From assembly GCF_002868735.1 (NCBI RefSeq), contig NZ_CP025611.1:1172501-1236500 (forward strand): DNA of 64,000 nucleotides, in the 5' to 3' direction. A program made the position numbers and the translations under genes. The notes beneath the pieces are model-generated. The model saw only the letters and a list, made by a program, of their open reading frames with translations. It made no database searches and was not told where the DNA came from. Numbering within the stretch: position 1 is the first letter of the stretch; every line of letters begins with the position of its first letter. This document shows, one piece after another, positions 1-64,000 of the stretch. The stretch is from Niveispirillum cyanobacteriorum (GTDB lineage: Bacteria > Pseudomonadota > Alphaproteobacteria > Azospirillales > Azospirillaceae).

Positions 1-1045
1 CCTTTTCCGATGCCGTCTCCCCATAATTGCGCGTCACCTCCACGGTCACGCTATCGGGGATCAACCGACCACGCAGACCCTCCACCCGCGTCAGGATATC
101 ATCGGCGACGGTCACGGCATTGGCACCGGCGCGCTTCGACAGGGCGATGGTGACGGCCGGCTTGCGGGTCCATCCGCCCTTGCCATCGGGCACCTGCGTC
201 CAGGCGGCCTGTTCCACGGGCGCGCTGTCCAGCCGGACGGTGGCGACATCACGCACATAGACCGGGCGGCCATCGCGGCTGGTGATCAGCAGCAGGCCGA
301 TATCAGGCACACCGGTCAGCGTTTGTCCCGCGACGACAGACAGGCTGCGTCCCCCATCATTCAGGCGGCCCGCCAGGAAGGACCGGTTCGCCCCCTGAAC
401 CTTGGCCAGCAACTGTTCCAGTGTGATGCCGAACAGCGCCAGCTTCTCCGGGTCCGGTTCCACCCGCACCTGCTCCGTCACCCGACCGGACAGATAGGTG
501 GGACCGATATCGGGTACCTTGATCAACTCTGTCCGCAACTTCTCCGCCAGGTTGCCCAGGTCGCGGTCAGTCCAGCGGTCGGCCATGTCGGGCTTGGCGG
601 AAAGGGTCAGGGTGACGATGGCGACGTCATTAATGCCGCGCCCGACGATCAACGGTTCGGGAATGCCGGTCGGAATATTGCTCAGGTGGGCGCGGACCTT
701 GGCATGGATGCGGACAATGGCATCGTCTTCGGACGTCCCGACCTTGAACCGCGCCGTCACCATGACGCGGTCATCTTCCGTCTGGCTATAAACATGGTCG
801 ACGCCATTGACGCCCTTGACGATGGCTTCCAGCGGCTTGGTCACCAGCTCTGCGGCATCCGGGGCCTTGAGGCCGTCAGCGCTGACCATGATATCGACCA
901 TGGGCACGCTGATCTGCGGCTCCTCCTCCCGTGGGATCAGGACCAGGGCCAGCAACCCGGCGATCAGTGCGGCCAGCAGGAACAGTGGGGTCAAGGGGGA
1001 GCGGATGCTGGCCTGTGTCAGCCGACCGGAAAGTCCTAGATTCAT
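1..1045 (-). CDS. RND efflux permease, N-terminal part (runs off left edge)
   Basis: Inner-membrane, proton-driven RND pump subunit. The frame opens at an ATG at 1045 and stays open to the left edge, giving about 348 residues of a family that is usually 1,000-1,050 long, so only the first third is visible. A hydrophobic segment near residues 18-36 is followed by PREEEPQ and periplasmic porter text such as AAELVTKPLEAIVKGVNGV and SGRVTEQVRVEPD, typical of AcrB/HAE1-type permeases. Its ATG overlaps the stop codon of the adaptor gene as ATGA, so the pair is translationally coupled. No outer-membrane factor gene is visible. The substrate is unknown. The rhodanese gene just upstream hints at a link to sulfide or persulfide stress, which is inference. 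Confidence 0.9.
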   Translation of the reverse strand, partial: MNLGLSGRLTQASIRSPLTPLFLLAALIAGLLALVLIPREEEPQISVPMVDIMVSADGLKAPDAAELVTKPLEAIVKGVNGVDHVYSQTEDDRVMVTARFKVGTSEDDAIVRIHAKVRAHLSNIPTGIPEPLIVGRGINDVAIVTLTLSAKPDMADRWTDRDLGNLAEKLRTELIKVPDIGPTYLSGRVTEQVRVEPDPEKLALFGITLEQLLAKVQGANRSFLAGRLNDGGRSLSVVAGQTLTGVPDIGLLLITSRDGRPVYVRDVATVRLDSAPVEQAAWTQVPDGKGGWTRKPAVTIALSKRAGANAVTVADDILTRVEGLRGRLIPDSVTVEVTRNYGETASEK

Positions 1046-2034
1046 GGCCGCACCAGAATGTCGCCGTTATTGAGACCCGACAGGATTTCCACCCCATCCG
1101 GCATACCGGGCCGGGGACGCGCATGCCCGCGCCGCACCGGCACCTCGACCACGCCGGCACCCTGGCGCAGATGCGCGAAATCCATGCCGAACCGGGTGGT
1201 CAGATAAACAGCGGGGACGATGATGACGGGGCGTTCGCCCGTAGGCACCCAGACACGCACCCGTTGCCCGACAAAGTAATCGCCCAGACCCATGACACGG
1301 GCATCGGCCTGCACCCGCCCGTCGCTAATGCGGGGATAGACCAGGGTGACCTGCCCCTGTCCAGCCTCGTCGCCCGGCGTCAGATCATCGGGGTCCAGGC
1401 GCACGGGATCACCAGCCTTCAAACTGGCGGCATGGCGTTCGGGCACGGACAGGCGCAGGACATAATCACGCTCCGCGATGATGGCCACCGTCTCGCCCGG
1501 CATAACCACGGTGCCCGGCGTCACGGGCACGCTCAGCACCCGCCCTGTGGCCGGGGCCAGAACCTGCCCTTCATTCATCTGCTGCCCCAGAACAGCGCGC
1601 TCTGCCATGCGGGCCTTCAGCGCGTTGGCCGCGACATTGGCGGCGGTGCGCAGTTCATCCAAACGCTGACGCGTCACGAAACCATTCCGGGACAAGGCGT
1701 CGGCCCGTTCCAGATCTCCCTGAGCTTGTTCCATCTGCGCGCGCGCCGCCGCGATCTGCGCGTCCAGCGCGCCCTGTTGCAGGCTCAGTTTCTGGTCGCC
1801 CACACTGGCGATCGCCTGCCCTGCTGTCACGGCGTCGCCTTCACGCACCGACAGGCGGGTGATGGTGCCGCCGGTCCGCACGCGGGCGGGGATGGCATTG
1901 ACCGTCTCCACCGTCGCATAGACCGATTTCTCATCCGGCAACTTCTGAACAGTAACGGGGAAATCCCCGTCCGCCGCCATCACTGGCGGCACCAGAAGCG
2001 TCAGGGCCAGGACAGGCAACAACAGCGCACGCAT
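1042..2034 (-). CDS. RND efflux periplasmic adaptor (membrane fusion protein)
   Basis: About 330 residues, periplasmic adaptor that bridges an RND permease to the outer membrane. The start at 2034 is preceded by a near-perfect AAGGAGGA ribosome site, and the first 26 residues form a signal peptide (MRALLLPVLALTLLVPPVMAA). A lipoyl/barrel-sandwich half appears as TRTGGTITRLSVREGDAV-like text near residue 45, then a helical hairpin rich in Ala/Gln (IAAARAQMEQAQGDLERA), then the second lipoyl half (VLAPATGRVLSVPVTPG). It overlaps the permease start by four bases. A longer frame exists upstream of 2034 but lacks a signal peptide or ribosome site. The upstream rhodanese gene ends 11 bases before this start, so all three may be one transcript. 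Confidence 0.9.
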   Translation of the reverse strand: MRALLLPVLALTLLVPPVMAADGDFPVTVQKLPDEKSVYATVETVNAIPARVRTGGTITRLSVREGDAVTAGQAIASVGDQKLSLQQGALDAQIAAARAQMEQAQGDLERADALSRNGFVTRQRLDELRTAANVAANALKARMAERAVLGQQMNEGQVLAPATGRVLSVPVTPGTVVMPGETVAIIAERDYVLRLSVPERHAASLKAGDPVRLDPDDLTPGDEAGQGQVTLVYPRISDGRVQADARVMGLGDYFVGQRVRVWVPTGERPVIIVPAVYLTTRFGMDFAHLRQGAGVVEVPVRRGHARPRPGMPDGVEILSGLNNGDILVRP

Positions 2035-2045
2035 GGGCTTCCTCC

Positions 2046-2393
2046 TTAACGGCGGTCGATGACGCCACCGCTGGCCGGGTCCAGGGTAATGGTGGGCAGG
2101 CGCGCGGCCATCCAGGCCTGGATACCGCCCGCCATATGCTCGGTATGTTGGATGCCCGCCTGCTGGCACCGGGCCACCGCCATGGCCGACCGCTTGCCCG
2201 AACCGCAATGGAAAACCACCCGCACCGCGTCGGGTGCCGGTAGGGACGTGGGATCAAAGCTGGACAGGGGAAACAGCACCGCCCCATGGATACGGGCCGC
2301 CGCGAATTCCTGCGGCTCGCGCACATCGACCAGCAGGATCGACCGGTCGGCCACCATATCATGGACCGTGGTGGGGGAATGTTCCTTCAGCAT
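2046..2393 (-). CDS. Single-domain rhodanese-like sulfurtransferase
   Basis: About 115 residues, one rhodanese domain. The acidic loop ILLVDVREPQEFAAARI and the active-site loop VVFHCGSGKRSAMA are both present, so the catalytic cysteine that carries the persulfide is intact. The C-terminal MAGGIQAWMAARLP is the usual closing helix. I place the start at 2393, because GGAG lies nine bases before that ATG; an upstream in-frame ATG at 2408 has no ribosome site. It is transcribed away from the DUF2892 membrane protein across an AT-rich operator-like region, and toward the RND adaptor. Rhodanese with DUF2892 is the split form of YgaP, known from persulfide-responsive units under ArsR-type repressors. 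No such repressor is in the window. Confidence 0.88.
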   Translation of the reverse strand: MLKEHSPTTVHDMVADRSILLVDVREPQEFAAARIHGAVLFPLSSFDPTSLPAPDAVRVVFHCGSGKRSAMAVARCQQAGIQHTEHMAGGIQAWMAARLPTITLDPASGGVIDRR

Positions 2394-2410
2394 CGGACGA
2401 CGCTCCATCT

Positions 2411-2526
2411 TTATATTTATATATATGAAGGTATTGTGCTACCGGATCACCGTCAACGGCGCGGCGCATGTGTCTGGGGCATGGCTGCGGCTTCAGTTAT
2501 TTCATATCTTCATATATTTGAATATA
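2411..2526. promoter_or_regulatory. Divergent promoter/operator region, rhodanese vs DUF2892
   Basis: This 180-base gap is strikingly AT-rich at its two ends in an otherwise GC-rich window. Near the rhodanese start there is ATATTTATATAT at 2413-2424. Near the DUF2892 side there is a near-palindrome TTCATATATTTGAA at 2509-2522 that contains ATATT-TG-AATAT at 2514-2525. Such ATAT-type palindromes are typical of BigR/SqrR-like ArsR repressors that sense persulfide. The assignment to that family is inference. Confidence 0.5.
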
Positions 2527-2585
2527 CCATTATCAGTAAGAGGAGACGGGATCATCCCCTGCCCCATCATCCAAGGAGCCTTGCC

Positions 2586-2789
2586 ATGAATGTCGATAAA
2601 GCCGTCCTGTCCTTCGCTGGCGCCATGGTGCTGATCAGCCTGTCCCTGGCCACCCTGGTCGATCCAGCTTGGCTGTGGCTGACCGCCTTCGTCGGGGCGA
2701 ACATGCTGCAGGCCGGTATCACCGGCTTCTGCCCCGCCGCCATGATCCTGCGCAAGCTGGGCATGCCGGCAGGCAGCGCCTTTCGCTAA
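2586..2789 (+). CDS. DUF2892 (YgaP transmembrane domain) inner-membrane protein
   Basis: Small membrane protein of 67 residues with two hydrophobic segments (about residues 8-27 and 29-50) separated by a tight turn, and the family-typical GFCP motif near residue 48. This is the membrane domain that in E. coli YgaP is fused to a rhodanese domain; here the two parts are separate genes transcribed divergently. AAGGAG lies nine bases before the ATG. Its biochemical role is not established; linkage to a rhodanese suggests handling of sulfide or persulfide at the membrane. Confidence 0.85.
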   Translation: MNVDKAVLSFAGAMVLISLSLATLVDPAWLWLTAFVGANMLQAGITGFCPAAMILRKLGMPAGSAFR

Positions 2790-2800
2790 AGGGAGTGGAC

Positions 2801-3676
2801 CTAGGCCTTGCGCCGGGCGGGCATGGTCATGGCGATAACGGCCAGCACCACACAGACCAGCCCGATCAACGCCGTGTGCGACAGGCTTTCACCCAGGAAC
2901 AGGATGCCCAACCCCACCCCGATGGGTACGCGCAGATAGGCCTGCGACGTCGTGCCGATTGATCCCAGCGTCTGCATCAGCCGGAAATAGATCGTAAAGG
3001 CAATGGCCGTGGAAAAGACCGACAAGCACAGCAGCGCCCCGATGGATGGCATCGACGGCGTCAGGGTCCAAGGCTGATCTACAACAAGACTGACCGGTAG
3101 CAACAGGACAGCCCCGCACAGCATGGACCCCGCCGCCGGCTGCATGGGATGCAAACCCTTGAAATTCTTTCCATAGATGGCGGCACCGGCATAGGAGACA
3201 GTGGCTGCGACAATGGCGATCTGTGCCAGAAGCTGATCACCCAGCCCGTCCAGGGCCTCCACCCCAATGATCAGGCAGATGCCGGCCAGCCCCAGCACTA
3301 CGCCGAGCAGCTTGCGCCAGGTCACCGGCTCATGACGGGTGATCAGTGCTGTCAGCAGGAAGGTGAAGATTGGTGTGGTGGAATTCAGGATGGCGGCCAG
3401 CCCGGCATCCACCGACTTCTCCCCCCAGGCGACAAGGGTGAAGGGAACGGCGGAATTCATCACTGCCTGAAACATGAATTGCCGCCAGACGATCGGGTCG
3501 CGCGGCATGGAAATCCCTTGCCAGCGCATGACCAGCAGCAAGATGGACCCGGCGATCAGGGTGCGGACCGCAATCAGGGTAACGGGGGGTATCGTCTCCA
3601 CCCCGATCTTGATGAAGGTATAAGACGAACCCCACAGCGTCGCCAGCAGCAGAAGAAGCAGAAGCTCCTTGATCAT
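2801..3676 (-). CDS. EamA/DMT-family drug/metabolite transporter
   Basis: About 291 residues with roughly ten transmembrane helices in two EamA repeats. The first repeat opens with LLLLLLLATLWGSSYTFIKIGVE and includes LIAVRTLIAGSILL; the second contains YAGAAIYGKNFKG and ends with GLVCVVLAVIAMTMPARRKA. WGSSY and the internal duplication are family hallmarks. It should export a small metabolite or drug across the inner membrane; the substrate cannot be read from sequence. The start is uncertain: 3676 has a weak AGG, and in-frame ATGs lie at 3694 and 3721. It stands alone, convergent with the DUF2892 gene. Confidence 0.85.
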   Translation of the reverse strand: MIKELLLLLLLATLWGSSYTFIKIGVETIPPVTLIAVRTLIAGSILLLVMRWQGISMPRDPIVWRQFMFQAVMNSAVPFTLVAWGEKSVDAGLAAILNSTTPIFTFLLTALITRHEPVTWRKLLGVVLGLAGICLIIGVEALDGLGDQLLAQIAIVAATVSYAGAAIYGKNFKGLHPMQPAAGSMLCGAVLLLPVSLVVDQPWTLTPSMPSIGALLCLSVFSTAIAFTIYFRLMQTLGSIGTTSQAYLRVPIGVGLGILFLGESLSHTALIGLVCVVLAVIAMTMPARRKA

Positions 3677-3806
3677 CAGTGGCCTGTCGCCCATCACCCG
3701 ATCCACACACCCGATAGTCATGGCCTTCTGAATAGCAGAGCGTGCTGCCCCATGCTTCGGTCATGGCCGCAGCATTCATGCCGGGGCCGGCATGCGTGGG
3801 ACCCGA

Positions 3807-4169
3807 TCACTCCGGCTTGTGACAGACAAACTCCACCAGCCGCCCATCGGGATCACGCAGGAAGCCGGCATAATAGTTAGCGTGAACATGCGGCATCAGG
3901 GCCGGCGCCCGATCTAGATGCAGGCCCTCCGCGTGACCCACCGCATAGATGCGGTCCACCGTGGCCCGGTCGGGGCTGCTGAAGGCATAGTGCACATCGC
4001 GGGCGGCGACCTCGCCGGGGGCCAGGAAGAAATCCAGGGTTTTGCCGTCCCCAAACCCCTTCACCGCCCCATCCACCTCCAGCCGGTATCCAAGCGGGGC
4101 CAGCAGCGTGGCGTAGAAATGCTGGCTGGCCGGCAGGTCGGTGGTCTTCAACTCGATATGATCGATCAT
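3807..4169 (-). CDS. VOC-family (glyoxalase/bleomycin-resistance fold) protein
   Basis: A single vicinal-oxygen-chelate module of 120 residues. It opens with MIDHIELKTTDLPASQHFYATLLAPLGY and closes with GFLRDPDGRLVEFVCHKPE, where the His near the start and Glu near the end (RLVEFV) are the usual metal ligands. A His in the middle (ARDVHYAFSS) fits the third ligand. AGGGAAAG precedes the ATG. Members are lyases, dioxygenases or binding proteins, and nothing here chooses between them. It is followed by the palindrome cluster at 4197-4344 on its upstream side. Confidence 0.82.
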   Translation of the reverse strand: MIDHIELKTTDLPASQHFYATLLAPLGYRLEVDGAVKGFGDGKTLDFFLAPGEVAARDVHYAFSSPDRATVDRIYAVGHAEGLHLDRAPALMPHVHANYYAGFLRDPDGRLVEFVCHKPE

Positions 4170-4196
4170 CTTTCCCTCACATTTTCAAATTTCATG

Positions 4197-4344
4197 GAGC
4201 TGCTTTCGGTTGACCGGAAACAGCTCCGGCGGCGACTGCCGCCGCGCCGCACGTGCGGCGTGAAGCCAAGCCGCGGATGCGGCGCCGGCGCTTGAGGAAC
4301 CAAAACCTAGAGCGTGTTTTCCGTTAACGGAAACACGCTCTAGG
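4197..4344. repeat. Cluster of consecutive palindromes in an intergenic gap
   Basis: Between the VOC gene and the dehydratase lie at least four stem-loops in a row: GAGCTG...CAGCTC (4197-4226), CGGCGGC-GACT-GCCGCCG (4227-4244), the perfect palindrome CGCCGCACGTGCGGCG (4245-4260), a GC-rich stem around 4270-4292, and the long hairpin 4306-4344. The first and last share a TTTCCGTTAACGGAAA-like core. This looks like a composite repetitive extragenic element rather than a promoter. Confidence 0.55.
4306..4344 (-). terminator. Strong hairpin just after the dehydratase stop
   Basis: CCTAGAGCGTGTTT pairs with AAACACGCTCTAGG around a CCGTTAACGG apex, giving arms of about 18 bases with one bulged T. 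It starts one base beyond the dehydratase stop codon and, read on the minus strand, is followed by TTTTGG. It can act as a terminator with a short U-run, but could equally be part of the repeat described at 4197-4344. Confidence 0.55.
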
Positions 4345-4345
4345 T

Positions 4346-5275
4346 TCAGGCGGCATCGACATTGCCACCGCAGAGCGGGATCAGGATGCGGCGACCGCCC
4401 CAGGCGGCGGGATCGGCCAGAAGGGCCGCCAGACCCGCCGCCCCCGCCGGTTCCACCACCAGATCCAGATGCTGGTGCAGCAGTTCCATGGCACGCAGGA
4501 TGGCGGCGTCGGGCACCATGATGGTGCCATCCAGCACGCGGCGCAGGCTGTCCACGGCATAGGGGATTGGCACACGTACCGCGATGCCGTCCGCAATGCT
4601 GTCCGCCCCCTCCCGCCCGCTTATCGGCAACCCGCGCAAAGCATGCGCCATCACGGGCGCCCCCGCCGCCACAACAGCCAGCATGCGGGCATCGGGGGTT
4701 GCATGTTTCACCCAGGTGCCCATGCCCGATGCCAGGGCGCCATTGCCCAAGGGGGCCAGCACCATATCGATGCGCGGCGCCGCCTCCATCGCTTCCAGGG
4801 CGATGGTGCCCGCCCCTTCGGCGATCAGCACCTCATCCCCATCCACGACCAGACGGTGGCCCTCTTGCGCGGCGAACCGCGTCGCCGCCTCTTTCGCCGC
4901 GTCAAAATCGGCACCGTGGAGCCGGACATCGGCGCCTAAGTTGCGCATGGCCTGTACTTTGCGGCGCACGGCATTTTCCGCCGCGAATACCGTCAGGCGG
5001 CGCCCATGGGCACGGGCGGCAAAGGCCAGCCCCTGCCCGAAATTACCAGCAGACCCGCAGACCAGGGGTCGGTCATCATCGCCGAGCCCAGCCACAAAGG
5101 CACAGGCACCGCGTCCTTTGAAGCTGCGGATCGGATTGGCGGTTTCATCCTTGAACCAGAGTTCGGCACCGAACAGCCGGTTCAGGGCGGCGGATTGTCT
5201 GACCGGCGACCGGCGGAACACCGGGTCGATCCGTTCAAGGGCGGCTTTGACGCCGTCGGGGGTTGGGTATCTCAT
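4346..5275 (-). CDS. PLP-dependent serine/threonine dehydratase-like enzyme (fold type II)
   Basis: About 309 residues. The PLP lysine is in NPIRSFKGRGACAF near residue 50, the phosphate-cup glycine-rich loop is PLGNGALASGMG, and the VCGSAGNFGQGLAFAARAHG stretch is the substrate-binding Asn loop of threonine dehydratases. The closing PLCGGNVDAA is also typical. It should eliminate water and ammonia from a hydroxy-amino acid in the cytoplasm, but ammonia-lyase or racemase relatives share the fold. There is no C-terminal ACT domain, so it is the catabolic (non-allosteric) type. The frame extends 50 codons upstream, but those residues lack family similarity and the ATG at 5275 begins the fold. 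A divergent Lrp-type regulator lies 93 bases away and probably controls it. Confidence 0.87.
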   Translation of the reverse strand: MRYPTPDGVKAALERIDPVFRRSPVRQSAALNRLFGAELWFKDETANPIRSFKGRGACAFVAGLGDDDRPLVCGSAGNFGQGLAFAARAHGRRLTVFAAENAVRRKVQAMRNLGADVRLHGADFDAAKEAATRFAAQEGHRLVVDGDEVLIAEGAGTIALEAMEAAPRIDMVLAPLGNGALASGMGTWVKHATPDARMLAVVAAGAPVMAHALRGLPISGREGADSIADGIAVRVPIPYAVDSLRRVLDGTIMVPDAAILRAMELLHQHLDLVVEPAGAAGLAALLADPAAWGGRRILIPLCGGNVDAA

Positions 5276-5368
5276 GGCCGGGATTTTACGGCGCCTTGAT
5301 GCCGATTTCCGGCAATTTGCCCCTAGCTGACGCTTTCTTTCAGCATTTCTGGCTGTCATTCTGCTGGA

Positions 5369-5851
5369 ATGATGCGCATGCCCGACCTTGACAGTTTTGA
5401 CCGCAGATTGCTGGCCCTGGTGCAAAAGGATGCCGACCAGACGGCGGATATCCTGGCCGAACAGGTCGGCCTGTCTCCATCCGCTGTCTCACGGCGGCTG
5501 AAACGGCTGAAGGCTGACGGCGTCATCACCGCCACCGTCGCCTTGGTCGATCCGGCCAGGGTGGGCAAACCCACCTTCTTCATCGCGGGTCTGGAGATTG
5601 AACGCGAGCGGCCGGAGATGCTGGCCGCGCTCCGCCGCTGGCTGTCGTCGGAAGATCAGGTGCAAGAGGTGTTCTACGTCACGGGCGGTACGGACTTCAT
5701 CCTGGTCATCGCCGCCCCGGATGTGGAGGCCTATGAGACGCTGATGGGCCGGCTGATGGCCGATAACCCAACCGTCCGCCGCTTCACCACCAACGTGGCG
5801 CTGGGCATTTCAAAGCGCGGCTTAGCCGTGCCTATTCCTGACGCTGATTAA
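5369..5851 (+). CDS. Lrp/AsnC-family transcriptional regulator
   Basis: 160 residues. The N-terminal winged helix (LDSFDRRLLALVQKDADQTA through LSPSAVSRRLKRLKADGVI, residues about 5-55) is followed by the ligand-binding RAM domain with EVFYVTGGTDFILVIAAPDVEAYE and a C-terminal TNVALGISKRG. Three in-frame ATGs (5369, 5372, 5378) compete; 5378 is best placed relative to GGA. It is divergent from the dehydratase and likely senses an amino acid substrate of that enzyme, by analogy with other Lrp-dehydratase pairs. Its stop codon directly abuts that of the next, convergent gene. Confidence 0.9.
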   Translation: MMRMPDLDSFDRRLLALVQKDADQTADILAEQVGLSPSAVSRRLKRLKADGVITATVALVDPARVGKPTFFIAGLEIERERPEMLAALRRWLSSEDQVQEVFYVTGGTDFILVIAAPDVEAYETLMGRLMADNPTVRRFTTNVALGISKRGLAVPIPDAD

Positions 5852-6730
5852 TCAGACCTTGATGTCAACACGGGCCGGTGCGGCCACCGCTTCCACCGGT
5901 GGGCCGGGCGGGCCAAACGCCTCGTTCAGGGTACGGTCACCCTCCGCCATATCCTGTTCGGCACGCTCCATCTCCGCCTTGGTGCCGGCGGAGCCATCTT
6001 TGCGGGCCAGGTTCTTCATCTGCTGATGGATGGCGCGCAGCTGGTCCATCAGACCACGCGTATCGCTTTCAAACTGCGCATCGGCGGACCGGGCCGCACC
6101 ATCGCGAAGGATGGCATCGCGCTGCGCCTGCACCGTGTCATTGGCGGGCGTGCCGGCGGCGGCTTCCCCCGCCCTGCCCTGACTGGCGGTCTGTGTCGCC
6201 TGCTGGGCCACGGCCTGTGCCTCCGCACTGGCGACGGCATCGCCACCCGTCGCCGGGGTGGCAGCAGTGCCCTGCGCTGCATTGGCGTCAGGTTTGGCGG
6301 CCGCCGCGTCCCCACTACCGGCATAATCCTTGGCGGCCTGCCCCAGTTCCTTGGCGACCGACGCCGCCTCCTTGGCGATACGGGCGGCGGCTTTCTTGTC
6401 GCCACTGGCGGCGGCCAACTGGGCCTGCAGCTTCAGCATTTTCAGCTTCTGCTTCGCTTCATCCTTCTTGCGGGCGGCGGCCTCCTTGGCGTCCTCCCCA
6501 CCGCTGGATAGCTTGGTGGCCAGCGCGTCAGCATCCTTGCGCTGCGCCTCCAGCCGGGCGCGCTTATCCGGATCGATCAGGTCCTGAATGCTGCTGGGTC
6601 GGGACGCGGATGCAGAAGACCCATTGGCCGCGTCCTTTTTCAGACCCTGCCAGATTTCCTGCGTCTTGCTTTGAAACTGCCGTGCCGAAACGGCGAAAAC
6701 ACCGCTGGCCGTGCCCAGGACCGACACCAT
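5852..6730 (-). CDS. Ala-rich, coiled-coil protein of unknown function
   Basis: About 292 residues; I do not recognise a family. The N-terminus (MVSVLGTASGVFAVSARQF) is mildly hydrophobic. Residues about 60-130 are charged and heptad-like (KRARLEAQRKDADALATKL, KKDEAKQKLKMLKLQAQLA). A long Ala/Gln/Asp-rich low-complexity stretch follows, then a second helical segment (LMDQLRAIHQQMKNLARK) and a Pro-rich tail. GGAG lies six bases before the ATG at 6730, which I prefer to 6742 or 6790. Composition suggests a secreted or structural coiled-coil protein, but no signal peptide is clear. Confidence 0.65.
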   Translation of the reverse strand: MVSVLGTASGVFAVSARQFQSKTQEIWQGLKKDAANGSSASASRPSSIQDLIDPDKRARLEAQRKDADALATKLSSGGEDAKEAAARKKDEAKQKLKMLKLQAQLAAASGDKKAAARIAKEAASVAKELGQAAKDYAGSGDAAAAKPDANAAQGTAATPATGGDAVASAEAQAVAQQATQTASQGRAGEAAAGTPANDTVQAQRDAILRDGAARSADAQFESDTRGLMDQLRAIHQQMKNLARKDGSAGTKAEMERAEQDMAEGDRTLNEAFGPPGPPVEAVAAPARVDIKV

Positions 6731-6896
6731 GACATTCTCCATGTCTGCTGTCGGGTCGATGGCGCCCCTCCGCCGGCCCGAATAGATCAAATTTTATCCA
6801 TTCCCCTCCACCTCTGCAACCCTATTTCGGTAAGCCCCGAAGCATCAGAACAGGACCGGCCTTATGGTAGAGTGAACACCAGAGGCGGGAGGCAGC

Positions 6897-7595
6897 ATGG
6901 TCACCACAGCAGATTTTGCGGAAATTGCAGCATTGGCCGGTGATCCCACCCGGGCCTGCATGTTGCAGGCGCTGATGGATGGCCGCGCGCTGACCGCCGC
7001 CGAACTGGCCCATGCCGCCGGCATCACGGCACAAACGGCAAGCGGTCACCTGTCACGCATGGTAACGGCGGGCCTTTTGCACGTCGAGCAGCAGGGCCGT
7101 CACCGCTATCACCGGCTGGCCAGCCTTGCTGTGGCGCGCATGATGGAAAGCATTATGCAGGTCGCCGCAGACCGCGTGCCGACACCGCGCCCCATCCGCA
7201 CCGGCCCGCGCGACCGGGCACTGGCCCAGGCCCGCACTTGCTACGACCATCTGGCCGGGCGGCTGGGCGTGGCGCTGGCCGATGCCATGGTGGCGGGTGG
7301 CCATGTGGAACTGGCCGAAGATGCCGGCCTGATCACCACACAGGGTCGGGATTTTCTGTCCGGCATCGGCGTTGTCCTTCCCGCCAGCGGCACCACCCGT
7401 GCCTTCTGCCGCCCCTGTCTTGACTGGAGTGAGCGGCGGCCCCATCTGGCCGGCACCCTGGGCCGCACGCTGTGCAACCACGCCTTTGATCAGGGTTGGG
7501 TTCGCCGCGTCGATGGCACCCGCGCCGTCAGCGTCACGCCCAAGGGCGCGATGGAGCTGAAACAGCAATTCGGCGTCGATCTGGCCGCGTTCTGA
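6897..7595 (+). CDS. ArsR-type winged-helix regulator with C-terminal extension
   Basis: 232 residues, about twice the length of a minimal ArsR protein. Residues about 5-85 are the winged helix (LAGDPTRACMLQALMDGRALTAAELA, ITAQTASGHLSRMVTAGLL, EQQGRHRYHRLAS). The C-terminal half continues with ARTCYDHLAGRLGVALADAM and carries FCRPCLDWSERRPHLAG with two close cysteines, then a second wing-like end. Longer ArsR-like repressors of this layout are common next to transporters. GGGAGG precedes the ATG. No obvious target is adjacent: the next gene is convergent by three bases. Ligand unknown; the Cys-x2-Cys could bind a metal. Confidence 0.85.
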   Translation: MVTTADFAEIAALAGDPTRACMLQALMDGRALTAAELAHAAGITAQTASGHLSRMVTAGLLHVEQQGRHRYHRLASLAVARMMESIMQVAADRVPTPRPIRTGPRDRALAQARTCYDHLAGRLGVALADAMVAGGHVELAEDAGLITTQGRDFLSGIGVVLPASGTTRAFCRPCLDWSERRPHLAGTLGRTLCNHAFDQGWVRRVDGTRAVSVTPKGAMELKQQFGVDLAAF

Positions 7596-7598
7596 TCA

Positions 7599-7985
7599 TC
7601 AGGCCAGGGGCACCCCGCAGCAGAACGCCGCCGCCAGAAACACCGGCCAGGCCAGATGCCGCCCCCGCCCGATCACCAGGATCAGCAATCCCGTGATCAG
7701 GCAGGTCACGCCCGTACCGGCCAGGAGGGCCAGACGCGGCTCCACCGCAAAGGGTACGGCCAGCATCGCCACGGAAATCCCCATCCCCCACCAGGCCAGG
7801 CTGGTCAGGTGCCAGGCAAAGCGCAGCACATTGCGGGCAAAACGGCTGTGAACCAGCATACCGGAACGCCCCTGTGGCGACAGAAGCGGCCCGATCAGCT
7901 TCACCTCCCCCAGCCAGGAATGGACAAGCCCCAGCCCGACCAGAAACACCCCCGCCAGCAGCATCGCCATATCCGCCCCCGTCAT
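7599..7985 (-). CDS. Small integral membrane protein, probable TetR target
   Basis: About 128 residues with four predicted membrane segments: MLLAGVFLVGLGLVHSWLG, the ALHLTSLAWWGMGISVAML-like second segment, ALLAGTGVTCLITGLLILV, and HLAWPVFLAAAFCCGVPLA. I do not recognise its function. The start at 7985 follows GGGGAGGG. The gene is divergent from a TetR regulator across a perfect palindrome, so it is very likely repressed by that regulator. Confidence 0.75.
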   Translation of the reverse strand: MTGADMAMLLAGVFLVGLGLVHSWLGEVKLIGPLLSPQGRSGMLVHSRFARNVLRFAWHLTSLAWWGMGISVAMLAVPFAVEPRLALLAGTGVTCLITGLLILVIGRGRHLAWPVFLAAAFCCGVPLA

Positions 7986-8003
7986 CGTACCCTCCCCTGA
8001 AGT

Positions 8004-8065
8004 CATCCATACGGTACCGTATGGATGGGCCACCCTCTTGCATTTGTCAATACGCCACCGTATGG
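8004..8065. promoter_or_regulatory. Two TetR operators in a divergent promoter
   Basis: The bases 8004-8027 form a perfect 24-base palindrome, CATCCATACGGT followed by its complement. A second, imperfect copy with 15 of 18 matches to CCATACGGTACCGTATGG lies at 8048-8065, eight bases before the TetR start codon. The arrangement fits repression of the membrane protein and autoregulation. Confidence 0.8.
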
Positions 8066-8072
8066 AAATGGC

Positions 8073-8615
8073 ATGAACAACCGGCTGGCACGCGAAGACT
8101 GGATCACCGAAGGCCTGCGCCTGCTGCGCGAGGCAGGGGTGGAGGCCGTGCGGGTGGAGCCGTTGGCCAAACGGCTGGGCGTCACCAAGGGTAGTTTCTA
8201 CTGGCATTTTAGCGACCGGCCGGCCCTGCTGTCGGCGCTATGCGATGCCTGGCGCGAACGCTCCACCGTGGGTGTGGCGGCACGGGTGGAGGCAGACGGG
8301 GGAACGCCGCGTGACCGGCTGGAACGGCTGTTCCGGCTGACCGCATCGGCGGATGGGCGTCTGGAACGGGCCATGCGGGCCTGGGCCGCCCATGACCCGG
8401 CGGCGCAGGCGGTAGTGGCCGGCGTCGATGAACGCCGCATCGCCTATCTGGTGGCGCGCTTCACGGACATCGGTTGCGATGCCGACACGGCGCTTGCTCG
8501 CGCCCGTTTCGGCTATCTGGCCCTGATCGGGCAATTCACCCGGCAGGAGGCGGACAGCAGCGGCAACTGGTTGTCCGATAGCCTGGATCGGATGTTGCCT
8601 TTGATGCTGACTTGA
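8073..8615 (+). CDS. TetR-family transcriptional repressor
   Basis: About 180 residues. The N-terminal helix-turn-helix is clear (LAREDWITEGLRLLREAGVEA, LAKRLGVTKGSFYWHF, residues about 4-50), and the remainder is a helical ligand domain (YLALIGQFTRQEADSSG). The frame opens upstream at 8025, but 8073 gives a standard start, GGAAATGGC precedes it, and this leaves the second operator outside the gene. It should bind the palindromes at 8004-8065 and control the divergent membrane protein. Ligand unknown. Confidence 0.9.
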   Translation: MNNRLAREDWITEGLRLLREAGVEAVRVEPLAKRLGVTKGSFYWHFSDRPALLSALCDAWRERSTVGVAARVEADGGTPRDRLERLFRLTASADGRLERAMRAWAAHDPAAQAVVAGVDERRIAYLVARFTDIGCDADTALARARFGYLALIGQFTRQEADSSGNWLSDSLDRMLPLMLT

Positions 8616-8687
8616 CGCTACGGCCCGCACCGAAGCATCGGTACCGGCTCCGGTGGCAGAACAGGATGTCAATCAAGGGGGACATCC

Positions 8688-9002
8688 ATGACCATCACGG
8701 CTTTCATCCGCTACCGCATCGACCCGTTCCAGCGGGCTGCTTTCGAACGCTATGCCCAGGCTTGGCTGCGGATCATCCCGGCCTGTGGCGGGGATCTGGT
8801 CGGCTACTGGTTGCCGTATGAGGGCACCAACGACGTTGCATTCGGCCTGATTTCCTTCCCCAGCCTTGCAGCATACGAAGCCTACCGCAACCGGCTGCGC
8901 ACCGATCCGGATGGCGTCGCCAATTTCCAGATGGCCCAGGATCAGCGCTTCATTCTGTCGGAAGAACGCAGTTTCCTGCGTCAAGTGGAGGCGGCGGCAT
9001 GA
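8688..9002 (+). CDS. NIPSNAP-family protein
   Basis: 104 residues with the dimeric alpha/beta-barrel NIPSNAP pattern: a strand with [21 protein letters not shown], then [27 protein letters not shown] and [14 protein letters not shown]. These small proteins are often heme-degrading or polyketide-tailoring relatives, or of unknown role. GGGGG precedes the ATG. It overlaps the following ABM-domain gene by an ATGA, so the two similar-fold proteins are co-translated and may form a mixed dimer, which is inference. Confidence 0.8.
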
Positions 9003-9301
9003 TCGCCGTCATTTTCGAGGTTGAACCTGCCGAGGGCGGGATGGAGCCCTATCTGGAGCACGCGGCCCGCCTGCGTCCGGCGTTGGAAGCCATTCCCGGC
9101 TTCATCTCCGTCGAACGGTTCCAAAGCATGACGCAGCCCGGCAAGTATCTGTCCCTGTCCTTCTTCGCGGATGAAACGGCGGCGGCCCGGTGGCGCACTC
9201 ATGCCGGACACCGGACAGCACAGGCCGCCGGTCGTGACGGGCTGTTTCGCCATTACCGTATCCGGGTGGCGCGGGTCCTGCGCGACTATGCCGGCCCCTG
9301 A
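8999..9301 (+). CDS. Antibiotic-biosynthesis-monooxygenase (ABM) domain protein
   Basis: 100 residues, ferredoxin-like ABM fold: [38 protein letters not shown], then [22 protein letters not shown] and a closing strand. The W-x3-AGHR-like stretch with His is typical of this family. Members are cofactor-free monooxygenases or binding proteins. It is translationally coupled to the NIPSNAP gene upstream and overlaps the convergent membrane gene by 16 bases. Confidence 0.82.
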
Positions 9302-9741
9302 TCGGGGTCGGCCTTCTTTTCATCACCATCCAGGAACAGCAGGAACACCACCAGCCCCGCCGCAACGGCCAGGAACGCCGCCGGTGCACGCACCAGCAGC
9401 GGCAGCAGCACCGACGCCCCCAGGCGCAGCGCGTTGGCCAGCATGTCCTGTTCCCGTTCCTTCTCCCGCCGCCGCTGTTCCACGCGGCGCCAATGGGTCA
9501 TCAGACCCAGGATAACGGGTATGGGCAGCAGCACGGCACCGGCCACCGCCAGCAAGGCGGGGCCGGTGCCGATCAGGGTGCCAAGCCAGACGATGGCCCC
9601 GGCCACAGCCAGCGCGAAGCCGATGATGCCCAGCAGGGCCATGACGGCATAGAGGATGCCGTCACGCCCCACTTGCCGGGCAGTATCACCGATCTCCCGC
9701 GACAGAAGCGGCATCAGCAGCGGGACGAACCGTTCCAGCAT
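9286..9741 (-). CDS. Holin-like/DUF1469-like membrane protein
   Basis: 151 residues with two adjacent membrane hairpin segments near residues 30-50 and 55-80 (LYAVMALLGIIGFALAVAGA, GPALLAVAGAVLLPIPVIL), a basic cytosolic stretch (HWRRVEQRRREKEREQD), and a C-terminal membrane segment (PAAFLAVAAGLVVFLLFLD) before an acidic tail. The layout resembles phage-holin/YqjE-type proteins that accompany ElaB/YqjD genes, which fits its neighbour. It lies 15 bases after the DUF883 gene and is in the same operon. Function not established. Confidence 0.7.
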   Translation of the reverse strand: MLERFVPLLMPLLSREIGDTARQVGRDGILYAVMALLGIIGFALAVAGAIVWLGTLIGTGPALLAVAGAVLLPIPVILGLMTHWRRVEQRRREKEREQDMLANALRLGASVLLPLLVRAPAAFLAVAAGLVVFLLFLDGDEKKADPDQGPA

Positions 9742-9755
9742 GACGGGTGCGCTGC

Positions 9756-10073
9756 TTAACGGCGGCAGAGCAGGGCCAGCGCGAAGCCGGCGGCCACGGC
9801 GATGCCCACCGACTGCACTGGGCGGTCACGCACATGCGCTTCCATCTTGCCTTCCAGACCCTTCAGCTCTTCGCGCAGGTTCTGGATGGCGGTGACGGAG
9901 GCATCCTTGACGTTGGAAGCCATCTCGCCCACCCGCGCCTTATAGCCGTCGGCCTTGTCGGACCCGGCCGCCGCCACGGTGGAGGCCAGTGCCGCCAGGT
10001 CGGCGCGCAATTGCTTCAACTGCGCTTCGATATCCGTGGTCACGTTATCGGCGGTGTCCTTAACGGAAGCCAT
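9756..10073 (-). CDS. ElaB/YqjD/DUF883-family membrane-anchored protein
   Basis: About 105 residues: an amphipathic helical body (IEAQLKQLRADLAALASTVA, AIQNLREELKGLEGKMEAHV) and a C-terminal tail anchor with RDRPVQSVGIAVAAGFALALLCRR, the family signature. E. coli relatives are inner-membrane anchored and can bind ribosomes in stationary phase. AAGGAGG stands before the ATG at 10073; the frame extends to 10139 without support. First gene of a two-gene unit with the holin-like protein. Confidence 0.88.
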   Translation of the reverse strand: MASVKDTADNVTTDIEAQLKQLRADLAALASTVAAAGSDKADGYKARVGEMASNVKDASVTAIQNLREELKGLEGKMEAHVRDRPVQSVGIAVAAGFALALLCRR

Positions 10074-10157
10074 TTGTTCCTCCTTCCACATGAGGTCGTT
10101 GCACCCTTCCCCAACGCTGCAACGCGGGAAAGGTTCCAACCCTGTGTAGAAAAAGGC

Positions 10158-11348
10158 TCAGCCACAGGCGCCCTGTTCGACGGGTTGCCGCTGCCGGTCA
10201 TCCAGCACGGCCAGCACCCAGACGCCAAACCCGCCCAGCGCCAGCGCCGAACCCACCAACCCAGTGGAGGCCCAACCATAACCGCCGGCAATGGCCAGCC
10301 CGCCCAGCCAGGGACCCAGCGCATTGGCGAAGTTAAAGGCACTGTGGTTCAGGGCGGCGGCCAGCGTCTGCGCATCGCGCGCCACATCCATCAGGCGGGT
10401 CTGCAAACCCGTGCCCAGGCCACCGCCGCAGCCGATCATAAAGATCGTGACCATCACCGACCACAGATCATGGACGGCAAAGGTGAACAGGGCCAGCGAC
10501 CCCGCACTCCACAACAGAATGCCGCCGACCGACGGCATCAGAGCACGGTCGGCGGCCCAGGCACCAGCCAGATTGCCTACCGTCAGCCCCACGCCAAACA
10601 CGGCCAGGGCAAGCGGCACCATGGCCGGCGCCACCCCCGTCACCTCCATCATGGTGGAGGCGAGGTATGTATAGACGCAGAACATGCCGCCAAACCCGAT
10701 CGCCCCGATGCCCAGCGTCAGCCAGACCTGACGCTGACCCAGAGCGCTCAGTTCCCGCAGGGGGCTGGCCCCCGGCAGGGGCCGGTCCTTCGGCGCGTAC
10801 AGGGTCAGCAGCGTGACCGTGGTAACGCCCAGCGCACCAACCAGGGCAAAGCCCCAGCGCCAGCCCACCATCTGCCCAATTGCATTAGCCAGCGGCACGC
10901 CGATGATGGTGGCAATGGTCAGGCCCAGCATGACACGCGCCACCGCCTGCGCCCGCCGGTTCACAGGGACAAGCCCGGAGGCGACCAGGGCTGCAACCCC
11001 GAAATAGGCCCCATGCGGCAGACCGGACAGGAACCGGAAGGCCAGCATCGCCTCATAGGTCGGGGCCAGGGCGGAGGCCGTGTTGGCCAACGCGAACACC
11101 ACCATCAGGGCGATTAGAAGGGTTCTGCGTGACAGCTTCGCTGCCAGCACGGCAATCACCGGCGCGCCGACCACGACGCCCAACGCATAGGCGCTGATGA
11201 CATGACCCGCCGTCGGCTCATCAATCCCCAGATCGGGGGCGAAGAAGGGCAGCAGGCTCATCACCGCGAATTCGGTGGTGCCAATGGCAAACCCACCCAT
11301 AGCGAGTGCAAACAGCACAAGGCCGGGACGGACAGGGGCGGCGGACAT
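10158..11348 (-). CDS. MFS transporter, AraJ/DHA1-type efflux
   Basis: About 396 residues, twelve membrane helices. The first helix carries ALAMGGFAIGTTEFAVMSLL, the hallmark of AraJ-type sugar/drug efflux proteins, and the A-motif region is AVLAAKLSRRTLLIALMV. ALNHSAFNFANALGPWLGG near residue 335 is also typical. It should export a sugar or drug with protons. The ATG at 11348 follows GGAAGTGAG; a longer frame begins at 11390. It lies alone, with about 140 bases before the amidohydrolase gene in the same direction. Confidence 0.88.
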   Translation of the reverse strand: MSAAPVRPGLVLFALAMGGFAIGTTEFAVMSLLPFFAPDLGIDEPTAGHVISAYALGVVVGAPVIAVLAAKLSRRTLLIALMVVFALANTASALAPTYEAMLAFRFLSGLPHGAYFGVAALVASGLVPVNRRAQAVARVMLGLTIATIIGVPLANAIGQMVGWRWGFALVGALGVTTVTLLTLYAPKDRPLPGASPLRELSALGQRQVWLTLGIGAIGFGGMFCVYTYLASTMMEVTGVAPAMVPLALAVFGVGLTVGNLAGAWAADRALMPSVGGILLWSAGSLALFTFAVHDLWSVMVTIFMIGCGGGLGTGLQTRLMDVARDAQTLAAALNHSAFNFANALGPWLGGLAIAGGYGWASTGLVGSALALGGFGVWVLAVLDDRQRQPVEQGACG

Positions 11349-11490
11349 GGATCTCACTTCCGGGCTGCGGACCGGCGCATTGCGCCGCACAATCGACCCT
11401 TATGTGATCATCCAAGGGCATAGGTGACAACGTTGCCCCACGCGACCGCAGTGCAGCATAAATTGCATGGCTAGCGAACAATTGTCACAA

Positions 11491-12942
11491 TCAACCGCCT
11501 GCCGCCTTGTCCCACGCCGCCACCCTGGCCCGTGCGTCCGACATCATGTTGTCCAGGTCACCCCGGTCCTGCAACTTTCCACGTAGCACGACGGCGTGAA
11601 TGGCGCGGGTGGCGGCGATATCTTCCAGCGGGTTGCCATTCAGAAGCACAAGGTCCGCCGCCTTGCCCGCCGTGACCGACCCGTACCGGTCCAGCTTGCC
11701 GAACCAGGCGGGACCGGCCCGCGTGACACTGGCCAGTGCCTGCGCCGGGGTCAGGCCGTAGCGGACATAGAGTGCCAGCTCATCATGCAGGCCGATGCCG
11801 GGATAGTTGAAGGAATTCAGGAACCCGGCATCGGTGCCGCCGATGATGGTGACACCGGCTTTCCGCAGCAGAGGCAGAACGGCTGCGGTCACCTCAAACT
11901 GTTCATGGCGGGCCTGAACCTGTTCCGGCGTTGCCTTTGCCGCCCGCTGCACTCGCCATTCGTATGTCTTGCGCAGGCCGGGGCCGATATAAGCCAAGTA
12001 CTCATCATTGGCATGATCCTCCCGGTCCAGATAGGCGATGATGCGCGACCCGTTCAGGGTGGGCGTCACGAACACGCCCTTCTCCGCCAAGTGCCGGAAC
12101 CCCTGCATAGCAAAAACCGGATCATATCCTTGATCCAAACGGCGCGACGCCTCTGCCCTGTCGATGCGACCAGCGGCATAATCAGCCGCGATGGCGGCCT
12201 CGTCCTTCACCCCCGCATTCAGGGCGTAATCCAGATGTTCAACGGAACTCAGCCCCGCCTCCACCGCCTGCCCCAAGGTCAGGGCCATGGGGATATGGCC
12301 CGACGTGTTAAACCCGGCGGCCCGCGCCTGCTTCACAGCGTAAAGGAACAGTTCCGGCTTTAGCGTGCTGTCGGTGATCTTGACGAAATCGACCTTCATA
12401 TCCTTCAATTTGGCGATGGCCTGATCGACCTCCGCCTCGCTGCCGGTCTCCAGCGTCCCTTTCCAGACGGGCTTGATCCCTTCGATCTTCGGACCTGATG
12501 ACAGAAGGGTCGGGCCGAACAGCTTGCCCTCCGCAATCTGCTGCCGCCAGGACAGCACGTCATAAGGAAGATCGCCCGAACAATCGCGCACCGTCGTGAT
12601 GCCGTGGGCCACGTAAAGCGGCAACAGCGCCTGGTTCTCGGCAATGAGGGCCGGCCCGCCGCCGAAATGCACATGCATGTCCCACAGGCCGGGGATCAGA
12701 TAACGGTTTCCGGCATCCAGGCTGCGCGCCGTGTTCCATTCGCCGGCAATCTCCGCATCCGGACCCACGGCCAGGATCTTATCGCCCGCGGTCACCACCG
12801 CCTGATCCGGGATCAGGCGTTCCTTCTCCACATCCACGATGGTGGCATGGCGGATGATCAGATCGCCCTGCCCCTTTCCCGTGGCCGGCACGGGCGGGGC
12901 CAGGACCAGAACGGTCAGAAGGATAGCGAACAGCTTTTTCAT
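11491..12942 (-). CDS. Secreted metal-dependent amidohydrolase
   Basis: About 483 residues. A signal peptide (MKKLFAILLTVLVLAPPVPA) opens the protein, so it acts in the periplasm. Metal ligands are visible: HMHVHFGG (His-x-His), the candidate carboxylated lysine in VDFVKITD, SGHIPMA, VEHLDYALN, and the Asp in IIGGTDAGF. This is the imidazolonepropionase-like amidohydrolase group that includes Xaa-Pro and other dipeptidases. The substrate cannot be named. The ATG at 12942 has GGAG ten bases upstream. A divergent LysR regulator with its own operator lies 107 bases away and likely controls it. Confidence 0.87.
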   Translation of the reverse strand: MKKLFAILLTVLVLAPPVPATGKGQGDLIIRHATIVDVEKERLIPDQAVVTAGDKILAVGPDAEIAGEWNTARSLDAGNRYLIPGLWDMHVHFGGGPALIAENQALLPLYVAHGITTVRDCSGDLPYDVLSWRQQIAEGKLFGPTLLSSGPKIEGIKPVWKGTLETGSEAEVDQAIAKLKDMKVDFVKITDSTLKPELFLYAVKQARAAGFNTSGHIPMALTLGQAVEAGLSSVEHLDYALNAGVKDEAAIAADYAAGRIDRAEASRRLDQGYDPVFAMQGFRHLAEKGVFVTPTLNGSRIIAYLDREDHANDEYLAYIGPGLRKTYEWRVQRAAKATPEQVQARHEQFEVTAAVLPLLRKAGVTIIGGTDAGFLNSFNYPGIGLHDELALYVRYGLTPAQALASVTRAGPAWFGKLDRYGSVTAGKAADLVLLNGNPLEDIAATRAIHAVVLRGKLQDRGDLDNMMSDARARVAAWDKAAGG

Positions 12943-13011
12943 GGGATGGAAACTCCGGCACTCAGGTGCCTCCACCCTAACCCGCGTGGCAGATTATGCG
13001 CCAATTGGATA

Positions 13012-13032
13012 TATGGATAAAGATCATCCATA
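13012..13032. promoter_or_regulatory. LysR operator between amidohydrolase and LysR genes
   Basis: TATGGAT, seven bases, ATCCATA: a perfect 7-7-7 inverted repeat placed 17 bases before the LysR start, inside the divergent gap. Position and shape fit an autoregulatory LysR site. Confidence 0.6.
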
Positions 13033-13049
13033 ATCTGAATGATGCCACT

Positions 13050-13922
13050 ATGTTCGATCCCCGCCTGCTGCGCGCCTTCGTCACCATCGCGGATACGGGC
13101 AGCTTCACTGTTGCCGCCGACCGCCTGCACATGACGCAATCGACGATCAGTCAGCAATTGGGCCGGCTGGAACAATCGGTGGGCCAAGGGCTGATCGACC
13201 GCACGGCCCGACCCGTCCGCCCCACCCCGGCGGGGGAACGGCTGCTGGGGCCCGCCCGGCGCATTCTGTCGTTACAGCGGGATGCGGCGGCGATGCTGTC
13301 TGATCCGGTGGGCACATCGGTGCTGCGCATCGGGTTGCCAGAGGATATTGCCACGGTGCCCATGATGTCGGTCTTCGCCCGTTTTGCTGCCGGCCACCGC
13401 GAAATGCGACTGGACGTCACCACGGGCCTGTCGCGCGACATTGCGCGCAGGTACCAGGGCGGGGATTTCGACATTGCCATCGTGAAGGAGCCAGCGTCAC
13501 AGGCCGACCATCGGGCCAGTTTCCCCGAACCCATGGCCTGGTTTCAGGCGGCGGATGCCGGTGACGATTGGCCCGACCCCATCCCGCTGGTTGCCTTTCC
13601 ACCCGGTGCGCTTTACCGGGATGCCATGTTCGAACGGATCGAGGGGATGGGACGCCGCTGGTACATCGCCTTCACCGGCAGTTCGCTGGACAGCGTCGCC
13701 GTGGCGGTCGCCACCGGCATGGGCCTGTCGCTGCTGCCGGTGGCCGCCATGGCCGGGCGCTCGGTGCGGCCCTATCAAGGGCTGGGGGCAGCTTCCGCCA
13801 TGGCCATCTCACTTTACGCCTGGGAGGGCTGCGGCCCTATCGCCGACCTGACCGCGGTGATGGCGACGGTGCTGGCCGAACGCACAGCCACGCCGCCGCC
13901 ACTTGATCAGGCGGCTACCTGA
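13050..13922 (+). CDS. LysR-family transcriptional regulator
   Basis: About 290 residues. The N-terminal helix-turn-helix is MFDPRLLRAFVTIADTGSF, then HMTQSTISQQLGRLEQSVG and LIDRTARPVRPTPAGERLL. The C-terminal two-lobed effector domain includes LRIGLPEDIATVPM and the FTGSSLDSVAVAVATGMGLSLLP stretch. I choose 13050 because family alignment begins there; the frame opens at 12996. It probably regulates the divergent amidohydrolase. It overlaps the convergent SRPBCC gene by 16 bases. Confidence 0.9.
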   Translation: MFDPRLLRAFVTIADTGSFTVAADRLHMTQSTISQQLGRLEQSVGQGLIDRTARPVRPTPAGERLLGPARRILSLQRDAAAMLSDPVGTSVLRIGLPEDIATVPMMSVFARFAAGHREMRLDVTTGLSRDIARRYQGGDFDIAIVKEPASQADHRASFPEPMAWFQAADAGDDWPDPIPLVAFPPGALYRDAMFERIEGMGRRWYIAFTGSSLDSVAVAVATGMGLSLLPVAAMAGRSVRPYQGLGAASAMAISLYAWEGCGPIADLTAVMATVLAERTATPPPLDQAAT

Positions 13923-14374
13923 TCACACCAATTATCAATATGCACATCGCGCGGCCAGGGGCTGGCCGTGCGCCCCTCAAGGAGATCCTTCAGGCTCAAC
14001 AGGAAACCACCCCATTTCGTGCTGCAATGGTGCATGAACTCCACCACTTCCTTCCAGCCTTCGTGCCGGAACAGCAGGATCGTGTAATCCCCCTCCTGTC
14101 GCAGGTCCCAGTTGACGTGGGTGCCGACCCATTCGGCCGGCCCGTCAACAACCTGCCAACGCAGATGCGTCGGCATCTCCACGGCCACGACCTTCATGTC
14201 AAAGAAGCCACGGTCGCCGAACTGGAAATGCACGACGTCGCCCACGGCCGATCCCTGGCCCGTCGTTCCTTCCGTCCACCATCGCGACAGACCGTCAGCG
14301 GTGACCAGCGCGTCAAAGACCGCCTGGGGGGCGACATTCTTGAAACCGATACGGTGCAGGATATCAGGCATCAT
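13907..14374 (-). CDS. SRPBCC/AHSA1-domain protein
   Basis: 155 residues of the START-like fold. It begins MMPDILHRIGFKNVAPQAVFDALVTADGLSRWWTEGT and contains FQFGDRGFFDMKVVAVEMP and FRHEGWKEVVEFMHHCSTKWGGFL, typical of the Aha1-C-terminal/START group. These bind a hydrophobic ligand; the ligand is unknown. It is the third gene in the same direction after an ArsR regulator and another SRPBCC gene, with a gap of about 100 bases in which I see no clear promoter. Confidence 0.85.
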   Translation of the reverse strand: MMPDILHRIGFKNVAPQAVFDALVTADGLSRWWTEGTTGQGSAVGDVVHFQFGDRGFFDMKVVAVEMPTHLRWQVVDGPAEWVGTHVNWDLRQEGDYTILLFRHEGWKEVVEFMHHCSTKWGGFLLSLKDLLEGRTASPWPRDVHIDNWCDQVAA

Positions 14375-14476
14375 ACTTCCTTTCGGGGGTGAGTAAGGGC
14401 ATTTCCCGGCGCATGGTCACGCGGGAGGGGTGGACAGGCAGATGAAAGGGGCTCATTACGACGCCCTTAATTCCTA

Positions 14477-14932
14477 TCAGGAAATGGCGTCATCCAGCCG
14501 GCGGACGACCTTTTTCCAGCCTTCGCCCATGCTGGTGAAGGCGGTGTCGTTGCGCGGCAGTTCAAAGCCGGCATGGACGACACGCAGCCGCGTCCCAACC
14601 GCAACCGGGATCAGGGTGAAGGTGACGATGGTGTCAAGAAGCGAGCCATATCCAACATTTCCGGCGTCGCCGCCGCGCCAGGCATAGGACAGCCGCTCCC
14701 CTGGCACGACCTCCAGCACCTCACAACGGATGGTACCATCCCATGCGCCGGCGGCTGTGGTCTGAAAGGTGAATTTCTGTCCGACAATGGCGGCGAAGCC
14801 GGTGGGCCGCATCATCCATCTGGCCATCAACTCACCATCGGTCAGTGCGCTCCAGATACGGTCAGGAGGATGGGTGAATATCGCCTCCTCCACGATATCG
14901 CGGGTGCGGGGCTTGGTCATACTCACACTCAT
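14477..14932 (-). CDS. SRPBCC/AHSA1-domain protein co-translated with ArsR
   Basis: 151 residues. VEEAIFTHPPDRIWSALTDGELMARWMM at the N-terminus and GERLSYAWRGG, then TLIPVAVGTRLRVVHAGFELP, are typical of AHSA1 proteins. Its start overlaps the ArsR stop codon as ATGA (14929-14932). ArsR-AHSA1 cassettes are widespread and the regulator usually represses its own operon. The ligand is not known. Confidence 0.88.
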   Translation of the reverse strand: MSVSMTKPRTRDIVEEAIFTHPPDRIWSALTDGELMARWMMRPTGFAAIVGQKFTFQTTAAGAWDGTIRCEVLEVVPGERLSYAWRGGDAGNVGYGSLLDTIVTFTLIPVAVGTRLRVVHAGFELPRNDTAFTSMGEGWKKVVRRLDDAIS

Positions 14933-15258
14933 GGGTCCATTTCCTCCAGTACAGTGCGCAGATCGGCCAGGCGGTCGCGCCAGAAGGCGCGGTAATGGTC
15001 CATCCAGGCGGAAAGAGGCTCCAACCCCTCGGCTCGGGCGCGGTAATAAACCTTGCGCCCTTCCGGACGTTCCAGCACCAGACCAGCCTGTTTCAAGGCC
15101 TTAAGATGCTGGGACACCGCCCCCTGCGTCACACCACTGCCACGGGTCAGATCAACGACGCTGACCTCCCCTTCGGTGACGATCCGCTCGAACATGCCGC
15201 GCCGCGTCGGGTCCGCCAGCGCGCGCATGATATGGTTGATGGTTTCGGCTTCGATCAT
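14929..15258 (-). CDS. ArsR-family repressor
   Basis: 109 residues, minimal winged helix: INHIMRALADPTRRGMFERIV, then SVVDLTRGSGVTQGAVSQHLKALKQAGLV and RPEGRKVYYRARAEGLEPL. There are no cysteines in the recognition helix, so it is not the arsenite or zinc type but the group that accompanies SRPBCC genes. Lies directly downstream of the repeat operator at 15264-15303. Confidence 0.9.
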   Translation of the reverse strand: MIEAETINHIMRALADPTRRGMFERIVTEGEVSVVDLTRGSGVTQGAVSQHLKALKQAGLVLERPEGRKVYYRARAEGLEPLSAWMDHYRAFWRDRLADLRTVLEEMDP

Positions 15259-15263
15259 GGAAA

Positions 15264-15303
15264 ATCATTAGTACAGACTAAATCATGAGTCAACACTAAT
15301 GAT
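15264..15303. promoter_or_regulatory. ArsR operator and promoter
   Basis: TTAGT-ACAG-ACTAA at 15268-15281 is a compact inverted repeat ten bases before the ArsR start codon, inside a wider perfect repeat ATCATTAGT (15264-15272) and ACTAATGAT (15295-15303). The first sits where a repressor would block this operon; the far arm touches the end of the next gene. Confidence 0.6.
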
Positions 15304-16482
15304 TCACTTGCGCCTTTTCAGCAGCAGACCCAGAAGTGCGAAGCCGCCACCCAACAGGCAGGTTCCTTCCCAGCCAAAGGCCGCCCAGACGCGGATGGCG
15401 CTAGCCGACCCTAATGCGCCCCCTAGAAACATGCCCGTCATGAACAGGGTGTTGATCCGGCTACGCGCGGCCGGGTCCAGGGCAAAAATCTGTTGCTGAT
15501 GCGACACCAGTGCCCCCTGGATGCCGAAATCCAACAAAATGACGCCAACAACCAACGCCGCCAAACCAGCCCAGATCCCGAACAGCACCCAAGCTGCCAG
15601 GGTTACAGCGGCACCCAGCCAGATGGCCGGATGCGCCCCATGCCGGTCGGCCAGACGCCCGGCCACAGGTGCCGCCAGGATGCCGACCGCACCCACCACC
15701 CCGAACAGGCCCGCGACCTGCGCCCCCCACCCAAACGCTTCCAGCCGGAAGGCCAGAACCGTCCAGAACACCGTGAAAGAGGCAAACAGGGTGGCCTGCA
15801 CCAGCGTGGCCGCGCGCAACACCTGTTCCCGCCGCCACAGGTCAATCAGTGACCGCATGATCGCGGCGTACTGGGGACGCGGTCCCGTGCGCGTCTCCAC
15901 CTCCTCCGGCAGGACCAGGACCATCAGCACCGCACCGAACAACGCGAGCGGCACACCAAGCCAGAACATCTCCCGCCACCCGGCATGTGCCGCGACGAAC
16001 CCGGCCAAGGTCCGGCTGAACAGGATGCCCGACAGCAGGCCCGCCATCACGGTCCCCACCGTCGCTCCGCGCCGTTCCGGGCTGGACAGGCTGGCGGCCA
16101 GCGGCACGATCTGTTGTGCCACTGTCGCCATCGCCCCGACCAGCAGAGAGGACAGCGACAGCAGCAGCGGCGATGGCGCCACCGCCGTCAGCGACAGGGC
16201 TAGCGACAGCGCCATGAACTGCCCGATGATCAGCCAGCGCCGGGGCAGCATGTCACCCAGCGGCACCAAAAAGAACAGGCCCAGTGCATAGCCAAGCTGG
16301 GTGGCAGTGGAAACCGGCCCCGCCCCGCCCTGCCGCTGGAACTCCGCGCTGATCAGGCCCAGCATGGGCTGATTATAATAGATGTTGGCGACGGCAAGCC
16401 CCGCCGCCGTTGCCATGCCGAACAGGGCGTCCTTGCCCATGGGGGTGGCGACGGTCTGCTGATGGAAACTGGACGATTGCAT
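15304..16482 (-). CDS. MFS transporter
   Basis: About 392 residues with twelve hydrophobic segments. MATAAGLAVANIYYNQPMLGLI and ATQLGYALGLFFLVPLGDMLPRRWLI (motif A, here LGDMLPRRW) and SSPERRGATVGTVMAGLLSGILFSR are typical of a drug-type major facilitator. Start at 16482 follows GGAGG-type text; the frame runs upstream to 16734 across the divergent LysR promoter, so the longer form is not credible. The divergent LysR gene probably controls it. Substrate unknown. Confidence 0.87.
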   Translation of the reverse strand: MQSSSFHQQTVATPMGKDALFGMATAAGLAVANIYYNQPMLGLISAEFQRQGGAGPVSTATQLGYALGLFFLVPLGDMLPRRWLIIGQFMALSLALSLTAVAPSPLLLSLSSLLVGAMATVAQQIVPLAASLSSPERRGATVGTVMAGLLSGILFSRTLAGFVAAHAGWREMFWLGVPLALFGAVLMVLVLPEEVETRTGPRPQYAAIMRSLIDLWRREQVLRAATLVQATLFASFTVFWTVLAFRLEAFGWGAQVAGLFGVVGAVGILAAPVAGRLADRHGAHPAIWLGAAVTLAAWVLFGIWAGLAALVVGVILLDFGIQGALVSHQQQIFALDPAARSRINTLFMTGMFLGGALGSASAIRVWAAFGWEGTCLLGGGFALLGLLLKRRK

Positions 16483-16530
16483 CTCCGGGTCCTCTTCCCG
16501 ATTGCTGCGACGGACATCATCTATGCTGGA

Positions 16531-16584
16531 AACGGTTTTCGTTTTAGTGTGAGGGATCGTTAAGCCAGTATAACGGAAATCGTT
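16531..16584. promoter_or_regulatory. Paired LysR-type operator sites
   Basis: Two copies of AACGG-nnn-TCGTT occur at 16531-16543 and 16572-16584, 41 bases apart, in the gap between the MFS and LysR genes. The second ends three bases before the LysR ATG. Same-face spacing of about four helical turns fits a LysR tetramer. Confidence 0.6.
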
Positions 16585-16587
16585 ACA

Positions 16588-17490
16588 ATGGACACGCAAG
16601 ACGCCCTGGTCTTCACCCATGTGGTCAGCGCCGGCAGTTTGGCTGGGGCGGCACGACGGCTGGGCATCACGCCTATGGCGGCAACACGCCGGCTGGCCAG
16701 CCTGGAGGCGCAACTGGGGGTGCGGCTTCTGCATCGCAGTACGCGTGCCTTATCCCTGACGCCGGAGGGGGAGACCTTCCTGCCCTATGCACAGGCCCTG
16801 CTGGACAGCGAAGCGGAAGCCATGGCCCGCCTGCGGTCAGACAAGGCGGCGGCCACGGGACTTCTGCGGGTTTCCACCACCGTGGCCTTCGGCACCCGCT
16901 ATGTGGCGCCGCTGGTGCCGCGCCTGCTGGACCGTCATCCGGAATTGCGCATCGCGCTGGACCTGTCCGACACGATGCCCGACCTGATCGCCAGCGGTAC
17001 TGACCTTGCCATCCGCATTGCCCGCCTGCGCGACAGCGGGCTGATCGCGCGCAAGCTGGCCGATAATCACCGCCTGCTGGTGGCCAGCCCGGATTATCTG
17101 GCCCGTCACGGGCACCCCGCCACCACCGCCGATCTGGCTGGGCATTCCTGTCTGTCCCTGTTCGGGATCAGCCATTGGACCTTCATCGCCGATGGGGCCG
17201 AAAAACATGTGCGCCTGAACAGCCGCTTTACCGCCAGCAATGTCCAGGGCTGCCGTGCCGCCGCCCGTGCCGGGGGCGGCATCACCCTTCTGTCGGAATG
17301 GAACGTGGCGCAAGACCTCGCCAATGGCCGGCTGGTCCGCGTCGATCTGGCCGATGCGTCGCCGGAACCCATCAATATCTGGGCCGTCTATCCCACCAAC
17401 CGGCTGCTGCCACAGAAGGTACGGGTATTCATCACGGAACTGCGCGCAGCCCTGACCGCCGACGGAATGAAGGTGACGCCAGAAAAATAA
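16588..17490 (+). CDS. LysR-family transcriptional regulator
   Basis: 300 residues. DNA-binding part: MDTQDALVFTHVVSAGSLAG, LGITPMAATRRLASLEAQLG, LLHRSTRALSLTPEGE. The effector-binding part includes LSDTMPDLIASGTDLAIRIARL and AVYPTNRLLPQKVRVFITEL, as in CrgA/DsdC-like members. Divergent from the MFS transporter and likely its activator or repressor. Confidence 0.9.
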   Translation: MDTQDALVFTHVVSAGSLAGAARRLGITPMAATRRLASLEAQLGVRLLHRSTRALSLTPEGETFLPYAQALLDSEAEAMARLRSDKAAATGLLRVSTTVAFGTRYVAPLVPRLLDRHPELRIALDLSDTMPDLIASGTDLAIRIARLRDSGLIARKLADNHRLLVASPDYLARHGHPATTADLAGHSCLSLFGISHWTFIADGAEKHVRLNSRFTASNVQGCRAAARAGGGITLLSEWNVAQDLANGRLVRVDLADASPEPINIWAVYPTNRLLPQKVRVFITELRAALTADGMKVTPEK

Positions 17491-17557
17491 ACGCGGACTA
17501 ACTTTATCTGCGTTTTTACGCTTGACGCACCAAACGCGGATCGATAAAGTCCGCGTT
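17490..17557. promoter_or_regulatory. Duplicated Rrf2 operator; first copy may also end the LysR transcript
   Basis: AACGCGGA, nine bases, TCTGCGTT at 17490-17514, and AACGCGGA, nine bases, TCCGCGTT at 17533-17557, immediately before the Rrf2 ATG. The second is a perfect 8-9-8 repeat, the first has one mismatch. Their centres are 43 bases apart. The first is followed by TTTTT, so it may also act as terminator for the LysR gene. Confidence 0.7.
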
Positions 17558-18100
17558 ATGGCACACATCACCGTAAGCGTTGAATATGGGATACACGGCC
17601 TGCTCTGGCTGATCGGGAATGAGGATGCGGCCCTGTCCAGCCGTGACCTCGCCGAACTTCAGGGTATTTCGCCCAGCTTCCTGGCCAAGATTTTCCAGAA
17701 ACTGGAAAAGGCCGGGATCGTGAGGGCGAGTGAGGGGGTCAGGGGCGGCTACCGTCTGGCCCGCCCGGCGAACGAGATCACGTTCCTGGCGATCGTGGAC
17801 GCGATCGAAGGGGACAAGCCCCTGTTCGACTGTCAGGAAATCCGGGGCCGCTGTGCCGTGTTCGGCAATAATCCGCCGGGCTGGGCTACCTCAGGCGTCT
17901 GTGCGGTGCATGCCGCCATGATGCAAGCGGAAAAGGCCATGCGCGACAGTCTCGCGTCGCAGACCCTGGGCAACGTGGCCCAGCGTTTCGGGTCAAAGGC
18001 GCCGGAGGAATTCTTCACCGATATCCAGGCCTGGATTGGGGACCGCATGCAGGGACGCACCGCACGCGGCGGCCGTCCCTCCCGTGACGATCAGGACTGA
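17558..18100 (+). CDS. Rrf2-family iron-sulfur regulator
   Basis: About 180 residues. Winged helix: VSVEYGIHGLLWLIGNEDAA, LAELQGISPSFLAKIFQKLEKAGIV, SEGVRGGYRLARP. Three cysteines in the usual cluster loop are visible: FDCQEIRGRCAVFG and GVCAVHAAM, so an iron-sulfur cluster is likely. The start is the ATG at 17558; the duplicated operator ends one base before it, so a transcript from this promoter would have almost no leader. It lies 126 bases before an NDH-2-like flavoprotein gene in the same direction, its probable target. Signal (NO, oxygen or cluster status) unknown. Confidence 0.88.
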   Translation: MAHITVSVEYGIHGLLWLIGNEDAALSSRDLAELQGISPSFLAKIFQKLEKAGIVRASEGVRGGYRLARPANEITFLAIVDAIEGDKPLFDCQEIRGRCAVFGNNPPGWATSGVCAVHAAMMQAEKAMRDSLASQTLGNVAQRFGSKAPEEFFTDIQAWIGDRMQGRTARGGRPSRDDQD

Positions 18101-18226
18101 CCTCATTTCTATTTGAGAAACCAGCGGCGGACAGTCGCCCGCCGACGCCACCCCTTTGTCCATCTTTCCCCGACCCGTCGCCCGGCGGGAACGGTTCCCC
18201 ATGCCCATCGACAAGAGGATAAGACC

Positions 18227-19435
18227 ATGACCAAGCAGATCATCATCGCCGGTTCCGGCTTCGCCGGCCTCTGGGCCGCCCTGTCCGCCGCCCGCGCCGT
18301 GCATCTGGCCGGCAAGGGAGAAGAGGTGGCGATCACCATGATCTCCCCCACCCCCAACCTGATCATCCGCCCCCGCCTGTACGAGGCGGTGCTGGAGAAT
18401 ATGGCGCCCGACATCTCCGCCCTGCTGACCGCCGTCGGCGTCATGCATCTGCCAGGGATCGTCGACAGCATCGATGCGGACCACAAGCAGGTGACCTTCC
18501 TGCCCCGTGATGGCGCGCCGCAGACCCTTTCTTATGATCGGTTCGTGCTGGCCACAGGCAGCCGTCTGTTCACGCCGCCCATTCCAGGCCTGAAAGAGTT
18601 TGGCTTTAATGTCGATACGCTGGACGGCGCACAGGCGCTGGACGCGCATCTGAAATCGCTGGCCAGCCGGCCCGAAAGCCTGGGCCGCAACACAGTGGTT
18701 GTCGCCGGCGGCGGCTTCACGGGCCTGGAAACCGCCACCGAAATCCCCACCCGCCTGCGCGCCATCCTGGGCGAACAGGCCGCCATCCGCACCATCATCG
18801 TCGATACAGCGCGGGAGATCGGATCGGAATTCGGCACCGGCCCCCTGCCCGTCATCCGCGAAGCCCTGGCGGAAACCGGGGTGGAGCCACGCGCCGGCCT
18901 GCGCGTCGCCGCCATCGACGCCGACAGCGTCACCCTGTCGGACGGCGAACGTATCCCCGCCCAGACGGTGATCTGGACCGCCGGCATGCGCGCCCATCCG
19001 CTGGCGGCACAGGTGCCGGGCGACCATGACAATCTGGGCCGCGTGGTGGGCGATGCATTCCTGCGGGCACCCGCCGCCGATGGCATCTTCGTCACCGGCG
19101 ACGCGGTCCGCGCGGCCACCGATAATATCGGCAATGTCGCCCCCATGACCTGTCAGCATGGGCTGAGTCTGGGCCGTGTCGCCGGCCATAATGCGGCGGC
19201 TGAACTGGTGGGCCTTCCCACCCACCCCTACAGCCAGCCGAAATATGTCACATGCCTGGACCTGGGCCCCTGGGGTGCCCTTTATACCGAGGGCTGGGAC
19301 CGGCAGGTGCGCTTCACGCGGGAAGAAGGCAAGAAGATCAAGCAGGAGATCAACCAGATCTGGATCTACCCGCCCGCACCCGACCGCGACGCCGTCTTTG
19401 CCGTCGCCAATCCGGATTATGTGATCGTCCCCTGA
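18227..19435 (+). CDS. NDH-2-like NAD(P)H:quinone FAD oxidoreductase
   Basis: About 402 residues. The FAD-binding GxGxxG is IIAGSGFAGLWAALSAA at the start, the NAD-binding one is VVAGGGFTGLETATE near residue 165, and the C-terminal FAD contact is GIFVTGDAVRAATDN near residue 290. AAPMTCQHGLSLGRVAGHN-like text also matches type II NADH dehydrogenases. It passes electrons from NADH to quinone or another acceptor at the inner membrane without pumping protons. The ATG at 18227 is preceded by AAGAGGA. An Rrf2 regulator directly upstream suggests redox or NO control. Convergent with a TonB receptor. Confidence 0.85.
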   Translation: MTKQIIIAGSGFAGLWAALSAARAVHLAGKGEEVAITMISPTPNLIIRPRLYEAVLENMAPDISALLTAVGVMHLPGIVDSIDADHKQVTFLPRDGAPQTLSYDRFVLATGSRLFTPPIPGLKEFGFNVDTLDGAQALDAHLKSLASRPESLGRNTVVVAGGGFTGLETATEIPTRLRAILGEQAAIRTIIVDTAREIGSEFGTGPLPVIREALAETGVEPRAGLRVAAIDADSVTLSDGERIPAQTVIWTAGMRAHPLAAQVPGDHDNLGRVVGDAFLRAPAADGIFVTGDAVRAATDNIGNVAPMTCQHGLSLGRVAGHNAAAELVGLPTHPYSQPKYVTCLDLGPWGALYTEGWDRQVRFTREEGKKIKQEINQIWIYPPAPDRDAVFAVANPDYVIVP

Positions 19436-19458
19436 CCATGGACCCTGTCGGCGTGACC

Positions 19459-21729
19459 TCAGAACCGCGCCGACAGACCGCCCACGAAGCGACGGGGGGC
19501 ACCGGGCGACAGGAAACGAGCATCCTCGAACCCCATCTCATCCGCCTCCCCATAGATGCCGAAGGTCGCGTAGCGGCGGTCGAACAGATTATCGACCCGC
19601 GCATGCAAGCTCACACCGTCCAGAACCTGATAGCGGGCCGACAGGTTGAACAGGGCAAAGCCGCCGATCGGGTCGGTCAGGTTCGCCTCGTCCCCGCGCA
19701 GATAGCGGCTGGATGAATATTGCATCTCCGCCCCAACGATCAGCCCATCCGTCACCGCCACATCCGCGCCGATCTTCAGGCTGTGCAGGGGGATGCCGGG
19801 AATGCGGTCGCCACGGTGCACCGCGATCTCCCCTTTCTCGTTCGCCTCCGGATTGTCCGGGGCCTGGATGGACAGGGGCGTACGGAAACTGGCCCTGACC
19901 AGGGCGTAATCAGCAAACCAGCTGACGGCGCCCGCCTCCCCGGAAAGCCCGGCCTCCAAACCTTGGCGCCGCGTGCGCCCGACATTGTCGAAATAGCCGG
20001 TGCCCACAATCGGGCCGGCGGAAATGAAAATGATGTCGTCACGGTTATCAGTGCGAAAGGCCGACAGCGACCACTCCACCACACCTCCAGACAAACGCCC
20101 CCGCGCGCCCATTTCCCATGTCCGCGAGCGCACATCGTCCAACGGCGGATCAGCCAGGAAGGCATTGGGGAAGCGGCACGGCTTTTCCGGGTCGGCGCAG
20201 GACAGTTCCGCCGGTGTCGGGATACGGTTGCTCTCATTCACCGCCGCGTAAAGCGTGGTGCCGACGCCCGCATTCCAGGCCAGCCCGACACCGGGGTTCA
20301 GTGCCGTGTAGGTGTGATCCCCATCCAGATCATCGCCCAACTGGTCACGCAGGCGCAGATCGGCATGGGTCAGGCGCAGCGCCCCCGTCAGATGCAGGTC
20401 GGGCGTCAGGGACAGCGTGTCGGAAAGGCTGGCCCCCGCAATCCAGGACCGGGTCTTCAGCCCGACATTGAACTCCTCATTGCCGATGGCGATGCCCAGG
20501 CTTTCCACGCCGCGCGTCGCATCCAACTCGCCTAGTTCCGTCCCGCTGCCATAACGGGTGCGGGCATGTTCCAGGCTGGCCCCCAGGATCAGGATATTGT
20601 CCATGCCGCCCAACGCGCCTGCCTGTCGTGCCTGCAGGCTGATCCCCTGACCGTCGGTGCGGGTCCGGGTGCGGTTGAACACGGCGTCCGGCTCGTCCTC
20701 CAGACCCGTGACGGGGCGGCCATCGGCCCCAATCACGGGTTCCAGATCGTCGCCTTCCTCAAAACAGAGGCCGGTGCCGCATTCCTCAAACTCCCCCTGG
20801 TCGCCATTCGCTGTGCGCCGTTTCAGGTGACGCCAGTAACCGGCAGCGCGCAGGGTCCAGCCATCGCCGACCTCCGTCTTCCCACGGAAAGCCAGCGCCA
20901 GAAGGTCGCTGTCGGTGGCATCGGGATGGGTGAACACCCCGCGCCGGTTCTCCGCCAGCAGATCGCCCGGTGCCGCGCCATTGCCCGTCAGGTCCGACGT
21001 CGCAGCCGTTAGGGAGACGCCAAACTCCGTCGCTGCATCGGGCCGGTAAAGGACGTCGCCATAGGCGCGCGAAAGGCGGTTGGGCGAAAAATCGCGCCAG
21101 CCATCATCCCGCCCCTTCGACAGGCCCAGATAGTAACCTACATCGCCATCGCTGCCCCCGGCCTCTGCCGTGATGGACAGGAAATCATCCGACCCGGCGC
21201 TGATATCCCCGCCCAGTCCCTGGTAGGCGAACCCATCCTTCATGGACAGGATCACGGCCCCGCCCAGGCTGTTCGGGCCGAAAACCGGGTTGGACCCCGC
21301 CACCACCTGTGCCTGACGGATGGCGAACACAGGCAACAGGTCCCATTGCACCACATCGCCAAACGCCTCATTCACCCGCATCCCGTCCTGATAGACGACG
21401 ACGCCTTGCGGCTCGCCCAGGGCCGGGGCCGCCGTGAACCCGCGCAGGGTCAACCCCTGCTGCCAGGGATTGCCCAGACTGTCGATGGCGGCCACCGCGC
21501 CCAGTCGGCGTTGCAGCCCCTCCGTCGCGGTGACCGTGCCGGGCCTGTTCATCTCTGCATCGTCCAGGCTGCGTCCGCTGGCCGGCAACCTGTCCAACGG
21601 CACGCCTTCGCGCCCGCCGGCGGTTCCGATCACGATCACCTCCTCCGTCCGCGCCACGGGGTCGGCAAGGGCAGCCTGCGTCAGCAAGGCGGTGGTCAGC
21701 AGGCACAGCGTATGGGTGCGGCGCATCAT
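19459..21729 (-). CDS. TonB-dependent outer-membrane receptor (divergent from sensor kinase)
   Basis: 756 residues with a signal peptide (to about residue 22), TonB-box-like EEVIVIGTAGG, plug domain (RLGAVAAIDSLGNPWQQGLT, LRGFTAAPALGEPQGVVVYQDG, GPNSLGGAVILSMKDGF) and a long beta-barrel ending in GGLSARF with the terminal Phe. One outer loop holds EECGTGLCFEEGDD, two cysteines with acidic residues. Ligand not identifiable; siderophore- or metallophore-type receptors have this layout. A motif-A site (21785-21801) and a motif-B site lie upstream, and a NarX-like kinase is divergent, so it is likely part of the PQQ-alcohol regulon. Confidence 0.88.
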   Translation of the reverse strand: MMRRTHTLCLLTTALLTQAALADPVARTEEVIVIGTAGGREGVPLDRLPASGRSLDDAEMNRPGTVTATEGLQRRLGAVAAIDSLGNPWQQGLTLRGFTAAPALGEPQGVVVYQDGMRVNEAFGDVVQWDLLPVFAIRQAQVVAGSNPVFGPNSLGGAVILSMKDGFAYQGLGGDISAGSDDFLSITAEAGGSDGDVGYYLGLSKGRDDGWRDFSPNRLSRAYGDVLYRPDAATEFGVSLTAATSDLTGNGAAPGDLLAENRRGVFTHPDATDSDLLALAFRGKTEVGDGWTLRAAGYWRHLKRRTANGDQGEFEECGTGLCFEEGDDLEPVIGADGRPVTGLEDEPDAVFNRTRTRTDGQGISLQARQAGALGGMDNILILGASLEHARTRYGSGTELGELDATRGVESLGIAIGNEEFNVGLKTRSWIAGASLSDTLSLTPDLHLTGALRLTHADLRLRDQLGDDLDGDHTYTALNPGVGLAWNAGVGTTLYAAVNESNRIPTPAELSCADPEKPCRFPNAFLADPPLDDVRSRTWEMGARGRLSGGVVEWSLSAFRTDNRDDIIFISAGPIVGTGYFDNVGRTRRQGLEAGLSGEAGAVSWFADYALVRASFRTPLSIQAPDNPEANEKGEIAVHRGDRIPGIPLHSLKIGADVAVTDGLIVGAEMQYSSSRYLRGDEANLTDPIGGFALFNLSARYQVLDGVSLHARVDNLFDRRYATFGIYGEADEMGFEDARFLSPGAPRRFVGGLSARF

Positions 21730-21784
21730 TTCGTCCCCGGAACATGTATTTGTTGCCGCTATTGGGACGTCGGGCCGGGGTTGG

Positions 21785-21801
21785 CAGCAATTGGACCATC
21801 G
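21785..21801 (-). promoter_or_regulatory. Motif-A site upstream of the TonB receptor
   Basis: Read toward the receptor this is CGATGGTCCAATTGCTGCC (with flanks to 21783-21801), matching the shared GTCYAATT core. It is about 60 bases before the start codon. Confidence 0.5.
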
Positions 21802-21826
21802 GGGCAGTCAGATATCCCTGACTGGG

Positions 21827-21843
21827 CGGGACAATTATCCTGA
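21827..21843. promoter_or_regulatory. Motif-B site between TonB receptor and sensor kinase
   Basis: CGGGACAATTATCCTGA. It matches CGGGACAATCATCCCGG upstream of the calcium-type PQQ dehydrogenase in 14 of 17 positions. The same regulator may bind both. Confidence 0.5.
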
Positions 21844-21920
21844 TACTTTTGGTCAGTGGCGGATGAGGGTGCGGCGGTATTAGCCTAGTATTTTCAGCCT
21901 GTTCTGAAGGGAATGACGGC

Positions 21921-23189
21921 TTGTCCCTGCGGTGGCGGATCATTCTGCTGGTAATGCTCGCGGCGGCCCTGTCGGCCCTGGCCGGATTGGCGGTGACAAT
22001 TGGAGGGGCTCGCGTCGCCGTGCGGGCAGAGACCGAGGCGGCACTCAATCAGGCCCGCACGCAACCCGCCGTGATTACCGGCCATGCCCGCCATGTCACC
22101 CACCTGTTCGTTCCCGACGGCACCGCTATCCCGCCCCCCAACCCCTCGCATCCCGGCGTGCCCAGCTGGTTCGTAGCCCTGATCTGGGATGGCGCTCCCG
22201 ATATCCTGCTGGCAGCACCCGGCGGCCAATGGCTGCTGCGCGCCGATCCGGTGGACGAGGTGGCGGAGGTCTGGTCCGATACGGCGGCGCTGGCCTGGAC
22301 GGCTTTGGTGATGCTGGCCCTGCTGCTGGCTGCCTTGCATGTGCTGGTCGGGCGTGCGCTGGCCCCATTGCACGGGTTTGCACAGGCCCTGGACCGGCTG
22401 GCGCAGGGTCAGGCCGCCGGCACGCCAACCGGGGACAATATCCCGGAACTGACCACCATCGGGCAGCGTATTGCCCATCTGGACCGGGAGTTGACAGTGG
22501 CACGCGCGGAAAACGCCGCCCTGTCACACAGCCTGATTGCCCTGCAGGATCAGGAACGTGCCCAACTGGCCAGGGACCTGCATGATGAGCTGGGGCCCAT
22601 GCTGTTCGGTATCCGGGTCGATGCCCATGCCATCGCGCGGGCCGCCGGCACGGGGCCGGTCCCCGCCGCCGACGCCATCGCGCGGGCCGATGCCATCGCC
22701 AATGCCGCTGCCGGTATCCGCGACCTGTCGCGCCGTATCCTGAACCGGCTGCGCCCCATGGGGCTGGACCATTTGCATGCGGCTGACATCCTGCGCGACC
22801 TGATGGACGGTCTGGCGCGACAGCATACGGACATCCGCTTCACCACCAGCCTGGATGACGATGCCTTCACCCGATCCGAAGCCGCCGACCTGACCCTGTA
22901 CCGCATCGCCCATGAAGCGCTGCTGAACGCCCTGCGCCATGGCAGGCCGACGCATGTCGGCCTTTCAATCGAGGGCGATGATCAGGGCGTAACCCTGCGC
23001 GTCACCGACAATGGCGGTGGCCTGGGCAATGACGCGCCGGCGGGCCATGGCATCATCGGCATGCGTGAACGGGTGCGTGCCCTGGGCGGGGATTTCACGA
23101 TCCTGACTGACGATGCCGGCCTGACCCTGGTGCAGGCCACCCTGCCTGTACCGCTTTCATCCCCCCAGACACAGGAACATCATGGCTGA
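21921..23189 (+). CDS. NarX-type sensor histidine kinase
   Basis: 422 residues with an apparent TTG start (GGGA eight bases upstream); no in-frame ATG would keep the first membrane segment. Layout: membrane helix about 7-27, periplasmic loop about 28-122, second membrane helix about 124-146, HAMP-like linker, HisKA_3 dimerisation box with the phospho-acceptor His221 in RAQLARDLHDELGPMLFG, and a C-terminal ATPase with HEALLNALRHG and DNGGGLGND, GHGIIGMRERV. It senses a periplasmic or membrane signal and phosphorylates the response regulator encoded next, which overlaps it by eight bases. The gene is divergent from a TonB receptor. Confidence 0.87.
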   Translation: MSLRWRIILLVMLAAALSALAGLAVTIGGARVAVRAETEAALNQARTQPAVITGHARHVTHLFVPDGTAIPPPNPSHPGVPSWFVALIWDGAPDILLAAPGGQWLLRADPVDEVAEVWSDTAALAWTALVMLALLLAALHVLVGRALAPLHGFAQALDRLAQGQAAGTPTGDNIPELTTIGQRIAHLDRELTVARAENAALSHSLIALQDQERAQLARDLHDELGPMLFGIRVDAHAIARAAGTGPVPAADAIARADAIANAAAGIRDLSRRILNRLRPMGLDHLHAADILRDLMDGLARQHTDIRFTTSLDDDAFTRSEAADLTLYRIAHEALLNALRHGRPTHVGLSIEGDDQGVTLRVTDNGGGLGNDAPAGHGIIGMRERVRALGGDFTILTDDAGLTLVQATLPVPLSSPQTQEHHG

Positions 23190-23802
23190 TGCCGCTCCCT
23201 TGATCCTGGTCGTTGATGACCATGCCATCGTGCGCGGCGGCTGCCGGCAATTGCTGGAACCGCCTTTGTCCCGCTTCCGTGTGGTGGAAGCCGCCGATGG
23301 CATAGCCGCCCGCGAACAGGTGGCTCGACATAATCCCGATCTGGTGGTGGCCGACTTGAACCTGCCCGGCACGCCCAGCGGACTGGACCTTGTCCGGGAA
23401 CTGACGGGCGCCGGGCGGCGGGTGGTGGTGTTTTCCATGCATGAAACACCGGGCATCGCAGGCCGCTGCCTGGAAGTGGGGGCCGCCGCTTATGTCACCA
23501 AATCGGACGCGCCCGACGCGCTGGTACAGGCGACGGAGGCGGCCCTGCGCGGTGACCGCTGGCTGTCCGCCGACATCGCCCGTGCCCTGGCCCTGCCCAA
23601 CCGTGAGGGTGACCTGACGGAGCGGGAGGCCGAACTCCTGGATATTCTGGCGGACACAACGGACCTGGATGATGTCGGACGCCGGCTGGGTATCAGCTAC
23701 AAAACCGTCGCCAATACCCTGGTCCGCCTGCGCAACCGCTTCGGCGTCCGACGCACCGCAGATCTGGTCAGGGTGGCGGTGCAGCGGCGGACCGGGGGTT
23801 AG
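23182..23802 (+). CDS. NarL-type response regulator, partner of the upstream kinase
   Basis: 206 residues. Receiver domain with the acidic pair in ILVVDDHAIVRGG and phospho-acceptor Asp58 in LVVADLNLPG, then the LuxR-type helix-turn-helix (LTEREAELLDILADTTDLDD, ISYKTVANTLVRLRNRFGV). Co-translated with the kinase. It is one of two LuxR-family regulators in the window, and a candidate for motif A or motif B. It overlaps the convergent apbE stop by four bases. Confidence 0.88.
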   Translation: MADAAPLILVVDDHAIVRGGCRQLLEPPLSRFRVVEAADGIAAREQVARHNPDLVVADLNLPGTPSGLDLVRELTGAGRRVVVFSMHETPGIAGRCLEVGAAAYVTKSDAPDALVQATEAALRGDRWLSADIARALALPNREGDLTEREAELLDILADTTDLDDVGRRLGISYKTVANTLVRLRNRFGVRRTADLVRVAVQRRTGG

Positions 23803-24737
23803 GCCACCACCCCCATCACCACCGCCGCGCCGCTATCCCCGATCAGGGACGCCGCCCGCGCCGGTGCCGCCGCCGCGATAGCGGTGGATATTGCATCGGC
23901 CATCGTCGCCGTCGCCGCAGCGACACTGACCTGCCGCCACGCCGTCGCCGGTCGTCCCACGACAGGGTCCAGGATATGCCCGAACCGTCCCGCCGCATCG
24001 ATCAAGGTACCGCGCGGGGCGGACGTGGCGATGGCCCGGCCCGACACGGGCACGGTGGACAGGATGCGTCCCACCGCATCCGGATCGGCAATGCCCAGTT
24101 GCCATTCCTGCCCATCCCCGCGCCGTCCAATCCCGCGCGGTTCCCCCATATCGACCAGCATATGCCCCACCCCATGGGACAGCAGCAGATCGGTCACCCG
24201 GTCAGTGATATAGCCCTGGGCGATGCCGTTCAGGGTCAGCTGCGTGCCGGGGGCCAACCGCACCCGGTCGCGCGCCACCTCAACCCGCCACCACCCGACC
24301 GTGCCCATGGCGGCGTGCAGAGTCTCCGCCTCCGGCGCCTCGCCCCGGTACAGGTCCCATAGCGGCTGTACCGTCGGATCGAACGCCCCGCCTGTGGCCG
24401 CCGCCACCGACAGCGCCTGACGCAGCAGGTCGGTGAAGGCGGCGGGCGGGTCGCCAACCTCCCCCTCCCGGTTCAGGCGAGACAACAGGCTGTCGGGCCG
24501 GTGCAGGCTGAACAGCCCCTCCATCGCATCCACCAGCGCCACGACCCGCGACACCAGCCGCAGCGCCACCCCTTGCTCCACCCCATGCAAGGTCAGGCTG
24601 GCGGGTCCGCCCATGGCCTGCCCGGTCCAGGTGACGGGCGATGGTTGGCGGGGCCACAGGGCGACACCCGCCCCGGCCAGCGCCACCGCTGACAGGCGCA
24701 GCACGCGACGGCGGCTGATCCGGGTTTCAGGCGGCAT
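23799..24737 (-). CDS. apbE: FAD:protein FMN transferase
   Basis: About 312 residues. It attaches FMN by a phosphodiester bond to a Thr in a target protein, in the periplasm. A twin-arginine-type leader is present (ISRRRVLRLSAVALAGAGVAL). Family features are MGGPASLTL, NGIAQGYITDRV, LVDMGEPRGIGRR and SATIATMADAISTAI-like text near the end, where Asp binds metal. Its start (24737, after GAGGA) is inside the upstream NosR-like gene, so the target is almost certainly that flavoprotein. The frame upstream of 24737 is shadow. An alternative ATG lies at 24743. Confidence 0.9.
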   Translation of the reverse strand: MPPETRISRRRVLRLSAVALAGAGVALWPRQPSPVTWTGQAMGGPASLTLHGVEQGVALRLVSRVVALVDAMEGLFSLHRPDSLLSRLNREGEVGDPPAAFTDLLRQALSVAAATGGAFDPTVQPLWDLYRGEAPEAETLHAAMGTVGWWRVEVARDRVRLAPGTQLTLNGIAQGYITDRVTDLLLSHGVGHMLVDMGEPRGIGRRGDGQEWQLGIADPDAVGRILSTVPVSGRAIATSAPRGTLIDAAGRFGHILDPVVGRPATAWRQVSVAAATATMADAISTAIAAAAPARAASLIGDSGAAVVMGVVA

Positions 24738-26811
24738 GACCATTCCTCTTCCCCCCGATGCGCGCCGCCGCCCCGGCCCCATGTTTGGTGGCCACGACCA
24801 GCGGCACACAGCGCCCTTCATCGGCATAGATGCCGACACAATCCAGGCACTGGAAACACTCGTCATAACGGATGGAACCATCGCGGCGGATGGCCTTGTA
24901 ACGGCAGCGCGCGGTGCAAAGCTGACACGGACTGCCGCAGGCCGTCCGCCTGGGTATCCAGTCCAGCACCCGCAACCGCCCCGCCAGGGCCAGGAATGCG
25001 CCCAGCGGACAGACATAGCGGCAGAACGGCTTGAACATCACCGTCCCCAGCAGCAGCCAGAACCCAGCATAGATCACAAAGGGCAGGTCGCGCAGGAAGG
25101 TCAGGGTGATGGCCGTCTTGAACGGCTCCACCTCCGCCACCGTCTCGGCCTCTGTCGGCGCGATCAGGGCGGTGACCAGCAGCACCGCCAGCACCCCGTA
25201 TTTCAGCAGCACCAGCCGACCGTCCAGCCATCCCGGCACCCGCATCTGCCGCAGCCGCAGCAGGCGGCCCAGCGCATCGGCAATTTCCTGCAAGGCCCCG
25301 AACGGGCACAGCCAGCCGCAGAACGTCCCCCGTCCCCAGATGATCGACGCCACCGCGACATAGGCCCAAAGCAGCAGGGAAATGGGATCGTAGAGCAGGA
25401 AGCCGAAATCCATCCCCCGCGCGGCCCCCTTCACCAGCCCCTGCACCGTCACGATGGACAGCTGCCCCTGCGCATAGATGCCGACAAAGCCCAGCGTCAC
25501 CGCCAGAAACCCCATCCGCATCCAGTAGAACAGCCGCTCCCGCCGGGACAGGCGGGTCTGTGCGATCAACCCCGCTGTCAGGCCCAGCAGCATCAGGCCC
25601 AGCACTGATAGCTCGGGCAACCGGCTACCCCAGGCCAGCAACCATTCCGGCGTCGGTTCCTCCACCAATGGCCGGGTGAACAGGTCGGGCGGCAGCGCGT
25701 AATCCAGGGGGAAATCCTGTATGCCCTGCTCCGGTCGGATCACGCCCTTTTCCCGGATAACGCGCAGCGACAGGGTCCAGGGGCTGGCCGGGTCGAAAGC
25801 GGCGGAACCGTCGATGCGGAACAGCCGTACCTCATCCGCCGCCGGTACCCCGGCGGGCAGGGTGTAATCATGCACCATGTCGCGGATATTAACGGGAAAG
25901 CCGGCTTGGCGGACCGACAGCCGGTCCGGCACGGTCGCCGGCACAAAATCCGGGCCGGTATAGGAATAGCGCCCGCTGGACATCACCAGCAGCGCCTCCT
26001 CCCCCGGCTGCAACCGCGCCATCAGATGGGCATGCTGCGCGTCACCCAGCAGGGAACGACCAATACCGGGACTGTTCAGATAGGCGACCCATAGGTGGAT
26101 AAAGGTACCATCGGGGTCCGGCTCCCCCTCCGGGTCCAGACCCGCAAAGACAGTGCCCTTATACGCCGCCTCCACCTGTGCGTTGCTAAGACGCAGGTGG
26201 CGGACAAAGCCCTTTTCCACCAGCGCCGCCCAATCCATAACGGCACCAGCATCGGCGCGAGGCAACGATTTCGGCTTGGGCGCAATAGCCGCCATCTTGA
26301 CCTGCGCCACCTTGGTCGCCGCACCCAGGATGCTCAGGTTGGCGATGCGCAGGCTGGCCGTGGCCTTTGCCACCCCGTCCAGTGTGACGGATGTGCTGCC
26401 CGCCCGGTCGGACGCGCCATACTGGCTGCCGATCTTGATATTCTGCCGGATGGTCAGGCCGCGATACTGGGTCAGGAAATCAGCGAAGGGCTGCGGGCCC
26501 AGCCCATCCACGAACACCGGCTCATGCTGCGACACGATCCGCACATCCAGCAGCCGGCCCGTATCATCCATGGCGACCGACAGGTTCATGGGCGTACCGG
26601 AAAATCCCGGAATGGGCGTCAGGCTCCCCGTCTCAAAGATGTAGCCCGCCACCATCCCCGCCTTGATCAGCGGCCAGGCCGGCACGTCCTTGTCCTTCTC
26701 CCCCAGGCTGTAGCCGTCGGGCAGCAGGCGGGCCATCTCCGCCTCGCTCAACGCCGCCCGCGCCGGCCCGGCAGATATCAGCAGCAGCAACAGGACCCAG
26801 CGCAGCAGCAT
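24727..26811 (-). CDS. NosR/NirI-like FMN-binding, polytopic, 4Fe-4S protein
   Basis: About 694 residues, membrane electron carrier. Order: signal peptide/anchor, periplasmic FMN-binding domain (to about residue 190) with TLDGVAKATAS at the flavin site, an about 180-residue periplasmic region, several membrane helices (from about residue 390), CGWLCPFGALQEI and CRYVCPLGAF, and two 4Fe-4S clusters (CGSPCQLCTARC; CFQCLDC-x9-C). The expected flavinylation site reads S-G-A-T; here it is A-K-A-T with the Thr kept. The ApbE gene overlaps its end. NosR usually serves N2O reductase, but no nos genes are here; the context is PQQ-dependent oxidation. Motif A lies 52 bases upstream. Confidence 0.85.
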   Translation of the reverse strand: MLLRWVLLLLLISAGPARAALSEAEMARLLPDGYSLGEKDKDVPAWPLIKAGMVAGYIFETGSLTPIPGFSGTPMNLSVAMDDTGRLLDVRIVSQHEPVFVDGLGPQPFADFLTQYRGLTIRQNIKIGSQYGASDRAGSTSVTLDGVAKATASLRIANLSILGAATKVAQVKMAAIAPKPKSLPRADAGAVMDWAALVEKGFVRHLRLSNAQVEAAYKGTVFAGLDPEGEPDPDGTFIHLWVAYLNSPGIGRSLLGDAQHAHLMARLQPGEEALLVMSSGRYSYTGPDFVPATVPDRLSVRQAGFPVNIRDMVHDYTLPAGVPAADEVRLFRIDGSAAFDPASPWTLSLRVIREKGVIRPEQGIQDFPLDYALPPDLFTRPLVEEPTPEWLLAWGSRLPELSVLGLMLLGLTAGLIAQTRLSRRERLFYWMRMGFLAVTLGFVGIYAQGQLSIVTVQGLVKGAARGMDFGFLLYDPISLLLWAYVAVASIIWGRGTFCGWLCPFGALQEIADALGRLLRLRQMRVPGWLDGRLVLLKYGVLAVLLVTALIAPTEAETVAEVEPFKTAITLTFLRDLPFVIYAGFWLLLGTVMFKPFCRYVCPLGAFLALAGRLRVLDWIPRRTACGSPCQLCTARCRYKAIRRDGSIRYDECFQCLDCVGIYADEGRCVPLVVATKHGAGAAARIGGKRNGHAA

Positions 26812-26858
26812 CGCTTCCCCCAACTGTTGGGAAAAGGCTAAGTTGCGGGGCGGGCGGC

Positions 26859-26878
26859 GGGAATTGGACTTTGGTTTC
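26859..26878 (-). promoter_or_regulatory. Motif-A site upstream of the NosR-like gene
   Basis: Read toward the gene: ACCAAAGTCCAATTCCCGCC-like text, core ATTGGACTTTGG on the plus strand at 26863-26874. One of the strongest copies of the shared motif, in a 79-base gap after the solute-binding gene. Confidence 0.6.
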
Positions 26879-26890
26879 AGGGGCGGCCCC

Positions 26891-28072
26891 TTACCGCCGG
26901 CACAGGCTCTCCCCTTCATCATCGCCCAGACTATCCAGCGGGGTGCGTTGGTGCAGGTAACCTTCCTGGGGCGAGACGGAGACCAGCAGGCGGGGAGAGG
27001 TGATCAGGATCGGTTGTCGCAACTGCCCGTCCCAAGGGCGAAAGCTCAACGCCTGTCCCTTGAACGCCGCCAGGGTGAAGCCGGGATCTTTCAGAGCCGC
27101 CGCAACCGCCACCGTATCCCCGCCCTTCACCTTGCCCGCCGCCTCCGTCACGGCGCGCACCGCCGTCCAGGCGGCGTAGTCGCGTTCGGTCATCACCCGT
27201 CCCGCCAGGACCTGAAACCGGTTCTGAAGCTGCGTGCCGCCCCATTGTTCAAACACCCGCGACCATGCGGTGGGCGTCAGTTCGGCGGTCCCCGCCACGG
27301 GGCGGGGCCGTGCCGCACGGTAGGACAGGAAATCACCGAACGCCCCGTCCTCGTCTGCAACAATCAGCACGTCATGGTCGGCCCCGCGCGTGAAGGTGGA
27401 CACCACGTCACGCTCATTGCTGAAGCCGTCATCGGTGCGGGAATGGCCGACATCGAAGGTCCAGTCCTTCTCCTCCACGATCTTCGCCCCCAGCCGTTTG
27501 GCGGTGCGGCGCACGGCATCGGCAAAGGGCTTGTCCCCCGGCCCCGCACCGGTGACCAGAAACCAGCTGGTCCAGCGCCGGGTAACCAGATACTGGCCCA
27601 GCGCGTCGGCCAGCATGCGCCGACTGGGGATGGTATGGAGCAGGTTGGCACGGCACTGCGCGTTGCGCAGGCCATCATCGCGGGCCCGTGCGTTAAGCAC
27701 CAATGCCCCCTTGGCCGCCGCCTTGTCCGCCACGCGCAGCAAGGCATCGCTGGGCAGATCGGCGACGATGAAGCGCACGCCCTGGCCCAGCAGGGCATCC
27801 ACATCACCCTCCCGCCCCTCCACCAGGGTAAACTCCTTCTTCAGGAACCGGCCCGTGACATTGCCATCCTGAATGCCCAGACGCGCGCCCATCAGCGCCC
27901 CGTCGCGGATAACGGGGTCCAGAAAGGAAAGGGGCGTGGCGGGCGGATCGTCGGTGCCGAGGAAGCCGATGGCAAGGCGGGCAATCCCCGCCCCCGGCCT
28001 CGCCGCCGGATCGGTGGCCAGCGCGGGAAGCGCACAGTATAAAGCCAGGGCAAGCAACAGGGCGCGCAGCAT
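26891..28072 (-). CDS. PQQ-alcohol-system ABC solute-binding protein (LutA-like)
   Basis: 393 residues with a signal peptide (MLRALLLALALYCALPALA). It belongs by overall pattern (IARLAIGFLGTDDPPATPLSFLDPVIRDGA, ARLGIQDGNVTGRFLKK, then DVGHSRTDDGFSNERDVVSTFTR) to the periplasmic binding-protein family annotated as part of PQQ-dependent alcohol dehydrogenase systems, type-I fold. In methylotrophs a similar protein (LutA) is needed for lanthanide use; assignment here is inference. It is transcribed before the NosR-like gene and divergent from the FIST gene. Confidence 0.8.
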   Translation of the reverse strand: MLRALLLALALYCALPALATDPAARPGAGIARLAIGFLGTDDPPATPLSFLDPVIRDGALMGARLGIQDGNVTGRFLKKEFTLVEGREGDVDALLGQGVRFIVADLPSDALLRVADKAAAKGALVLNARARDDGLRNAQCRANLLHTIPSRRMLADALGQYLVTRRWTSWFLVTGAGPGDKPFADAVRRTAKRLGAKIVEEKDWTFDVGHSRTDDGFSNERDVVSTFTRGADHDVLIVADEDGAFGDFLSYRAARPRPVAGTAELTPTAWSRVFEQWGGTQLQNRFQVLAGRVMTERDYAAWTAVRAVTEAAGKVKGGDTVAVAAALKDPGFTLAAFKGQALSFRPWDGQLRQPILITSPRLLVSVSPQEGYLHQRTPLDSLGDDEGESLCRR

Positions 28073-28143
28073 GTAACATCCCCCTCGTCATCGACGCGGA
28101 TCTCCCTCCCCGGATAGGCCCGCGCGCGCAGGCGTGACATTGC

Positions 28144-28162
28144 ACTATGGTCTAAGCGATGG
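28144..28162 (+). promoter_or_regulatory. Motif-A site in the solute-binding/FIST divergent gap
   Basis: ACTATGGTCTAAGCGATGG, with the GTCTAA core. It lies 72 bases before the minus-strand start and about 100 before the FIST start, so it could serve either side. Confidence 0.45.
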
Positions 28163-28264
28163 GGCCGGTGGGACAGCTTGGCAAGCACCCGTCCGTCACC
28201 TTACCATCAACGGTCAAAGCACCGGCGCAGTGCCGGGGTTTCGTGAACCGAGGTCCAGGGGCGT

Positions 28265-29413
28265 ATGCCGCAAATGCCAACCCGGTTGCTGGTGCGGGCC
28301 TGCACACATCTGGCGGACCCGGCGGCGGCCATCGACGAGCTTCACAGTAGCCTGACAGCCGCCGATCCGGCGCTGATCGTGCTGTTCTGCTCCTCCCACT
28401 ACGATCTGTCTGCCGTTGCAGCCTCGCTGCGCGCCCGCTTTCCGGGCGTGCCGGCCATCGGCTGCACGACGTCGGGGGAATTGACGCCGCTTGGCTATAT
28501 GGATGGCTCCATCACGGCGGTGGCCTTCCCCAAGGGTGATTTTGCGGCCACCATCGCGCGCTTCGATCATGTCAGCCGGTTTGAGATAGGCGACGCCAAG
28601 CCCAAGGTACGCGACCTTCTGGCCGAGGCGGAGGATACCGCCATCGAAATGGGCCCGGACGCCCGCCATGTCGCCCTGTTCCTGGTCGATGGGCTGTGCG
28701 TGAAGGAAGAACTGATTATCAGCGCCTTGCATGACGCGCTGGGTGGGCTGCCCCTGATCGGCGGGTCAGCGGGCGACGACATGCGGTTCGAGGCGACGCA
28801 TGTCCTGCATGACGGGGAATTCCATGTCGATGCCGGTGTCCTGCTGATCCTCACCACAACGCGGCCCTTCAAGGTCTTCCGCAATCAGCATTTCGTTCAT
28901 ACCGATCAGAAGATGGTGGTCACCCAGGCTGACCCCACCCGCCGCATCGTGACCGAAATTAATGCCGAGCCGGCGGCCCGCGAATATGCCCGCATGGTCG
29001 GGCTGGAAGGCGAGCCGCTGACGCCCATGATCTTCGCCTCATATCCCGTCGTGGTCCGGGTGGGCGGGGAATATTATGTCCGCTCCATCCAGAAGGTGAA
29101 CGAGGATGAAAGCCTGACCTTCTTCTGCGCCATTGATGAGGGCATCGTGCTGACGGTGGCGACCGGTGTGGATATCGTACGCAACCTTCAGGAACTGTTC
29201 GACGGTTTGACGGCAGAGATCGGGAAGCCCGATCTGATCCTGGGCTTTGACTGCGTTTTCCGCTCCCTGGAGTTGGAGCAGAAGCAGCTTAAACAGGCGG
29301 CGTCGAAGGTGCTGGCCAGCCAGAATGTCGTGGGCTTCTGCACCTATGGCGAACAGTATAACGCCATGCATGTGAACCAGACCTTCACCGGTCTCGCTAT
29401 AGGTGCGCGATGA
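28265..29413 (+). CDS. FIST-domain sensor protein (NosP-like)
   Basis: 382 residues with FIST_N (about residues 30-215: LIVLFCSSHYDLSAVAASLR, AIGCTTSGELTPLGYMDGS, GGLPLIGGSAGDDMRF) and FIST_C (about 215-365: EYARMVGLEGEPLTPMIFAS, GFDCVFRSLELEQKQ, NVVGFCTYGEQYNAMHVNQTF). No signal peptide; cytoplasmic. In Pseudomonas aeruginosa the FIST protein NosP binds heme and senses NO and is encoded beside the kinase NahK; the same pairing is seen here. Stop overlaps the kinase start as ATGA. Heme binding is inference. Confidence 0.85.
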   Translation: MPQMPTRLLVRACTHLADPAAAIDELHSSLTAADPALIVLFCSSHYDLSAVAASLRARFPGVPAIGCTTSGELTPLGYMDGSITAVAFPKGDFAATIARFDHVSRFEIGDAKPKVRDLLAEAEDTAIEMGPDARHVALFLVDGLCVKEELIISALHDALGGLPLIGGSAGDDMRFEATHVLHDGEFHVDAGVLLILTTTRPFKVFRNQHFVHTDQKMVVTQADPTRRIVTEINAEPAAREYARMVGLEGEPLTPMIFASYPVVVRVGGEYYVRSIQKVNEDESLTFFCAIDEGIVLTVATGVDIVRNLQELFDGLTAEIGKPDLILGFDCVFRSLELEQKQLKQAASKVLASQNVVGFCTYGEQYNAMHVNQTFTGLAIGAR

Positions 29414-31662
29414 GCGCCCTGCCCGATCCCGCCAACGACCTGCCCACGCCGGAGCAGGAGCGTATCGCGCTCTTGGAGCGGGAGAACTGGAAGCTGAAGC
29501 GCATCAACAAGGCGCTGATGGACCGGGTCGAACGGTCCATGGACTATCATGGCAGCGCCTTCTCCCTATTCCAGACCGCCATTGTCCTGGAAAGCCGGGT
29601 GCGCGAACGCACCCAGCAGGTGGAAGAAACCCTGCGCGAGCTGGAAGCGTCCAACGGGGAACTGGCGCGCGCCAAGGAAGCGGCGGAAACGGCGCAGACA
29701 CGGCTGGCCGAGGCCATTGAAAGCGTGAATGAGGGGTTTGCCCTGTTCGATGCCGATGACCGGCTGGTCCTGTGCAACCAGACCTATCTGTCGCTCTGGC
29801 CCGCCATCGCCGACCAGATCCGGCCGGGAATCAGTTTTGGTGAGATCGCGCAGATGGCGGTGTCGCGCGGGTCGGTGGTGCCGGATACCGCCGGCCCCGA
29901 CCGCTGGGTCCGCGAAAGGGTGGCGCAGCATGCAGGCGCCGACGGCACACATGTCCATGCCCTGGCCGACGGGCGCTGGATACAGATCAATGAACGGCGC
30001 ACCCGCGATGGTGGCATCGTCGGCATCTATACCGACATCACCGATGTGAAGGAACGCGACGCCCGCGACGGGCAGGAACGCATCCGCCTGATCACCGACG
30101 CCATGCCCGCCCTGATCGCCTATGTCGATGCGGAGGAAACCTACCGTTTCGTGAACCGCCGCTATGGCGAGATGTTCCGCCGCCCCCGGCATGAGATCGT
30201 GGGATCGACCATGCGCGAATTGCTGGGTGAGGAGGAATATCGCCGCCGCCGCCCGCATATCGGCACCGTCATGGCGGGACAGGAAACACAGTTCGACCTG
30301 GAATTCGATACGCGGTCGGGCAAACGCTATTCCCAGGCAACCTATGTCCCGCATTTCGCACCCGATGGCGCGGTGCTGGGCTTCTTCTCCCTGATCCAGG
30401 ATGTGACCGAACGCCGCCGCGCAGCCGAAGACCTGCGCGAAGCGAACGAAGGCCTGGAACGCCGCGTCGCCGAACGCACCGCCGCCCTGAAGCAGGAGAT
30501 TACCGAACGTCAGCAGATCGAGGAAAAGCTGCGGGAGGCGAAAACCGCCGCCGAACAGGCCAACCTGTCCAAGACCAAGTTCCTGGCCGCCGCCAGCCAC
30601 GACCTTCTTCAGCCGCTGAACGCGGCCCGCCTGTTCGTGTCCGCCTTGACCGAAGGAGAGCACGAGGCCGGCACGCGCATGCTGGTGGAAAAGACCGATG
30701 CCGCCCTGCTGTCGGTCGAAGACCTGCTGGAAGCGCTGCTGGATATTTCCAAGCTGGATGCTGGCGTGGTGCAGCCACAGTTGGATGATTTCCCGCTGGC
30801 CATGCTGCTGACATCCATGCAGGCCGAATATGCGCCGGTGGCCAAGGAACGCGGGCTGGATCTGCGCGTCCTGCCCTGCAAGGCCATTGTCCATACCGAC
30901 ATGCGCCTGCTCCGCCGCATCCTGCAGAACTTCGTCTCCAATGCCCTGCGGTACACCCGCACAGGCCGCGTACTGGTTGGCTGCCGACGGGTGGCGGACG
31001 GGGTGCGGATCGAGGTGCTGGACACCGGCCCCGGCATCCCGGCGGACAAGCTGGATGAAGTGTTTGAGGAGTTCCGCCGTCTGGAAGGCACCGACCGTCC
31101 AGCCGGGCGCGACCGGGGCATGGGGCTGGGCCTTGCCATCGTTCAGCGGGCGGGCCGCATGCTGAACACGCCCATCGGCCTGCGCTCCCGCGTCGGGAAG
31201 GGATCGGCCTTTACCGTCACGGTACCACTGGGCAGCAAGAAACGCCCCGCCCCGCCCAGTGCCACGCGCAGCACAGCACCCGCCAGCCCCCTGACCGGTG
31301 CGCGTATCCTGGTCATCGATAATGAACAGGCCATTCTGGACGGGATGGGCGCGCTGCTGCGCGGCTGGGGCTGTCAGGTGCAGGTGGCACCCTGCGCCGA
31401 CAGCGCCATGGACGCCCTGCCCGCCCTGGGTGGCTGGCCCGATGTGATCATTGCTGATTACCATCTGGAAAACGGCGCCATCGGCGTCGACGCCATCGCC
31501 CGCATCATCCAGGCGCGCGGCCATGACATCCCCGCCATGGTCATCACGGCCAACCGCACGGCGGAAATCCATGAACGGGTGCAGCACGACGGCTATGCCC
31601 TGCTGACCAAACCCGTAAAGCCCGCACAATTGCGGGCCTTGGTGACACAGCTGATCGGGTAG
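29410..31662 (+). CDS. NahK/ErcS'-like hybrid histidine kinase
   Basis: 750 residues, no membrane segments. Order: coiled coil (about 20-100), PAS (about 100-215, AESVNEGFALFDADDRLVL), PAS (about 225-340, MPALIAYVDAEETYRFVNRR), coiled coil, HisKA with His397 in FLAAASHDLLQPLNAARLF, ATPase (NFVSNALRYTRTGRVLVG, DTGPGIPADKLDE, GMGLGLAIVQRAG), and a C-terminal receiver with Asp683 in VIIADYHLENG. This is the layout of NahK, reported in Pseudomonas as ErcS' in ethanol-oxidation control. It may be inhibited or activated by the FIST protein. Output partner not adjacent; the LuxR regulator at 36318 is a candidate. Confidence 0.87.
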   Translation: MSALPDPANDLPTPEQERIALLERENWKLKRINKALMDRVERSMDYHGSAFSLFQTAIVLESRVRERTQQVEETLRELEASNGELARAKEAAETAQTRLAEAIESVNEGFALFDADDRLVLCNQTYLSLWPAIADQIRPGISFGEIAQMAVSRGSVVPDTAGPDRWVRERVAQHAGADGTHVHALADGRWIQINERRTRDGGIVGIYTDITDVKERDARDGQERIRLITDAMPALIAYVDAEETYRFVNRRYGEMFRRPRHEIVGSTMRELLGEEEYRRRRPHIGTVMAGQETQFDLEFDTRSGKRYSQATYVPHFAPDGAVLGFFSLIQDVTERRRAAEDLREANEGLERRVAERTAALKQEITERQQIEEKLREAKTAAEQANLSKTKFLAAASHDLLQPLNAARLFVSALTEGEHEAGTRMLVEKTDAALLSVEDLLEALLDISKLDAGVVQPQLDDFPLAMLLTSMQAEYAPVAKERGLDLRVLPCKAIVHTDMRLLRRILQNFVSNALRYTRTGRVLVGCRRVADGVRIEVLDTGPGIPADKLDEVFEEFRRLEGTDRPAGRDRGMGLGLAIVQRAGRMLNTPIGLRSRVGKGSAFTVTVPLGSKKRPAPPSATRSTAPASPLTGARILVIDNEQAILDGMGALLRGWGCQVQVAPCADSAMDALPALGGWPDVIIADYHLENGAIGVDAIARIIQARGHDIPAMVITANRTAEIHERVQHDGYALLTKPVKPAQLRALVTQLIG

Positions 31663-31692
31663 ACCGGGGAGCATGGCCCCCCGGCCCAAACC

Positions 31693-33174
31693 TCACGCAA
31701 TCTTGCGCAGTTCGTCGCGGACATTGTCGACGCGCTGGTTGGCGGTGCGGGTGGACAGCACGATCTCATCCATATTGTGGTGGATCAGGGCCACATCACC
31801 CGATGCGCCGCGCATGTTGGCGTTCATCAACCGGGCCACCGCACTCTGTTCCTCAACCGCGGAACAGGTGCCGATAACATAGCCGCGCACCGCGTCGATG
31901 GCGCCACGGATGGCGTGAAGCTTCTCCGCCACGTCACCCGACACGTCCTGCAAATTCACGATCTCCTTGGAGATCAGCTGCGTCGCCTCTGCCGCCTGCC
32001 GGGCCAGGGACTTCACCTCTCCCGCCACGACCGCGAAGCCACGGCCAGCCTCGCCGGCGCGCGCACTTTCGATGGTGGCGTTCAGGGCCAGCATGTTAAT
32101 ACGTCCGGCAATATCGCCGATCAGCTTGACGATGCCGTCCATGGCCTGGGTGCCGCGCACCAGCTTCTCAGTTGCCTGATCCACCACCTGCGCCTCACTA
32201 TAGGCCTGCTCGGTGGCTTCCTTGGACCGGGTCATGCTCTGCGCGATCTCGCGGATGGAGGCATCAAGCTGCTCGGAGCCGCTGGCGATGGCCTGCACAT
32301 TTTCCGAGGTACGCTGCGATGCCGCCGACGCATCCTCCGCCTGGGCATTGGAGGCCTGAACGGCAGCGACGATGTCGCCCAGATACTTCTGGACCGCCGC
32401 GAGCGTCTCTTCCGTCTGGTGTCGTGCCTCAACCGCTGCGGTCACGTCACTGGCGAACTTCACCACCTTGATCGGCTTGCCATTGCCATCCAGGATGGGG
32501 TTGTAGGTCGCCTGGATGTAAACGACGCGGCCACCGGCAGCGATACGCTTGTATTCCGCCTGGCTGAACCGACCGGCGCGCAGGCCCTGCCAGAAGCTGG
32601 CATAGGCGGGGCTGGACACTTCCTGCGGATCGACAAACATCGAGTGTTTACGGCCCTGGATCTGGTCCAGCCGGTAACCCATGACCTTCAGGAAATTGGC
32701 ATTGGCGGTCAGGACAGTGCCATCCATGTCGAATTCAATGACGGCCTGCGCCCGGTCCAGCGCTGCCAACTGGCCTTCCTGATCCCGGCTGTTCTGATGT
32801 TCGGCGGTGGCGTCGGTCGCAACCTTGACCACCTTCACCACGCGGCCCTTGCGGTCCAGGACGGGGTTATAGGAACCATGGATCCAGACCTCGCGCCCGC
32901 CCTTGGCGATGCGGCGGATCATCTCCACCTGCGTGGCCCGGCCTTCGGCCAGATCCTTCCAGAACCGGGCATAATCGCTACTGTTACGGGTGGCCTCATC
33001 CACAAACATGCTGTGGTGACGGCCCTTGATCTCCGCCAGGCTATAGCCCATGGCCGTCAGGAAATTATCATTTGCGCCCAGGATGGTTCCGTCGGGCGTG
33101 AATTCGACAATGGCCTGTGCCTTGCTGATGGCGGCCAGGACCGCTTCTGCATCGTGATTGCCACCGAACAACAT
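31693..33174 (-). CDS. Soluble PAS-PAS methyl-accepting chemotaxis protein
   Basis: 493 residues. Two PAS domains (about 10-125 and 135-245: AQAIVEFTPDGTILGANDNFL and AQAVIEFDMDGTVLTANANFL, each followed by GRHHSMFVD or GRKHSMFVD) and a cytoplasmic signalling domain with GRINMLALNATIESARAGEAGR. No membrane segment, so it is a cytoplasmic sensor, similar to BdlA or Aer-like receptors. PAS domains of this type often bind heme or FAD. A perfect FNR-type box lies about 90 bases upstream, implying induction by low oxygen. Confidence 0.88.
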   Translation of the reverse strand: MLFGGNHDAEAVLAAISKAQAIVEFTPDGTILGANDNFLTAMGYSLAEIKGRHHSMFVDEATRNSSDYARFWKDLAEGRATQVEMIRRIAKGGREVWIHGSYNPVLDRKGRVVKVVKVATDATAEHQNSRDQEGQLAALDRAQAVIEFDMDGTVLTANANFLKVMGYRLDQIQGRKHSMFVDPQEVSSPAYASFWQGLRAGRFSQAEYKRIAAGGRVVYIQATYNPILDGNGKPIKVVKFASDVTAAVEARHQTEETLAAVQKYLGDIVAAVQASNAQAEDASAASQRTSENVQAIASGSEQLDASIREIAQSMTRSKEATEQAYSEAQVVDQATEKLVRGTQAMDGIVKLIGDIAGRINMLALNATIESARAGEAGRGFAVVAGEVKSLARQAAEATQLISKEIVNLQDVSGDVAEKLHAIRGAIDAVRGYVIGTCSAVEEQSAVARLMNANMRGASGDVALIHHNMDEIVLSTRTANQRVDNVRDELRKIA

Positions 33175-33471
33175 ATCGCACCCCCTTAACCGTGCATCTG
33201 GACTGCATAAAGGGGATGGTAGGAAAGGAAAATGATTACGTCATGTGAGCAAAAGTATATTGGCTTGATGCAGATCAATATAATGAACGATTAATGGGAA
33301 TTAGTTAACAAAGATAAACAAGACAACAAACACCCACTTAACCTTAAAATTAAACACTGACGTCTTTAATTTTGGAAACGCCAAAGAAACAGAAACCCAT
33401 GCCATACCCTTAAATCAGAGGGCCAGGGCGGCTTTCACCGGGTTTCGCCTGTACATAGGTTGTCAATCCCG
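33175..33471. promoter_or_regulatory. AT-rich intergenic region with a perfect FNR-type box
   Basis: A gap of 297 bases between the chemotaxis gene and the DUF779 gene, with AT-rich text around 33240-33400. TTGAT-GCAG-ATCAA at 33265-33278 is an exact FNR/ANR/FixK-type palindrome, placed for control of the chemotaxis gene. The rest (33300-33471) shows no gene or hairpin that I can support. Confidence 0.6.
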
Positions 33472-33870
33472 TCACACCGCCGGCTCCATCTGATCCCCAC
33501 GCGGCGGCGGACCTGCGGCCTGCAGCACCACCGCCTCCTCATCCGTGAACACCCGTGACCTTGTCAGAAAACGCATACCTTCCGGCCCTTCCAGGGAGAA
33601 TCCGGCGCCCCGGCCCGGTACCGCATCGATAATTAGCTGCGTGTGCTCCCAATACTCGAACTGGGCCGCACCGATGAACACGGGGGCGCCATGGATTTCC
33701 CCCAGATAGACATCGCGGCTGCCCACCTTGAACTCCCCCGCGGGGTAACACATAGGCGCCGACCCGTCGCAGCACCCGCCCGACTGGTGGAACATCACCG
33801 GCCCGTGCAGGGCGCGCAGCCGGTCGATCAGGGCGTCGGCGGTGGGCGTGGAAAGAACACGGGGAACCAT
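33472..33870 (-). CDS. DUF779 protein, aldehyde-dehydrogenase accessory
   Basis: About 132 residues. The family hallmark is LHGPVMFHQSGGCCDGSAPMCYP, with vicinal cysteines and a His, then DVYLGEIHGAPVFIGAAQFEYWEHTQLIIDAVPGRG. DUF779 genes sit after NAD-dependent acetaldehyde dehydrogenases in many proteobacteria; a role in helping that enzyme is inferred from this. The ATG at 33870 has GGAGG eight bases upstream. It lies 98 bases after the aldehyde dehydrogenase. Confidence 0.85.
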   Translation of the reverse strand: MVPRVLSTPTADALIDRLRALHGPVMFHQSGGCCDGSAPMCYPAGEFKVGSRDVYLGEIHGAPVFIGAAQFEYWEHTQLIIDAVPGRGAGFSLEGPEGMRFLTRSRVFTDEEAVVLQAAGPPPRGDQMEPAV

Positions 33871-33968
33871 GGACATCTCCTCCGGGCCATAAACAAAGAA
33901 GGCGGGTGACGCCTGTAGACGCCACCCGCTGCCAAGTCGCCTCATAAGGGAAGAAAGGCGCTGATCAC

Positions 33969-35489
<1,521 letters not shown>

Positions 35490-35571
35490 GGGGGCGTCTC
35501 CCTTGGGGATGTCATGAACCCCTGTCTTGGGGCTCGGGATCGACGCCAACCGTGCGCCCCCTGGCCCCTCC

Positions 35572-35640
35572 GGTAAATTAGACTTTGTGTGAAGAAACCC
35601 GTCCCGGACGGGTTGCCCCGACACCATGGTGTAATTGCGC
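35572..35640. promoter_or_regulatory. Divergent promoter: two motif-A sites and a palindrome
   Basis: Toward the aldehyde dehydrogenase: CACAAAGTCTAATTTACCG (35572-35589, minus). Toward the cupredoxin: CACCATGGTGTAATTGCGC (35622-35640, plus). Between them AACCCGTCC-C-GGACGGGTT (35596-35614) is a perfect palindrome and may be a third protein-binding site. Confidence 0.6.
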
Positions 35641-35702
35641 AAAGGGATTGACCTTGGCTTCTTTGAGGTGAAATTCACCCGCAAAACCAAGGTGTTCCGA
35701 TA

Positions 35703-36149
35703 ATGATGACGCGCCCGTACATCCTGGCCGCCGCCCTGGCGGCACAGGTCCTGATCGCCGCCACGGCAGAGGCCGCGACGCATGAGGTGAAGATGCTGAA
35801 TCAGGGGCCGGGCGGGGCCACCATGGTGTTTGAACCCGCCATGCTGACCATCGCGCCGGGCGACACGGTACGCTTCATTCCCACCGACAAAAGCCATAAT
35901 GCCGAGGCCATCAAGGGCATGCTGCCCGAGGGCGTGGAACCCTTTACCGGCAAGATGAATGAGGAGATCACGGTCACCTTCGACCAGCCCGGCCTTTACG
36001 GCTTCAAATGCAAGCCGCATTACGCCATGGGCATGGTCGGCGTCATCGTCGTGGGCGATCCGGTGAATGTCGAACAGGCGAAGGCCGTGAACCATCCTGG
36101 CAAGGCGAAGGAACTGCTTCTGGGGCTGATGGCGAAGCTGCGGGGGTGA
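35703..36149 (+). CDS. Pseudoazurin-like periplasmic blue copper protein
   Basis: 148 residues, signal peptide to about residue 24 ([19 protein letters not shown]). The cupredoxin core is [33 protein letters not shown], and the copper ligands are His in TDKSHNAEA and Cys, His and Met in [19 protein letters not shown]. It carries electrons in the periplasm. Its place among PQQ enzymes and its motif-A site make it a candidate electron acceptor for a quinoprotein dehydrogenase; pseudoazurins are better known from denitrification and methylamine oxidation, so this is inference. Confidence 0.88.
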
Positions 36150-36171
36150 GGGGGCATTCTCCACCCTGCGC

Positions 36172-36317
36172 GTCGCTCCCTCACCCTCCCACCGCTTCGC
36201 GGCGGGCCCCTCCCTCTCCCGCAAGCGGGCGAGGGGCTAAAGGTTCTTCCCTCGCCCACGAAAGTGGGAGAGGGAGGGGCCCATCGCTGCCAGGCGATGG
36301 GAGGTTGAGGGAGCGAC
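36172..36317. repeat. Palindromic dispersed repeat, copy 1
   Basis: The first 20 bases GTCGCTCCCTCACCCTCCCA pair with the last 20 with one mismatch. Inside lie GCCCCTCCCTCTCCCGC and GTGGGAGAGGGAGGGGCC, so the element folds as a large hairpin of 146 bases. It ends exactly against the stop codon of the LuxR gene. Copy 2 is at 39341-39497. Confidence 0.7.
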
Positions 36318-37001
36318 CTACTGCGCCGCCGCCCGTGCCGAGACCTGGGGCGTGCCGGGGGCCGGGGCGAAGTTCACCTTGTTGGCCAGGATCACGGCCT
36401 GGGTGCGGCTGAATACCCGCATCTTCTGCAGGATGGCGGAGACATGGGCCTTTACGGTCGTCTCCGTCACATCCAGCTCATAGGCGATTTCCTTGTTCAA
36501 CCGGCCGGCGACGACCAGTTCCAGCACCTTGCGCTGCTGGGGCGTCAGCGTGTCGATGCGGCGGATGATCTCCTGATCCTCCCCCGACGGGGCCGGGGCC
36601 GGCGCATCCTCCAGATCGTCCGGCACATAGACATCGCCGCCCAGCACCTGATGCAGGGCCTTGGCGATCATGCCGCGCGGCAGCGATTTCGGCACGAACC
36701 CCGCCGCACCATGGCGCAGCGCCTCGTTCACGACCTGCCGGTCGCAGGCCGCCGACACCATGACCACCGGCAGTGCCGGATAACGCGCCCGCAGGGAGGC
36801 CAGGCCGGCGAACCCGTTATTGCCGGGCATGTTCAGGTCCAGCAGGACCAGATCAAAATCGCCCTCACGGTCGACGATGCGGATAACCTCGTCCAGGTCG
36901 GACGCCTCGAACAGCTCGCACCGGTCCAGTGCGACGGCAACAACGGTGCGCAACCCGTCGCGCACCAGCGGATGATCATCCGCGATCAGAACCTTGCCCA
37001 T
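36318..37001 (-). CDS. LuxR-family response regulator (ErbR/AgmR/PedR-like)
   Basis: 227 residues. Receiver domain with VLIADDHPLVRDG and Asp55 in LVLLDLNMPGN; LuxR-type helix-turn-helix (LTPQQRKVLELVVAGRLNKE, VTETTVKAHVSAILQKMRVF). Size and position beside a PQQ dehydrogenase match the regulators known as ErbR/AgmR in P. aeruginosa and PedR in P. putida. No kinase is adjacent. It is divergent from the calcium-type dehydrogenase across 417 bases. It is one candidate binder of motif A or B. Confidence 0.87.
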   Translation of the reverse strand: MGKVLIADDHPLVRDGLRTVVAVALDRCELFEASDLDEVIRIVDREGDFDLVLLDLNMPGNNGFAGLASLRARYPALPVVMVSAACDRQVVNEALRHGAAGFVPKSLPRGMIAKALHQVLGGDVYVPDDLEDAPAPAPSGEDQEIIRRIDTLTPQQRKVLELVVAGRLNKEIAYELDVTETTVKAHVSAILQKMRVFSRTQAVILANKVNFAPAPGTPQVSARAAAQ

Positions 37002-37418
37002 GCCCTTGTCCTCCCCGTCGCCCTGATGGCCGCGCCGATTTGATTATTTTCTGGGCGTAAACAGCCTACTCGCGTGGGGAAAGACGGACAATCGCGGGGC
37101 CGGCGGCAGGATACGGTTCTTTAGTATAAGGTGCCCCGCCCGCCCGCCGGAGGCCGGGCCGGTTGCGGCGCGGGTGGGCAGGATACGGGACAATCATCCC
37201 GGCCAATCCGGGAAATATATCACGAATATACGGGAAACAACTCACGAGAACATTACAATAAAATCCCGGTCATCCAGAATATAAATCATCCTTTTCCTAC
37301 AAAGTACAATTTGCGATCCCCGTCAATGATGACAGGGTTTCCCCGCAGAACCGCAAGGCCGACGGGTGTGGGTCGGGCGGTTTCTTCCGAATTTCAATAA
37401 TCGGGGAACAGGGAGAGA
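37002..37418. promoter_or_regulatory. Long divergent control region with motif-B array
   Basis: Three related units occur at 37186-37202 (CGGGACAATCATCCCGG), 37209-37225 (CGGGAAATATATCACGA) and 37231-37247 (CGGGAAACAACTCACGA), spaced 23 and 22 bases, so on one face of the helix. A degenerate motif-A site may lie at 37117-37135. The rest is AT-rich around 37245-37320. No ORF here is credible. GGGAGAG before 37419 is the dehydrogenase ribosome site. Confidence 0.6.
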
Positions 37419-39290
37419 ATGATGCTGATGAAAACGACGTCCCGGCGCTGGCGCGCGCTGCTGTCAGGGGCCAGTCTGGGCGTGATGGCGGCCTTTGCCG
37501 CGACGGGCGCCATGGCCGATGCGCCGCGTCCCGTCACCTGGGAAGACATCGCCAATGACGCGAAGACCAATGGCGACGTGCTGATGTATGGCATGGGCCT
37601 GGACGCCAAGCGGCACAGCACCCTGACCCAAGTGAATGACCGGAATGTCGGCAATCTGGTTCCGGCCTGGTCCTTCTCCTTCGGGGATGAGAAGCAGCGC
37701 GGGCAGGAAACACAGGCCATCGTGCATGACGGCGTCATCTATATCACCGCTTCCTACAGCCGCATGTTTGCGCTGGATGCCCGCACGGGCAAGCGGCTCT
37801 GGTCCTATACCCACCGTCTGCCCGACGATATCCGCCCCTGCTGCGACGTGATCAACCGGGGTGCGGCCATCTATGGCGACAAGGTGTTCTTCGGCACGCT
37901 GGATGCCAGCGTGGTGGCGCTGGACCGGCACACGGGCAAGCTGGTCTGGAAGAAGAAGTTCGGGGAGCATGAGGCCGGCTATACCATGACCGGCGCGCCC
38001 ACCATCGTGAAGGATCAGAAGACGGGCAAGGTCCTGCTGGTCCATGGCTCCTCGGGTGACGAATTCGGCGTGGTGGGCAAGCTGTATGCCCGCGACCCCG
38101 ACACGGGCGAGGAAATCTGGATGCGCCCGTTCGTGGAGGGCCATATGGGCCGCCTGAACGGCAAGGACAGCACCGTCACCGGCGATCCCAAGGCGCCCAG
38201 CTGGCCGCGCGACAAGGATGGCAAGCTGGTGGAAGCCTGGAACCATGGCGGCGGCGCGCCGTGGCAGAGCGCCACCTTCGACCCGGAAACCAACTCCATC
38301 GTCATCGGCGCCGGCAATCCCGCCCCCTGGAACGGCTGGGCCCGCTGGCCGGGCGACAGCCTGTTCACCTCGGGCCAGGCCTATGTCGACCCGACCACGG
38401 GGGAGTTGAAGGGCTTCTACCAGCACACGCCCAACGACACCTGGGACTTCTCCGGCAATAACGAGATCATCCTGTTCGACCTGAAGAAGGACGGGAAGAC
38501 CATCAAGGCCGCCGCCCATGCCGACCGCAACGGCTTTTTCTTCGTCACCGACCGGACGAAGTTAGCGGCCAAGGGCGGGGAGATCAACCGGCCCAAGGCC
38601 CTGATCGCCGCCTATCCGTTCGTGGACAATATCACCTGGGCCAAGGGCTTCGACCTGAAGACCGGCCGCCCGATTGAGGCGGAGGGCCAGCGCCCGCCCC
38701 TGCCCGAAAAGGGCGAGATGAAGGGACGGACGGTGGAGGTCTCTCCCCCCTTCCTGGGCGGCAAGAACTGGAACCCGATGTCCTACAGCGAGGAAACGGG
38801 CCTGTTCTATATACCCGCCAACCATTGGAAGGAGGATTACTGGACGGAAAATGTCGCCTATCAGAAGGGCAGCGCCTATCTGGGCATGGGGTTCCGCATC
38901 AAGAAGATGTACGAGGATCATGTCGGCATCCTGCGCGCCATGGACCCCGCCACCGGCAAGATCGTGTGGGAGCATAAGGAAAAGCTGCCGCTGTGGGCCG
39001 GCACCATGACGACGTCGGGCAATCTGGTCTTCACCGGCACCAGCGACGGCTATATCAAGGCGTTCGACGCGAAGAATGGCAAGGAACTCTGGGCGTTCCA
39101 GACCGGGTCGGGCGTCGTCTCCTCTCCCATCACCTGGGAAATGGACGGGGTGCAGTATATCGGCATCGCGTCCGGCTATGGCGGGGCGGTGCCGCTGTGG
39201 GGCGGCGACATGGGGCCGCTGACCAGCAACGTGCCGCAGGGCGGTTCCTTCTGGGTCTTCCGCCTGCACCAGGACCGGTCGGCGCCGTAA
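37419..39290 (+). CDS. PQQ-dependent alcohol dehydrogenase, calcium type
   Basis: 623 residues, periplasmic quinoprotein (signal peptide to about residue 34). Eight-bladed propeller with repeated DPATGKIVWEHK-type tryptophan-docking segments. The vicinal disulfide Cys141-Cys142 is in RPCCDVINRG. The catalytic Asp343 is in NDTWDFSGNNE, and the residue two places on is Ser345, which in this family points to calcium rather than lanthanide. It oxidises primary alcohols to aldehydes and passes electrons to a soluble carrier. It is most like ExaA/PedE. The upstream gap has the motif-B array and the adjacent, divergent LuxR regulator. Confidence 0.92.
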   Translation: MMLMKTTSRRWRALLSGASLGVMAAFAATGAMADAPRPVTWEDIANDAKTNGDVLMYGMGLDAKRHSTLTQVNDRNVGNLVPAWSFSFGDEKQRGQETQAIVHDGVIYITASYSRMFALDARTGKRLWSYTHRLPDDIRPCCDVINRGAAIYGDKVFFGTLDASVVALDRHTGKLVWKKKFGEHEAGYTMTGAPTIVKDQKTGKVLLVHGSSGDEFGVVGKLYARDPDTGEEIWMRPFVEGHMGRLNGKDSTVTGDPKAPSWPRDKDGKLVEAWNHGGGAPWQSATFDPETNSIVIGAGNPAPWNGWARWPGDSLFTSGQAYVDPTTGELKGFYQHTPNDTWDFSGNNEIILFDLKKDGKTIKAAAHADRNGFFFVTDRTKLAAKGGEINRPKALIAAYPFVDNITWAKGFDLKTGRPIEAEGQRPPLPEKGEMKGRTVEVSPPFLGGKNWNPMSYSEETGLFYIPANHWKEDYWTENVAYQKGSAYLGMGFRIKKMYEDHVGILRAMDPATGKIVWEHKEKLPLWAGTMTTSGNLVFTGTSDGYIKAFDAKNGKELWAFQTGSGVVSSPITWEMDGVQYIGIASGYGGAVPLWGGDMGPLTSNVPQGGSFWVFRLHQDRSAP

Positions 39291-39340
39291 GCGGCCCGTC
39301 ATTTCCTGGCCGTTTCCGTTATTCCCTCACTTTCTCTGTT

Positions 39341-39497
39341 GTTCCCTCACCCTCCCAAGCCCTCACGGGCTTGGGCCCCTCCCTCTCCCGCTTGGCGGTA
39401 GAGGGGCGAAATAAGGCTCAACACCAAGTTCCGCCCCTCGCCCACGACAGTGGGAGAGGGAGGGGCCCATTGGCGCCAGCCAATGGGAGGGTGAGGG
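39341..39497. repeat. Palindromic dispersed repeat, copy 2
   Basis: TTCCCTCACCCTCCCA opens and TGGGAGGGTGAGGG closes the element, with internal GCCCCTCCCTCTCCCGC and GTGGGAGAGGGAGGGGCCCA, as in copy 1 at 36172-36317. The flanking GTTGTTCCCTCA and TGAGGGAGCAAC (to about 39523) extend the symmetry. It lies in the 262-base gap between the dehydrogenase and the pentapeptide gene; I see no other feature there. Confidence 0.65.
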
Positions 39498-39552
39498 CAA
39501 GCATGGGGAACCTGAGGGAGCAACGGGAACCGCCACCTCCCCGGAGCCCCCC

Positions 39553-40128
39553 ATGCGCCTCCTGTCCTCCTTTCTTCTGGCCCTCCTGCTCCTCCCCCCC
39601 GCGATGGCGCAGGACCAGCCCGCCGATGCCCCCCGAAAGGTGGGCGATTGCCTGCTGGTGAAGGGCGCCAGATGTCCCGGCGCCGACCTGCGTCACGCGG
39701 ATCTGCGCGGGCTGGACCTGTCGGGCGCCGACCTGACGGGGGCGAAGCTGGCCCGCGCCGACCTGCGCAATACCGACCTGCGTGGTGCCATCCTGGACAA
39801 GGTGGACATGGAGGCGGCGGACCTGCGCAAGGCCTTCCTGCAGGGGGCCAAGCTGCGGGGGGCCAGCCTGCGGGGCAGCAATATGGAATTCGCCCGTGCG
39901 GCCAAGGCGGATTTCAGCGGGGCCGACCTGACCGCCGCCAATATGGAGGCCGCCTGGTTCTCCGGCGCGCAGTTCTATCAGGCAAAGCTGGTCAATGCCG
40001 GGATGCAGGAGGCGAAATTCTACGACGCCAACATGATCGGCGCCGACATGACGGGGGCGCGATACCCCTATGCCATCTTTCAGAACACCTTCATGCAGGA
40101 TTGCACGGCCTGCCCGGTGGACTGGTGA
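39553..40128 (+). CDS. Exported pentapeptide-repeat protein
   Basis: 191 residues; signal peptide (LLSSFLLALLLLPPAMAQ). From residue about 42 to 165 the sequence repeats A(D/N)Lxx units such as ADLRHADLRGLDLSGADLTG and AKLRGASLRGSNMEFARAAK, which form a right-handed quadrilateral helix. It ends with paired cysteines (QDCTACPVDW). A pentapeptide protein lies beside the PQQ dehydrogenase gene in the P. putida ped cluster too; its role is unknown there as well. Confidence 0.85.
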   Translation: MRLLSSFLLALLLLPPAMAQDQPADAPRKVGDCLLVKGARCPGADLRHADLRGLDLSGADLTGAKLARADLRNTDLRGAILDKVDMEAADLRKAFLQGAKLRGASLRGSNMEFARAAKADFSGADLTAANMEAAWFSGAQFYQAKLVNAGMQEAKFYDANMIGADMTGARYPYAIFQNTFMQDCTACPVDW

Positions 40129-40136
40129 CAGGGAAA

Positions 40137-40189
40137 GGGCCGCTCCCTCCCCGGAAGCGGCCCCCTACCCGCAGAACCGCCAGGTTCTG
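40137..40189. terminator. Hairpins between two convergent genes
   Basis: GGGCCGCT (40137-40144) pairs with AGCGGCCC (40156-40163), followed by AGAACC-GCCA-GGTTCT (40174-40189). They separate the convergent pentapeptide and lanthanide-type dehydrogenase genes and probably end both transcripts. No long T-run follows. Confidence 0.5.
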
Positions 40190-40206
40190 ATCACCGCAAA
40201 ACAGTA

Positions 40207-41952
40207 TTACGCCTTCGGCAGCTTGAAGACCCAAAGCGAACCACCCTGATTGATATGCTGGATCGACTTCGCCACTTCACCACCCCACAGCGGCACGGCA
40301 CCGCCCCAGCCGGACAGGACGGCCACATATTGTTCGCCATCCTGTTCCCAGGTGACGGGGCTGCCCACCACACCGGAACCGGTATTGAACTTCCATACTT
40401 CCTTGCCCGTCTGCGCGTCGAAGGCCTTCAGGTAACCTTCGGGCGTGCCGGTAAAGACCAGATTGCCGGCGGTGGTCAGAACACCGCCCCACAGCGGGGC
40501 CTTGTTCTTGTATTCCCACTTCGTCTCGCCCGTGGCCGGGTCGATGGCGCGCAGCACGCCGATATGGTCCTCATACAGCGGCTTGATGTTGAAGCCGGCG
40601 CCCAGATAGGCGGCACCCTTCTTGTAATTGATACCTTCGTTCCAGATATCCATGCCCCATTCATTGGCGGGGACATAGAACAAGCCCGTATCCTGGCTGT
40701 AGGCCATGGGCATCCAGTTCTTGCCACCCAGGAAGGACGGGGCGGCGAAGACCGACTTGCCCTTAGTCTCACCCTGCGCCGCCTCCACCGGGTTGCCGGG
40801 ACGGTTCGCCGGGTCATAGATCGGGCGGCCCTTCTTGTCGAAACCCTTGGCCCAGGTGATCTTCGACACGAACGGCGTGGCGGAGATGAACTTGCCGTTG
40901 GTGCGGTCCAGCACGAAGAAGAAGCCGTTGCGGTCGGCCTTGGCCCCGGCCTTGATGGTTTTGCCATCCTTCTTCAGGTCGAAGGGGATGAACTCATTCA
41001 CCCCGTCAAAGTCCCAGCCATCATGCGGTGTGGTCTGGAAATGCCACTTGATCTCGCCTGTATTCGGGTCGATGGCCAGGGTGGACGAAGTGTAGAGATT
41101 GTCACCCGGCCGCAGATGGCTGTTCCACGGGGCCGGGTTGCCGGTGCCCATATAAATCAGCTTGGTTTCCGGATCATAGGTGCCGCCCAGCCAGGTGGCG
41201 CCGCCGCCCTGCTTCCACATGTCACCCTGCCAGGAAGCGTTCAGCTTGCCCGTCATGGTGCTGTCCTTGCCATTCAACTGCCCGACATGGCCCTCGATGG
41301 TGGGGCGCGACCAGATCAGTTCACCCGTCTTGGCGTCGCGCGCCTCCACCTTGCCAATGATGCCGAATTCGCCGCCGGAATTGCCGGTGATGATCTTACC
41401 ATCCACGATCATCGGGGCGGCGGTATAGGAATATCCCGCCTCGTAATCGGCCATCTTCTTGGACCAGACGACCTTGCCCGTATCCTTGTTCAGGGCCACC
41501 AGCTTGGCGTCGAGCGTGCCGAAATAGACCATGTCGCCATAGATGGCGGCACCCCGGTTCACCACATCGCAGCAGGGCATGATGCCTTCGGGCAGGCGGG
41601 CATCATACTGCCACTTCTCCTCGCCCGTGCGGGCATCCACTGCCCAAAGGCGGCTGTAGGAGCCTGTGACATAGATGGTGCCGTCATGGACGATGGGCTG
41701 TGCCTCCTGCCCGCGCTGCTTCTCCCCACCAAAGGAGAAGGAGAAGGCGGGCACCAGCTTGGACACGTTCTCGGTATTCAGCACCTTCAGCGGGCTGTAG
41801 CGCTGCGCCTGGGGGCCCATGCCATAGGTCAGCACGTCGCCGGTGGTGGCGGCATCGTTCATCAAGTCGACGTCGGTAGGTCCGGCGGCGAAGGTCGGCG
41901 TGGCGGCGGCCAGGCCCAGCATGGCGCAGGTTGCCAGCAGAATGCGCTTCAT
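40207..41952 (-). CDS. PQQ-dependent alcohol dehydrogenase, lanthanide type
   Basis: 581 residues, periplasmic (signal peptide [22 protein letters not shown]). Same fold as the other dehydrogenase: disulfide Cys127-Cys128 ([10 protein letters not shown]), repeated propeller segments ([13 protein letters not shown]). The decisive motif is [12 protein letters not shown]: catalytic Asp314 with Asp316 two residues on. This extra Asp coordinates the trivalent ion in XoxF and PedH. It should therefore need a lanthanide with PQQ. Start at 41952 follows AGGGAGA; the longer frame to 42033 lacks a leader. Motif A lies about 195 bases upstream, after the solute-binding gene. Confidence 0.92.
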
Positions 41953-42140
41953 GGCGTCTTGTCTCCCTGTAAGGGGCCGGGGCGATGGCATGATGCCCGG
42001 CCCGGCTTCCGGCGAAATCCGCCCGCAAGCCACCGGTCGCCGCAGCCGGGGAAGCGGCCACGACGGTGACGGATTTTCAAAGGCCTGGGATACGGAATGG
42101 TTTCAACAACGAGGCCAAAGGTAACCCCGCCCGGCAAAGG

Positions 42141-42158
42141 GCAAAATTGAACCTTGGT
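42141..42158 (-). promoter_or_regulatory. Motif-A site upstream of the lanthanide-type dehydrogenase
   Basis: Read toward the gene: ACCAAGGTTCAATTTTGCCC; core at 42146-42157. It touches the stop codon of the preceding solute-binding gene and leaves a leader region of about 190 bases to the dehydrogenase start, in which I see no ORF. Confidence 0.55.
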
Positions 42159-42159
42159 A

Positions 42160-43020
42160 TCAGCGGTCCCCCTGGCCACCCGGCGGCACATGCGTAATAC
42201 TATAGGAGGCAAAGATGCCGGCGATGGCGCCATCCGCCATCAGCCCGGCGATGACATCGTCCAGCCGGTAACCAAGGTCGCGGCTGTCGGTCTTCACCGC
42301 GATGCCGATATCCCAGCCCTGCTTCGCCAGACCCGGAAATGGCCCGCGCCGAACGACCAGTTTGCGGCCCGATGCCTTCTGACCCAGCTCTACCTGGGCC
42401 AGCGTTGCCATCGCCGCCCCCGCCTGTCCCGTGATCAGGTCGGCCATGGCCGCCGCCGCTGACAGATGATGAACCACATCCCCGCGCAGTCGCCCGCCGA
42501 ACGCCCCGGTCAGGTAGAAATCGGGCACGCTGTCCGTCTCCACGGCAATCGCGCTGCCTGCCATATCGGTCAATGCCCCCTGGCAATCGGTACGCGCCGG
42601 GTCACAGGCCAGCGCAAAGCTTTCCCGGTGATACGGCCCCGTCAGCACCGCCATATCATTGCGCAACCCGAATTCCCGGTCATAGGGGACGTGCATCATC
42701 ACATCGGCCACCGGCTCACCCAGGATGGAGCCTTTCCAGACGGCATTGCGCAGGTCGTCATCCATATTCTCGTCGGCGGTCAGCTCCATGAATTCCGGCT
42801 TCACACCCAGCTTTTCCGCCATCGCTCGGCCCAGATCGACATCAATGCCGACCAGCTTTCCTTGCTGCCGCCAGGACCAGGGTGGGTTGTCGCGATAGAC
42901 GGCGATGCGCAGCGTGCCCTTCTGCATCACCCTGTCCAGCGGTGCCGCGACAGCAAAACGCGAAAACCCCGCCGTAAGCGGCAGGGTCGCGACCATGGCC
43001 AGCAATTGGCGACGGTTCAT
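42160..43020 (-). CDS. Periplasmic solute-binding protein of the PQQ cluster (XoxJ/MoxJ-like type)
   Basis: About 286 residues. Twin-arginine-like or Sec leader (MNRRQLLAMVATLPLTAGFSRFAVA). Family-3 binding-protein pattern: GTLRIAVYRDNPPWSWRQQGKLVG, VDLGRAMAEKLGVKPEFMEL, VPYDREFGLRNDMAVLTGPY, and GIAVKTDSRDLGYRLDDVIAGL. Genes of this type accompany methanol and ethanol quinoprotein genes (MoxJ, XoxJ), where they are thought to help activate the enzyme. It lies in operon behind the cytochrome c gene and before the lanthanide-type dehydrogenase. Confidence 0.82.
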   Translation of the reverse strand: MNRRQLLAMVATLPLTAGFSRFAVAAPLDRVMQKGTLRIAVYRDNPPWSWRQQGKLVGIDVDLGRAMAEKLGVKPEFMELTADENMDDDLRNAVWKGSILGEPVADVMMHVPYDREFGLRNDMAVLTGPYHRESFALACDPARTDCQGALTDMAGSAIAVETDSVPDFYLTGAFGGRLRGDVVHHLSAAAAMADLITGQAGAAMATLAQVELGQKASGRKLVVRRGPFPGLAKQGWDIGIAVKTDSRDLGYRLDDVIAGLMADGAIAGIFASYSITHVPPGGQGDR

Positions 43021-43031
43021 GATGGATGTCC

Positions 43032-43460
43032 TCACTGCGGCACGGTTTCCAGCCAGGCGCGGATGGCCCATCCGGCCTCCTGGCCCAACACCTCGCCAAA
43101 GGCCGGCATATAGACCTTGCCGTCGCGCGCGGCCCCCTTGCGGAACCGTTCGGAGAACCATTCATCGCCGGGATCGCCTTCCTCCAGGAACCGCAGATCA
43201 GGCGCGATGCCCCCCGAAATCGCACCTAGCCCGTGGCAGCGCGCGCAGTTCTGGTTATAGGCCGAGGACCCAATCTCGATAGCGCGCTTGTTCCCGCGAT
43301 AGGGATTGCTGGCCCGCCAGTCTGGCCCCAGCTTCTCCAGTCCCTCGATATTCACCGGCTGTGGCGTCACATCGCCATGCGCCAGTGCCGGCAGGGCAAC
43401 AGGGGCGGTAAACAGGGCGGCGGCAATCAGGCCGGCGGCGAGGCGGACGGACGACGGCAT
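43032..43460 (-). CDS. Periplasmic cytochrome c (c-550/PedF-like)
   Basis: 142 residues with a signal peptide (RLAAGLIAAALFTAPVALPALA). One heme site NCARCHG and a distal Met in VYMPAFGEVLG define a class I cytochrome c. It is the likely electron acceptor of the quinoprotein dehydrogenases, by analogy with cytochrome c550 of the exa/ped systems. The ATG at 43460 has GAGG nine bases upstream. The solute-binding gene starts 11 bases after its stop. Confidence 0.9.
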   Translation of the reverse strand: MPSSVRLAAGLIAAALFTAPVALPALAHGDVTPQPVNIEGLEKLGPDWRASNPYRGNKRAIEIGSSAYNQNCARCHGLGAISGGIAPDLRFLEEGDPGDEWFSERFRKGAARDGKVYMPAFGEVLGQEAGWAIRAWLETVPQ

Positions 43461-43538
43461 GGGCAACATCCTCAGGAAAGCGTTGGAAACAGGACGTTTC
43501 GAATGGTCGCCAGCGTAACGATTTCCCCGTCCTGCCCT

Positions 43539-43605
43539 AATTGGACTTTGGTGCCACGCCCAAATCCACGGCCCGGCAACACCCTTGTCCCATGGTCTAA
43601 TGGCC
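43539..43605. promoter_or_regulatory. Divergent promoter with two motif-A sites
   Basis: Toward cytochrome c: CACCAAAGTCCAATTAGGGC with core AATTGGACTTTGG at 43539-43551. Toward the beta-propeller gene: CCATGGTCTAATGGCC at 43590-43605. Each is about 75-90 bases before its start codon. This is the clearest divergent example of the motif. Confidence 0.65.
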
Positions 43606-43677
43606 GCACTGTCAGGGGGCGGGATAGGGTTACCGGTCAAGGGCCGCCAAGGTCCGCCGCCACCGGGAGGATGAAGA

Positions 43678-44640
43678 ATGCGGGCATATTTGCTGCTAGC
43701 GCTGCTGGCCTCGGGCCTGGCGGGACCGGTGGGGGCCGGGACGCTGTATGTCTCCAACGAGCGTGACAACAGCCTGACCCTGATCGACACCGATACTTTG
43801 ACGGTCAAATCCACAATCAAGGTCGGCGCCCGCCCGCGCGGCATCACCCTCTCCGCCGATGGCAAGCAGCTTTATATCTGCGCCAGCGACGATGACACGG
43901 TTCAGGTGCTGGACATCGCGACGGGCAAGATCCTGCACAACCTGCCCTCGGGCGATGATCCCGAACAATTCGCGCTGGCCCCCGACGGCACCCATCTGTT
44001 CATCGCGAACGAGGATGACAATGTCGTCACCGTCGTCGATATCCCCACCCGTTCCGTCGCTTACCAGATTGACGTGGGGGTGGAGCCGGAGGGCATGGCC
44101 GTTAGCCCGGATGGCAGATGGGCCGTCAACACGTCCGAAACCACCAACATGCTGCATTGGATCGACACCGCCACCCGGCAGCTGGTGGACAATACCCAGG
44201 TTGATGCCCGCCCCCGCCACGCCGAATTCACAGCTGATGGCAAATCGCTGTGGGTCTCCGCCGAAATCGGCGGCACAGTCAAGGTGATCGACGTCGCCAG
44301 CCGACAGGTGAAACAGACCATTGCCTTCGCCGTGAAGGGCGTGCAGGCCGACAAGGTGCAGCCCGTGGGCATCAAACTGTCAAGGGACGGCAAACTGGCC
44401 TTCATCGCACTCGGCCCCGCCAACCATGTTGCGGTGGCGGACACGGCCACCTATCAGATAAAGGCCTATCTGCTGGTGGGCCGCCGTGTCTGGCACATGG
44501 CGCTGTCACCCGACGGCAAGACTTTGTTCACCACCAACGGCGTCTCCAACGATGTCTCCGTCATCGATGTGGAGGGGCTGAAAGTCGTTAAATCCATTCC
44601 TGTCGGTCGCTACCCCTGGGGTGCCGTGGTGGTGCCATGA
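43678..44640 (+). CDS. PQQ-system YVTN beta-propeller protein
   Basis: 320 residues, signal peptide to about residue 20, then seven repeated blades with TLYVSNERDNSLTLIDTDTL, RGITLSADGKQLYICASDDD, PEGMAVSPDGRWAVNTSETT and MALSPDGKTLFTTNGVSNDV. This is the beta-propeller annotated as associated with PQQ-dependent catabolism. In P. putida and Methylobacterium the related Ped/Lut units are needed for growth on low lanthanide. Its stop overlaps the ABC ATPase start as ATGA. Metal binding is inference. Confidence 0.88.
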   Translation: MRAYLLLALLASGLAGPVGAGTLYVSNERDNSLTLIDTDTLTVKSTIKVGARPRGITLSADGKQLYICASDDDTVQVLDIATGKILHNLPSGDDPEQFALAPDGTHLFIANEDDNVVTVVDIPTRSVAYQIDVGVEPEGMAVSPDGRWAVNTSETTNMLHWIDTATRQLVDNTQVDARPRHAEFTADGKSLWVSAEIGGTVKVIDVASRQVKQTIAFAVKGVQADKVQPVGIKLSRDGKLAFIALGPANHVAVADTATYQIKAYLLVGRRVWHMALSPDGKTLFTTNGVSNDVSVIDVEGLKVVKSIPVGRYPWGAVVVP

Positions 44641-45377
44641 CGGCGGCACTGGCGGTTGATCAACTGGGTTTCAGCTATGGCAAGGGCGGCTTCGCATTGC
44701 GCGGAGTCGCCTTTGCCGTTGAAACGGGCCGCTTTACGGCGCTGCTGGGCGCCAACGGAGCCGGCAAATCCACCCTCATGGGCCTGCTGACCCGATTGTT
44801 CACGCCGGACACGGGCGCCATCCTTATTGGCGGCCATGATCTGCGCCATCGTCCGGGTGCAGCGCTCGCCGCCATGGGTGTCGTGTTTCAGCAGCCGACC
44901 CTGGATCTGGACCTGACCGTGCGCCAGAACCTGACCTACGCCGCTGGCCTGCGCGGCTTGTCGGCCCGGCAGACGGCGCCACGCATCACCGAACTGCTGG
45001 ACCGGTTCGCGCTCTCCGACCGGGCGGGTGACAAGGTGCGGCTGCTGAATGGCGGCCACCGCCGTCGGGTGGAACTGGCCCGTGCCCTACTGCACCGCCC
45101 GCCCCTGCTGATCCTGGATGAACCCACCGTGGGCCTGGACGCCCCCTCGCGCTGCGATCTGGTGGATCATGTACACCGGCTGTGCACCGACGATGGCGTC
45201 GCGGTCCTCTGGGCCACGCATCTGTTTGATGAGGTGCGGGACGGCGACGATGTCGTGCTGCTGCATCGCGGTCAGGTGCGCGCCACCGGCGGCGTCCCCG
45301 ACCTTCTGTCCCGCAGCGGTGCCGGCACGCTGAGGGAAGCGTTCGGGACCTTGACCAGACCGGAGGGAACGCCATGA
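44637..45377 (+). CDS. PQQ-system ABC transporter ATPase
   Basis: 246 residues. Walker A LLGANGAGKSTLMGLL, Q-loop VFQQPTLDLDLT, Walker B LLILDEPTVGLD and switch ATHLFDEV. The signature loop is LNGGHRRRVELARALLHR, where LSGG is replaced by LNGG, a feature of this PQQ-associated subfamily. It energises the permease encoded next, with which it overlaps by four bases. Whether the pump imports or exports is unclear: the permease is of the ABC-2 export type. Confidence 0.88.
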   Translation: MTAALAVDQLGFSYGKGGFALRGVAFAVETGRFTALLGANGAGKSTLMGLLTRLFTPDTGAILIGGHDLRHRPGAALAAMGVVFQQPTLDLDLTVRQNLTYAAGLRGLSARQTAPRITELLDRFALSDRAGDKVRLLNGGHRRRVELARALLHRPPLLILDEPTVGLDAPSRCDLVDHVHRLCTDDGVAVLWATHLFDEVRDGDDVVLLHRGQVRATGGVPDLLSRSGAGTLREAFGTLTRPEGTP

Positions 45378-46180
45378 TGGCTTACCTGCGCGCCCTGAAG
45401 GCCGTCATCTGGCGGGAGATGCTGCGTTTCCTGCATCAACGCGAACGGTTCATCTCCGCCCTCGTCCGCCCGCTGGTCTGGCTATTCATCTTCGCCGCCG
45501 GTTTCCGCGCAGCCCTGGGCATTTCGGTGCAGCCGCCCTACGACACCTACATCACCTATGAGACCTATGTGCTGCCCGGCCTTGCCGCCATGGTCCTGCT
45601 GTTCAACGGCATGCAAAGCAGTCTGTCCATGGTCTATGACCGGGAAATGGGCAGCATGCGCCTGCTGCTGACGGCCCCCCTGCCGCGCGAATTCCTGCTG
45701 ACGGCGAAGCTGTTGGCCGGCGCCGTGGTCGGGCTGGCGCAGGTCGCGGCCTTCCTGGCCATCGCGGCCCTGACCGGGCTGGTGGTACCGGCGATGGGAT
45801 ACCTCACCGTTATCCCGGCCCTGCTGCTGACGGGTCTCATACTGGGGGCAGTGGGGATGCTGCTGTCCAGCACCATCCGGCAGCTGGAGAATTTCGCCGG
45901 CGTGATGAATTTCGTCATCTTCCCCGCCTTCTTCCTGTCATCCGCGCTCTATCCCCTGTGGAAACTGCGGGAGGGCAGCGAATGGCTTTATCTGCTGGCC
46001 CGTTTCAACCCTTTCACCCATGCCGTCGAACTGATCCGCTTCGCGCTTTATGGACAGGTGGATTGGGCGGCGGCGGGATGGGTGGCGGGGGCGACAATGG
46101 TCTTCCTCACCCTTTCCTTCTGGGCCTACAACCCCGCCCGTGGCCTGATGCCGCGCAAGGCCGGGGGTGGCGAGGGCTGA
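45374..46180 (+). CDS. PQQ-system ABC-2-type permease (PedC-like)
   Basis: 268 residues, six membrane helices. LKAVIWREMLRFLHQRERFI at the start, then PLVWLFIFAAGFRAALG, MVLLFNGMQSSLSMVYDREMGSMRLLLTAPLPREFLL and FPAFFLSSALYPLWKLREGSE are typical ABC-2 elements. Members of this family are annotated as PQQ-alcohol-system permeases. Last gene of the three-gene propeller-ATPase-permease unit, followed by hairpins. Confidence 0.88.
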   Translation: MMAYLRALKAVIWREMLRFLHQRERFISALVRPLVWLFIFAAGFRAALGISVQPPYDTYITYETYVLPGLAAMVLLFNGMQSSLSMVYDREMGSMRLLLTAPLPREFLLTAKLLAGAVVGLAQVAAFLAIAALTGLVVPAMGYLTVIPALLLTGLILGAVGMLLSSTIRQLENFAGVMNFVIFPAFFLSSALYPLWKLREGSEWLYLLARFNPFTHAVELIRFALYGQVDWAAAGWVAGATMVFLTLSFWAYNPARGLMPRKAGGGEG

Positions 46181-46194
46181 TCCCCAACACAAAA

Positions 46195-46250
46195 CGGCCA
46201 CCCGGTATTCACCGGGCGGCCGCCAGGAACGGGGGGAGCCGAAGCCCCCC
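46195..46250. terminator. Two hairpins between convergent ABC and porin genes
   Basis: CGGCC-ACCCGGT...ACCGGGC-GGCCG (46195-46222) and GGGGGG-AGCCGAAG-CCCCCC (46231-46250). They fill the 79-base gap and probably end transcription from both sides. Confidence 0.55.
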
Positions 46251-46259
46251 ACGGGAGGA

Positions 46260-47624
46260 TCAGAAGAACAGAATGGCGCCCAGCGCCACCGTGTCAGAGG
46301 TGGCCTTGTTGGGGCCCTGCGCCTCTGCCTTGGTGTTGATATATTCACCTACCAGCGTGACCCAGTCGGTCAGGCCGTAATGGACCGTGCCCACCCAGGA
46401 CTTGTTGGTGTCCAGCAGGGTCGGGTTCACCTCCCCCTTGGCCAGATCCAGATGGCTTTCACCATAGGAGGCGGCCAAGGTCAGCTTGTCGATGACATAG
46501 CTGCCCTGGATATAGAAGCCGTCGCTGTCACGCTTGTTGCCGCGCGCATCGGCGGACAGGATGAACAGGCCCGTGGTCCCGATCCCTTCGCCAGTATAGT
46601 AATAGCCCAGCAGGCTGGCATTCCCGAACCCGACCTTGGCCCCAACATCGTAACCAGTGCCCTTGTAATCCGGCCCGCCGGCAACCGCCGGGTCATGGTC
46701 CTGGGTCAGCAGGCCCGCCCACAGTTTGGTGGTCACGGCACCCGCCTTGCCCTCATACGACGCCTTGGCCTGGAAACCGGGCGTGTCGTTCAGCTCGTTC
46801 TGGCCGGCAGTGGCCAGCGGCTGGAAGATGCCCGCCGACAGCTTGAAGCCGTTCATGTCCGGCGTGGTGTAGGTGATCTGCGGCTGGAAATCGGTATAGA
46901 TGTAGCCCAGCCCGATACGGCCCAGCGAGGTGTTGGACGGGGTGGCATTGCCCGCCGCCGTGCCCACGCCCAGAAGCGTGACATCCGACAGGATGGCATC
47001 CGCCCCGAACAGCCCGATATCCCGGCCGATCTTGATCTCGCCAAAGCCCTTCTTGCCGAAGGTCAGGAAGGTCTGGCGGAAATCAATGCCCGACGTGGAC
47101 AGCGCCGTCGGCGACCCGCCGGAATTGGCACCGCCCGCCCAACTGACACTGTTGATGCCGGGATACATGCCGAAATGGGCGCCCACGTCCCAACCCGCTT
47201 GCTGCGTCGTCACATCGAATTTCAGGAAACCGGGCAGCAGGCCGTTGCGCACCGAGCTGGTGTCATTGCCGCCCACGCTGGCCAGACCGCCGACCACATT
47301 CTTGGTCGCCCCCGGCTTGTCGGCATTGTCACTGACATAGAAGCCGTTGACGGAGCCAGAGATCTGCACATTCACAGTCCCGACCTTGAAGCCCACGCCC
47401 GTATCGGCGGCTTCCAGAACCTTGCCGCTGGCTGCTGCTGGGGCGGCTTTCACCTCCTCCGCACGGCGGGTGGACAGGGCCTGGAATTCCTGTTCTGTCA
47501 GGATGCCCTTGGCCTTCAGCTGTTTCAGCAGCTCATCCGTCGTATCGGCAGACGCCGATCCCACCAGACCCAGGCCCAACGCCAGGCCGCACGCTCCCAC
47601 ACGCAGAACATTGCGCAGACGCAT
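46260..47624 (-). CDS. Outer-membrane porin
   Basis: About 454 residues. Signal peptide (MRLRNVLRVGACGLALGLGLVGSASA), a short coiled segment (DELLKQLKAKGILTEQEFQAL) and a beta-rich body with porin-like strands (VNVQISGSVNGFYVSDNAD, GEIKIGRDIGLFGADAILSD, SLGRIGLGYIYTDFQPQITY) ending in ALGAILFF with the terminal Phe. The pattern fits a trimeric general or alcohol-related porin. Start at 47624 follows GGGAGGGAG. Two motif-A sites upstream suggest it belongs to the alcohol regulon; substrate not known. Confidence 0.82.
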   Translation of the reverse strand: MRLRNVLRVGACGLALGLGLVGSASADTTDELLKQLKAKGILTEQEFQALSTRRAEEVKAAPAAASGKVLEAADTGVGFKVGTVNVQISGSVNGFYVSDNADKPGATKNVVGGLASVGGNDTSSVRNGLLPGFLKFDVTTQQAGWDVGAHFGMYPGINSVSWAGGANSGGSPTALSTSGIDFRQTFLTFGKKGFGEIKIGRDIGLFGADAILSDVTLLGVGTAAGNATPSNTSLGRIGLGYIYTDFQPQITYTTPDMNGFKLSAGIFQPLATAGQNELNDTPGFQAKASYEGKAGAVTTKLWAGLLTQDHDPAVAGGPDYKGTGYDVGAKVGFGNASLLGYYYTGEGIGTTGLFILSADARGNKRDSDGFYIQGSYVIDKLTLAASYGESHLDLAKGEVNPTLLDTNKSWVGTVHYGLTDWVTLVGEYINTKAEAQGPNKATSDTVALGAILFF

Positions 47625-47767
47625 TTCTCCCTCCCACATGATGATTAGACCGCAGTGGCGGACAAGGACTTGGACTTCGCGCCGCGAATATTTCCGGCAC
47701 GTTCAAAAACCCAGTTGATTTGGCGAAGATTTCGCACCGTCACTTTAGGGGGCGGGGGAACAGCCCG

Positions 47768-47836
47768 ATATTGGACGTTGGTTCATTGAACTTTAGGGCC
47801 AGGAAACGGCCCATCCTTCCTTGGTCTAATATGGCC
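47768..47836. promoter_or_regulatory. Divergent promoter with three motif-A sites
   Basis: Toward the porin: CCAACGTCCAATAT (47768-47781) and CCTAAAGTTCAATG (47784-47797). Toward the ABC importer: CCTTGGTCTAATATGGCC (47819-47836), about 60-75 bases before its ATG. The porin sites are about 145-170 bases from its start, so its leader is longer. Confidence 0.6.
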
Positions 47837-47893
47837 GTCCAGGGCGGGGCCGTAGCATAGGGCCAACGACAAGGACTTCCCTGGGAGGAAGCG

Positions 47894-48880
47894 ATGGCCA
47901 TCAATGTCTGCCGCCGGACCTTCCTGGCGGCCGCCGCGTCACTGGCGGTCTTGCCCGCAGGCGCGGCCCCGGCATCGCCGGTGCGCCTGGGCCTGCTGCC
48001 CTTCGGCACAGTGCAATGGGAAATGGCGACGGCCAGTGCCCACGGGCTGGACCGGGCCACCGGTCTATCCCTGTCCGTGCAGGAACTGGCCGGTACGCAG
48101 GCAACGCAGGTGGCCCTGCTGGGTGGCGGCGTCGATATTATCGCGTCTGACTGGCTTTGGGTGGCGCGGCAGCGGGCGGCGGGCATCGACCTGTCCTTCA
48201 TCCCCTATTCCTGCGCCGTTGGAGCCATCATCGTGCCGCCGGGCAGTACCATCCGGACCACCGCCGATCTGGCCGGCAAACGCATCGGCGTGGCCGGCGG
48301 CCCGATGGACAAGGGCTGGCTGCTGCTGCGGGCACAAGCCGCACAGCGCCACGGCATCGATCTGGCAGAGGCGGCCAGCCCCATCTTCGCGGCCCCGCCG
48401 CTTCTGTCGCAGCAGCTTCAATCCGGCCGTCTGGACGCCGTCCTCACCTACTGGCATTACGCAGCCCGGCTGGAAGCGGCGGGAATGCGGCAACTGGCCG
48501 GCGTGGCCGATCTGGCGCGCGACCTGGGCCTGGCGACCGAAGTACCGACCCTGGGCTATGTCTTCCGCGCCGATTGGGCCGCCCGCAACCGGGCCACCCT
48601 GTCCGCTTTCACGACCATGACGCGGCAGGCCAAGGATGTTCTGGCCCGCGATGATGATGCCTGGACCGCCATCCGCCCCCTGCTGGGTGCCGATGACGAC
48701 GCCACCGCCACCCGCCTGCGCGACCGTTTCCGACAGGGTATCCCGCAGCGTTGGACAGAGGCCGAGCGCGCCGATGCCGCCCGCCTATTCGCGCTGCTAG
48801 CAGGTTTGGGAGGCCGGGATCTGGTGGGCGATGCATCGGCCATTCCCGACGGCACCTTCTGGCCGGTTTCGTGGGGGTAA
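47894..48880 (+). CDS. NitT/TauT-type ABC solute-binding protein
   Basis: 328 residues with a leader carrying CRRTFLAAAASLAVLPAGA (twin Arg). The pattern VRLGLLPFGTVQWEMATASAHGLD, QELAGTQATQVALLGGGVDIIASDW, LAGKRIGVAGGPMDKGWLLLRA and VPTLGYVFRADWAARN is that of nitrate/taurine/aliphatic-type binding proteins. Ligand unknown. It is the first gene of a four-gene operon that ends with a TonB receptor, and has motif A upstream. Confidence 0.85.
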   Translation: MAINVCRRTFLAAAASLAVLPAGAAPASPVRLGLLPFGTVQWEMATASAHGLDRATGLSLSVQELAGTQATQVALLGGGVDIIASDWLWVARQRAAGIDLSFIPYSCAVGAIIVPPGSTIRTTADLAGKRIGVAGGPMDKGWLLLRAQAAQRHGIDLAEAASPIFAAPPLLSQQLQSGRLDAVLTYWHYAARLEAAGMRQLAGVADLARDLGLATEVPTLGYVFRADWAARNRATLSAFTTMTRQAKDVLARDDDAWTAIRPLLGADDDATATRLRDRFRQGIPQRWTEAERADAARLFALLAGLGGRDLVGDASAIPDGTFWPVSWG

Positions 48881-49626
48881 GGGGCGTGGCGCGGGCGGGC
48901 CTTTCCATCCTTCTGATCCTGCTGGTCTGGCAGGGGGCGGCATTGGCTGTCGCCGGCCCCACTCTGCCCGGCCCCGCCACCGTCGCGGCGGCGATGCTGC
49001 GGGAAGCGGCATCGGGTCAGCTCTGGCTGCATCTGGGCGTCACCTTGGCCCGTGTCGCCGCTGCCTTCACTCTGGCCCTGTCCATCGGCACCGCCATTGG
49101 CATTGTTATGGGCCGTTCACCGCTGCTGGATGGCGTGCTGGGTCCCTGGCTGACCCTGGCCCTAAACGTCCCGGCCCTAGTGGTGATCGTGCTGTCCTAC
49201 CTTTGGTTCGGATTGACGGAGGCGGCGGCCATCGCCGCCGTGGCCGTGAACAAGGTGCCGAATGTGGTGGTGCAGGTGCGGGCTGGCGCCCGCGCACTGG
49301 ACCCCGCCTTATCGCGCGTGGCGGCCGCCTATCGCTTCACCCGTATGGATCGGCTGCGCCATCTGCTGCTGCCGCACCTGTCGCCCTATCTGTTCGCGGC
49401 GGCGCGCAACGGCCTGTCGCTGGTCTGGAAAATCGTGCTGGTGGTGGAACTGCTGGGGCGCGGCAATGGCGTGGGGTTCAAGATCCATCTGGCCTTTCAG
49501 ATGTTCGACGTCGCCACCCTGCTGGCCTATGCACTGGCCTTCGTCCTTGTGGCGCAGGTGATTGAAATGGCGCTGATGGCACCCCTGGAACGGCGCGCGG
49601 GCCGCTGGCGGGATGCCCATGGCTGA
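48871..49626 (+). CDS. NitT/TauT-type ABC permease
   Basis: About 251 residues from a GTG at 48871 that overlaps the previous stop codon; a second GTG at 48886 is also possible. The permease has five to six helices (LILLVWQGAALAVAGP, LGPWLTLALNVPALVVIVLSYLWFG) and the EAA-like loop KVPNVVVQVRAGARALDPALSRVAAAY. It forms the inner-membrane channel of the importer with the ATPase gene that follows, which it overlaps. Confidence 0.85.
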   Translation: MGVRGVARAGLSILLILLVWQGAALAVAGPTLPGPATVAAAMLREAASGQLWLHLGVTLARVAAAFTLALSIGTAIGIVMGRSPLLDGVLGPWLTLALNVPALVVIVLSYLWFGLTEAAAIAAVAVNKVPNVVVQVRAGARALDPALSRVAAAYRFTRMDRLRHLLLPHLSPYLFAAARNGLSLVWKIVLVVELLGRGNGVGFKIHLAFQMFDVATLLAYALAFVLVAQVIEMALMAPLERRAGRWRDAHG

Positions 49627-50392
49627 ACCGCTGCTGCGCCTGACGGTGGATGAGAAGCGCTTTGCCGGCACGTCCATCCTGGCCGGGTTGGACCTTGATA
49701 TCACCCAAGGTGAAGTCCTGGCCCTGGTGGGGCCCAGCGGTTGTGGCAAAAGTACCGCCCTGATGCTGGCTGCCGGGCTGGACCGGGATTTCGACGGCAC
49801 CTGCACCCCCGCCCCCGGCATCCGCATTGTCCCCCATTTCCAGGAACCCAGCCTGCTGCCCTGGCGCAGCCTGTCCGACAATGTCGACATGGCCCTGCCA
49901 CCGGCGGAGCGTGGGCGCGGGCAGGCACGGCGCTGGTTGGACGCCGTGGAACTGCCGCGCGACAGCCATGGGCAGTTCCCGTCACAGGTCAGCCTGGGCA
50001 TGCAGCGCCGCGCGGCGCTGGCCCGCACCCTGGCCGCCGACGGTGACTTGCTTCTGCTGGATGAACCGCTGGTGTCGCTGGATGCAGCCCTGGCCGACCG
50101 GCTGCGTGTCCTGCTGCTGCGCCGGATGGTGGAACGACAGGGTCTGGCCATGCTGCTGGTCACCCATGACCTGACGGAGGCGGCGACGATGGCCGACACT
50201 ATCCTGGTCCTGGCTGGTCATCCGGCGCGCGTAGTGGCGCGCATCCACCCGCCCGTCCCCCGTGGTCAGCGGCATGGCGAACAGGTGGCCGCGACGATCC
50301 GGCATATCCAGGTGGCCCAATCTTCGACTATATCCCCCGATGAAGCAGCGGCGGCCCCCCATCCGTCCGCGCCGGAAAAGGTTTCAAGATGA
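49619..50392 (+). CDS. NitT/TauT-type ABC ATPase
   Basis: About 257 residues. Walker A LVGPSGCGKSTALMLAAG, Q-loop PHFQEPSLLPWRSL, signature VSLGMQRRAALARTLA (degenerate LSGGQ), Walker B LLLLDEPLVSLD and switch VTHDLTEA. The start at 49619 has GGCGGG six bases upstream; 49613 is an in-frame alternative. The stop overlaps the TonB receptor start (ATGA). Confidence 0.87.
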   Translation: MAEPLLRLTVDEKRFAGTSILAGLDLDITQGEVLALVGPSGCGKSTALMLAAGLDRDFDGTCTPAPGIRIVPHFQEPSLLPWRSLSDNVDMALPPAERGRGQARRWLDAVELPRDSHGQFPSQVSLGMQRRAALARTLAADGDLLLLDEPLVSLDAALADRLRVLLLRRMVERQGLAMLLVTHDLTEAATMADTILVLAGHPARVVARIHPPVPRGQRHGEQVAATIRHIQVAQSSTISPDEAAAAPHPSAPEKVSR

Positions 50393-52479
50393 CGCAGCGT
50401 TCCCTGCCCGCCCGCCTGTCCCGCCCCCTCTGCGCCGCCCTGGCCCTGTTCGCGGGCCTGCCGGCGCTGGCCGCCGATGACAATCAGGTGGCGGAGATTG
50501 TCGTGACGGGCCGGCGCGACGGTGTGCCCGCCTATGAACGCGCCTACGCCCCCACCATCATCGACGCCGCCACCCTGGCCACAGCACCACAGCGGCGGTT
50601 GGACGAGGCGTTGCGCGCCGTCCCCGGCTTCGGCCTGTTCCGGCGGTCGGGATCGCGAACCGCCAACCCCACGGCACAGGGCGTATCGCTGCGCGGTATC
50701 GGCCCCAATGGGGCGGGCCGCACCCTGGTCCTGGTCGATGGCGTGCCGGTGAATGACCCGTTCGGCGGTTGGGTCTACTGGTCGCGTCTGCCCACGTCAT
50801 CGGTGAACAGCGTCGCGCTGACCCGTGGCGGCGGGGCCGGTCCCTGGGGCAATTCGGCACTGGCCGGCACCATCCGCATCGACACGAAACAGCGTGACGG
50901 GCTGGATATGGAACTAGCCGGCGGCAGCGACGGCACGCTGCTGTCGCAGGCGTCGGTGGGCGGCAGTGCCGCTGGCTGGCACATGGGCCTGTCGGGCAGC
51001 GCCTTTCGCACCGATGGCGTGAAGCTGGTGGAACCCACGCGACGCGGCCCCATCGATATCAAGGCCGACAGCGACGCCTATGCCGTGGATGGCGTGTTGT
51101 CCACTCGCGTCGGCAATGTCTCGGCCACCGCCAAACTGTCAGGTTTCAAGGAGAGCCGGGGTAACGGCACGCCTTATACCAACAATGCTACCGACGCAGT
51201 GGAAGGCAGCCTGCGTCTGGTCGGCGATGGGGACACGGTCGATTGGGAGGCCGTGGCCTATTGGCGCGACTGGTCCTTCGCCAGCACCTTTTCTGGCGTG
51301 AACGCCACCCGCACCGCCGAAACTCCGTCGCTTGACCAGTATGACGTGCCGGCCACGGCCAAGGGCGCCATCGTCCAGATCGGCTTTGCCCCCGCCGACG
51401 GGTTCGAGACCGATATCGGTGCCGACCTGCGCGAAACGGATGGCAAGACCAAGGAACGGATGACCTATACCGCCGGTCGCTACACCCGCCTGCGCGATGC
51501 CGGTGGTACGCAGTCGGTGGCGGGGCTGTTCATGGAACAGTCCTGGACCGGCGTGCCGGGCCTGACCGTCTCCGCCGGTGGTCGCCTGGATGCCTGGAAG
51601 AACAGCGACGGCCACCGTCTGGAAAGCGACATCGCCACCGGCGCCATCCTGCGCAATGACCGTTATGCCAAACGCGACGGCACCGTCGCCAATGGCCGCA
51701 CCGGCATCGACTGGCAGGCCGATGACAGCATCGCGCTGCGTGCCGCCGCCTACACCGGCTTCCGCCTGCCCACCTTGAACGAGCTTTACCGCCCCTTCCG
51801 CGTCGGCAATGACATTACGGAGGCGAACCCGGCCCTGGCCCCCGAACGCATGCGCGGGGTGGAGGGGGGCGTGCGCCTGACGCCCGGCAGCGGTGTCACC
51901 TTGAACGCCACCCTGTTCCAGGTCCGCCTGAAGAACGCCGTCGATAATGTCGTGATCCAGACGACGACGGGCACCAATGCCGAATTGGGCGTGTTCGTCC
52001 CGGCGGGCGGCAGTCTGGCGCAGCGCCGCGGCCTGGACCGGGTGAATGTGAAGGGGCTTGAGGCAGACATTGCCTGGCAGGTCAGCGACAGCCTGCGCCT
52101 GTCCGCCGCCTACCTGTTCAGCGACAGCAAAATCACCGATCCAGGGTCGATGACGGCATTGAAAGGCAATCAGTTGGGCCAGTCGCCGCGCCATTCCGGT
52201 ACGGTGGATATCACCTGGAACCCCATCCCGGCCCTGACCCTGCGCACTCAGGTTCGGGCGGCGGGCAAACAGTTCGAGGACAGTCGCAACCTCGGCACAC
52301 TCGACAGCTACGCCGTGGGCGATCTCTATGCCGGCTGGCGTGTCGATGAGATGCTTGAATACTACGCCACGGCAGAGAATATCACCGGTGCCCGCGTCGA
52401 AACCGGACGGCGCAGCGACGGCCTGACCAATGTCGGCCCAGAACAGCAATGGCTGGCGGGGTTGCGGATCAGGTTGTGA
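50389..52479 (+). CDS. TonB-dependent receptor in operon with ABC importer
   Basis: 696 residues. Signal peptide to about residue 27, TonB box-like VAEIVVTGRRDG, plug with LRAVPGFGLFRRSGSRTANP, GVSLRGIGPNGAGRTLVLVDGVPVNDPFGG and GPWGNSALAGTIRI, then a barrel (FRLPTLNELYRPF is the usual conserved strand). It ends in LRIRL. Translational coupling to a binding protein, permease and ATPase makes one complete import route from outer membrane to cytoplasm. Within a lanthanide/PQQ regulon the cargo could be a lanthanophore complex or PQQ itself; this is inference. Confidence 0.88.
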   Translation: MTQRSLPARLSRPLCAALALFAGLPALAADDNQVAEIVVTGRRDGVPAYERAYAPTIIDAATLATAPQRRLDEALRAVPGFGLFRRSGSRTANPTAQGVSLRGIGPNGAGRTLVLVDGVPVNDPFGGWVYWSRLPTSSVNSVALTRGGGAGPWGNSALAGTIRIDTKQRDGLDMELAGGSDGTLLSQASVGGSAAGWHMGLSGSAFRTDGVKLVEPTRRGPIDIKADSDAYAVDGVLSTRVGNVSATAKLSGFKESRGNGTPYTNNATDAVEGSLRLVGDGDTVDWEAVAYWRDWSFASTFSGVNATRTAETPSLDQYDVPATAKGAIVQIGFAPADGFETDIGADLRETDGKTKERMTYTAGRYTRLRDAGGTQSVAGLFMEQSWTGVPGLTVSAGGRLDAWKNSDGHRLESDIATGAILRNDRYAKRDGTVANGRTGIDWQADDSIALRAAAYTGFRLPTLNELYRPFRVGNDITEANPALAPERMRGVEGGVRLTPGSGVTLNATLFQVRLKNAVDNVVIQTTTGTNAELGVFVPAGGSLAQRRGLDRVNVKGLEADIAWQVSDSLRLSAAYLFSDSKITDPGSMTALKGNQLGQSPRHSGTVDITWNPIPALTLRTQVRAAGKQFEDSRNLGTLDSYAVGDLYAGWRVDEMLEYYATAENITGARVETGRRSDGLTNVGPEQQWLAGLRIRL

Positions 52480-53335
52480 CCTGCCCCACCACAATCGCGC
52501 CCAACACCCCCGACAGGCTGTCCAGGCCCGGCGGCACGATGATATCCTGGGAGAAGGCCGGGCTTTGCAGATATCCGGCCAGATGCTCCCGCATCGCCGC
52601 TTCTGCCGCCGCACGCACGCCGGGTCGCTGTCCCACGCCACCACCCAGGATGATGCGGCGGGGGGCGATGATCAGCAGGAGGCTGGCGCACAGCTGCCCG
52701 ATATAATCGCCCACCAGCGGCCAGACAGGGTGATCATCGCCCAGCGTTTCCGCAGGAGCCCCCACCCGTGCCGCAATGGCAGGACCGCAGGCTAGCCCTT
52801 CCAGGCAATCGCCATGGAACGGGCAATGCCCGGTATAAGGATCGCGCACCGGGTCGCGGCGGACCAGCAGGTGCCCGGCTTCCGGGTGCAGCAATCCATG
52901 CACCGGCGCGCCATTGACCACCAGCCCGACACCTACCCCGGTGCCGACGGTGATATAGGCGAAATCGCGCAGGCCCCGGGCCGCACCCCAGCGCCCCTCG
53001 CCCAGCGCCGCCCCGTTCACATCGGTATCCAGGCGTACCGGCACCCCGAACCGCTCCACCAGCGGAGCCACCAACGGCGTCTGTGACCAGCCGGGCTTGG
53101 GCGTGTTGGTGATGCGCAGCCCGTCGGGGTCGGCCGGATCCAGGCAGAGCGGGCCGAAACTGGCGATACCGATGGCATCAAACGGCTTCAGACTTTCCAG
53201 CGCGTCGATGATGGCAGCCATGGTGGTGGCCGGGTCGGTGGTGGGAATACGGATAGTCGGCGACAGGTCATCCGGCCCCGTGCCGGCCCCGACCACCACC
53301 TTGGTTCCGCCCAGTTCGATGCCCGCAACCCGCAT
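52469..53335 (-). CDS. ROK-family fructokinase/sugar kinase
   Basis: 288 residues. N-terminal ATP loop VAGIELGGTKVVVGAG, DTDVNGAALGEGRWGAARGL with the catalytic Asp, YITVGTGVGVGLVVNG, and zinc-binding text HPEAGHLLVRRD with CPFHGDCLEGLACG. This is the Mak/fructokinase group. It phosphorylates the fructose released by the amylosucrase encoded upstream, with ATP. The two are 14 bases apart. It overlaps the TonB receptor stop by 11 bases. Confidence 0.87.
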   Translation of the reverse strand: MRVAGIELGGTKVVVGAGTGPDDLSPTIRIPTTDPATTMAAIIDALESLKPFDAIGIASFGPLCLDPADPDGLRITNTPKPGWSQTPLVAPLVERFGVPVRLDTDVNGAALGEGRWGAARGLRDFAYITVGTGVGVGLVVNGAPVHGLLHPEAGHLLVRRDPVRDPYTGHCPFHGDCLEGLACGPAIAARVGAPAETLGDDHPVWPLVGDYIGQLCASLLLIIAPRRIILGGGVGQRPGVRAAAEAAMREHLAGYLQSPAFSQDIIVPPGLDSLSGVLGAIVVGQVTT

Positions 53336-53349
53336 ATCCCACCCTTCCC

Positions 53350-55164
53350 TTAACCGTTCTTCTTCACCAGCCAGCGCAGGCCCCAGGGGGCCATCGCCAC
53401 AGACTGCGCGTTGACATCCGTCCCGTCCAGCAGGTCAATCCAATCACCGGAACCCAGCAGGCCCGACAGGTCGGTGGTCATGGCATCGCCCTTGAACCAA
53501 CCCAGGCAGATCAGCCGATCCCCGCCCCTGTCCGCTCGCTCAAATGCCAGCAGTGCCGGATCAGCGGTCAGCAACGGACGCGCCGGATTGCCGGCATGCA
53601 GACAGGCCCGCCCCTGGCGCAATTGTGCAAACCGCGCAATGGCCGCGTGGGTCGGCCCGCCATTGCGGGTCCAGTCCATACGCGGCCGATGCAGCCAGCG
53701 GCCATCATCATGGTCGGGTTCCACCGCATAGTCGGGATCGTTGGTCAGTGCGCGTTCATCGCCCATATAGATGGCGGGAATACCATCCAGCGCAAAGGTG
53801 ACCCCGTACAGCAGCCGCAGCCGTGCCAGCGCCGCCGCATTGTCGGCCCCGTCCCGCACACCGGCCAGCGAGGCCGCCATGCCGTTGGTGGAGCGCACGG
53901 CCCCCGGCTCCGCCTGAAACGCCTGTCCATCGGCAAAGGAACCGGGCACGGCCCCGGCATAGAAATCCGAAATCCTGGCCAGCGTCTCATCGGGTATCAC
54001 ACCCTTCAGCGCACCCCAGATTATATCGTCATGACAGCGGACATAGGTCAGCCAGCCCGCCCCCGCCGGCTTGGCCAGCGCCTGGGTCAGACAGGTGGAG
54101 AGCGGTCGCGTGTCGCCCGTGGCCAGTGCAGCCCACAGCGCCGTCATGGCGGTATTGTTATAGGCCAGATGGCATTCCGGCTGCTCCGGCTCGCCCAGGA
54201 ACGGCAGCACCTCCGCCAGACCGACAATCGCCTCTGCCTTCAACGCCACCGCCGGGGCCACGATGGCCAGGGCCGCGCGCCAGGCGCGCACCACTTGATG
54301 CGTCTCCGGAAGCCCACGGCAATCGCTCCCTGCGCGTTTCCACAGGAACGGCGCACTGTCCAGGCGGAAGACCTCCGCCCCTTGGTTGGCCAGATACAGC
54401 AGCACGTCCATCATCTCGATGAACACCACCGGGTTGGCGTAGTTCAAATCCCACTGGAACGGATAGAAGGTGGTCCAGACATGGCCCTGCATCTCCGGCA
54501 CGAAGGTGAAGTTTCCCGGTGCCGTCTGCGGAAACACCTGCCCCAGATGCGCCTCATAGGCTGCGACCTGATCGGCCGCTTCCACCACATGATAGAAATC
54601 GCGGTATTTCGCGTCGCCCGCCTTGGCCGCCAGCGCCCAGTCATGGGTGTCTGCCGTATGGTTGCAGACGATATCCAGGCACAGGCTGATCCCCCGCGCC
54701 CGCAGGTCGGATGCCAGGGCACGCAGATCATCAATGCTGCCCAGTTTGGGATCGACCTGCCGGAAATCGGCCACGGCGAAGCCGCCGTCACTGTCCCCTT
54801 CACGCGGCTTCAACAGCGGCAGAGGATGAAAATAACGTACGCCCAGTTGTGACAGCTCATCCAGCCTGGCCCGCGTGCCGGCCAGAGTGCCACCGAACCG
54901 GTCGATATAGGTGCAATACCCGACCATCTCCGGCTTCTGAAACCAGTCGGGTGCCGCCTCGCGCACCTGATCCAACGCCCGCAGGTCGGCCGGGCGTGCA
55001 ATGGCAGCCCCCAGCAGCCGTGCCGCCAGTTCCCCCTCCCACGCCCCTTCGCCGTAAAGCGGGCGCAGGGCTGCCAGCAACCGATGCCAATGCTGCCCGA
55101 TCCGCGCGGACAAGCGGGCAGACAGTTCGGCATCGTCGGGAAGGGCCAGGGGAAAGGCGGACAT
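53350..55164 (-). CDS. Amylosucrase/sucrose hydrolase (GH13)
   Basis: About 604 residues, cytoplasmic (no signal peptide). GH13 regions: DIVCNHTAD (region I), EVFRLDSAPFLWKRAGSDCRGLP with the nucleophile Asp, ALKAEAIVG with the acid/base Glu, and TYVRCHDDIIWG. The FLWKRAGS and YVRxHDD text is typical of amylosucrase. It splits sucrose, releasing fructose and transferring or hydrolysing the glucosyl part. Start 55164 has only a weak ribosome site; the frame opens at 55203. Middle gene of the TonB receptor-amylosucrase-fructokinase unit. A hairpin lies between it and the receptor. Confidence 0.87.
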   Translation of the reverse strand: MSAFPLALPDDAELSARLSARIGQHWHRLLAALRPLYGEGAWEGELAARLLGAAIARPADLRALDQVREAAPDWFQKPEMVGYCTYIDRFGGTLAGTRARLDELSQLGVRYFHPLPLLKPREGDSDGGFAVADFRQVDPKLGSIDDLRALASDLRARGISLCLDIVCNHTADTHDWALAAKAGDAKYRDFYHVVEAADQVAAYEAHLGQVFPQTAPGNFTFVPEMQGHVWTTFYPFQWDLNYANPVVFIEMMDVLLYLANQGAEVFRLDSAPFLWKRAGSDCRGLPETHQVVRAWRAALAIVAPAVALKAEAIVGLAEVLPFLGEPEQPECHLAYNNTAMTALWAALATGDTRPLSTCLTQALAKPAGAGWLTYVRCHDDIIWGALKGVIPDETLARISDFYAGAVPGSFADGQAFQAEPGAVRSTNGMAASLAGVRDGADNAAALARLRLLYGVTFALDGIPAIYMGDERALTNDPDYAVEPDHDDGRWLHRPRMDWTRNGGPTHAAIARFAQLRQGRACLHAGNPARPLLTADPALLAFERADRGGDRLICLGWFKGDAMTTDLSGLLGSGDWIDLLDGTDVNAQSVAMAPWGLRWLVKKNG

Positions 55165-55213
55165 GGGGCAAACCTGTTTTTTAAATTGCTCAATGATAAT
55201 CACGAAAAGAAAG

Positions 55214-55260
55214 CCCGGCCGGGGTTCCGGAAAGAAGGAGGGGGAGGTTCCCCGGCCGGG
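55214..55260 (-). terminator. Hairpin between TonB receptor and amylosucrase
   Basis: CCCGGCCGGGG (55214-55224) pairs perfectly with CCCCGGCCGGG (55250-55260). Read on the minus strand it is followed by CTTTCTTTTCG. It sits right after the receptor stop codon and should reduce transcription into the enzyme genes, giving more receptor than enzyme. Confidence 0.65.
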
Positions 55261-55269
55261 TGCGCCACG

Positions 55270-57741
55270 TCAGAAGCTGTATTTCAGCGTGGCAGTGCTG
55301 GACCGCCCGTTGATGGAGCGGGCGCGGATGATGTTGTCGATGCCATTGGTGATGGAGCCTTCTTCGGCTTCCGTCAGGCCCTTGGCATTGAACAGGTTGT
55401 TGACATTGACGGACAGCGACAGGCCGTCGGTGATGGCGGCATCGGCGAACAGATTCACCTGGGCGTAGCCGGGCATCACCAGCTCGTTATTGTCTTGGGC
55501 ATAGGATTTGGTGGTGCCGATGATGTTGGCACCAACCGTATAGCCCTCATAGCTATAGGAGGGCGTCAGCTGATAGACCAGCTTGGCCTGACGACGGGGC
55601 GTGTTGCCCTTGACCGCCGGGGTCAGCGCATCCTTGGAAATCTCCGCATCGGTCCAGGTCGCCCCACCGCTCAGCAGGAACCCTTCATAGCGATATGTCG
55701 CCTCCAACTCGATGCCCTTGGCCGTGTAGGTCCGGTCAAAGAAGCGCTGGCTGGTCGCCTCGAAATTCTGTTCCTGGGTCTTGGCATAGAAGGCGGTGGC
55801 AAAGACGCTGACATCCTCTCCACGCCATTTCACGCCGGCCTCATACTGATCGACCATATCGACGGCATCCTGCTTGGCAACGGACCCATCGGCCCGCAGA
55901 CGACCAAACAGCAGGCGGTCGGCATTGGCGCGGCCACCCTGGCTGACGCGGGCAAAGGCGGCCAGATCGGGATCAATCATATAGTTGGCACCGACCGACC
56001 AGGACCAGTAGCCCCAGTCGTAATTGATCTTCTGCGGGTTGGCGCTGTCGATCACCGACACCGACCGTTCGGGCACATTGATGCTGCCATCGCGGTTGAC
56101 ATCAACCTGGGCCTGACGGCTGGCAATATAATTGCCGCGCGCCTGACCCTCATCCCGGCGCAGCGAGGCGTCCAGGTTCCACTGCCCCATCTCCCACGCC
56201 GCCGACACATAGGGCGCATCAATCGTGTATTGCGCGTCATAGCGACGGGTGCAGCAATTGCCCCACAGCGGCACGCCATAGGCCAGCAGGCCATTGCTGG
56301 TCAGCTTCTGACCCGCCGCGTTGTAGACATCCAGCAGCCGCCCATCGCGACCATTGACGTCCATGACATAGGTGTTCCACAGCCAGTCCATCTCAATATT
56401 CTGGCGGGCCTTATAGTAACCCGCCGTCAGGTCGATGGTGCTGTCGCCGCTGACGATGGATTTGGTCAGCTTGAAATCATTGGCCAGATTGGAGAAATCA
56501 TTGATCTCCACATCGAACAGCGCGACCCGTGTGGCCAACCCATTGCCGTTCAGCGCCGATGGCGTCCCAATGGAGGACCCGTCCGTATTGCGCAGCGTGG
56601 CGCCCGCGCCGCCAATGGCAACGGCCAGCGCCTGCGCGCCCATCACTTCCTGCGGGAACGGGCTGACGAACCGGCCCGACGTATCGGCCACACGCAACTT
56701 GTTGGCGACCGCCCAGCCATCGGCCAGATCGAACTTGAACTCACCGCCCACCGCCGTGGACACCGGATGCATCCCGTCCTTCAGGCTGCTGGTGCGGACA
56801 TTATTGTCGCCATCCAGCCCGACATTGGTCAGGAAGTTCGGCGTGTGCAGGCTGTCGGTCAGCAGGCTGAAATTATTGATGGAGCGGATCTTGGGATCGC
56901 TGTTGGTGCCGCTGACCAGAACCGGCTGCGGCAGATAGCCGATGGCCCGGTCATTCAGATATTTGAAATAGACACGGGCATAGCCGTTTTCGAACTTGCG
57001 GGTCAGGTTGGCTTTGATCTGGCCACCGCTCTCCGCATTGTAATCGGCGTTCCGCACGCCCTCGCCCTCGCGGTAGAAGCCGCCGATATGGGCCGTCCAA
57101 TTATCGCCGATGGCGCCGCCAAACTCAAAATCGCCACGCGTCGTGTCGTAGTCCAGGCCGCGCGTCACGGCAAAGCTGCCGCCTTCCTTGTCGCCGGTCT
57201 TGGAGATGAAGTTGATAACGCCGCCCGGCGAATTGCTGGCCAGCGTGCTGGCCGAACCGCCGCGGATGGCCTCCACCCGCGCCACATTGCTGTCGGCACG
57301 CAGGAAGATGTCGGCATTGCCAAAGGCGATATCGCCGAATTCCATGACGGGCAGGCCATCTTCGTGCAGTTGCAGGAACTTGGCACCACCGGCGGCCACC
57401 GGCAGGCCGCGCACCGCGATATTGGCATTGCCCTCACCGCCTGTGGATTCCGACCGCACACCGGGGATATTGCGGAAAATCTCCGCCGTGCTGCGCGGGG
57501 CCGACTGCATCAGATCGTCCGCCGACAGGGCAGAGACGGAGACGGAGCTGCGCATCTTGGAGGTCTGGCTGACCACGGCGGTCACCACGATCTCTTCCAT
57601 CTGCAGATCATCGCTCTGCGCCGGCGCTTCGGCCTGGGCGGCAGCTTGCGCGACCTGGGTTTCCTGGGCATGAGCCATCGACAGGCTGAACGCCGCCAGC
57701 GCCGCGCCCATGGCGGACGCACGCATCAGAATGCACTTCAT
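55270..57741 (-). CDS. TonB-dependent receptor, probable sucrose/oligosaccharide type
   Basis: About 823 residues with a signal peptide (MKCILMRASAMGAALAAFSLSMAHA), TonB box EEIVVTAVVSQTSKM, plug (TAEIFRNIPGVRSES, GNANIAVRGLPVAAGGAKFL, GSASTLASNSPGGVINFISKTG), a barrel and the closing ATLKYSF. Its place ahead of amylosucrase and fructokinase, with LacI-like operators upstream, indicates sucrose or sucrose-containing ligand uptake as in the Xanthomonas sux locus. The longer frame to 57879 contains an operator and is not the start. GGGAGAGAA precedes 57741. Confidence 0.87.
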   Translation of the reverse strand: MKCILMRASAMGAALAAFSLSMAHAQETQVAQAAAQAEAPAQSDDLQMEEIVVTAVVSQTSKMRSSVSVSALSADDLMQSAPRSTAEIFRNIPGVRSESTGGEGNANIAVRGLPVAAGGAKFLQLHEDGLPVMEFGDIAFGNADIFLRADSNVARVEAIRGGSASTLASNSPGGVINFISKTGDKEGGSFAVTRGLDYDTTRGDFEFGGAIGDNWTAHIGGFYREGEGVRNADYNAESGGQIKANLTRKFENGYARVYFKYLNDRAIGYLPQPVLVSGTNSDPKIRSINNFSLLTDSLHTPNFLTNVGLDGDNNVRTSSLKDGMHPVSTAVGGEFKFDLADGWAVANKLRVADTSGRFVSPFPQEVMGAQALAVAIGGAGATLRNTDGSSIGTPSALNGNGLATRVALFDVEINDFSNLANDFKLTKSIVSGDSTIDLTAGYYKARQNIEMDWLWNTYVMDVNGRDGRLLDVYNAAGQKLTSNGLLAYGVPLWGNCCTRRYDAQYTIDAPYVSAAWEMGQWNLDASLRRDEGQARGNYIASRQAQVDVNRDGSINVPERSVSVIDSANPQKINYDWGYWSWSVGANYMIDPDLAAFARVSQGGRANADRLLFGRLRADGSVAKQDAVDMVDQYEAGVKWRGEDVSVFATAFYAKTQEQNFEATSQRFFDRTYTAKGIELEATYRYEGFLLSGGATWTDAEISKDALTPAVKGNTPRRQAKLVYQLTPSYSYEGYTVGANIIGTTKSYAQDNNELVMPGYAQVNLFADAAITDGLSLSVNVNNLFNAKGLTEAEEGSITNGIDNIIRARSINGRSSTATLKYSF

Positions 57742-57829
57742 TTGGGTTCTCTCCCTCTGGGACCAGTTTGGCCAGAAATCGGACGCCGTTATCCGGCCCC
57801 CTTTGCTTCGAGGGTGAGAATAGGCGATC

Positions 57830-57975
57830 TGCAATCGTTTGCAAGTCAGATTTTGCACAATCAGCCTAATCTTGACCATGCTGATTGTGCGCCCTGCTGG
57901 AAACCCCTTGATCTCAAAGCTTTGACTGTAAACCTGCCGGCCAAACCTGTAGCCACAAAGCTACAATCGTTTGCA
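57830..57975. promoter_or_regulatory. LacI-type operators and inverted repeat
   Basis: TGCAATCGTTTGCA (57830-57843) and TACAATCGTTTGCA (57962-57975) are near-palindromes of the LacI/GalR kind with central CG. Between them GCACAATCAGC (57855-57865) and GCTGATTGTGC (57880-57890) form a perfect 11-base inverted repeat. The first two are 132 bases apart, suitable for looping. The 245-base gap otherwise holds no gene. Confidence 0.65.
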
Positions 57976-57986
57976 GCGCAGCAGAC

Positions 57987-59126
57987 CTACCGCCCCGCCG
58001 TCTCCCGCCGCAGGTCAAAAATGCGCTCGTAAATCGCCTTGCGCATGCGGTTCACGCCCCCCAGCGGCTTATGGTCGGGCAGCGCGTGCCAGGGGTTGTA
58101 GGAACTGGCCTCACAGGCCGCGTTCTGCGGCTCGGTGTTGAAATCCTGCTGCGGGATCTCAATGCGCGCCACTTCCTGGAACGGCGCTTCGGTCTCCAGC
58201 CATTCATAGCGCGGGTCCTCCACGCTCATATCGCCGGTCCGCACCTGCACCATGAAGCGCATGCAGGCCCCGCCGGTGGCCAGCTGCTCCACCATGGCGG
58301 CGCGCAGATAGTTGGGGTCCTTCGTCTTGGGGATGACCACGGGTTTGGGTTCGCACGGCATAGCGGAATATTTCACGGCCACCGCGTCCGCCCCACTGCC
58401 CAGCTGGTACGGCACCATGGACCAGTAGCGGGTGTTCAGCGGGTTATCGATCAGGGAGCTGGTGGCCTCCACGGCATTGATCGTACCCTTCAACCCGATG
58501 GACAGGGGCACCAGCACCGGCAACAGCCACTGTGTCAGTTTGCTGGGGCTGTCATTGTACCCGACCAGCTTTTCATAATCCTTCGGTTCCGCCACCAGGA
58601 AGGTGGGGAAATTGATCATGATGAAATCCTGCGACGGCTCCGCCCCCGGCGCCACCGCCAGCGGCGTGCCGGGCAGCGGCCGTTCACTGCTGCCCAGCAC
58701 CTTCACCGCCATGCCGCGCCCATCCTTGTCATAGTCGGGGCGATTGGGATTCTCGTTGGAATTGGAATAGCGGATGACTGCGCGGTAGGCACCGGGGTTC
58801 GCGAACAGCCCCTGGCGCAGCGAAGCCGGCACCCCATCGCCCACGGTGAAGGTGGCGGCGACGCAGCCATGCGGCTTCGGGTGCGCGTCGCGGCGCACGG
58901 GCACATTGGCGTACATCCGTTCCAGATGGGCATAGATGATGGCCGCCACACGGGCGGCGGCATCCACCTCCCCCGGCGCCAGCTTCTCCCCCGGCCCATC
59001 AGCGACCGGATATGTGGCCGGATTGATGGGCCGGTAATAGGCATCGCCGCGTTCGGCGCAGCCCGACAGCAGGGCCATGCCGGCCGCCGCCAGGCAAAGC
59101 CCTTCCTTCAACCGCTTATTCATCAT
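57987..59126 (-). CDS. Catalase-fold heme lipoprotein (y4iL-like)
   Basis: 379 residues. A lipoprotein signal with lipobox LLSGC puts it in the periplasm or at a membrane. Catalase-like features: RRDAHPKPHGCVAATFTVGDG (distal His region), AVIRYSNSNENPNRPDYDKDGRGMAVKVL, SQDFIMINFPTFLVAEPKDY, and FQEVARIEIPQQDFN, with SSYNPWHALPDHKPLGGVNRMRKAIY near the end. Genuine catalases are soluble and cytoplasmic, so this is one of the catalase-related heme proteins of unknown substrate. It lies 11 bases after the diheme cytochrome lipoprotein gene, in one operon. Confidence 0.83.
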   Translation of the reverse strand: MMNKRLKEGLCLAAAGMALLSGCAERGDAYYRPINPATYPVADGPGEKLAPGEVDAAARVAAIIYAHLERMYANVPVRRDAHPKPHGCVAATFTVGDGVPASLRQGLFANPGAYRAVIRYSNSNENPNRPDYDKDGRGMAVKVLGSSERPLPGTPLAVAPGAEPSQDFIMINFPTFLVAEPKDYEKLVGYNDSPSKLTQWLLPVLVPLSIGLKGTINAVEATSSLIDNPLNTRYWSMVPYQLGSGADAVAVKYSAMPCEPKPVVIPKTKDPNYLRAAMVEQLATGGACMRFMVQVRTGDMSVEDPRYEWLETEAPFQEVARIEIPQQDFNTEPQNAACEASSYNPWHALPDHKPLGGVNRMRKAIYERIFDLRRETAGR

Positions 59127-59137
59127 CTCTCCCGGCC

Positions 59138-61204
59138 TTACAGCGTCTTCAGGAATTCGATCAGCGCCTGCTTGTCCGCATCCGACAGCTCCGTGCCATA
59201 AAGCTTGCCGGAATGGCCGGAATTCAGGTTGCCGGGGAAGCCCGTGTCAAACTCATAGGTTGGGCGATAAGGGTCCGGCCCCGTCTGATAGCCGACATGG
59301 ACAGGGTCGAACTCCCGGCTGCCGACATGGAACTTGGTGGGCCGCTTGGCCTCATCCATCAGCAGGGACGCAAGGTTCGGCACCGACCCATTATGCAGAT
59401 AGGGGGCCGTGGCCCAGATGCCCGTCAGGGGCCGCGCCTTGTACGAGCGCGGGTCCGCCTTATCGCTGAACGACCCGGTATAGGTCTTGGACAGGCGGCC
59501 GGCGGCGATGGTTTCGCTGAAATCCGACGTCAGCACCCCCACCACCTGCGTGGTCAGCGCATCACCCCGGTTGCCCAGCGTCTCGCCATAGGGCTTCTGC
59601 CAGAACAGCAGCGGGCTGATCGGCTTCTGCCCTTCCAGCTTGCCGCTTTCCCAGGCCAGACCCGTGGCCTTGTTCATGCGCAGCAGGAAATTGTCGGCCA
59701 TACCGGGGTCGGTGCCGATCACCGATGTCTGGATCAAGGTCGCCTGATAATCATCGCCCTGCTTGTCGCGCGCAATGACCTGATGGCACAGGACGCAGTT
59801 CACGCCATCCGGCGTTTCCCCGCGATAGATCTTGCCCCCCTTGGCCGCCAGTTCCTTGTCAATCGCCGGCAGGATGCTTTCCGGCCAGGCGGGGGAGCGC
59901 AGGGTGGACAGCCAGTTCTCAATATGGCCCAGATTGTCGGTCAGCACCGTGGAGGCATAGCCAAAGCGCGGGTCCTTGCCCGGCACATTGCCAAAGGTGC
60001 CATCGGGGCTGGTGAACTTCGACGGGTCCTTGGCCGTCACCCGGATGCGGCCATAAACGCCCAGCACCTCCCCCACATTGCGGGCCAGCGGGCCGACGCC
60101 CAGGCCCAGCACCGATTTGTTGGGCGCAAAGCCGTTCCACTGCACCACGTCCGACTGCGGCGCCCCCCACAGGAACGGATAGCTGACGGGGGCGTTGGAT
60201 GGCGAGTAATTGGCCTGATCGACGGCAATATTAAAGCCGGAGACCTGATTGAAAATGGCGCCGATGGCATCGATGCGGCCATTGCCGGGCAGCGGCACAT
60301 ATTTCTCGCGGATCACCGCATCGGCCTGCGCCCGCGCCTCGGGCGAAAGGGTGCGCAGACCCGCCTTCAAATTCTCGTTCTTGGCCTGATAGGCGCCATA
60401 GGTATCGGTGCCCGGCCGTTCATCGACGGGGCATTCCTTGCTGTTATGGCTGCCGCACAGGTTGCGGCGCAGATATTCGGCCAGCCACATCTGATGTTCG
60501 GCCATCTGCCCTTGCAGGATGTTGCGCGCCTCTTTCGTATCGGCGGCCAGAAAACCCTTGGACACCAGCGCCGCCACGAACCGGTCAAACTTCTCCGGCG
60601 TTTCAGAGGTGACCAGCAGCGCGTCCAGCAGCTCCGCATTGAAGCGATAGAAATCGCCCAGCGACGGCGCACCATCGATGATCAGCGACTTGCCCTGATA
60701 ATCCAGCTTGTTGGTGTGGCACGCGGCACAGTTCGGCCCGGCCCAGGCCATGCCCGGTGTGCCATCCGCCCCCTTCATCCCCGGCGTCACCGTGAACCCG
60801 ATGGGCAGCGCCTCCGGGTTCCACACATCCTTCTGGGCGGGGATATAGCCCAGCCGTTCCATATTGGCCGGTGCAATGAACCGATCCTGGCTATTGGCCT
60901 GTTCCACCACGACCAGCCAGCCATAGGGCACCATCCAGGACCCTTGCGGCGTGAACCAGAAGGCCCGGCGCTGCGCCGCCGACCATCCCTGATCCACCCC
61001 CCACCATGCCGGCCACCCTTCCCACGCGGGCGCCAGCTCCGCCACCTTGCCCGTATCCGGCACGGAGGTCCATTGCGGCACGGGCAGCTTGCCGGCAGGA
61101 TTACTCCCCACCTGCACATAGCCCTTATCGGCCCCACACCCCGCCAGCACCAACCCCACCGCCACCAACGGCAACGCCGTCAACAGCGCCCGACCCTTCC
61201 CCAT
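59138..61204 (-). CDS. Diheme cytochrome c lipoprotein (peroxidase/RoxA-like)
   Basis: About 688 residues with lipobox VLAGCGA. Two heme sites, NCAACHTNKLDY near residue 160 and NCVLCHQVIARD near residue 460, lie in a long protein with MAWAGPNCAACH and LTGIWATAPYLHNGSVPNLASLL, a signature of diheme peroxidase-like proteins including the rubber oxygenase RoxA group. It probably reduces peroxide or oxygenates an unknown substrate in the periplasm. In operon with the catalase-like lipoprotein, which suggests a joint peroxide role. Start at 61204, after GGGGGAAGAG. Confidence 0.83.
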   Translation of the reverse strand: MGKGRALLTALPLVAVGLVLAGCGADKGYVQVGSNPAGKLPVPQWTSVPDTGKVAELAPAWEGWPAWWGVDQGWSAAQRRAFWFTPQGSWMVPYGWLVVVEQANSQDRFIAPANMERLGYIPAQKDVWNPEALPIGFTVTPGMKGADGTPGMAWAGPNCAACHTNKLDYQGKSLIIDGAPSLGDFYRFNAELLDALLVTSETPEKFDRFVAALVSKGFLAADTKEARNILQGQMAEHQMWLAEYLRRNLCGSHNSKECPVDERPGTDTYGAYQAKNENLKAGLRTLSPEARAQADAVIREKYVPLPGNGRIDAIGAIFNQVSGFNIAVDQANYSPSNAPVSYPFLWGAPQSDVVQWNGFAPNKSVLGLGVGPLARNVGEVLGVYGRIRVTAKDPSKFTSPDGTFGNVPGKDPRFGYASTVLTDNLGHIENWLSTLRSPAWPESILPAIDKELAAKGGKIYRGETPDGVNCVLCHQVIARDKQGDDYQATLIQTSVIGTDPGMADNFLLRMNKATGLAWESGKLEGQKPISPLLFWQKPYGETLGNRGDALTTQVVGVLTSDFSETIAAGRLSKTYTGSFSDKADPRSYKARPLTGIWATAPYLHNGSVPNLASLLMDEAKRPTKFHVGSREFDPVHVGYQTGPDPYRPTYEFDTGFPGNLNSGHSGKLYGTELSDADKQALIEFLKTL

Positions 61205-61457
61205 GCTCTTCCCCCGTCGCATGCGCGGCCCAAAAGGGCCTGATTTCGCCGCAGAATTGCATGAACGGGGGAGTTGGGCAATGGGCGATGGGTGGTGGGG
61301 GTATGAGGGATGGTGTTGAATTGGCTTGGCGATTGGTATGATTGGGGGTGAGACGTGGGCGGGTCGGCATTCGGTAAGGATGCAAAGTAGGAAGACATAT
61401 TCTATATGAATTCAATGTTCGTTTAGCGAATAAGAAAGAATAGATGTGATATCAAAC
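61205..61457. other. Intergenic region at a composition change
   Basis: Up to about 61380 the DNA is G-rich on the plus strand, with GGGGGTATGAGGGATGG-type text. After that it turns AT-rich and stays so to the right edge. Nothing I can support as a gene lies here; a weak TTCG-TTTAG-CGAA hairpin near 61420 may end the next gene's transcript. Confidence 0.4.
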
Positions 61458-63878
61458 CTACTGCGCAAGTTGCTGTCGCTTCACAAAAAGGGCCATAGGC
61501 GCACTAGCAATGTGGTGCTCTGAGTTGGACATCAACAAAAGCCGGCTGACGGCGTTGTCCTGAATGCCTCCGCTTGGCCAAAGACAAGATATGCTTGCTG
61601 TAGTTATCGGCATTCTAGATTTTTTCGTCGCCGCTAACGATAAGGTGTGGGCACGCTTGAATTCAGCGACGAGACTAGATTCAACATTAGGCTTTAGCCC
61701 TCGTGTTGAAAATGCCGACAGGTATCTATATACGCGCTTCATGAAATTTGGGTAAATTCCCAATGCTCCATGCTGACCTAGCTTACCAAGCTCATTAATA
61801 TTACATGGGACAATAAAATTTGCTTTTTCAATGCAATCTTTTAGATGGGCAAGGGGTGAAAGACTTTGAACTTGACGTCCACTCGCTGCCTTCAACTCAT
61901 TCCAACGAAATATACTGTCAGTAACGATACACGAGCCAGTAGCCTGAGCCAGATACATAGTAATCTCAAAATTTGGAACCATTTTAAACGGTATAAATTG
62001 TCCACCCTCTTCAAGGGAACCACTTGTCAGCACAGCGAGAGGGTCGTTCTCACGAAGTAAATCAAGATCATTAAGAACAAAATCGATATACTTTGCGTCT
62101 AAATCCGGAGAAAACCGTAGCAACTTCTGCCGAAGTGCGTCACGCGGCTGCAACAAAATACCTCTCTTATAGTCCTCTTCCATGAGTTTCATAAACTCAT
62201 CATCTTCAACTTTAGCATACTTTATATAATTACTCCGACGCTTAGCCATATTCATTACCTGGTGTCGTAAATGAAGATCAAAATTACAAGGATCCGGAAA
62301 AAGCGTAATGAGTCCCTGCTCAATGAACGGCATGATCATCATGAACAGAAATACAGACTTTAAGAATTCTTGACGATACATATGGGGGTTTTCCGTAGGG
62401 CTAAATTCCTTTTTCACCGCCCCTGGATGTATGAATGGATGTTCTATAAGCAATTCATCGAAATAAAAAGGAAGACCAAGTGCGCAGTTTGAAATTGCCT
62501 GCGGGTGAAGAACTCCTGTATAAATTGCCCTCGCGACTCCATCGGGTTTTGGCAACATTTCAAGAAAATTTGTTTCGCGCGGCCATAACGCATCATAAAG
62601 ACTATAAACATCTTTAATCTTATCATCATTAATCTCTTTACGAATTGTAACCCAGTCACGGACATCATTTATACCGAGAATGTTTGATATACCTGTAAAT
62701 AGCATAATGTTGCGCTCTCGAATACTTAGCTCCTTCCAAGTTGGCCGAAGAGCGACAGATTTTAGATTGCAACAGTTACCAAATCTGCGACCCGATCCGC
62801 ACCCACAAAGGTCACGGGCACGTGGTGGAGTAGACAAGGGTGCCTTTTTTAAAAAATCGCGTTCATGTTCGGTCCGGCCAAATGAATCCTGAAAATAAAC
62901 ATCATTGTTTTGTAGTCTAACAAACATATCTCCGCCCATAAATAAAATTCCATCAGAAGGTGGTACAAATAACATGCGGAGGTCAGACCAAGGCTCAGAA
63001 GACTTTATTTCTGGATACAGCCACTCTTCTTTACCAGCTGCTATGTAGCGCTTTGCTCCAGATTTGATAACACGATTAACTCGAACAACCTCTTCACTTG
63101 TGAGCCTACGTGTGCGAATGAATGAGTCCGTGCGCACAAGAGAGTTTCGATAGTTTCCAGCAAAGGTGCGCTTTTTAAGCGGTTCAGTTGAATGATCTTT
63201 AGCATATTCAAGATTAGTCAAAATTAGGCAAAAGTCTCTATTCAATGGAAATATTGTTTGGGTACCTTTAAGCGCTATCGAAGGATCATTTGGATATCTA
63301 TTTCCCTTCACGCCAGGAGGCAGAGCGTAATTGTAAGTCGTAACTGGATGATCGCTGACGATGAACTTAGTTTCAGCATCCTGAGCCGATATTATCTCAC
63401 GCACCCCTTCCGTCCAGATTGTACAGTGCATCATCCGGATACCTTGCATCTCGAACATTAGTTCGTTTTGCGTAAGACGCGGATATTGTGCGCTTAACCA
63501 GTCAAGACCTTTTGGCGTGCGCAACTTCTGGATATCCAGATATTCAAAGAATGATGTAAAATGCTGCTGCCATTCCTTGGAGTCGTCGCTCACAAAGGCC
63601 CGCACTGCCGCGGCCCCACGACAGTCGAGATCACCAAAAAGTTTTCGCTCAATTTCATCGTTGGCAATCTCACCAAAAAAAGTAGAATAAAGATCAATCT
63701 GGCAGAATGCACGTGATGATGGCGAATTAAATTTTGATTTTTCGAATACAATATCACCATTATGAAGTGTTATTTTATTTGGATTGGTATCAAGATATGA
63801 GTATGTTCTTTTGCCAATCTCAAAAAAACCTTCTTGATACCAACGTGGTACGTAGTGATTATTGCGAGTTAATGTCAT
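61458..63878 (-). CDS. DUF4238/SEC-C protein in AT-rich island
   Basis: 806 residues. The N-terminal part (about 1-300) opens with NNHYVPRWYQEGFFEIGKR, the hallmark of DUF4238, and has KFIVSDHPVTTYN near residue 195. A SEC-C-type zinc knuckle, RDLCGCGSGRRFGNCCN, lies at about 365. The remaining about 430 residues are not recognised (text such as LRENDPLAVLTSGSLEEGG and NFEITMYLAQATGSCIV). The gene is far more AT-rich than its neighbours, with codon use to match, so it was probably acquired. Function unknown; such proteins occur sporadically, and a defence or mobile-element role is only a guess. It starts directly after the stop codon of another frame. Confidence 0.75.
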   Translation of the reverse strand: MTLTRNNHYVPRWYQEGFFEIGKRTYSYLDTNPNKITLHNGDIVFEKSKFNSPSSRAFCQIDLYSTFFGEIANDEIERKLFGDLDCRGAAAVRAFVSDDSKEWQQHFTSFFEYLDIQKLRTPKGLDWLSAQYPRLTQNELMFEMQGIRMMHCTIWTEGVREIISAQDAETKFIVSDHPVTTYNYALPPGVKGNRYPNDPSIALKGTQTIFPLNRDFCLILTNLEYAKDHSTEPLKKRTFAGNYRNSLVRTDSFIRTRRLTSEEVVRVNRVIKSGAKRYIAAGKEEWLYPEIKSSEPWSDLRMLFVPPSDGILFMGGDMFVRLQNNDVYFQDSFGRTEHERDFLKKAPLSTPPRARDLCGCGSGRRFGNCCNLKSVALRPTWKELSIRERNIMLFTGISNILGINDVRDWVTIRKEINDDKIKDVYSLYDALWPRETNFLEMLPKPDGVARAIYTGVLHPQAISNCALGLPFYFDELLIEHPFIHPGAVKKEFSPTENPHMYRQEFLKSVFLFMMIMPFIEQGLITLFPDPCNFDLHLRHQVMNMAKRRSNYIKYAKVEDDEFMKLMEEDYKRGILLQPRDALRQKLLRFSPDLDAKYIDFVLNDLDLLRENDPLAVLTSGSLEEGGQFIPFKMVPNFEITMYLAQATGSCIVTDSIFRWNELKAASGRQVQSLSPLAHLKDCIEKANFIVPCNINELGKLGQHGALGIYPNFMKRVYRYLSAFSTRGLKPNVESSLVAEFKRAHTLSLAATKKSRMPITTASISCLWPSGGIQDNAVSRLLLMSNSEHHIASAPMALFVKRQQLAQ

Positions 63879-64000
63879 TTATTTAAATACCCCGTACTCC
63901 AATGGAAGTGGTAATAGTAACCTACAATCTGTCGGACGGCAATCCGAACAAGCTTTTAGCCGGGTGTCTTTCACGGCCGACAACTCATCGGCGTATCTGC
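63879..64000 (-). CDS. Possible 3' end of a gene co-transcribed with the DUF4238 gene
   Basis: A frame enters from the right edge and ends at TAA (63879-63881), whose last base directly precedes the DUF4238 ATG. It reads about 39 codons, ending with KACSDCRPTDCRLLLPLPLE, with three cysteines in a row. The tight junction is what an operon would show, but there is no homology to judge and random open frames of this length are possible. Confidence 0.35.
   Translation of the reverse strand, partial: RYADELSAVKDTRLKACSDCRPTDCRLLLPLPLEYGVFK

What the first reader, a model, noticed from the sequence alone, without database searches (positions are those of the whole stretch)
21785..47836. Shared motif A in about eleven promoters defines a candidate PQQ/alcohol regulon
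Reading toward the gene, these sites align: 21783-21801 (TonB, CGATGGTCCAATTGC), 26859-26878 (NosR-like, CCAAAGTCCAATTCC), 28144-28162 (ACTATGGTCTAAGC), 35572-35589 (ALDH, CACAAAGTCTAATTT), 35622-35640 (cupredoxin, CACCATGGTGTAATTG), 42141-42158 (Ln-type dehydrogenase, CCAAGGTTCAATTTT), 43539-43551 (cytochrome c, CCAAAGTCCAATTAG), 43590-43605 (propeller, CCATGGTCTAATGG), 47768-47781 and 47784-47797 (porin), and 47819-47836 (ABC importer, CCTTGGTCTAATATGG). Consensus about CCAWRGTCYAATT, often followed by G-rich text. Nearly all lie 50-110 bases before a start and point at it. The two LuxR-type regulators in the window are natural binders. I know no published motif of this form for ErbR/PedR-type regulators, but I cannot search.
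Basis: partly seen in the sequence, partly recalled or inferred. Interest (0 to 1): 0.85.

Follow-up and report, generated by a model that had tools for sequence, protein, structure and literature searches.

The report
Operator box of alcohol-oxidation gene cluster
A short DNA sequence repeated in front of about a dozen genes for PQQ-dependent alcohol oxidation looks like the landing site of the cluster's own on-switch protein, and versions of it sit in front of the same genes in many distant bacteria.

Summary
The motif is real. It lies a fixed 22-23 bp upstream of a -10-like TA, so it covers about -46 to -35: a class II activator box. In the own 6.05 Mb genome all 5 places matching box plus -10 with at most one mismatch lie in this 26 kb cluster; the bare motif is not enriched genome-wide (57 against 74 control). 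The region is a ped/exa-type cluster. Motif discovery without a template recovers the box in Azospirillaceae relatives and a sister box (cTacTACc.agGtActA) before orthologous genes in a gamma/beta set. A matrix from clusters finds it before the separately encoded pqq operon in 21 of 26 loci, against 15 of 520 shuffles. The likely binder is the response regulator at 36318-37001, not that at 23182: its recognition helix is shared with cluster regulators elsewhere, and among other alphas boxes track a linked copy (26 of 37 against 1 of 18 promoters). A close motif is published: the ACTU box of the paralogue CrbR/ErdR. I found no published AgmR/ErbR/PedR1 box in the library searched. Whether this regulator is a strict AgmR orthologue is unresolved, and binding is inferred, not shown.

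The parts
21789..21801 (-). box CGATGGTCCAATT before TonB receptor gene 19459-21729; no TA at standard -10 spacing (weak member)
26862..26874 (-). box CCAAAGTCCAATT, -10 TTAGCCT 20 bases on, before NosR-like gene (start near 26811)
28134..28150 (-). palindromic box ATTGCACTATGGTCTAA / TTAGACCATAGTGCAAT between the PedA1-type binding-protein gene (26891-28072 -) and nosP (28265 +)
35576..35588 (-). box ACAAAGTCTAATT before exaC-type aldehyde dehydrogenase; conserved in relatives; -10 weak
35624..35636 (+). box CCATGGTGTAATT before pseudoazurin gene 35703-36149; conserved in relatives; no TA at standard spacing
42145..42157 (-). box CCAAGGTTCAATT, -10 TTACCTT, before PQQ alcohol dehydrogenase 40207-42033
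43539..43551 (-). box CCAAAGTCCAATT, -10 TTACGCT, before cytochrome c-550 PedF
43590..43602 (+). box CCATGGTCTAATG, -10 ATAGGGTT, before propeller-ABC operon (43678-46180)
47784..47796 (-). distal box CTAAAGTTCAATG, 15 bp upstream of the proximal one
47819..47831 (+). box CCTTGGTCTAATA, -10 TAGCAT, before NMT1-like importer operon 47894-
36318..37001 (-). NarL/LuxR-type response regulator, AgmR/ErbR-like: proposed binder of the box
28265..29413 (+). NosP (FIST-domain sensor), 492.6 bits over cut-off 450
29410..31662 (+). NahK/ErcS-family hybrid histidine kinase (473.9 over 400): candidate partner kinase of the regulator
21921..23802 (+). second two-component pair (PedS2/PedR2-like position); unlikely binder

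Best explanation
The motif is the operator of the cluster's own NarL/LuxR-type response regulator (36318-37001, AgmR/ErbR/PedR1-like). When phosphorylated, probably by the NosP-linked hybrid kinase encoded at 28265-31662, it binds as a dimer to the imperfect inverted repeat T(T/A)NTACCAWRGTYYAAT lying at about -51 to -35, replaces the poor -35 element, and recruits sigma-70-type RNA polymerase whose -10 lies 22-23 bp downstream. It thereby switches on PedF, the PQQ dehydrogenases, ExaC-type aldehyde dehydrogenase, pseudoazurin, the propeller/ABC system, the NMT1-like importer, the porin-like gene, the NosR-like gene and the PedA1-type gene together. Shown by computation: the box, its fixed spacing, its concentration in the cluster, its conservation before orthologous genes, and its presence before pqq in other genomes. 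Inferred: binding, direction (activation), phosphorylation partner and inducing signal.
For: Window enrichment. In the own genome 5 of 5 box-plus-minus-10 places with at most 1 mismatch lie in the 26 kb, and 10 of 57 bare hits. In 20 Azospirillaceae cluster loci 51 hits against 8 for the reversed pattern; in 20 loci from the rest of the phylum 9 against 1. Fixed -10: in 32 non-redundant relative sites TA is at offset 22 in 13 and at 21-23 in 23. Template-free EM finds TtntaCcAaaGTccAAT in 72 Azospirillaceae upstreams (log-likelihood ratio 239 against 55 and 57 shuffled) and cTacTACc.agGtActA in 150 gamma/beta upstreams (335 against 55 and 65): PedA1-type 20 of 20, FIST 15 of 16, PedF 10 of 11, second PQQ dehydrogenase 10 of 11. 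pqq promoter, never used in training: 21 of 26 loci, 15 of 520 shuffles, 1 of 26 inside pqqB. Binder: recognition helix ETTVKAHVSAIL identical in the window regulator and Pseudomonadaceae cluster regulators, nearly so in ErdR, different in the 23182 regulator. In non-Azospirillaceae alphas plus one Azospirillaceae locus, promoters with a site: 26 of 37 where an RR1-like gene is within 20 kb, 1 of 18 where not; by locus 8 of 8 against 1 of 9. Literature: AgmR activates the ped cluster and the separate pqq operon (review PMC12997753, passages); CrbR/ErdR acts on an inverted repeat of the same form at -52 to -36 (PMC5715377, passages).
Against: No binding or expression data for this organism. Bare motif not enriched genome-wide (57 against 74); at 2 mismatches box plus -10 equals its control (26 and 26). 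Three of the six exact bare hits lie outside the cluster and none looks functional: two are inside long ORFs, one faces no gene start. L152 has a 74% identical regulator but no site; L165 and L166 have no hit at 1 mismatch. Gamma loci with RR2-type but no RR1-type gene in the fetched stretch still have sites (7 of 7 promoters, 4 loci), as do 15 of 19 promoters in 8 gamma loci with neither; their genomes were not searched for a distant copy. EM on other alphas converged on coding sequence, not on the box. The tree does not resolve whether the window regulator groups with Pseudomonadaceae AgmR-like or ErdR proteins. Promoters and loci are not phylogenetically independent.
Confidence: 0.82

Rival explanations
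1. The box is bound by an ErdR/CrbR-type paralogue encoded elsewhere (best candidate contig 3 at 113083), not by the cluster regulator, or by both.
For: The published CrbR ACTU sites fit the Azospirillaceae matrix in the same register: 8 rows of the paper's table that I chose score 6.5-20.8, the 99.9% point of random 17-mers being 5.9. ErdR shares most of the recognition helix. In P. aeruginosa an erdR mutant has lower pqqA, exaB and exaA transcripts (PMC8546858, passages). The contig 3 paralogue scores best of the own genome with the ErdR model (220.8 bits).
Against: Boxes track a cluster-linked regulator rather than an unlinked one: unlinked ErdR-like genes occur in most of the alpha genomes without boxes. 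The contig 3 paralogue is under the ErdR cut-off of 390. The own acs gene has no box within its proximal 400 bp. Review PMC12997753 (passages): erdR deletion in P. putida affects acetate, not ethanol, growth.
Confidence: 0.12
2. The box is bound by the second regulator (23182-23802, PedR2/ExaE-like).
For: It is in the cluster and is a LuxR-type response regulator. In A. brasilense a LuxR-type regulator 45% identical to PedR2 acts with sigma-54 on exaA (stated in PMC6115532, passage; the primary paper is not held).
Against: Different recognition helix. Non-Azospirillaceae alpha loci with RR2-type and no RR1-type gene have 0 of 5 promoters with a site, one such Azospirillaceae locus 0 of 1. Azospirillaceae clusters with boxes show no RR2-type gene in the fetched stretches. 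In the gamma set the first PQQ dehydrogenase and RR2-type promoters rarely have the box (1 of 4, 1 of 12). But 4 gamma loci with RR2 only have 7 of 7.
Confidence: 0.03
3. The box is the -35 element of an alternative sigma factor, for example an ECF factor such as RpoE6 of A. brasilense.
For: Fixed spacing to a -10-like element; RpoE6 raises exaA and pqqA expression (PMC12826043, passages).
Against: RpoE6 promoter elements are CGCCAG and CGTGAG 16 apart, unlike the box and TAnnnT. The box is an inverted repeat, also used as a palindrome between divergent genes, in tandem 15 or 22 bp apart, and with the -10 spacing of a site upstream of a sigma-70 -35.
Confidence: 0.02
4. Chance similarity picked out by eye.
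For: The bare motif is no commoner than its reversed control in the genome.
Against: 0 of 100 shuffles in the window, conservation, template-free recovery, pqq prediction.
Confidence: 0.01

Closest known systems
ACTU motif of CrbR/ErdR (acetate utilisation; Sepulveda and Lupas 2017, PMC5715377, passages seen)
   Same: Imperfect 17-bp inverted repeat, e.g. TACTACCAAAGTCTAAT and TACTACCATCGTCGAAT; same register as the Azospirillaceae matrix; sits at -52 to -36 just upstream of an RpoD promoter; bound by a paralogous LuxR-type response regulator
   Different: Serves acs, actP and related acetate genes; here it serves PQQ alcohol-oxidation genes, the own acs has no proximal box, and the cluster regulator is under the ErdR cut-off (199 against 390 bits)
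AgmR/ErbR/PedR1 of the Pseudomonas ped/exa cluster (review PMC12997753, passages seen)
   Same: LuxR-type regulator in a cluster with NosP, NahK/PedS1-type kinase, PedA1A2BC, PedF, PQQ dehydrogenases; identical recognition helix core in Pseudomonadaceae cluster regulators; the sister box precedes the same genes and pqq
   Different: Orthology not resolved by the tree; box sequence differs (GTYYAAT right half against GGTACTA); no operator found for AgmR in the library searched
EraR and sigma-54 at exaA of Azospirillum brasilense (Singh 2017; paper not held, cited in PMC6115532; the 17-bp dyad is from memory of its abstract)
   Same: LuxR-type regulator acting on a dyad upstream of a PQQ alcohol dehydrogenase in the same bacterial family
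   Different: Sigma-54 promoter and a regulator said to be 45% identical to PedR2; the boxes here sit at sigma-70-type spacing. Could not be compared letter by letter

Membership tests
AgmR/ErbR/PedR1 response regulator | receiver plus LuxR-type HTH | tested here: met
   Response_reg and GerE over cut-off
AgmR/ErbR/PedR1 response regulator | encoded in a ped/exa cluster with NosP and NahK-type kinase | tested here: met
   NosP 492.6/450, NahK-ErcS family 473.9/400, PedF 203/122, ExaC 948/900, PQQ-ABC binding 436/413.6; PQQ-ABC repeats, ATP and PedC over cut-offs
AgmR/ErbR/PedR1 response regulator | one clade with Pseudomonadaceae cluster regulators, apart from ErdR | tested here: inconclusive
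   forks 89/82 and 91/86, not starred
AgmR/ErbR/PedR1 response regulator | controls transcription of ped and pqq genes | not testable with these tools
   known for Pseudomonas (PMC12997753, passages)
CrbR/ErdR response regulator | NCBIfam ErdR score over 390 bits | tested here: not met
   199.3 bits; ErdR of two Pseudomonadaceae genomes scores 448 and 436
ACTU box | 17-bp inverted repeat immediately upstream of a sigma-70 promoter | tested here: met
   template-free motif and -10 spacing; published sites fit the matrix
ACTU box | located before acetate genes acs/actP | tested here: not met
   no match with up to 2 mismatches in the proximal 400 bp of the own acs; actP not tested
class II activator site | fixed spacing overlapping -35, with a -10 downstream | tested here: met
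   TA at offset 21-23 in 23 of 32 relative sites; transcription starts not mapped

The most novel reading that the evidence does not exclude
One operator code, an inverted repeat of the form TACNACCWWGGTNNNA, has been kept by the AgmR-like and ErdR-like regulators since before the split of the alpha- and gammaproteobacterial ped clusters. The cluster regulator's regulon can be read from DNA alone across Proteobacteria, including the pqq operon and nosP-nahK, and AgmR and ErdR compete for or share boxes, which would explain their reported hierarchy in ethanol oxidation.
Probability: 0.5. Interest if true: 0.65.

Novelty: new variant of a known kind. Interest (0 to 1): 0.55.

Why it matters
AgmR/ErbR/PedR1 has long been known to drive PQQ alcohol oxidation, but in the searches made here I found no DNA site for it. 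A defined box lets the regulon be read in any genome, predicts which PQQ and rare-earth-related genes belong to it, gives a ready EMSA and reporter test, and raises the testable point that AgmR-like and ErdR-like regulators share an operator code.

Tried and rejected
Rejected: sigma-54 promoter (the boxes have TA/-10 spacing of the sigma-70 type in window and relatives), RpoE6 promoter, PedR2-like binder, chance. Known RNA elements and tRNAs: none in the window.

Led nowhere: EM on non-Azospirillaceae alphas found a coding repeat upstream of the propeller gene. Four-base dyad counting was noisy in alphas but gave CCTA/CTAC...CCAAGG words in the gamma/beta set. The candidate outside sites were not convincing. 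PqqU membership of the TonB receptor: 84.8 bits against cut-off 1200. Papers not held: Singh 2017 and a DAP-seq study of P. aeruginosa regulators that I recalled; either could hold an AgmR- or EraR-type site, so the claim that no AgmR box is in print rests and passages only.

Rows left out of counts: relatives left out L147-L149 (nearest to the window) and reduced 46 hits to 32 by similarity; one search removed redundant upstreams and capped the gamma/beta set at 150; one search left out L206, L207, L214, L223, L252, L259 (7 of 16 promoters with a site, genomes not searched) and L241 (no usable upstream), and counted one Azospirillaceae locus, L166, among the unlinked. In L172 the linked regulator is only the third best RR1 match of its genome.


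Full report
OBSERVATION. The pattern CCAWRGTCYAATT with up to two mismatches occurs 14 times in the 64 kb window, 4.98 being expected, and 0 of 100 shuffles reach 14. Reading outwards from each site, several share a -10-like element: the dinucleotide TA 22 bases after the 12-base box (7 of 36 loose hits in the window). I saw this in these sites first, so it is a hypothesis there. The test is in relatives: of 32 non-redundant sites from 20 Azospirillaceae cluster loci (the three nearest to the window left out), TA is at offset 22 in 13, at 23 in 8 and at 21 in 2, against a TA frequency of 0.019 per base in the window. The box therefore occupies about -46 to -35 (with its left half-site about -51), where a class II activator binds. 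This geometry assumes that the TA is the start of the -10; no transcription start was mapped.

GENOME-WIDE. The window lies in a 6.05 Mb, five-contig genome. With at most one mismatch CCAWRGTCYAAT occurs 57 times against 74 for the reversed control, so the bare motif is not enriched overall. But 10 of the 57 fall in this 26 kb (0.43% of the genome). With the -10 added, all 5 places with at most one mismatch are in the cluster; at two mismatches the total equals the control, 26 and 26, with 7 of the 26 in the cluster. These concentrations are partly circular, since the pattern came from the cluster. Of six exact bare hits three are in the cluster; of the other three, two lie inside long ORFs and one faces no gene start (read by eye).

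WHAT THE REGION IS. Family models over their cut-offs: NosP, NahK/ErcS-family hybrid kinase, ExaC, pseudoazurin, PQQ-ABC binding protein, cytochrome c-550 PedF, PQQ-ABC propeller, PQQ-ABC ATPase, PedC and two PQQ alcohol dehydrogenases. The NosR-like protein (567 of 1000) and the TonB receptor (PqqU 84.8 of 1200) are under theirs. By content this is the ped/exa cluster described for Pseudomonas (review PMC12997753, passages), with the regulator at 36318 in the place of AgmR/PedR1 and the pair at 21921-23802 in the place of PedS2/PedR2. The family is inferred to be Azospirillaceae from the nearest named loci (Skermanella, Azospirillum); the genus was not established.

CONSERVATION. Forty cluster loci were fetched. 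At one mismatch the bare box gives 51 hits against 8 reversed in the 20 Azospirillaceae loci and 9 against 1 in the other 20. It lies before the same genes: PedF, propeller, dehydrogenase, aldehyde dehydrogenase, pseudoazurin, NMT1-like importer. EM motif discovery given no template finds TtntaCcAaaGTccAAT in 72 non-redundant Azospirillaceae upstreams (log-likelihood ratio 239; shuffled 55 and 57), with PedF 7 of 7, PedA1-type 7 of 9, dehydrogenase 7 of 10, ALDH 3 of 3, NMT1 4 of 6, but propeller only 2 of 11 and the regulator's own gene 5 of 14. In 150 gamma/beta upstreams it finds cTacTACc.agGtActA (335; shuffled 55 and 65), with PedA1-type 20 of 20, nosP 15 of 16, PedF 10 of 11, second PQQ dehydrogenase 10 of 11, ALDH 6 of 9, but first PQQ dehydrogenase 1 of 4, RR2-type 1 of 12 and the regulator's own gene 2 of 21. 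In other alphas EM failed, settling on coding sequence, though single sites such as TACGACCAAGGTTCAATA are visible. In 30 gamma upstream regions that matched a two-box expression, all had the same 15-base gap, which puts the distal and proximal boxes 22 bp apart (the number of regions scanned was not printed).

A PREDICTION TESTED. AgmR is reported to control the separately encoded pqq operon (PMC12997753, passages). A matrix averaged from the Azospirillaceae and gamma motifs, trained on no pqq sequence, has a match of at least 11.5 bits in the 700 bp before pqqB (where pqqA and its promoter lie) in 21 of 26 loci from 24 genomes, against 15 of 520 shuffles and 1 of 26 windows inside pqqB; a TA follows at offset 23-26 in most. 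One of the 21 (L341) is weak for its base composition, and several loci are close relatives of each other. Five loci lack a site (L318, L326, L331, L336, L340).

WHICH REGULATOR. The recognition helix of the 36318 regulator (ETTVKAHVSAIL) is identical in the Pseudomonadaceae cluster regulators and nearly so in ErdR (EATVKAHVTAIF), while the 23182 regulator has KTVANTLVRLRN. Among non-Azospirillaceae alphas plus one Azospirillaceae locus, 26 of 37 promoters have a site where an RR1-like gene is within 20 kb of the propeller gene and 1 of 18 where it is not; by locus 8 of 8 against 1 of 9 (Fisher 6e-6 and 4e-4, promoters and loci not independent). Shuffled sequences pass the same threshold in 73 of 1185. 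Against this: four gamma loci with an RR2-type and no RR1-type gene in the fetched stretch have sites in 7 of 7 promoters, and eight with neither in 15 of 19; I did not search their genomes. L152 has a 74% identical regulator and no site. The tree separates RR2-type proteins cleanly (100/100) but does not resolve the window regulator, Pseudomonadaceae AgmR-like and ErdR proteins from each other with starred support. By the ErdR model the window regulator scores 199 bits, the ErdR proteins 436-448, the cut-off being 390. I therefore call it AgmR/ErdR-type, AgmR-like by place.

LITERATURE. The ACTU motif of CrbR/ErdR in P. fluorescens is an imperfect inverted repeat at -52 to -36, required for activation (PMC5715377, passages). 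Eight rows of its table, chosen by me, score 6.5-20.8 with the Azospirillaceae matrix in the same register, the 99.9% point of random 17-mers being 5.9. So this is a variant of a known kind of operator on a different regulon. For AgmR/ErbR/PedR1 itself I found no published box (and passages of the 2026 review), but two likely papers were not held. ErdR also affects pqqA, exaB and exaA transcripts in P. aeruginosa (PMC8546858, passages), which a shared box would explain.

VERDICT. Binding, activation and the signal are inferred.

Noticed in passing
own genome (G000) and same-genus G070, G071: No pqqB over cut-off in these three of the 29 genomes searched (also G380, G286), and no pqqE over cut-off in G000, although the PQQ dehydrogenase cluster is kept: the organism may depend on imported PQQ. 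PqqA, C and D were not searched.
   Followed up: partly
window 19459-21729: TonB receptor with a weak box upstream; resembles siderophore receptors (120.9 bits) and PqqU (84.8 bits), both far under cut-off. A PQQ or metal importer would fit.
   Followed up: partly
L208, L209, L216 and other gamma loci, PedF promoter: Two boxes 22 bp apart (TACTACCAAGG and CCAAAGCAGCAT), the proximal one resembling the alpha box and the Azospirillum pqq box.
   Followed up: partly
window 37110-37129 (-): TTATACTAAAGAACCGT, a degenerate box-like sequence upstream of the regulator gene, kept in same-genus loci L148-L150: possible autoregulation.
   Followed up: no
L156, L159, L161 upstream of the 40207-type dehydrogenase: In Azospirillum and Skermanella-like loci this promoter has a different sequence (e.g. 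TTCGACTATTTGCCAAT), perhaps the sigma-54/EraR type reported for A. brasilense exaA.
   Followed up: no
L152 (G066): A 74% identical regulator beside kinase and ABC genes but no box at the usual places; only AAGTCCGTTAGTCTCAT before the regulator.
   Followed up: no
gamma loci, nosP (FIST) promoters: 15 of 16 non-redundant nosP-nahK promoters carry the sister box, placing the nitric-oxide sensor pair inside the alcohol regulon.
   Followed up: partly
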